Positions 1 to 15,679 of a stretch of DNA of 15,679 bases are shown piece after piece. The stretch comes from Nitrospinota bacterium. Lineage in GTDB: Bacteria; 2-12-FULL-45-22; JACOWJ01. Location of the stretch: contig JACOWJ010000041.1 of the NCBI GenBank assembly GCA_016176845.1, forward strand, positions 1-15,679, given 5' to 3'. The position numbers were made by a program, and so were the translations under genes. A model generated the notes under the pieces. That model saw nothing but the letters and a program-made list of their open reading frames with translations, had not been told where the DNA came from and did not search any database. Numbering within the stretch: position 1 is the stretch's first letter; each line of letters begins with the position of its first letter.

Positions 1-114
1 CCCATTATTTGCGCTTCCCAACCAACCATAAAAGCCCTCCTAAAAGAAATCATTGACAAAAGGATTCCAGGTGAGATAAAACCGTTTCAGTTGCCCGATT
101 TTGCGCGAGCCTGA
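1..114 (+). CDS. Possible 3' end of an unidentified gene (partial)
   Basis: An open frame runs from the window edge to a TGA at 112-114, giving 37 codons. The tail contains a helix-like stretch (KALLKEIIDK) followed by PFQLPDF. Many FAD-dependent amine or sarcosine-oxidase-type oxidoreductases end in a similar helix plus a PF-x-x-x-F tail, so this could be such a C-terminus. The resemblance is slight and a chance open frame of this length is quite possible. No start is visible because the gene would lie outside the window. Confidence 0.35.
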   Translation, partial: PIICASQPTIKALLKEIIDKRIPGEIKPFQLPDFARA

Positions 115-244
115 GATTCCTTTCCGAAACCCCTTACATCCAGTTGTTAAAGAGCTCGAATCCGTTTGATGCCTTTTGATGCCTTTGGGTGGCAAGTTGA
201 TTGCCAGTTTTGCATGGTAAGAAGGTTGCCAGCGGGGGTTTTTC

Positions 245-362
245 GAACTTAGATTCCTCGCTTCGCTCGGAATGACAAACGTAGAAACTGTCATTCCGAA
301 GGAGATAGTAGGGGCGATGCATGCGTCGCCCCTACTGAGGAATCTGAAAAAATGGAAATTCC
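245..362. repeat. REP-like inverted repeat, family 1, copy A
   Basis: The left arm (GATTCCTCGCTTCGCTCGGA then ATGACA) is answered by a right arm TGTCATTCCGAAGGAG and GAGGAATC. A second copy lies at 1653-1749 with the same outer sequence (GAACTTAGATTCCTCGCTT at the left, AAATGGAAATTCC at the right). Repeats with these arms are widespread in intergenic DNA of Deltaproteobacteria and other phyla. Copy A is about 21 bp longer because another palindrome is inserted at 308-335. Confidence 0.8.
308..335. repeat. Palindrome nested in REP copy A
   Basis: A near-perfect palindrome with outer arms GTAGGGGCGA and TCGCCCCTAC. It interrupts family-1 copy A; copy B at 1653-1749 has only a few bases at this place. 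GTAGGGGCGA-type palindromes occur as dispersed repeats in many bacteria. Confidence 0.75.
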
Positions 363-390
363 TCTGCGATGAACTTATTCCCTACTTTTC

Positions 391-396
391 AGGAGG
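391..396 (+). promoter_or_regulatory. Ribosome binding site of the first CoA-transferase
   Basis: AGGAGG with 9 nt to the ATG at 406. It fixes the start of this gene, in contrast to the repeat-bounded genes downstream. Confidence 0.75.
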
Positions 397-405
397 AGAA
401 TCGCT

Positions 406-1620
406 ATGAGTGCGAAGGAGCAGCAGCCGGATAATCGTCCCCTAAACGGGGTGAGGATCCTGGACATCGGCACGGCCCTGGCGGGCCCCTTCGGGGGGAC
501 GTTGCTGGGAGAGTTTGGAGCGGAGGTGATCAAGATAGAGCACCCTACCGGCGACCTGCTGCGCAAGGCCCCGCCCCTCTATCAGGGGAGCTCCCTCTTT
601 TGGGCGGTGGAGGGGCGGAACAAGAAGTCGATCACCTTAAATTTAAGCAAGCCTCAGGCACAGCAGCTCCTCAAGGAGCTGGTCCGGGTCTCGGATGTGG
701 TGATCGAAAATTATCAGCCTGGGACTCTGGAGAAGTGGAATCTGGGCTACGAGGAGCTCCAGAAGTATAACGAAGAGATCATCCTGACGAGGGTCTCGGG
801 ATTTGGCCAGAGCGGTCCTTACAGCTCCCGGCCAGGATTTGACAGCGTGGGGATGGCGATGGGCGGCCTGACGTATCTGACGGGCTATCCGGACAGCCCC
901 CCGGTGCGGCCCGGGCCCGCGGTATGCGACTATTTCACGGGGACCCTGAACGCATTGGGCACCATGATCGCCCTCTATCACCGGGACGCCAAGAAGGGCA
1001 AGGGCCAGTGGCTCGACGTCTCTCTCTACGAGACGATCTTCCGGATCTCGGAATACACTGCGGCGGCTTACGACAAGCTGGGGGTGATCCGAGAACGAAG
1101 CGGCAGCCGACACGCCAGCGTGGCTCCCTCGGGCAACTTCCGGACCAAGGACGAGCAGTGGGTGGTCCTCATTCCCGCAGGGGACGCCATCTTCGGCCGG
1201 CTGATGCGGGCGATGGGCCGGGAAGACCTGATCGGTAACCCGCGCTTCGACTCAATGGGAAAGCGGCTGGAGAACGCCCCCGAGATCCAGGCGATCGTGG
1301 CCTCCTGGGTGGGGCAGCACACGCTGGAGGAGGTCTGCTCCATCCTGAACCAGGCGGAGGTCCCGGTGAGCAAGCTTTACAACATCCAGGACATCTTTGA
1401 GGACCCCCACTACCAAGAGCGAGGCAACCTGATCGAGATCGACGACCCGGGCGTGGGGCGCGTACGGGTCCAAGGGGTGACCCCCCGGCTCGCTGGGACC
1501 CCGGGCGGGGTGGTGCGGCCCGCCCCCACCCTCGGCCAGCACAACGAGGAGATTTATTGCGGTCTGCTGGGTTATCCCCCTGAGGAGTTGACCCGGCTGA
1601 AGGAGGAGGGAGTCATCTGA
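406..1620 (+). CDS. Class III (CaiB/BaiF family) acyl-CoA transferase
   Basis: 404 residues, the normal family length of about 400-430. These cytoplasmic enzymes move CoA from one acyl-CoA to a free acid through an aspartyl-CoA thioester. The N-terminal CoA-binding Rossmann-like region is clear (LNGVRILDIG, then GAEVIKIEHP at about 38-47). SGFGQSGPY (131-139) and the catalytic Asp175 in VCDYFTGT match formyl-CoA and benzylsuccinate CoA-transferases. The C-terminus ends in the usual PxxGQHNEEIY motif (GQHNEEI here). The start is fixed by AGGAGG at 391-396. A paralogue lies at 3026-4267 with an oxidoreductase between them, so the two could act in one pathway or form a two-subunit enzyme as BbsE and BbsF do. 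The substrate cannot be told from sequence. Confidence 0.93.
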   Translation: MSAKEQQPDNRPLNGVRILDIGTALAGPFGGTLLGEFGAEVIKIEHPTGDLLRKAPPLYQGSSLFWAVEGRNKKSITLNLSKPQAQQLLKELVRVSDVVIENYQPGTLEKWNLGYEELQKYNEEIILTRVSGFGQSGPYSSRPGFDSVGMAMGGLTYLTGYPDSPPVRPGPAVCDYFTGTLNALGTMIALYHRDAKKGKGQWLDVSLYETIFRISEYTAAAYDKLGVIRERSGSRHASVAPSGNFRTKDEQWVVLIPAGDAIFGRLMRAMGREDLIGNPRFDSMGKRLENAPEIQAIVASWVGQHTLEEVCSILNQAEVPVSKLYNIQDIFEDPHYQERGNLIEIDDPGVGRVRVQGVTPRLAGTPGGVVRPAPTLGQHNEEIYCGLLGYPPEELTRLKEEGVI

Positions 1621-1623
1621 ATC

Positions 1624-1773
1624 AGCTCGTAGCTCATAGCTCATAGCCACTAGAACTTAGATTCCTCGCTTGGCTCGGAATGACAGCCGCACAACCTGTC
1701 ATTCCGAAGGAGCGATAGCAACTGAGGAATCCGAACAAATGGAAATTCCGGCTATCGAGCTATGAGCTATGGA
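1624..1773. repeat. Heptamer-phased inverted repeat enclosing REP copy B
   Basis: The left arm (1624-1649) is AGCTCGT then AGCTCAT twice. The right arm (1751-1773) carries the complementary heptamer AGCTATG twice. Both have an exact 7-bp period. Family-1 REP copy B (1653-1749) lies between the arms. The left arm starts 3 bp after the stop of the first CoA-transferase, so the structure could act as a terminator or mRNA end, although no U-tract follows. Confidence 0.8.
1653..1749. repeat. REP-like inverted repeat, family 1, copy B
   Basis: Same outer and inner arms as copy A at 245-362 (ATTCCTCGCTTGGCTCGGA, TGTCATTCCGAAGGAG, GAGGAATC, AAATGGAAATTCC), but without the nested palindrome. It is framed by the heptamer arms at 1624 and 1751. 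Confidence 0.8.
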
Positions 1774-1813
1774 CTGGCGACCAAATAACTTTCCCATGGT
1801 CGAATGGGATAAT

Positions 1814-1869
1814 AGGTTTTAAGTTTTAGGTTTTAGGGCTTAAAACTTAAAACCTAAAACCTAAAACTT
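1814..1869. repeat. Heptamer-phased inverted repeat at the start of the OYE gene
   Basis: Consecutive units AGGTTTT, AAGTTTT, AGGTTTT, the linker AGGG, then CTTAAAA twice, CCTAAAA twice and a final CTT. The two halves are complementary, so the array forms a long A/T-rich hairpin. Its last bases are part of the TTG used as the next gene's start, and one unit supplies the in-frame TAA at 1862-1864. Confidence 0.85.
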
Positions 1870-3004
1870 GCTGGAGGTCAAGAACCGGGTGGCTTATGCC
1901 CCCACCGGGAAAGCCCATTTCACCAAGGATGGGGACATGACCGATCAGGCCCTCTGTTACTATGTGGCCCGGGCCAAAGGGGGAACCGGCCTGATCGTCG
2001 TCGAGGTCTGCCTCCCGGTGGCAAAGTACGCCCGCCCGGTAAGACGGATCCTGGGCTGCTGGGATGATTCACAACTGGGCGGGCTGAAGGACCTGGCCGA
2101 TGCCGTCCACATGGCCGGCGCCAGGGTGGTCGTCCAGGAGACTCTGGGCTTCGGCAGCCAGGCGATGTTCCCCGTCGAGGGAGAGGTGGTGGCCCCCTCG
2201 GAAGTCCCCAGCGCCATCCGCAAGGGGACCGCACCCCGAAATCTGCAGTACATGGAGGGCGTGACCGGGGTGACCCCCAGGCCCCTGAAGCGGGAGGAGA
2301 TCGAGGAGATGGAGGAGGCCTTCGTCGCCGGGGCGCTGCGGCTCCAGAAGGCCGGGTTCGATGGAATCGAGCTCCATGGCTGCCACGGCTACCTGATCGC
2401 AGAGTTCCTCTCTCCCTACAGCAACCACCGGCAAGACGAGTACGGCGGCTCCTTCGATGGCCGGATGCGGTTGGCGCTCAACCTCCTGCGGAAGACCCGC
2501 GAGAAGGTGGGCCCCGACTTCGTGATCGGCTTCCGGATGAGCGGGGATGAGCACCTCGAAGGGGGTTACACCCTGGAGGATGGGCAGAGGATCGCCCGGG
2601 AGCTGGAGCGGGCGGGCGTCGATTACATTCATCTCTCCTCCGGGCGGTACGAGGCCTGGAACCGCATGCTCCCAGATGAGGAGGGGACGATGCTGGAGGA
2701 GGCGAAGGCGATCAAGCAGGCCGTCCAGATCCCGGTCATCTGCCCGAATATCCACGATCCCCTGACGGGGGAGCGGGCCCTGCGGGAAGGGATGACGGAT
2801 ATGATCTCCCTCTCCCGCGGCCTGATCGCCGACCCTGCCTGGGCCAACAAGGCCAGGGAGGGTCGGATTAGCGAGATCAAGCGGTGCATCCTCTGCAACA
2901 CCTGCCTGAAGGTCCTGTTCGGCGGATTTACCATCCGCTGCGCCGTTAACCGCGAGGTCGGCTGGGAACGGTTTAACCCCGAGTATTTCCCCGGCCGGCG
3001 ATAA
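1868..3004 (+). CDS. Old Yellow Enzyme-family flavin/Fe-S oxidoreductase, N-terminus truncated
   Basis: 378 residues of the FMN-binding TIM barrel found in 2-enoate and 2,4-dienoyl-CoA reductases. Recognisable parts are VKNRVAYAP at the N-terminus, the active-site histidines His170 and His173 in ELHGCHGYL, the following FLSPYSNHR and YGGS, and four cysteines (340, 343, 346, 358) placed as for a 4Fe-4S cluster. The C-terminal FAD/NAD domain of full dienoyl-CoA reductases is absent; the protein ends about 20 residues after the last cysteine. Family members usually have 15-20 residues (including an IGxLxLKN strand) before this point. Here the frame opens at a TTG inside a heptamer repeat, with TAA directly upstream and no ribosome site. 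GTG at 1889 is another possible start. It likely reduces an enoyl-CoA or enoate, if functional. Confidence 0.85.
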   Translation: MLEVKNRVAYAPTGKAHFTKDGDMTDQALCYYVARAKGGTGLIVVEVCLPVAKYARPVRRILGCWDDSQLGGLKDLADAVHMAGARVVVQETLGFGSQAMFPVEGEVVAPSEVPSAIRKGTAPRNLQYMEGVTGVTPRPLKREEIEEMEEAFVAGALRLQKAGFDGIELHGCHGYLIAEFLSPYSNHRQDEYGGSFDGRMRLALNLLRKTREKVGPDFVIGFRMSGDEHLEGGYTLEDGQRIARELERAGVDYIHLSSGRYEAWNRMLPDEEGTMLEEAKAIKQAVQIPVICPNIHDPLTGERALREGMTDMISLSRGLIADPAWANKAREGRISEIKRCILCNTCLKVLFGGFTIRCAVNREVGWERFNPEYFPGRR

Positions 3005-3025
3005 CTTTTCGAAAGGGGGGGGAAG

Positions 3026-4267
3026 ATGAGAAAGGAAGAGTTCTATGCGGAGGCGATCCCGAACTCGGTCGGCCCCCTGGAGGGGGTGAAGATCCTGGAG
3101 GCTACCCAGAACTACGCCGGCCCCAACGCGGGAACGGTGCTGGTGGACCTGGGGGCCGAGTCCGTCAAGATCGATATGCCGGGCTTTGGCGACCTGGTGC
3201 GTCATGCCCCACCCTTCATCGAGAGCCGCTCCGAGCTGGACCGCGGCGCCCAGCACCTCTCGATCAACCGCAACAAGAAGAACATCACCCTGAACTTAAA
3301 ATCTCCCAAGGGGAGAGAGATCTTCCTGGAGCTGGCCAAACGGGTCGATATCGTCATCGAGAATTTCAAACCGGGCACGATGGAGAAGTGGGGGTTGGGA
3401 TACCCCGAGGTCCGCCGGTCCAAACCCGATATCATCTATACCTCCGTCTCCGGATACGGCCAGTTCGGTCCTTACTCCCATCGGCCCAGTTACGACGCCG
3501 TAGCCCAGGCGGTGGGGGGATTGATGAGCGTCAACGGATACCCGGACCGCCCCCCCACCCGCACGGGCAACGGGCTGGGGGACAGCCTGGCCGGCTGGCA
3601 GGGGGCCCTGGCCAGCCTGGCGGCGCTCCACTACCGCAATCGCACCGGCCGGGGACAGCACGTCGACATCTCCCAGGTGGACACCATCCTATACACCAGC
3701 GACTTCGGCATCCTGGCGGCGGCCAACGCCGACTACCACTGGAAGCGGATGGGCAGCGAGAACCCGATGGTGGCCCCCTATAATGCATACGAGTGCAAGG
3801 ACGGCTACGTCTTCATCGGGATCGCCCTGGACGCCCATTGGGCCCGATTTTGTCAGATCATAGGGCGGGAGGATTTGATCAGCGACCCCCGCACCAAGGC
3901 CCTGGCCGATCGCGCCAAGAGTCGCGAGCTGGTCAACGGGGCAATCACCGCATGGACCAAGACGAAGCTCGTCGGGGAGGTGGTCGATGCCCTGGATGAG
4001 GCCCAGCTGGTGGTGGCCCCCATCCTTGACTTTCACCAGATCCTGGAGGATCCCCACATCCGGGAGCGAGACATGGTGGCCGAGGTGGAGCACCCGGCTG
4101 CCGGAAAGCTCAAGATCTATGGCGTGGCCGCCAAGTTCTCTGCCACGCCGGCGCGGGTCCGAATGCCCGCCCCCATGATGGGTCAGCACAACCAGGAGAT
4201 CTACGGGAGCTGGATGGGATACAGCCCTGAGCAGATCGATCAACTCAGGGAAGAAGGAGTCATCTAG
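3026..4267 (+). CDS. Second class III (CaiB/BaiF family) acyl-CoA transferase
   Basis: 413 residues with the same layout as the 406-1620 protein: VKILEATQNYAGPNAG, GAESVKID, VIENFKPGTMEKWGLGY, SGYGQFGPY, and the predicted catalytic Asp186 in GLGDSLAGW. It ends with GQHNQEIYG, typical of the family. A G-rich ribosome site lies at 3015-3023 before the ATG, and only 21 bp separate it from the OYE gene, so these two are very probably co-transcribed. Both transferases keep the nucleophilic Asp, so either could be active alone. A BbsEF-like pairing is possible but cannot be shown. The acid substrate is unknown. Confidence 0.93.
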   Translation: MRKEEFYAEAIPNSVGPLEGVKILEATQNYAGPNAGTVLVDLGAESVKIDMPGFGDLVRHAPPFIESRSELDRGAQHLSINRNKKNITLNLKSPKGREIFLELAKRVDIVIENFKPGTMEKWGLGYPEVRRSKPDIIYTSVSGYGQFGPYSHRPSYDAVAQAVGGLMSVNGYPDRPPTRTGNGLGDSLAGWQGALASLAALHYRNRTGRGQHVDISQVDTILYTSDFGILAAANADYHWKRMGSENPMVAPYNAYECKDGYVFIGIALDAHWARFCQIIGREDLISDPRTKALADRAKSRELVNGAITAWTKTKLVGEVVDALDEAQLVVAPILDFHQILEDPHIRERDMVAEVEHPAAGKLKIYGVAAKFSATPARVRMPAPMMGQHNQEIYGSWMGYSPEQIDQLREEGVI

Positions 4268-4297
4268 AGCGCATAGAAAGAGTTCATTACCGATCAA

Positions 4298-4349
4298 AGG
4301 TTTTAGGTTTTAGGTTTTAAGTGTTAAGTTTTAAAGGTTTTAAGACTTA
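4298..4349. repeat. Heptamer array, one-armed
   Basis: AGGTTTT three times, then AAGTGTT, AAGTTTT and a decayed unit. The unit is the same as in the 1814-1869 array but only one orientation is present, so no long hairpin forms. It begins about 30 bp after the stop of the second CoA-transferase. Confidence 0.75.
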
Positions 4350-4386
4350 GGCGATTTCTTAAAAAGAAAATCCCTATATTGTGTAG

Positions 4387-4447
4387 ATTGCTTCGCTTCG
4401 CTCGCAATGACAGAATATTGGGTCATTGCGAGGAGCGTCAGCGACGA
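4387..4447. repeat. REP-like inverted repeat, family 2, fused to the crotonase gene
   Basis: The left arm GATTGCTTCGCTTCGCTCGC then AATGACA is answered by GTCATTGCGAGGAGCGTCAG then CGACGA. Family-2 repeats normally continue into GAAGCAATC, as the copy at 12649-12717 does. Here that end is missing and the sequence runs straight into the crotonase coding frame. Confidence 0.8.
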
Positions 4448-5178
4448 CCCTGAACCGGCCCCAGGCCCTCAACGCCGTGAACAGCAAGCTGCACACCGAG
4501 CTGGCCCAGATCTTCGCCGATGTCCAGTGGGACGAGGAGGCGAACGTGGTCGTCCTGACCGGGGCGGGCCGGGCCTTCTCGGCGGGCGGCGATATTAAAT
4601 GGATGGAAGAGATGGCCAAACCGGCCACGCTGCAGACGGTCCTGTGGGAAGGGAAAAAGATCATCAACGACCTGCTGGAGCTGGAGAAGCCGATCATCGC
4701 CAAGGTCAACGGCGCCGCCACGGGATTGGGGGCGACCATCGCCCTCTTTTGCGACATCATCATCTCCTCGACCGAGGGGAAGTTCGCCGATCCCCATGTC
4801 AAGGTGGGGGTGGGGGCGGGAGACGGCGGGGCGGTCATCTGGCCGCTGCTCATCGGGGTCTGTAAGGCCAAGGAGCTGCTGATGACGGGCGACCTGATCG
4901 GCGCCGAGGAGGCCGAGCGGATCGGCCTGATCAACCGGGTGGTGCCCCCCGATAAGCTGGACGAGACGGTCCAGCAGATGGCCACCCGCCTGGCCAACGG
5001 GGCTATCCGCGCCATCCGGGCCACCAAAGTCTCCGTCAACAAGCTCCTGAAGGCCAACGCAAACCTGATCCTGGACGCCTCGCTGGCCCTTGAGGGCCAT
5101 TGCTTCAACACCGAGGATCACCGGGAGGCAGTCCGGGCCTTCATCGAGAAGCGCCAGCCTCGATTCACGGGAAAGTAA
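4426..5178 (+). CDS. Crotonase-fold (enoyl-CoA hydratase/isomerase family) protein, N-terminus replaced by a repeat
   Basis: 250 residues in the longest frame. Family signatures are TLNRPQALNAVN (8-19), the oxyanion-hole region AFSAGGDIKWM (50-60) and VNGAATGLGATIALFCD (94-110), then AGDGGAVIWP (131-140). The two glutamates of classical enoyl-CoA hydratase (Glu144 and Glu164 in the rat enzyme) align with Thr104 and His124, while Asp133 sits in the AGDGG motif. It therefore belongs to a GDGG subgroup whose reaction may not be simple hydration. Family members have about 15 residues before TLNRP. Here those codons are replaced by a REP arm, the only upstream start is a TTG (4426) with no ribosome site, and TGA at 4408-4410 closes the frame. 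Either the gene uses a weak start or it is decaying. Confidence 0.82.
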   Translation: MRGASATTLNRPQALNAVNSKLHTELAQIFADVQWDEEANVVVLTGAGRAFSAGGDIKWMEEMAKPATLQTVLWEGKKIINDLLELEKPIIAKVNGAATGLGATIALFCDIIISSTEGKFADPHVKVGVGAGDGGAVIWPLLIGVCKAKELLMTGDLIGAEEAERIGLINRVVPPDKLDETVQQMATRLANGAIRAIRATKVSVNKLLKANANLILDASLALEGHCFNTEDHREAVRAFIEKRQPRFTGK

Positions 5179-5210
5179 CTTGATCGCAGGAATTTCCATT
5201 TTCATAGAAG

Positions 5211-5253
5211 AACCCCCCCCATCCCCCCCTTTCGAAGGGGGGGCAAGGGGGGG
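5211..5253. repeat. C-tract/G-tract inverted repeat
   Basis: Two C-runs (5213-5229) face two G-runs (5237-5253) around TTTCGAA, giving a very stable hairpin. It lies between the crotonase stop and the MaoC ribosome site. Repeats of this type (C7-AT-C7) are common dispersed intergenic elements. It could weaken read-through within the operon, but no U-tract follows. Confidence 0.75.
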
Positions 5254-5277
5254 TAATTTAACAAGGAGGGGGAGATC

Positions 5278-6285
5278 ATGAGCGCAAAGTTTCAATACTT
5301 CGAGGACTACCAGGTAGGACAGGAGGGAGTGACCGGAACCCGGACCGTAGGCGCGCCCGATATCGTGGCCTTCGCCTGCCTGACCTGCGATTACGCACCC
5401 GTCCATATCGACCGGCATTTGACGGCCAGCGGCCCTTACGGGGGGAGGATCGCCCACGGCCTGCTGGGCTCTTCGCTGGTCACGGGGCTCCTATCCCTTT
5501 ACGCACCGCAGATCGTGGGGCGGGGCGTCCCCGAGTCCTATCTTTACAGCTTCGATACCAACTACCGCGGGGCGATCGCCATAGACGACACCATCAAGAT
5601 CCGCTGGCGGGTGGCCGAGAAAAAGGACGACCCCGACCAGCCCGGCTTCGGCTTTATCGCGACCGCCTTCGAGGTGGTCAACCAGGAGGAGCGATCCATC
5701 TACGAGGGGACGGTGGCCACCAAGGTCCGCAAGCAGGCCGCCCAGGGAGAGCGGCTGCAGTTTAAGACGCCAAAGCCCTGGCAGGTCCGTCCGCTCGTCA
5801 TCGACCCCGAGAAAATCTATTGCCTGGAGGACTTCATCGAGGGCGAGGGCGAGGTCATGGCCGGCCGCACCTTCACCGAGGCGGACGTGGTGAACTTCAT
5901 GGGACTCTCGGGCGACTACAATCCCCTCTACGCCGATGCGGTCTACGCCAGAGAGAGCACCTTCGGGGAGCGGATCGTCCCCGGGATGCTCGCCTTCACC
6001 GCGACCTTCGGCTTCTGGGCCCGGGACGGGGCCCTGACCACGGCCAAGAGTCCCGGAGCGGCCACCGAGGCCGGCCACCTGAACGATGGAGCCACCTTCC
6101 TGGCGCCGGTCAAGATTGGCGACACCCTCCGCTGCACTTACAAAGTGGCAGAGACCCGGGTCTCCCGCACCAAGCCCGACCGCGGCGTACTCAAGTTCGG
6201 CTTCCAGATGATCAACCAGCGAAACGAGGTGGTCCAGGAGGGCCAGACCCTGATGATGCGGGGAACGCGGGCTACCTTGCGCTGA
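5278..6285 (+). CDS. Tandem hot-dog MaoC-like dehydratase/hydratase
   Basis: 335 residues made of two hot-dog domains (about 1-160 and 185-335). MaoC-type (R)-specific hydratases use an Asp-x4-His pair. The first domain keeps it (Asp38 and His43 in CDYAPVHID, followed by GGRIAHG). In the second domain the matching site is Asp213 and Tyr218 (GDYNPLYAD), so the catalytic His is lost and only the N-terminal half should be active. The size resembles mesaconyl-CoA/beta-methylmalyl-CoA hydratases, but that function is not shown. The start is secure: AGGAGG at 5264-5269, 8 nt before the ATG. It is followed after 18 bp by the radical SAM gene, probably in one transcript. It likely adds or removes water on a CoA-bound acyl group in the cytoplasm. 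Confidence 0.88.
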   Translation: MSAKFQYFEDYQVGQEGVTGTRTVGAPDIVAFACLTCDYAPVHIDRHLTASGPYGGRIAHGLLGSSLVTGLLSLYAPQIVGRGVPESYLYSFDTNYRGAIAIDDTIKIRWRVAEKKDDPDQPGFGFIATAFEVVNQEERSIYEGTVATKVRKQAAQGERLQFKTPKPWQVRPLVIDPEKIYCLEDFIEGEGEVMAGRTFTEADVVNFMGLSGDYNPLYADAVYARESTFGERIVPGMLAFTATFGFWARDGALTTAKSPGAATEAGHLNDGATFLAPVKIGDTLRCTYKVAETRVSRTKPDRGVLKFGFQMINQRNEVVQEGQTLMMRGTRATLR

Positions 6286-6303
6286 GAGGAGAGGAGAAGG
6301 AAT

Positions 6304-7392
6304 ATGACCAGGGCGGCCTTTTGCGATACCGGGATCTTTCGCAAGGATGGTATCTTCTACCGGATGCTGACCAATCCCGAGCGGGAGTCGTTCGTCCAGA
6401 ACAACCTCCCCTATCACATCACCTTCGAGCTGACCAGCAAGTGCCACGGCAGCTGTGCCTATTGCTACAACAGCTCCGACGAAGTCACCGACTATTTCCT
6501 GCCCCCCGAGCGGGTCTATCGGCTGGTGGACGAGGCCAAAGAGATCGGCCCCCGGATGATCATCTGGCACGGGGGCGACCCCCTGCTTCATCCCCAATGC
6601 TTCGACTTCATGCGCTACTCCACCGACCAGGGCTTCCAGAACATGATGGTCTTGAACCCCATGATGAGCAAGCAGGTGGCCAAACAGATCTGCGATTGCC
6701 AGGTCGATATGGTCACCATGCACATCGATACCATCGACCAGGAGGCTTACAACCAGGTCCACACCAATCCCAAGACCCTGGAGGCCAAGGTCCAGGGCTA
6801 CCGCAACCTCCTGGAGGCCGGCTTCCCCCCGCAGAACGTGGCCGGGATCCTGACGCTGACCCGCCCCATGCTCCACACCATCTCCGAGACCGTGGATTGG
6901 TTCGTCCACCAGATGGGGGCCAGCTTCGTCTGCTTCGAGATCTTCCGGGCGGAGGGGTTCGGCAAGGGCCATTACGAGTGGGAGCCCAGCCTCTCCGAGC
7001 TGAAGAAGGCCTACGAGGACCGGGCGCGGGTCCTGGGGGACATGGACCTGTTGCGGATGGGGACGATGGACATCAGCCGAGATGCCTGCAAGAGCCACTT
7101 CGTGGTCACCTATGAGGGCCAGGTCAAGCCCTGCGTTTTCATGGTGGGGCTCTCGCTGGGCAACATCTACCAGGAGGGGCTGGTGGACCTTTTCCACAAG
7201 CACCGAGACCGGCTCTTGTATAACTTCGATGTCAAGGGCTACTGCGGCGAGGAGTGCGAAAATCGAGGGGTATGCTGGGGCTGCCGGGCGGTAACGTACT
7301 ATTACACCGGAGACGTCCAGGCCTCGGACCCCAAGTGCTGGTGGAACCCGGACAACAGCGACTACTTCTTCCAGGCATCCAATAATAGCTAA
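6304..7392 (+). CDS. Radical SAM protein with SPASM-like C-terminal domain
   Basis: 362 residues. The radical SAM 4Fe-4S motif C-x3-C-x2-C is Cys47, Cys51 and Cys54 (CHGSCAYC), preceded by the strand HITFELTSK. The SAM-binding GGDP motif is present (HGGDPLL). The C-terminal third is cysteine-rich: GQVKPC, then CGEEC, GVCWGCRA and PKCWW. This resembles the SPASM domain, which holds extra Fe-S clusters in enzymes that modify peptides or haem precursors. No precursor peptide was found next to it, and the neighbours are acyl-CoA enzymes, so its substrate is unknown. A purine-rich ribosome site (about 6286-6300) precedes the ATG. It closes the left gene cluster. Confidence 0.88.
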   Translation: MTRAAFCDTGIFRKDGIFYRMLTNPERESFVQNNLPYHITFELTSKCHGSCAYCYNSSDEVTDYFLPPERVYRLVDEAKEIGPRMIIWHGGDPLLHPQCFDFMRYSTDQGFQNMMVLNPMMSKQVAKQICDCQVDMVTMHIDTIDQEAYNQVHTNPKTLEAKVQGYRNLLEAGFPPQNVAGILTLTRPMLHTISETVDWFVHQMGASFVCFEIFRAEGFGKGHYEWEPSLSELKKAYEDRARVLGDMDLLRMGTMDISRDACKSHFVVTYEGQVKPCVFMVGLSLGNIYQEGLVDLFHKHRDRLLYNFDVKGYCGEECENRGVCWGCRAVTYYYTGDVQASDPKCWWNPDNSDYFFQASNNS

Positions 7393-7396
7393 AGAA

Positions 7397-7500
7397 GGCA
7401 AAATGAAAAATGCAAAGTGCAAAATGCAAAGTGAAAACCAAAGGACAACAAGTCTTTCATTTTGTACTTTTCATTTTTCATTTTGCATTTTGCATTTGGC
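7397..7500. repeat. Heptamer-phased inverted repeat between convergent genes
   Basis: The left arm (7397-7439) has 7-bp units such as AAATGAA, AAATGCA, AAGTGCA, AAATGCA and AAGTGAA. The right arm (7451-7500) has TTTCATT, TTGTACT, TTTCATT twice and TTGCATT twice. The arms are largely complementary around a spacer of about 11 bp. The position between two converging genes would suit a two-way transcription terminator. Confidence 0.85.
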
Positions 7501-7503
7501 ACG

Positions 7504-7519
7504 AACCGGCTACCCCGGT
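7504..7519. terminator. Small hairpin downstream of dtd
   Basis: AACCGG, a 4-base loop and CCGGTT form a perfect 6-bp stem 14 bp beyond the dtd stop. No clear U-run follows on the minus strand, so termination is only a possibility. Confidence 0.3.
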
Positions 7520-7532
7520 TCTTCAGATCTCT

Positions 7533-7982
7533 TCAAAATAGCTTGCGGCTGTCTAACATCAGGGTCACGGGCCCATCGTTGACCGAGGCGACCTCCATCA
7601 TGGCCTGAAACCGCCCGCAGGCCGTGGTGATCCCCTGCCGGCGGGCCTCAACGATGAAGGAAAGATAGAGATCCTCGGCCAGCGCAGGAGGCGCCGCATC
7701 GGTGAAGGAAGGCCTTCGGCCTTTGCGGCAGTCGCCGTACAGGGTGAATTGGGAGATCACCAGCAGGGAGCCCCCCGTCTCCCGGAGGGAGAGGTTCATC
7801 TTCCCCTGGGAGTCCTGAAAGATGCGCAATTCGATCACCTTGGAGAGCAGGTAATCCACGTCCTCCCGCGTATCCTCCTTTCCCACCCCCAGGTACACCA
7901 AAAGCCCCGGTCCGATCTCCCCGCAGCTCTCCCCTTCCACGGTGACTCGGGCCCATTTGACTCGCTGGACGACCACCCTCAT
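7533..7982 (-). CDS. dtd: D-aminoacyl-tRNA deacylase
   Basis: The enzyme hydrolyses D-amino acids mistakenly attached to tRNA, a cytoplasmic proofreading step. The chosen start gives MRVVVQRV and 149 residues, the usual DTD length. An in-frame ATG 21 bp upstream (8001-8003) is less likely, because AAGGAG lies between the two, 9 nt before the chosen ATG. Family motifs are SQFTLYGD in the middle and NDGPVT near the C-terminus, where Gly-Pro is the Gly-cisPro chiral selector. The protein ends MLDSRKLF, as is common in the family. It faces away from ccmE and toward the radical SAM gene, so it is a separate unit with its own promoter. Confidence 0.95.
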   Translation of the reverse strand: MRVVVQRVKWARVTVEGESCGEIGPGLLVYLGVGKEDTREDVDYLLSKVIELRIFQDSQGKMNLSLRETGGSLLVISQFTLYGDCRKGRRPSFTDAAPPALAEDLYLSFIVEARRQGITTACGRFQAMMEVASVNDGPVTLMLDSRKLF

Positions 7983-8025
7983 GCTTTTTTTCTCCTTATT
8001 CATGAATTCATGACGGTTTGGGGCT

Positions 8026-8055
8026 ATTATACCCCAGCCGGTCTCCCGAGGGCAA
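8026..8055 (-). promoter_or_regulatory. Candidate sigma-70 promoter of dtd
   Basis: On the minus strand a perfect TATAAT (8026-8031) is preceded, after 18 bp, by TTGCCC (8050-8055). Transcription would start near 8018, about 36 nt before the dtd start codon. Confidence 0.55.
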
Positions 8056-8057
8056 AC

Positions 8058-8074
8058 GGCGGCCGTATGCCGCC
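8058..8074. promoter_or_regulatory. Palindrome between two divergent promoters
   Basis: GGCGGC, CGTAT, GCCGCC: a perfect 6-bp stem. It lies just behind the dtd -35 box and just before the candidate ccmE -35 box, a good place for a shared operator. On + a T-rich stretch follows at 8080-8090, so a terminator-like role cannot be excluded. Confidence 0.35.
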
Positions 8075-8081
8075 AGAGATT

Positions 8082-8110
8082 TTGCTTTTTAAACGGTTTT
8101 GTGCTAACAT
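8082..8110 (+). promoter_or_regulatory. Candidate promoter of the ccm operon
   Basis: TTGCTT (8082-8087), a 17-bp spacer and TAACAT (8105-8110). The match to sigma-70 boxes is moderate. The start point would be near 8117, leaving a leader of about 54 nt that contains the 8128-8159 hairpin. Confidence 0.45.
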
Positions 8111-8127
8111 TTTTTCCGAATTTTTTC

Positions 8128-8159
8128 GCCCATCTGGTTTCCTTTCGAATCAGATGGGC
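8128..8159 (+). promoter_or_regulatory. Hairpin in the ccmE leader
   Basis: GCCCATCTG and CAGATGGGC are perfect 9-bp arms around a 14-base loop. The right arm ends one base before the ccmE ribosome site (GGAGG, 8161-8165). This would suit control of translation or mRNA protection. It does not belong to any of the repeat families seen elsewhere in the window. Confidence 0.5.
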
Positions 8160-8170
8160 TGGAGGCTCGC

Positions 8171-8598
8171 TTGATCAAACCCAAAAAGACCCGCTTCATC
8201 ATAGGAGGATTGTTGATCGTCGGGACATTGGTTTACCTGGGCTACAGTGGGATGCAGGGATCCATGGTCTATTACCTGACGGTGAACGAACTGATGGCCA
8301 GGGCCGCGGCCGATCACTCCATTTACGGAGAAGGGGTACGGGTATCGGGAAAGGTGGTTAGCGGCTCTATCGAACGGGACAGCATGGCGAGAGAGATCAA
8401 GTTCAAGATCATCGATAACCAAGGGAACGGCGGGAAGCTCCTCCCCGTTTTTTATCGAGGGACACCGCCCGATCTTTTCAAAAACGGCGTGGATGTAGTC
8501 GTAGAAGGGGAATATACCCGAGATGGCACCTTCCTGGCCAAGACCCTGCTGACCAGCTGCCCCTCTAAGTACGAACCGGCCAAGGGAGAGAAGGCCGA

Positions 8599-8602
<4 letters not shown>
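8171..8602 (+). CDS. ccmE: Cytochrome c maturation haem chaperone CcmE, cysteine type
   Basis: 143 residues: a short cytoplasmic tail, one membrane anchor (about 9-25) and a periplasmic OB-fold domain. It carries haem from CcmABCD to CcmF. Classical CcmE binds haem covalently through His in an HxxxY motif. Here the matching site is Cys130 and Tyr134 (SCPSKYEP), the C-x3-Y form known from Desulfovibrio and archaea, which goes with systems lacking CcmG and CcmH. Other family marks are SGKVVSGSIERD, LPVFYRGTPPDLF and GxFLAKTLL. The start is TTG with GGAGG 5 nt upstream. The stop overlaps ccmF by 4 bp (ATGA), so translation is coupled. Confidence 0.93.
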
Positions 8603-10602
<2,000 letters not shown>

Positions 10603-10609
10603 TCGTATC

Positions 10610-10680
10610 GGAATCCAGTTTTTTAAAGCTGGATTCCCGCTGGAGTTTACCCCGCACTTGATGCGGGGCGGGAATGACAG
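10610..10680. repeat. REP-like double hairpin, family 3
   Basis: The first hairpin has GGAATCCAG (10610-10618) against CTGGATTCC (10629-10637). The second has CCCCGCA (10650-10656) against TGCGGGG (10662-10668), nested in TTCCCGC and GCGGGAATGACA. This is a common dispersed repeat type. It starts 8 bp after the ccmF stop and runs to the beginning of the next gene. Confidence 0.8.
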
Positions 10681-10693
10681 TTTTGGATTTCTT

Positions 10694-11152
10694 ATGACCC
10701 TTTTCATGACCATCCTGCTGGCCGCAAGTGCGGCCTTCTTCGTTGGGTTCCCCTTCTGGCAGAAGGGCCTGGAGGAAGAGATCCCCCAAGCCCCCCCAGG
10801 GGAAGCGGGCTTCTCCGCCTTGTTGAGCCGAAAGGAGGAGGCCTACCGGACTATCAAGGAATTGGAGTTGGATCACCAAATGGGAAAGCTATCGGACGAG
10901 GATTACCGGGAGCTGAGCCAGCGGTATAAGGCGGTGGCCCTGGGGATCCTGAAGGAGATCGATCAGAGGTATGGAGGCGTGAAAACGATCGAGGAAGAGA
11001 TCGAGGAGGAGATCCTGGAGCTCCGCCGTCGCCGCCGGCTGGCCCCGAAGGAGAAGTCGGCAGAAAGAAGTTCGTTCTGCACCCAGTGTGGGGCCCAGCT
11101 GCAGCCGGCTGACCGGTTCTGCGGTCGGTGTGGACAGAGGGTGGAGCAATAA
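10694..11152 (+). CDS. Small membrane-anchored zinc-ribbon protein of the ccm operon
   Basis: 152 residues from the chosen ATG: a membrane segment (about 1-20), a charged helical region with ELELDHQMGKLSDEDYREL (47-90), an acidic coiled coil (about 97-112), a basic run (RRRRR) and a C-terminal zinc ribbon with Cys129, 132, 143 and 146 (CTQCG...CGRCG). The helical part resembles the N-terminal module of CcmI-like proteins (ELDxxxGxLSxxDY), a family recognition rather than a computed match. It sits where ccmG or ccmH genes are found in other operons. The frame is open upstream to a TTG at 10658, but those codons belong to a repeat; ATG 10694 or 10706 is more likely, though neither has a clear ribosome site. 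The function is unknown; an accessory role in cytochrome c assembly is inferred from position. Confidence 0.78.
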   Translation: MTLFMTILLAASAAFFVGFPFWQKGLEEEIPQAPPGEAGFSALLSRKEEAYRTIKELELDHQMGKLSDEDYRELSQRYKAVALGILKEIDQRYGGVKTIEEEIEEEILELRRRRRLAPKEKSAERSSFCTQCGAQLQPADRFCGRCGQRVEQ

Positions 11153-11212
11153 GCGATGAGGAAACGCACTGATCCTATGTACCGCTCCACAGAAAAAGGA
11201 TTCCAAATAAAC

Positions 11213-11236
11213 CGCAGAGGCGCAGAGGCGCAGAGG
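11213..11236. repeat. Short tandem repeat, 8-bp unit
   Basis: CGCAGAGG three times in a row, preceded by AACC. Arrays of this kind are common dispersed intergenic repeats in many bacteria. It lies in the 214-bp gap between the zinc-ribbon and beta-sandwich genes. Confidence 0.7.
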
Positions 11237-11262
11237 AAAAACTTTGCGATAAGTGGGACCTT

Positions 11263-11366
11263 TGATACGAAAATAGCCCCTCACCCCAACCCTCTCCCCC
11301 GAAGGGAGAGGGAGCCTCACAGGCCATTTTCATGGGCTTGGGTGTCCCAAGGGGCATGGATGATTA
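11263..11366. repeat. Family 4 repeat, uninterrupted copy
   Basis: It begins TGATACGAAAAT and contains CCCCTCACCCCAACCCTCTC facing GAGAGGGAG. It continues CCATTTTCATGGGCTTGGGT and ends at GGATGATTA. The copy at 15052-15314 has the same landmarks but is split by an inserted element. This copy ends directly at the TTG used as the next start codon. Confidence 0.85.
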
Positions 11367-12617
11367 TTGGCCGGCTTATGGCTCCCTTCTTATTCCTTTG
11401 CCCAGGGGATCATCGAAGGAAAAGTGATCAACGGGACCTTCCCGGATCGGCCGGTCTCGGTCCCGGAAGTTGCCTTATACCGCCAACAGGGGAACCAGCC
11501 GCCGGAGAAGCTGTCCAGCCAGCCAACCCCCGAGGGGCATTATCGCTTCGAAGGGGTCCCCCCGGACCCTCAGGTCCGCTATCACCTCGCCACAACCTAC
11601 CAGGGAATCCTCCAATATGGAGAGGAGATCACCTTCGAGGCTGGCCATCCTCCTGCCCTGGGGTCCCCCCAAACTGCTCCTGGAAGTAGGGGCGGTTCGC
11701 CAATCACCCCTGCTGTGCCCGAAAAAGCCGAATCTCCGGGTAAGCCGCTCAAAACTTCCGATCTGAAGGTTTACGAGGTGACCGCCGATGCAGGGCAGCT
11801 TTCGGTTTCCCGGGCCCACATCATCCTGGACGTCATGGGCCAGGAGCTAACCGTCACGGAGTTTATGATTCTGGAGAACCCGGGGAACCGGGCGGTTTGG
11901 GGCAAGAAGCTGCTGCGCTTCAGCCTGCCCGCCGGAGCCCAGGGCTTTCAGGGCCCTGGAGAGCTGACCAACGAGGCCGCAGGCGGGGCAGGAGGCTTCT
12001 GGCTGTTGGAGCCGATCCCTCCCGGACAAAAGCAGTTGCTGTACGGATATAGCCTCCCCTACTCCGGGAAGGGACAGGACTTCCAGCGCCGCATCGATCT
12101 CCCGACGACCCAATTGGATGTGTTGGTTGCCGACAAGGGTCTCGAGGTCTCCAGTCCGAGCCTCTCCTTCCAGGGGCCGGTGGATATGGGAAACAACCAA
12201 AAATTCCTGCGCTGGTCGGCAACCGGCCTGCGACCGGCCACCCTGATCGGCTTGCAGTTCCAGGCCGCTGGATCGACCGGCCGGGTTTTTAAAGGGGGAG
12301 CGATCGCCGTCGTCCTCCTGCTCGTCGTAGGGGGGTTCGCTTATCCCTTCGTACGGGGCCGACGGGCCGGCCGACCCGGATCGTCCCCTCCCTCTGCCCA
12401 AACTTCTGGAGCCGCAAAAGAGGGGATGGCCCCCCTGAAGCGGGAGCGGAGGAGACTCCTGGAGACGATCGCCGACCTGGATGACCGTTACGAAGCCGGG
12501 GAGATCACCGAGGCCGAACACCGCCGGTCCAGGGAGCCCAAGTTTCAGCAGCTGGTGGAGATCACCACGAGGTTGAGGAAAGATGCCAAAGGCCGAACCG
12601 ACAAGGCGAGAGGCTAG
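11367..12617 (+). CDS. Secreted beta-sandwich membrane protein of the ccm operon, start damaged
   Basis: 416 residues. They run as follows: the end of a signal peptide (LWLPSYSFAQ, cleavage near residue 13), a domain like the carboxypeptidase-regulatory beta-sandwich (about 14-92), a linker rich in Pro and Gly, a second beta-rich domain (about 130-300), one membrane helix (309-329) and a cytoplasmic charged helix. That helix contains LDDRYEAGEITEAEHRR (371-387), similar in pattern to the zinc-ribbon neighbour. The frame opens at a TTG exactly where a family-4 repeat ends, with an in-frame TGA at 11361-11363. The first half of the signal peptide is therefore missing. An ATG with GGAG upstream at 11156 encodes MRKR, which would suit a signal-peptide start, but it is one frame off. 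The function is unknown; a periplasmic role in cytochrome assembly is inferred from position. Confidence 0.75.
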   Translation: MAGLWLPSYSFAQGIIEGKVINGTFPDRPVSVPEVALYRQQGNQPPEKLSSQPTPEGHYRFEGVPPDPQVRYHLATTYQGILQYGEEITFEAGHPPALGSPQTAPGSRGGSPITPAVPEKAESPGKPLKTSDLKVYEVTADAGQLSVSRAHIILDVMGQELTVTEFMILENPGNRAVWGKKLLRFSLPAGAQGFQGPGELTNEAAGGAGGFWLLEPIPPGQKQLLYGYSLPYSGKGQDFQRRIDLPTTQLDVLVADKGLEVSSPSLSFQGPVDMGNNQKFLRWSATGLRPATLIGLQFQAAGSTGRVFKGGAIAVVLLLVVGGFAYPFVRGRRAGRPGSSPPSAQTSGAAKEGMAPLKRERRRLLETIADLDDRYEAGEITEAEHRRSREPKFQQLVEITTRLRKDAKGRTDKARG

Positions 12618-12761
12618 TACAGCTTGGCGCAAGTTTCTCGCTGGTTTAGATTGCTTCGTCGCTTGCGCTCCTCGCAATGACCTGACCTTGTCATTGCGAG
12701 CGAAGCGAAGCAATCCCCAGCAAGCGAGAACCAGCAAATCATTTCCGCCGATGTGTACTAG
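12614..12761. repeat. MITE-like inverted repeat with CTAGTACA ends, containing a family-2 REP
   Basis: CTAGTACA (12614-12621) and TGTACTAG (12754-12761) are perfect 8-bp ends. Further in, GGCG and GCTGGTT also recur in inverted order. The centre (12649-12717) is a family-2 REP with ATTGCTTCG arms. The left end supplies the TAG stop of the preceding gene. Confidence 0.7.
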
Positions 12762-12897
12762 AGAGGGGCTCCAGGAGCGCCAAGAAGTCAAGGCTCAAGG
12801 CTTTGAGCTCGGGGATGGGGGTTCGCCCCGCGAAATAGGGTCCTCCCCGGCCCCAGCCGTTTCAGCCCTGGGGTCTCCCCCGGACTCGGAACGGAGC
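12762..12897. other. Gap before ccmA
   Basis: I see no gene here. The frame of ccmA stays open through this stretch, but the encoded residues (rich in Pro, Ser and Gly) do not look like an ABC ATPase and the stretch is not conserved with the family. No clear promoter was found. Confidence 0.5.
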
Positions 12898-13623
12898 ATG
12901 GATTGGGCCATCCAGGTGGAGCAGCTTACCAAGTCCTTCGGTCATCTACTGGCCTTGCGGGGGATCGACCTGCGGCTCCGGCGAGGAAAGTTTCTCACCA
13001 TCTTCGGGCCCAACGGGGCGGGAAAGACCACGCTCATCCGGATCCTCTCCACCTTGCTGCGGCCCACCGCCGGCCGGATCGAGATCTTAGGGATGGACCT
13101 GCGAGATGCAGGAGAAGAGATTCGCCGTCAAATCGGGGTCCTCTCCCACCAGACCTTCCTCTATAACAACCTGACCCCTATGGAAAACCTGAAGTTCTAT
13201 GGGACCCTGTATGGGCTGGATCATCTGAAGGAGCGAATCGAGCTCCTATTGGAGCAGGTGGGGCTGGAGGGAAGGAGAAATGACCCTGTGCGGACCTTCT
13301 CTCGGGGGATGCAGCAACGGTTGGCCATCGCCCGCACGTTGCTCCACGATCCCCAGGTGGTCTTCCTGGATGAACCCTATACCGGCCTCGACCAGCACGC
13401 CGCCCGGATGCTGGAGGGGCTCTTGGGGCAGATGCGCAGCGGCCAACGGACGATCCTCCTGGTCACCCACAACCTGGCCCGGGGCCTGGGGATGGGCGAC
13501 GAGGTAGCCATTCAGGTCGGGGGAAGGATCCTTTACCGGGAGGAGCGAGGAAAGATCGATCCGGCCAGCTTCGAGGAGCGGTACTTTCACTGCGTGGAGG
13601 AGGGACCCGCATGGGATTCCTGA
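12898..13623 (+). CDS. ccmA: Haem-exporter ABC ATPase CcmA
   Basis: 241 residues. CcmA is the ATPase of the CcmABCD complex and powers release of haem-loaded CcmE. ABC motifs in order are Walker A GPNGAGKT (37-44), Q-loop region SHQTFLYNN (83-91), signature FSRGMQQR (134-141, a CcmA-like variant of LSGGQ), Walker B VVFLDEP (154-160) and the H-loop His191 in LVTHN. The start ATG gives MDWAIQVEQLTKSFG, the expected N-terminus; the only purine run, GGAG at 12893, is too close to the ATG to be a good ribosome site. The last codons overlap an ATG at 13611, the first of two near-identical ccmB starts. Confidence 0.95.
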   Translation: MDWAIQVEQLTKSFGHLLALRGIDLRLRRGKFLTIFGPNGAGKTTLIRILSTLLRPTAGRIEILGMDLRDAGEEIRRQIGVLSHQTFLYNNLTPMENLKFYGTLYGLDHLKERIELLLEQVGLEGRRNDPVRTFSRGMQQRLAIARTLLHDPQVVFLDEPYTGLDQHAARMLEGLLGQMRSGQRTILLVTHNLARGLGMGDEVAIQVGGRILYREERGKIDPASFEERYFHCVEEGPAWDS

Positions 13624-13706
13624 TACGGCTGCGGGCGGCAAAGGGCCAGGCTGGAGCCTGGCGATCCCGGGAGGGGGCGGCATGGGATTCCTGATACAGC
13701 TGCGGG
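13609..13706. repeat. Duplicated ccmB start with a repeat between the copies
   Basis: GCATGGGATTCCTGATAC plus GGCTGCGGG at 13609-13635 recurs at 13680-13706 with one mismatch (CAGCTGCGGG), an offset of 71 bp. The DNA between (about 13636-13679) contains CAGGCTGGAGCCTG and TCCCGGGA, resembling the palindromic repeat at 15130-15185. Confidence 0.85.
13611..13694 (+). CDS. 27-residue remnant ORF created by the ccmB start duplication
   Basis: It starts MGFLIRLR, the ccmB N-terminus, runs through the inserted repeat and stops at a TGA inside the second copy. It overlaps ccmA by 13 bp and ccmB by 13 bp. The purine run GGAGGAGGGA lies a few bases before its ATG, so it may be translated, perhaps only to pass ribosomes from ccmA to ccmB. 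It has no recognisable domain. Confidence 0.4.
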   Translation: MGFLIRLRAAKGQAGAWRSREGAAWDS

Positions 13707-14359
13707 TCTTGCTCTGGAAGGACCTGCTTTCGGAACTGCGCGGCAAAGAGCTGATCTCGATGATGGCCTTCTTCGGCCTGCTGGTGTTGGTGATCTTCAA
13801 CTTCGCCTTCGAGCCCGGCTCGGCCGAGGCCGCTCACCTGGGCTCTGGGATCCTCTGGGTGGCCTTCACCTTCGCGGGGGTCCTGGGCCTGAACCGCTCT
13901 TTCTTGCTGGAAAAGGAGAGCGAAGGACTCCAGGGGCTGTTGCTCTCTCCGGTCGATCGAGGGGTCCTCTACCTGGGGAAGCTGGGGGGAAACTTCCTCT
14001 TTATGCTCCTGGTAGAGGCCTTGATCCTGCCCTTCTTTGCCCTGTTTTTCAACCTGGACCTGTGGCTCCTGCTGCCTCAGCTCGCCCTGGTTGCGATTCT
14101 GAGCACGCTGGGGTTTACTGCCGTGGGGACGCTCTTCGCCGCCATGTCCGCACAGGCCAAGAGCCGGGAGTTGCTCCTGCCTACGCTGCTGTTGCCCATT
14201 GTGGTCCCGGTGATCGTGGCCGCCGTGAAATCTACCGGCCAAATCCTGGAAGGCCGGCCCCTGGCCGAAGTCGCCCAGTGGCTGAAGCTCTTGCTGGCCT
14301 TCGATCTTTTGTACCTGGTCGTCTCCTTCCTGATCTTCGAATACGTCGTGGAAGAGTGA
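13682..14359 (+). CDS. ccmB: Haem-exporter membrane subunit CcmB
   Basis: 225 residues with about six membrane helices (roughly 26-43, 51-72, 100-123, 130-152, 163-182, 203-221), the usual CcmB size. It is the membrane partner of the CcmA ATPase. The family motif NRSFLLEKESEGLQGLLLSP (71-90) follows the second helix. The start at the second of two duplicated sites gives MGFLIQLRVLLWKDLLSELR, the expected amphipathic N-terminus; the first copy leads into a different frame and stops. A G-rich run precedes the ATG. ccmC begins 7 bp after the stop. Confidence 0.94.
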   Translation: MGFLIQLRVLLWKDLLSELRGKELISMMAFFGLLVLVIFNFAFEPGSAEAAHLGSGILWVAFTFAGVLGLNRSFLLEKESEGLQGLLLSPVDRGVLYLGKLGGNFLFMLLVEALILPFFALFFNLDLWLLLPQLALVAILSTLGFTAVGTLFAAMSAQAKSRELLLPTLLLPIVVPVIVAAVKSTGQILEGRPLAEVAQWLKLLLAFDLLYLVVSFLIFEYVVEE

Positions 14360-14366
14360 GTTCCCC

Positions 14367-15026
14367 ATGAACAAACTGAGTGACCTGGTCTCCCGGATTT
14401 CGGCCGCGCTGGCGTCGGTTTTCACCTTCGTGGCCCTCTACGCGATCTTCATCGTTGTCCCCCCCGAGCAGAAGATGGGGATCATCCAGAAGATCTTTTA
14501 TTTCCATGTGCCGGCAGCCTGGATCTCCTTCCTCTCCTTCGGCGTGGTTTTCGTGGCGAGCATTCTCTACTTGTGGAAACAGGAGGAGCGGTACGACCAG
14601 CTGGCCCATGCCTCGGGCGAGATCGGGCTGGTCTTCTGTACGCTGGTCCTGATCACCGGTCCCATTTGGGGGAGGCCGGTCTGGGGGGTCTGGTGGACCT
14701 GGGATTCGCGGCTGACCACTACGCTGGTCCTGTGGCTGATCTACGTGGCCTACCTGATGGTGCGGGCTTACGGAGGAAACCGGGGGCCTCGATACGGGGC
14801 CGTGTTGGGGATCGTAGGGTTTCTGGACGTCCCCATCGTCTATTTCTCCATCCGCTGGTGGCGCACCATCCACCCCCCTCCCGTGACCCTGGCCCCCTCC
14901 ATGGTGGTGACGCTGTTAATCTCGCTGGTGGCATTTACCCTCCTCTATCTCTGCCTGCTCCTCCAAAGGGTGGCTCAGGAGCGCATGAAAGACGAGATCG
15001 ATTGGCTGAAGCGGCAGGAAAGATAG
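14367..15026 (+). CDS. ccmC: Haem-handling membrane protein CcmC
   Basis: 219 residues with six membrane helices. CcmC binds haem at the outer face of the membrane and attaches it to CcmE. The WWD motif is WGRPVWGVWWTWDSRLT (101-117) and the two conserved haem-ligand histidines are His47 (FYFHVPAAW) and His169 (RTIHPPP). The start is 7 bp after ccmB, indicating one transcript. The protein is close to the size of E. coli CcmC (about 245) but lacks its extra C-terminal tail. It is followed by a heptamer array. Confidence 0.96.
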   Translation: MNKLSDLVSRISAALASVFTFVALYAIFIVVPPEQKMGIIQKIFYFHVPAAWISFLSFGVVFVASILYLWKQEERYDQLAHASGEIGLVFCTLVLITGPIWGRPVWGVWWTWDSRLTTTLVLWLIYVAYLMVRAYGGNRGPRYGAVLGIVGFLDVPIVYFSIRWWRTIHPPPVTLAPSMVVTLLISLVAFTLLYLCLLLQRVAQERMKDEIDWLKRQER

Positions 15027-15050
15027 GGATTAGGGATTAGGGATTAGGGG
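15024..15050. repeat. Heptamer array after ccmC
   Basis: TAGGGAT units repeat about three and a half times in exact 7-bp register and run directly into the family-4 repeat. The array overlaps the stop codon of ccmC. No opposite arm is seen next to it. Confidence 0.8.
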
Positions 15051-15051
15051 G

Positions 15052-15314
15052 TGATACGAAAATGCCCCCTCACCCCAACCCTCTCCCCAAGGGGAGAGGG
15101 AGCATTCGTGTCAACTTAAGGTTGAGTCCTGGGAGCGCGGCCATCCTGGCCGCTCTTTGCCGGCGAGGACGCCGGCGTTCCCAGGGGTTAAGTTGACACG
15201 AATGGCCGGCGAGGACGCCGGCGTTCCCAGGGGTTAAGTTGACACGAATGGGAGAGGGAGTGTCGTAAGCCATTTTCATGGGCTTGGGTGCTCCAGGGGC
15301 GCATGGGGGATTAG
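15052..15314. repeat. Family 4 repeat, copy interrupted by a small element
   Basis: It has the same ends and landmarks as 11263-11366: TGATACGAAAAT, CCCCTCACCCCAACCCTCTC, GAGAGGGAG, CCATTTTCATGGGCTTGGGT and GGGGATTA. A 148-bp element (15103-15250) separates two copies of GGAGAGGGAG. Confidence 0.85.
15103..15250. mobile_element. MITE-like element with 17-bp perfect terminal inverted repeats
   Basis: The ends CATTCGTGTCAACTTAA (15103-15119) and TTAAGTTGACACGAATG (15234-15250) are perfect inverted repeats. Direct repeats GGAGAGGGAG flank it (15093-15102, 15251-15260), as a target duplication would. Inside is a palindromic GC-rich repeat (GGGAGCGCGGCCATCCTGGC, then GCCGGCGAGGACGCCGGC). A 46-bp unit is exactly doubled (15159-15204 and 15205-15250), so the ancestral element was probably 102 bp. 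It codes for nothing; any mobility would need a transposase from elsewhere. Confidence 0.8.
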
Positions 15315-15447
15315 TAAAAGGCAGCATGCCAATGGTTGATTCCGGTGTAAGAACCCCCTTTTGCGTTCATGAAGAGCTTCGAGATTCACATTATCGCAAA
15401 TAAGGCGATAGAAGTGCCATTACCCCTGCGGTTAAAGAGAGCGCACA
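15315..15447. other. Gap before ccmD
   Basis: I see no gene. A small hairpin, TATCGC (15392-15397) against GCGATA (15405-15410), lies about 40 bp before the ccmD start. Together with the repeats at 15024-15314 it separates ccmC from ccmD by 421 bp, unusual for genes that are normally adjacent. Confidence 0.5.
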
Positions 15448-15618
15448 ATGAAAAACTTCTGGTATCTTTTCAGCGCCTACACCATCATCTGGGCGGTCCT
15501 CTTCGGCTACCTTTTCAGCCTGATCCGGGCCAACCGGAACTTATGGAAGGAGCTGGAAGGGCTCAAGGGACGGGTCAGCACCCGAACATCCGAAGGGACT
15601 GGCAAAGTAAGGGGTTAG
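15448..15618 (+). CDS. ccmD: CcmD-like small membrane protein
   Basis: 56 residues, ATG to TAG. One membrane helix (about 5-25) is followed by a charged cytoplasmic helix (RANRNLWKELEGLKGR). FWYLFSAYTIIWAVLFGYLF closely follows the CcmD pattern (YW-x-FxAY-x-x-x-W-x-x-x-x-x-Y-x-x-S). CcmD holds CcmE in the CcmABC complex. Position after ccmC agrees, although repeats separate the two. The ribosome site is weak (AAAGAGAG upstream). The last few codons and the stop lie in a heptamer repeat, so the native C-terminus may have been altered. Confidence 0.85.
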   Translation: MKNFWYLFSAYTIIWAVLFGYLFSLIRANRNLWKELEGLKGRVSTRTSEGTGKVRG

Positions 15619-15679
15619 TAACGAGGGGCTAGGAGCTAGCGAAAACTCTTCTTACTAACCCCTAGCCCCTAATTCCTAG
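15611..15679. repeat. Heptamer-phased inverted repeat at the right edge
   Basis: The left arm (15611-15640) has GGGGTTA, GTAACGA, GGGGCTA and GGAGCTA. The right arm (15650-15679) has CTTACTA, ACCCCTA, GCCCCTA and ATTCCTA. The arms are largely complementary around a short A/T-rich loop. It may act as the end of the ccm transcript and may continue beyond the window. Confidence 0.8.

What the first reader, a model, noticed from the sequence alone, without database searches (positions are those of the whole stretch)
1624..15679. Six intergenic arrays share a strict 7-bp period but use different heptamers, mostly folded as hairpins
Arrays at 1624-1773 (AGCTCAT), 1814-1869 (TTTTAGG), 4298-4349 (TTTTAGG), 7397-7500 (AAATGCA), 15024-15050 (TAGGGAT) and 15611-15679 (GGGGCTA) keep a 7-bp register with drifting units. 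Four have complementary arms. A common period without common sequence points to a shared generating process rather than copying of one element. Heptamer STRR repeats of heterocystous cyanobacteria are the nearest known parallel; the inverted arrangement with varied units looks different. Function is unknown.
Basis: partly seen in the sequence, partly recalled or inferred. Interest (0 to 1): 0.8.

Follow-up and report, generated by a model that had tools for sequence, protein, structure and literature searches.

The report
Heptamer-armed palindromic mobile repeats
The 7-bp repeat arrays are real and fill over a quarter of the longer gaps between genes in this bacterium; most look like the arms of several families of small, probably selfish, hairpin-shaped repeat elements that were copied around the genome, while the reason for the shared length of 7 bp is still open.

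Summary
In 98.8% of the window's genome, 210 tandem arrays have period 7 (plus 25 with period 14 or 21); no other period exceeds 13, and shuffles give none. Nearly all fall into five heptamer classes. Same-class neighbours are almost always inverted, with fixed polarity (97 of 103). They occupy 29% of gaps of 60 bp or more, abut stop codons, and avoid promoter-type gaps.

Many arrays sit in recognisable dispersed elements: a MITE with TIRs and a 3-bp TWA duplication; a constant-core family; and a short element with one constant end (GGAAATTCCTATRCGAT) carrying exchangeable palindromes, heptameric or not. That end also occurs in Desulfobacterota, Latescibacterota and Cloacimonadota. On a constant core, arms differ by whole 7-bp units. 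In unrelated genomes period 7 also leads, with other units and without regular inverted pairing.

Best reading: slippage with a bias to 7-bp units builds and resizes arms; small palindromic mobile elements disperse them; selection leaves them in gaps. The 7-bp bias and the mobilising enzyme remain unexplained. New variant of a known kind.

The parts
249..370 (+). Constant-end ('box') element with non-heptameric palindromic cargo (GGAATGACA type): starts TTAGATTCC, ends GGAAATTCCTCTGCGAT, flanked by GAAC on both sides (245-248, 371-374)
1624..1647 (+). Class C heptamer arm (AGCTCRT), outer-to-inner orientation, 3 bp after the stop codon of a CoA-transferase III gene
1657..1757 (+). Diverged box-type element (TTAGATTCC ... 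GGAAATTCCGGCTATCGAG) lying between the two class C arms; probably a nested insertion
   Evidence: its palindrome recurs in about 15 places
1751..1771 (-). Class C arm, inverted partner
1768..1868 (+). MITE-A copy: left TIR 1768-1791, then TCCCATGGTCGAATGGGATAATA, then class A arms; right end missing
1816..1837 (+). Class A arm GTTTTAAGTTTTAGGTTTTAGG
1839..1867 (-). Class A arm CTTAAAACTTAAAACCTAAAACCTAAAAC (inverted partner)
4298..4349 (+). Class A array outside the MITE, no clear second arm
7400..7437 (+). Class B arm (AAAATGM/AAAGTGC) in a convergent gap, 7 bp after the stop codon of a radical SAM gene
7468..7501 (-). Class B arm, inverted partner; hairpin GAACCGGCTACCCCGGTTC follows 1 bp outside
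15024..15049 (+). Class D arm (TAGGGAT); its first TAG is the stop codon of the upstream cytochrome c assembly (CcmC-like) gene (14367-15026)
15611..15679 (-). Diverged class D element with both arms and core, in reverse orientation, cut by the contig end

Best explanation
Most of the arrays are the arms of small, non-autonomous, palindromic mobile elements, of several unrelated kinds, that were copied into intergenic gaps. SHOWN: arrays come in inverted pairs with one fixed polarity per class; classes A and D (and C, E in part) sit in dispersed repeats with conserved non-heptameric parts; one of these is a MITE with TIRs and a 3-bp TWA duplication; another has one constant end (AAAAATGGAAATTCCTATRCGAT, next to a YRARTTA-like target) and exchangeable palindromic cargo; on a constant core, arms differ by whole 7-bp units. 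INFERRED: the units are gained and lost by strand slippage (or unequal exchange) during replication, with a bias to 7 bp that also shows in unrelated bacteria; the palindromes matter to mobility (hairpins recognised in single-stranded DNA) and not to the host; position reflects tolerance, between stop codon and ribosome-binding site and away from promoters. NOT explained: why 7, and which enzyme moves the constant-end elements. Class B (outer C-TNC-G hairpins, variable cores) has the same architecture, but mobility is not shown for it.
For: Genome-wide period-7 excess. Polarity +- 97, ++ 3, -+ 2, -- 1. MITE-A: about 20 copies, TIRs; of 12 two-ended copies 10 have identical flanking 3-mers, 5 TAA/TAA and 5 TTA/TTA (Fisher exact 2/252 = 0.008 by hand); the same TIRs also enclose a GTAATC/GTGATC-type palindrome (2 copies), a GCGCCCTTCGCGGC palindrome (1) or no array (1). 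Class D: 23 pairs listed, most with core TAAGAAAGAAGAGCTTTTG and many with the same box on one side; left arms 18/25/32/39/60 bp, 25 of 27 equal 4 mod 7. End box: 68 of 121 exact boxes have an array within 60 bp versus 8.9% of random intergenic sites; arrays inside box elements: A 31/100, C 19/44, D 51/97, E 18/27, B 4/107; 20 of 147 are chained head to tail, 2.9 expected. Arm complementarity within a locus is no better than with swapped partners for A and D, as expected of family copies. Other genomes: period 7 leads in G066 and G094 (chosen for class B) and in contigs chosen only for the box.
Against: No empty sites could be compared: only one other genome of the phylum is held, from another family. 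No transposase was found next to the end box. Class B cores are mostly unique and only 36% of its arms have an outer hairpin. In class B, arms match better within a locus than across loci, which subclasses could explain but so could local copying. The 7-bp bias has no proven cause. The genome is a 68%-complete MAG and repeats are where assemblies break.
Confidence: 0.68

Rival explanations
1. A local generating process makes heptamer palindromes in place (slippage plus template switching at hairpins), with no transposition; similarity between loci is convergent.
For: Same period with many units in unrelated genomes; whole-unit length changes; class B pairs have mostly unique cores and match better within a locus.
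Against: Shared cores, shared ends and a MITE with a duplicated target; classes A and D show no within-locus advantage in complementarity; fixed polarity per class.
Confidence: 0.17
2. The arrays are functional RNA hairpins at gene ends (transcription terminators or mRNA stabilisers) kept by selection on the host.
For: Strong preference for gene 3' ends (median 19.5 bp from outer edge to stop); excess folding; rare in divergent gaps of 150-300 bp (2/27 against 76/203 in tandem gaps).
Against: As frequent in tandem as in convergent gaps, including between genes that look like one operon in the window; no Rfam match in the window; arms do not pair better with their own partner in A and D; unit numbers vary strongly.
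Confidence: 0.08
3. The arrays are binding sites or structural DNA (G-quadruplexes, a heptamer-binding protein) with a regulatory role, as proposed for GGGNATC and TAACTGA heptamers elsewhere.
For: Class D and E arms hold four or more GGG runs in 63/97 and 23/27 arrays; regulatory roles considered in PMC4692102 and PMC4679880.
Against: None of the 251 class A, B and C arrays has the four-GGG pattern; five unrelated units are hard to fit to one binding protein.
Confidence: 0.05

Closest known systems
Short tandemly repeated repetitive (STRR) and other heptamer arrays of cyanobacteria, Xanthomonas (GGGAATC) and Nostoc (GGGGAYT), Beggiatoaceae (TAACTGA), Geobacter (PMC4692102, PMC4679880, PMC2700814)
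   Same: Intergenic arrays of drifting 7-bp units, a few copies each, spread over the genome; some inverted pairs are noted in Xanthomonas and Nostoc
   Different: Here five classes in one genome, nearly always inverted with fixed polarity, and many embedded in identifiable dispersed elements
Small dispersed repeats of Nostoc (SDR; Elhai et al. 2008, from memory, paper not held in the library)
   Same: Very small dispersed elements associated with heptamer arrays and with minitransposons
   Different: Here the heptamers form the arms of the element; the reverse nesting is described there, as I remember it
MITEs (miniature inverted-repeat transposable elements)
   Same: MITE-A has TIRs, no gene and a 3-bp TWA duplication
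   Different: Its centre is an exchangeable palindrome that varies by 7-bp units; the constant-end elements have neither TIR nor TSD
REP / BIME / REPIN palindromes with RAYT transposases (PMC3733652, PMC3116915)
   Same: Small intergenic palindromes in high copy
   Different: No GTAG or CGTC tag noticed (not searched for systematically) and no Y1 transposase found in the incomplete genome
IS91/ISCR and Helitron-type rolling-circle elements
   Same: Asymmetric ends, no TIR, no TSD, hairpins, one constant end beside a preferred tetranucleotide (CAAG the commonest here, GAAC among the rest; CAAG/GAAC as IS91 target is from memory), variable other part
   Different: Target is looser (CAAG only 27 of 115), no transposase beside the box, only a remnant of Y2_Tnp in the own genome

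Membership tests
Heptamer tandem arrays (STRR-like, descriptive class) | Intergenic tandem arrays with 7-bp units, many loci | tested here: met
Heptamer tandem arrays (STRR-like, descriptive class) | Direct arrays without obligate inverted partner | tested here: not met
   97 of 103 same-class neighbours inverted
MITE (for the MITE-A element only) | Terminal inverted repeats, non-coding, many copies | tested here: met
MITE (for the MITE-A element only) | Target-site duplication | tested here: met
   10 of 12 two-ended copies identical, TAA and TTA both occur and covary (p about 0.008 by hand)
MITE (for the MITE-A element only) | Autonomous partner with the same TIRs | tested here: inconclusive
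   no TIR pair around a gene was recognised; about a third of the genome is missing
MITE (for the constant-end elements) | TIR and TSD | tested here: not met
   ends differ; left and right flanks do not covary (z 0.3-1.1 in four strata)
REP/RAYT system | Y1 (IS200/IS605-type) transposase in the genome | tested here: inconclusive
   none in a 68%-complete genome
IS91-type non-autonomous element | Y2 transposase in the same genome | tested here: inconclusive
   present in 6 of 10 box-bearing genomes, 0 of 14 controls; only a 26-residue remnant in the own genome
IS91-type non-autonomous element | Transposase gene bounded by the same constant end | tested here: not met
   no box within the loci held around those genes
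IS91-type non-autonomous element | Constant end abuts one fixed tetranucleotide | tested here: inconclusive
   consensus NRARTTA; CAAG 27, TAAA 14, CGAG 10, TGAA 9, GAAC 8 of 115
Structured regulatory RNA (Rfam) | Match to a curated RNA family | tested here: not met
   no match in the window

The most novel reading that the evidence does not exclude
A cross-phylum family of mini-elements with one constant end (GGAAATTCCTATRCGAT) takes up any palindrome as exchangeable cargo, chains head to tail at a YRARTTA site, and uses heptamer-built hairpins as replaceable recognition or termination stems of a single-strand (rolling-circle type) transposition; hairpin processing during that transposition would itself be the 7-bp generator.
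Probability: 0.2. Interest if true: 0.75.

Novelty: new variant of a known kind. Interest (0 to 1): 0.52.

Why it matters
The excess of 7-bp units in bacterial tandem repeats has been noted for years without a proven cause. This genome links it to palindromic mobile elements: same period, different sequences, different element backbones, and whole-unit length changes on constant cores. That separates the question of how arrays spread (mobile elements) from how they grow (a 7-bp step) and makes both testable. I found no description of the constant-end, exchangeable-cargo element, though I did not search the literature for its sequence; it occurs in several phyla.

Tried and rejected
Seven-bp target duplication as the source of the period: the constant-end elements show CAAGTTA-like 7-mers on both sides, but an unbiased permutation test shows no left-right covariation, so this attractive idea was dropped. 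G-quadruplex as common denominator: only classes D and E. Compensatory pairing of arms: not seen in A and D. Known RNA families: none in the window. Y1 transposase: not found. IS91 transposase flanked by the box: not found. Autonomous element bounded by boxes: none recognised. Exact MITE-A end in other named genomes: none. Sister-strain comparison: impossible, the phylum has two held genomes and the second has few heptamers.

Full report
WHAT WAS CHECKED. The window is one whole contig (G000:C47) of a 1.53-Mb, 68%-complete, 58% G+C draft genome in 61 contigs. I read 98.8% of that genome in pieces and scanned it for tandem periodicity of 2-40 bp. Period 7 gives 210 arrays (23 more at 14, 2 at 21); the next period, 8, gives 13. 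Three first-order Markov shuffles give none; in intergenic sequence alone 161 real period-7 arrays stand against a single array (of period 6) from three shuffles.

THE UNITS. At a lower threshold 399 arrays were used, and all but 24 belong to five classes, written in the outer-to-inner direction: A TKTTARG, B AAADTGN, C AGCTYRW, D YTAGGGR, E AYAGGGD. Arrays have a median of 4.4 units and reach 11.6; together they make 0.8% of the genome.

INVERTED PAIRS WITH FIXED POLARITY. Among same-class neighbours within 400 bp, 97 are +-, 3 ++, 2 -+ and 1 --. The class patterns carry their own strand, so this is a polarity rule and not a by-product of labelling. Arms of A and D are no more complementary to their own partner than to partners from other loci; for B they are (19.2 against 15.6). 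For A and D this fits families of copies more than local pairing or local copying.

WHERE THEY LIE. Using a simple codon-based gene caller (1353 genes, plausible calls throughout the window), 33 of 399 arrays lie mostly in called genes, and 29% of gaps of 60 bp or more hold one. Outer edges lie a median 19.5 bp from stop codons and 42 bp from start codons, with few within 12 bp of a start. In gaps of 150-300 bp, 76/203 tandem but only 2/27 divergent gaps have arrays. In 24 cases the stop codon is supplied by the array itself, as for the CcmC-like gene at 15024. This is what tolerance predicts: DNA between a stop codon and the next ribosome-binding site.

THREE BACKBONES. (i) MITE-A. The 1814-1869 array is inside a dispersed element with about 20 copies and terminal inverted repeats of the form TWAGGAMTGGYGACCRAATAACTT / TWAGGATCRTGGACTAAATAACTT. 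Of 12 copies with both ends, 10 have identical 3-mers outside, five TAA and five TTA, which I read as a real 3-bp duplication (p about 0.008 by hand). The same ends enclose heptamers in most copies, but a GTAATC/GTGATC-type palindrome in two, a GCGCCCTTCGCGGC palindrome in one and no array in one. (ii) Class D family. A core TAAGAAAGAAGAGCTTTTG is flanked by arms of varying length: left arms mostly 18, 25, 32, 39 or 60 bp, 25 of 27 equal to 4 mod 7; right arms most often 23, 30, 37, 44 or 51 (13 of 20). Arms thus change by whole units on a constant core. (iii) Constant-end elements. The end AAAAATGGAAATTCCTATRCGAT occurs over 100 times; 56% have an array within 60 bp against 8.9% of random intergenic sites. 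The cargo is class A, C, D or E heptamers, or non-heptameric palindromes such as the GGAATGACA type at window 249-370. Elements start YAARTTA (GAACTTA for the GGAATGACA type) and sit before a YRARTTA-like target; 20 of 147 are chained head to tail (2.9 expected). Left and right flanks do not covary, so there is no target duplication. The elements fold more strongly than shuffled sequence (median z -2.2 to -7.4 by cargo; control -0.5).

CLASS B is different: cores mostly unique, few in box elements (4/107), and in 36% of arms a small G+C-rich hairpin such as CTCGC-TTC-GCGAG just outside (5.7% in control gaps). The same architecture is clear; mobility is not shown.

OTHER GENOMES. Only one other genome of the phylum is held (G001, another family), with few period-7 arrays and other units. 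Of 145 genomes of as many families, 7 including the own one have the class B pattern and only the own genome class D. Two of these, G066 and G094, were read in part: period 7 leads there too (31 and 19 arrays against 10 and 8 at period 8), with many other units, but similar neighbours there are direct, not inverted (long arrays that turn around internally would be missed). Contigs fetched only for the end box, from Desulfobacterota, Latescibacterota, Cloacimonadota and an unclassified SZUA-191 bacterium, also show 13 period-7 arrays of about 27 with other units. A weak general excess of 7-mer tandem repeats is published: mean representation in mesophiles 0.19, 0.48 and 0.30 for units of 6, 7 and 8 bp (PMC4060949), and the polymerase-footprint idea is cited in PMC4692102.

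MECHANISM. I take the arrays to be products of two layers. Growth: slippage or unequal exchange with a step of 7 bp; the whole-unit changes are shown, slippage and its bias are inferred. Spread: palindromic non-autonomous elements; for MITE-A this is supported by inverted ends and a target duplication, for class D and the constant-end elements by shared non-heptameric sequence at many loci, while the enzyme is unknown. For the constant-end elements a single-strand mechanism of IS91 type (two distinct, structured ends, PMC13393415) would fit asymmetric ends, lack of inverted ends and duplication, hairpins and exchangeable cargo; Y2 transposases occur in 6 of 10 box-bearing genomes and 0 of 14 controls, but none has the box beside it, and the own genome has only a fragment. 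This remains a lead.

VERDICT. I rate it a new variant of a known kind.

Noticed in passing
window 1868-3004 and 4426-5178: Two genes (NADH:flavin oxidoreductase and enoyl-CoA hydratase) begin directly at the end of a repeat (truncated MITE-A; GCAATGACA-type palindrome) and seem to lack their first residues (the Pfam matches begin at profile positions 12 and 9): either deletions at the repeats or assembly joins.
   Followed up: partly
G000:C14:27979-28099, C56:89961-90105: MITE-A ends enclose a palindrome of GTAATC/GTGATC-type units, apparently with a 6-bp step, in place of heptamers.
   Followed up: partly
window 15159-15251: A 46-bp unit is repeated exactly twice in tandem (GCCGGCGAGGACGCCGGCGTTCCCAGGGGTTAAGTTGACACGAATG); similar sequence occurs elsewhere in the genome.
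   Followed up: no
window 15052-15100: ATGCCCCCTCACCCCAACCCTCTCCCCAAGGGGAGAGGG element, about 20 copies in this genome and about 25 in an unrelated one (G019), also in G001 and G006.
   Followed up: no
L234:5340-5503 (CP070843.1): Two 76-bp constant-end elements in head-to-tail order, each with two hairpins (TAAAATCGC..GCGATTTTA, GTCCGCC..GGCGGAC), in a Deltaproteobacteria MAG.
   Followed up: partly
G000:C61:66907-67035: A class C constant-end element lies inside the core of a class B pair, at a TAAATTA site: probably a nested insertion.
   Followed up: no
G066 loci L201-L210: Besides period 7, a period-8 family (CTTTGTGC/CTCTGTGC) recurs about ten times in 200 kb.
   Followed up: no
G000:C16:40674-40879: Run of ten N between two MITE-A hairpin copies: scaffolding gap at the repeat; several contigs also end in such arrays.
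   Followed up: no
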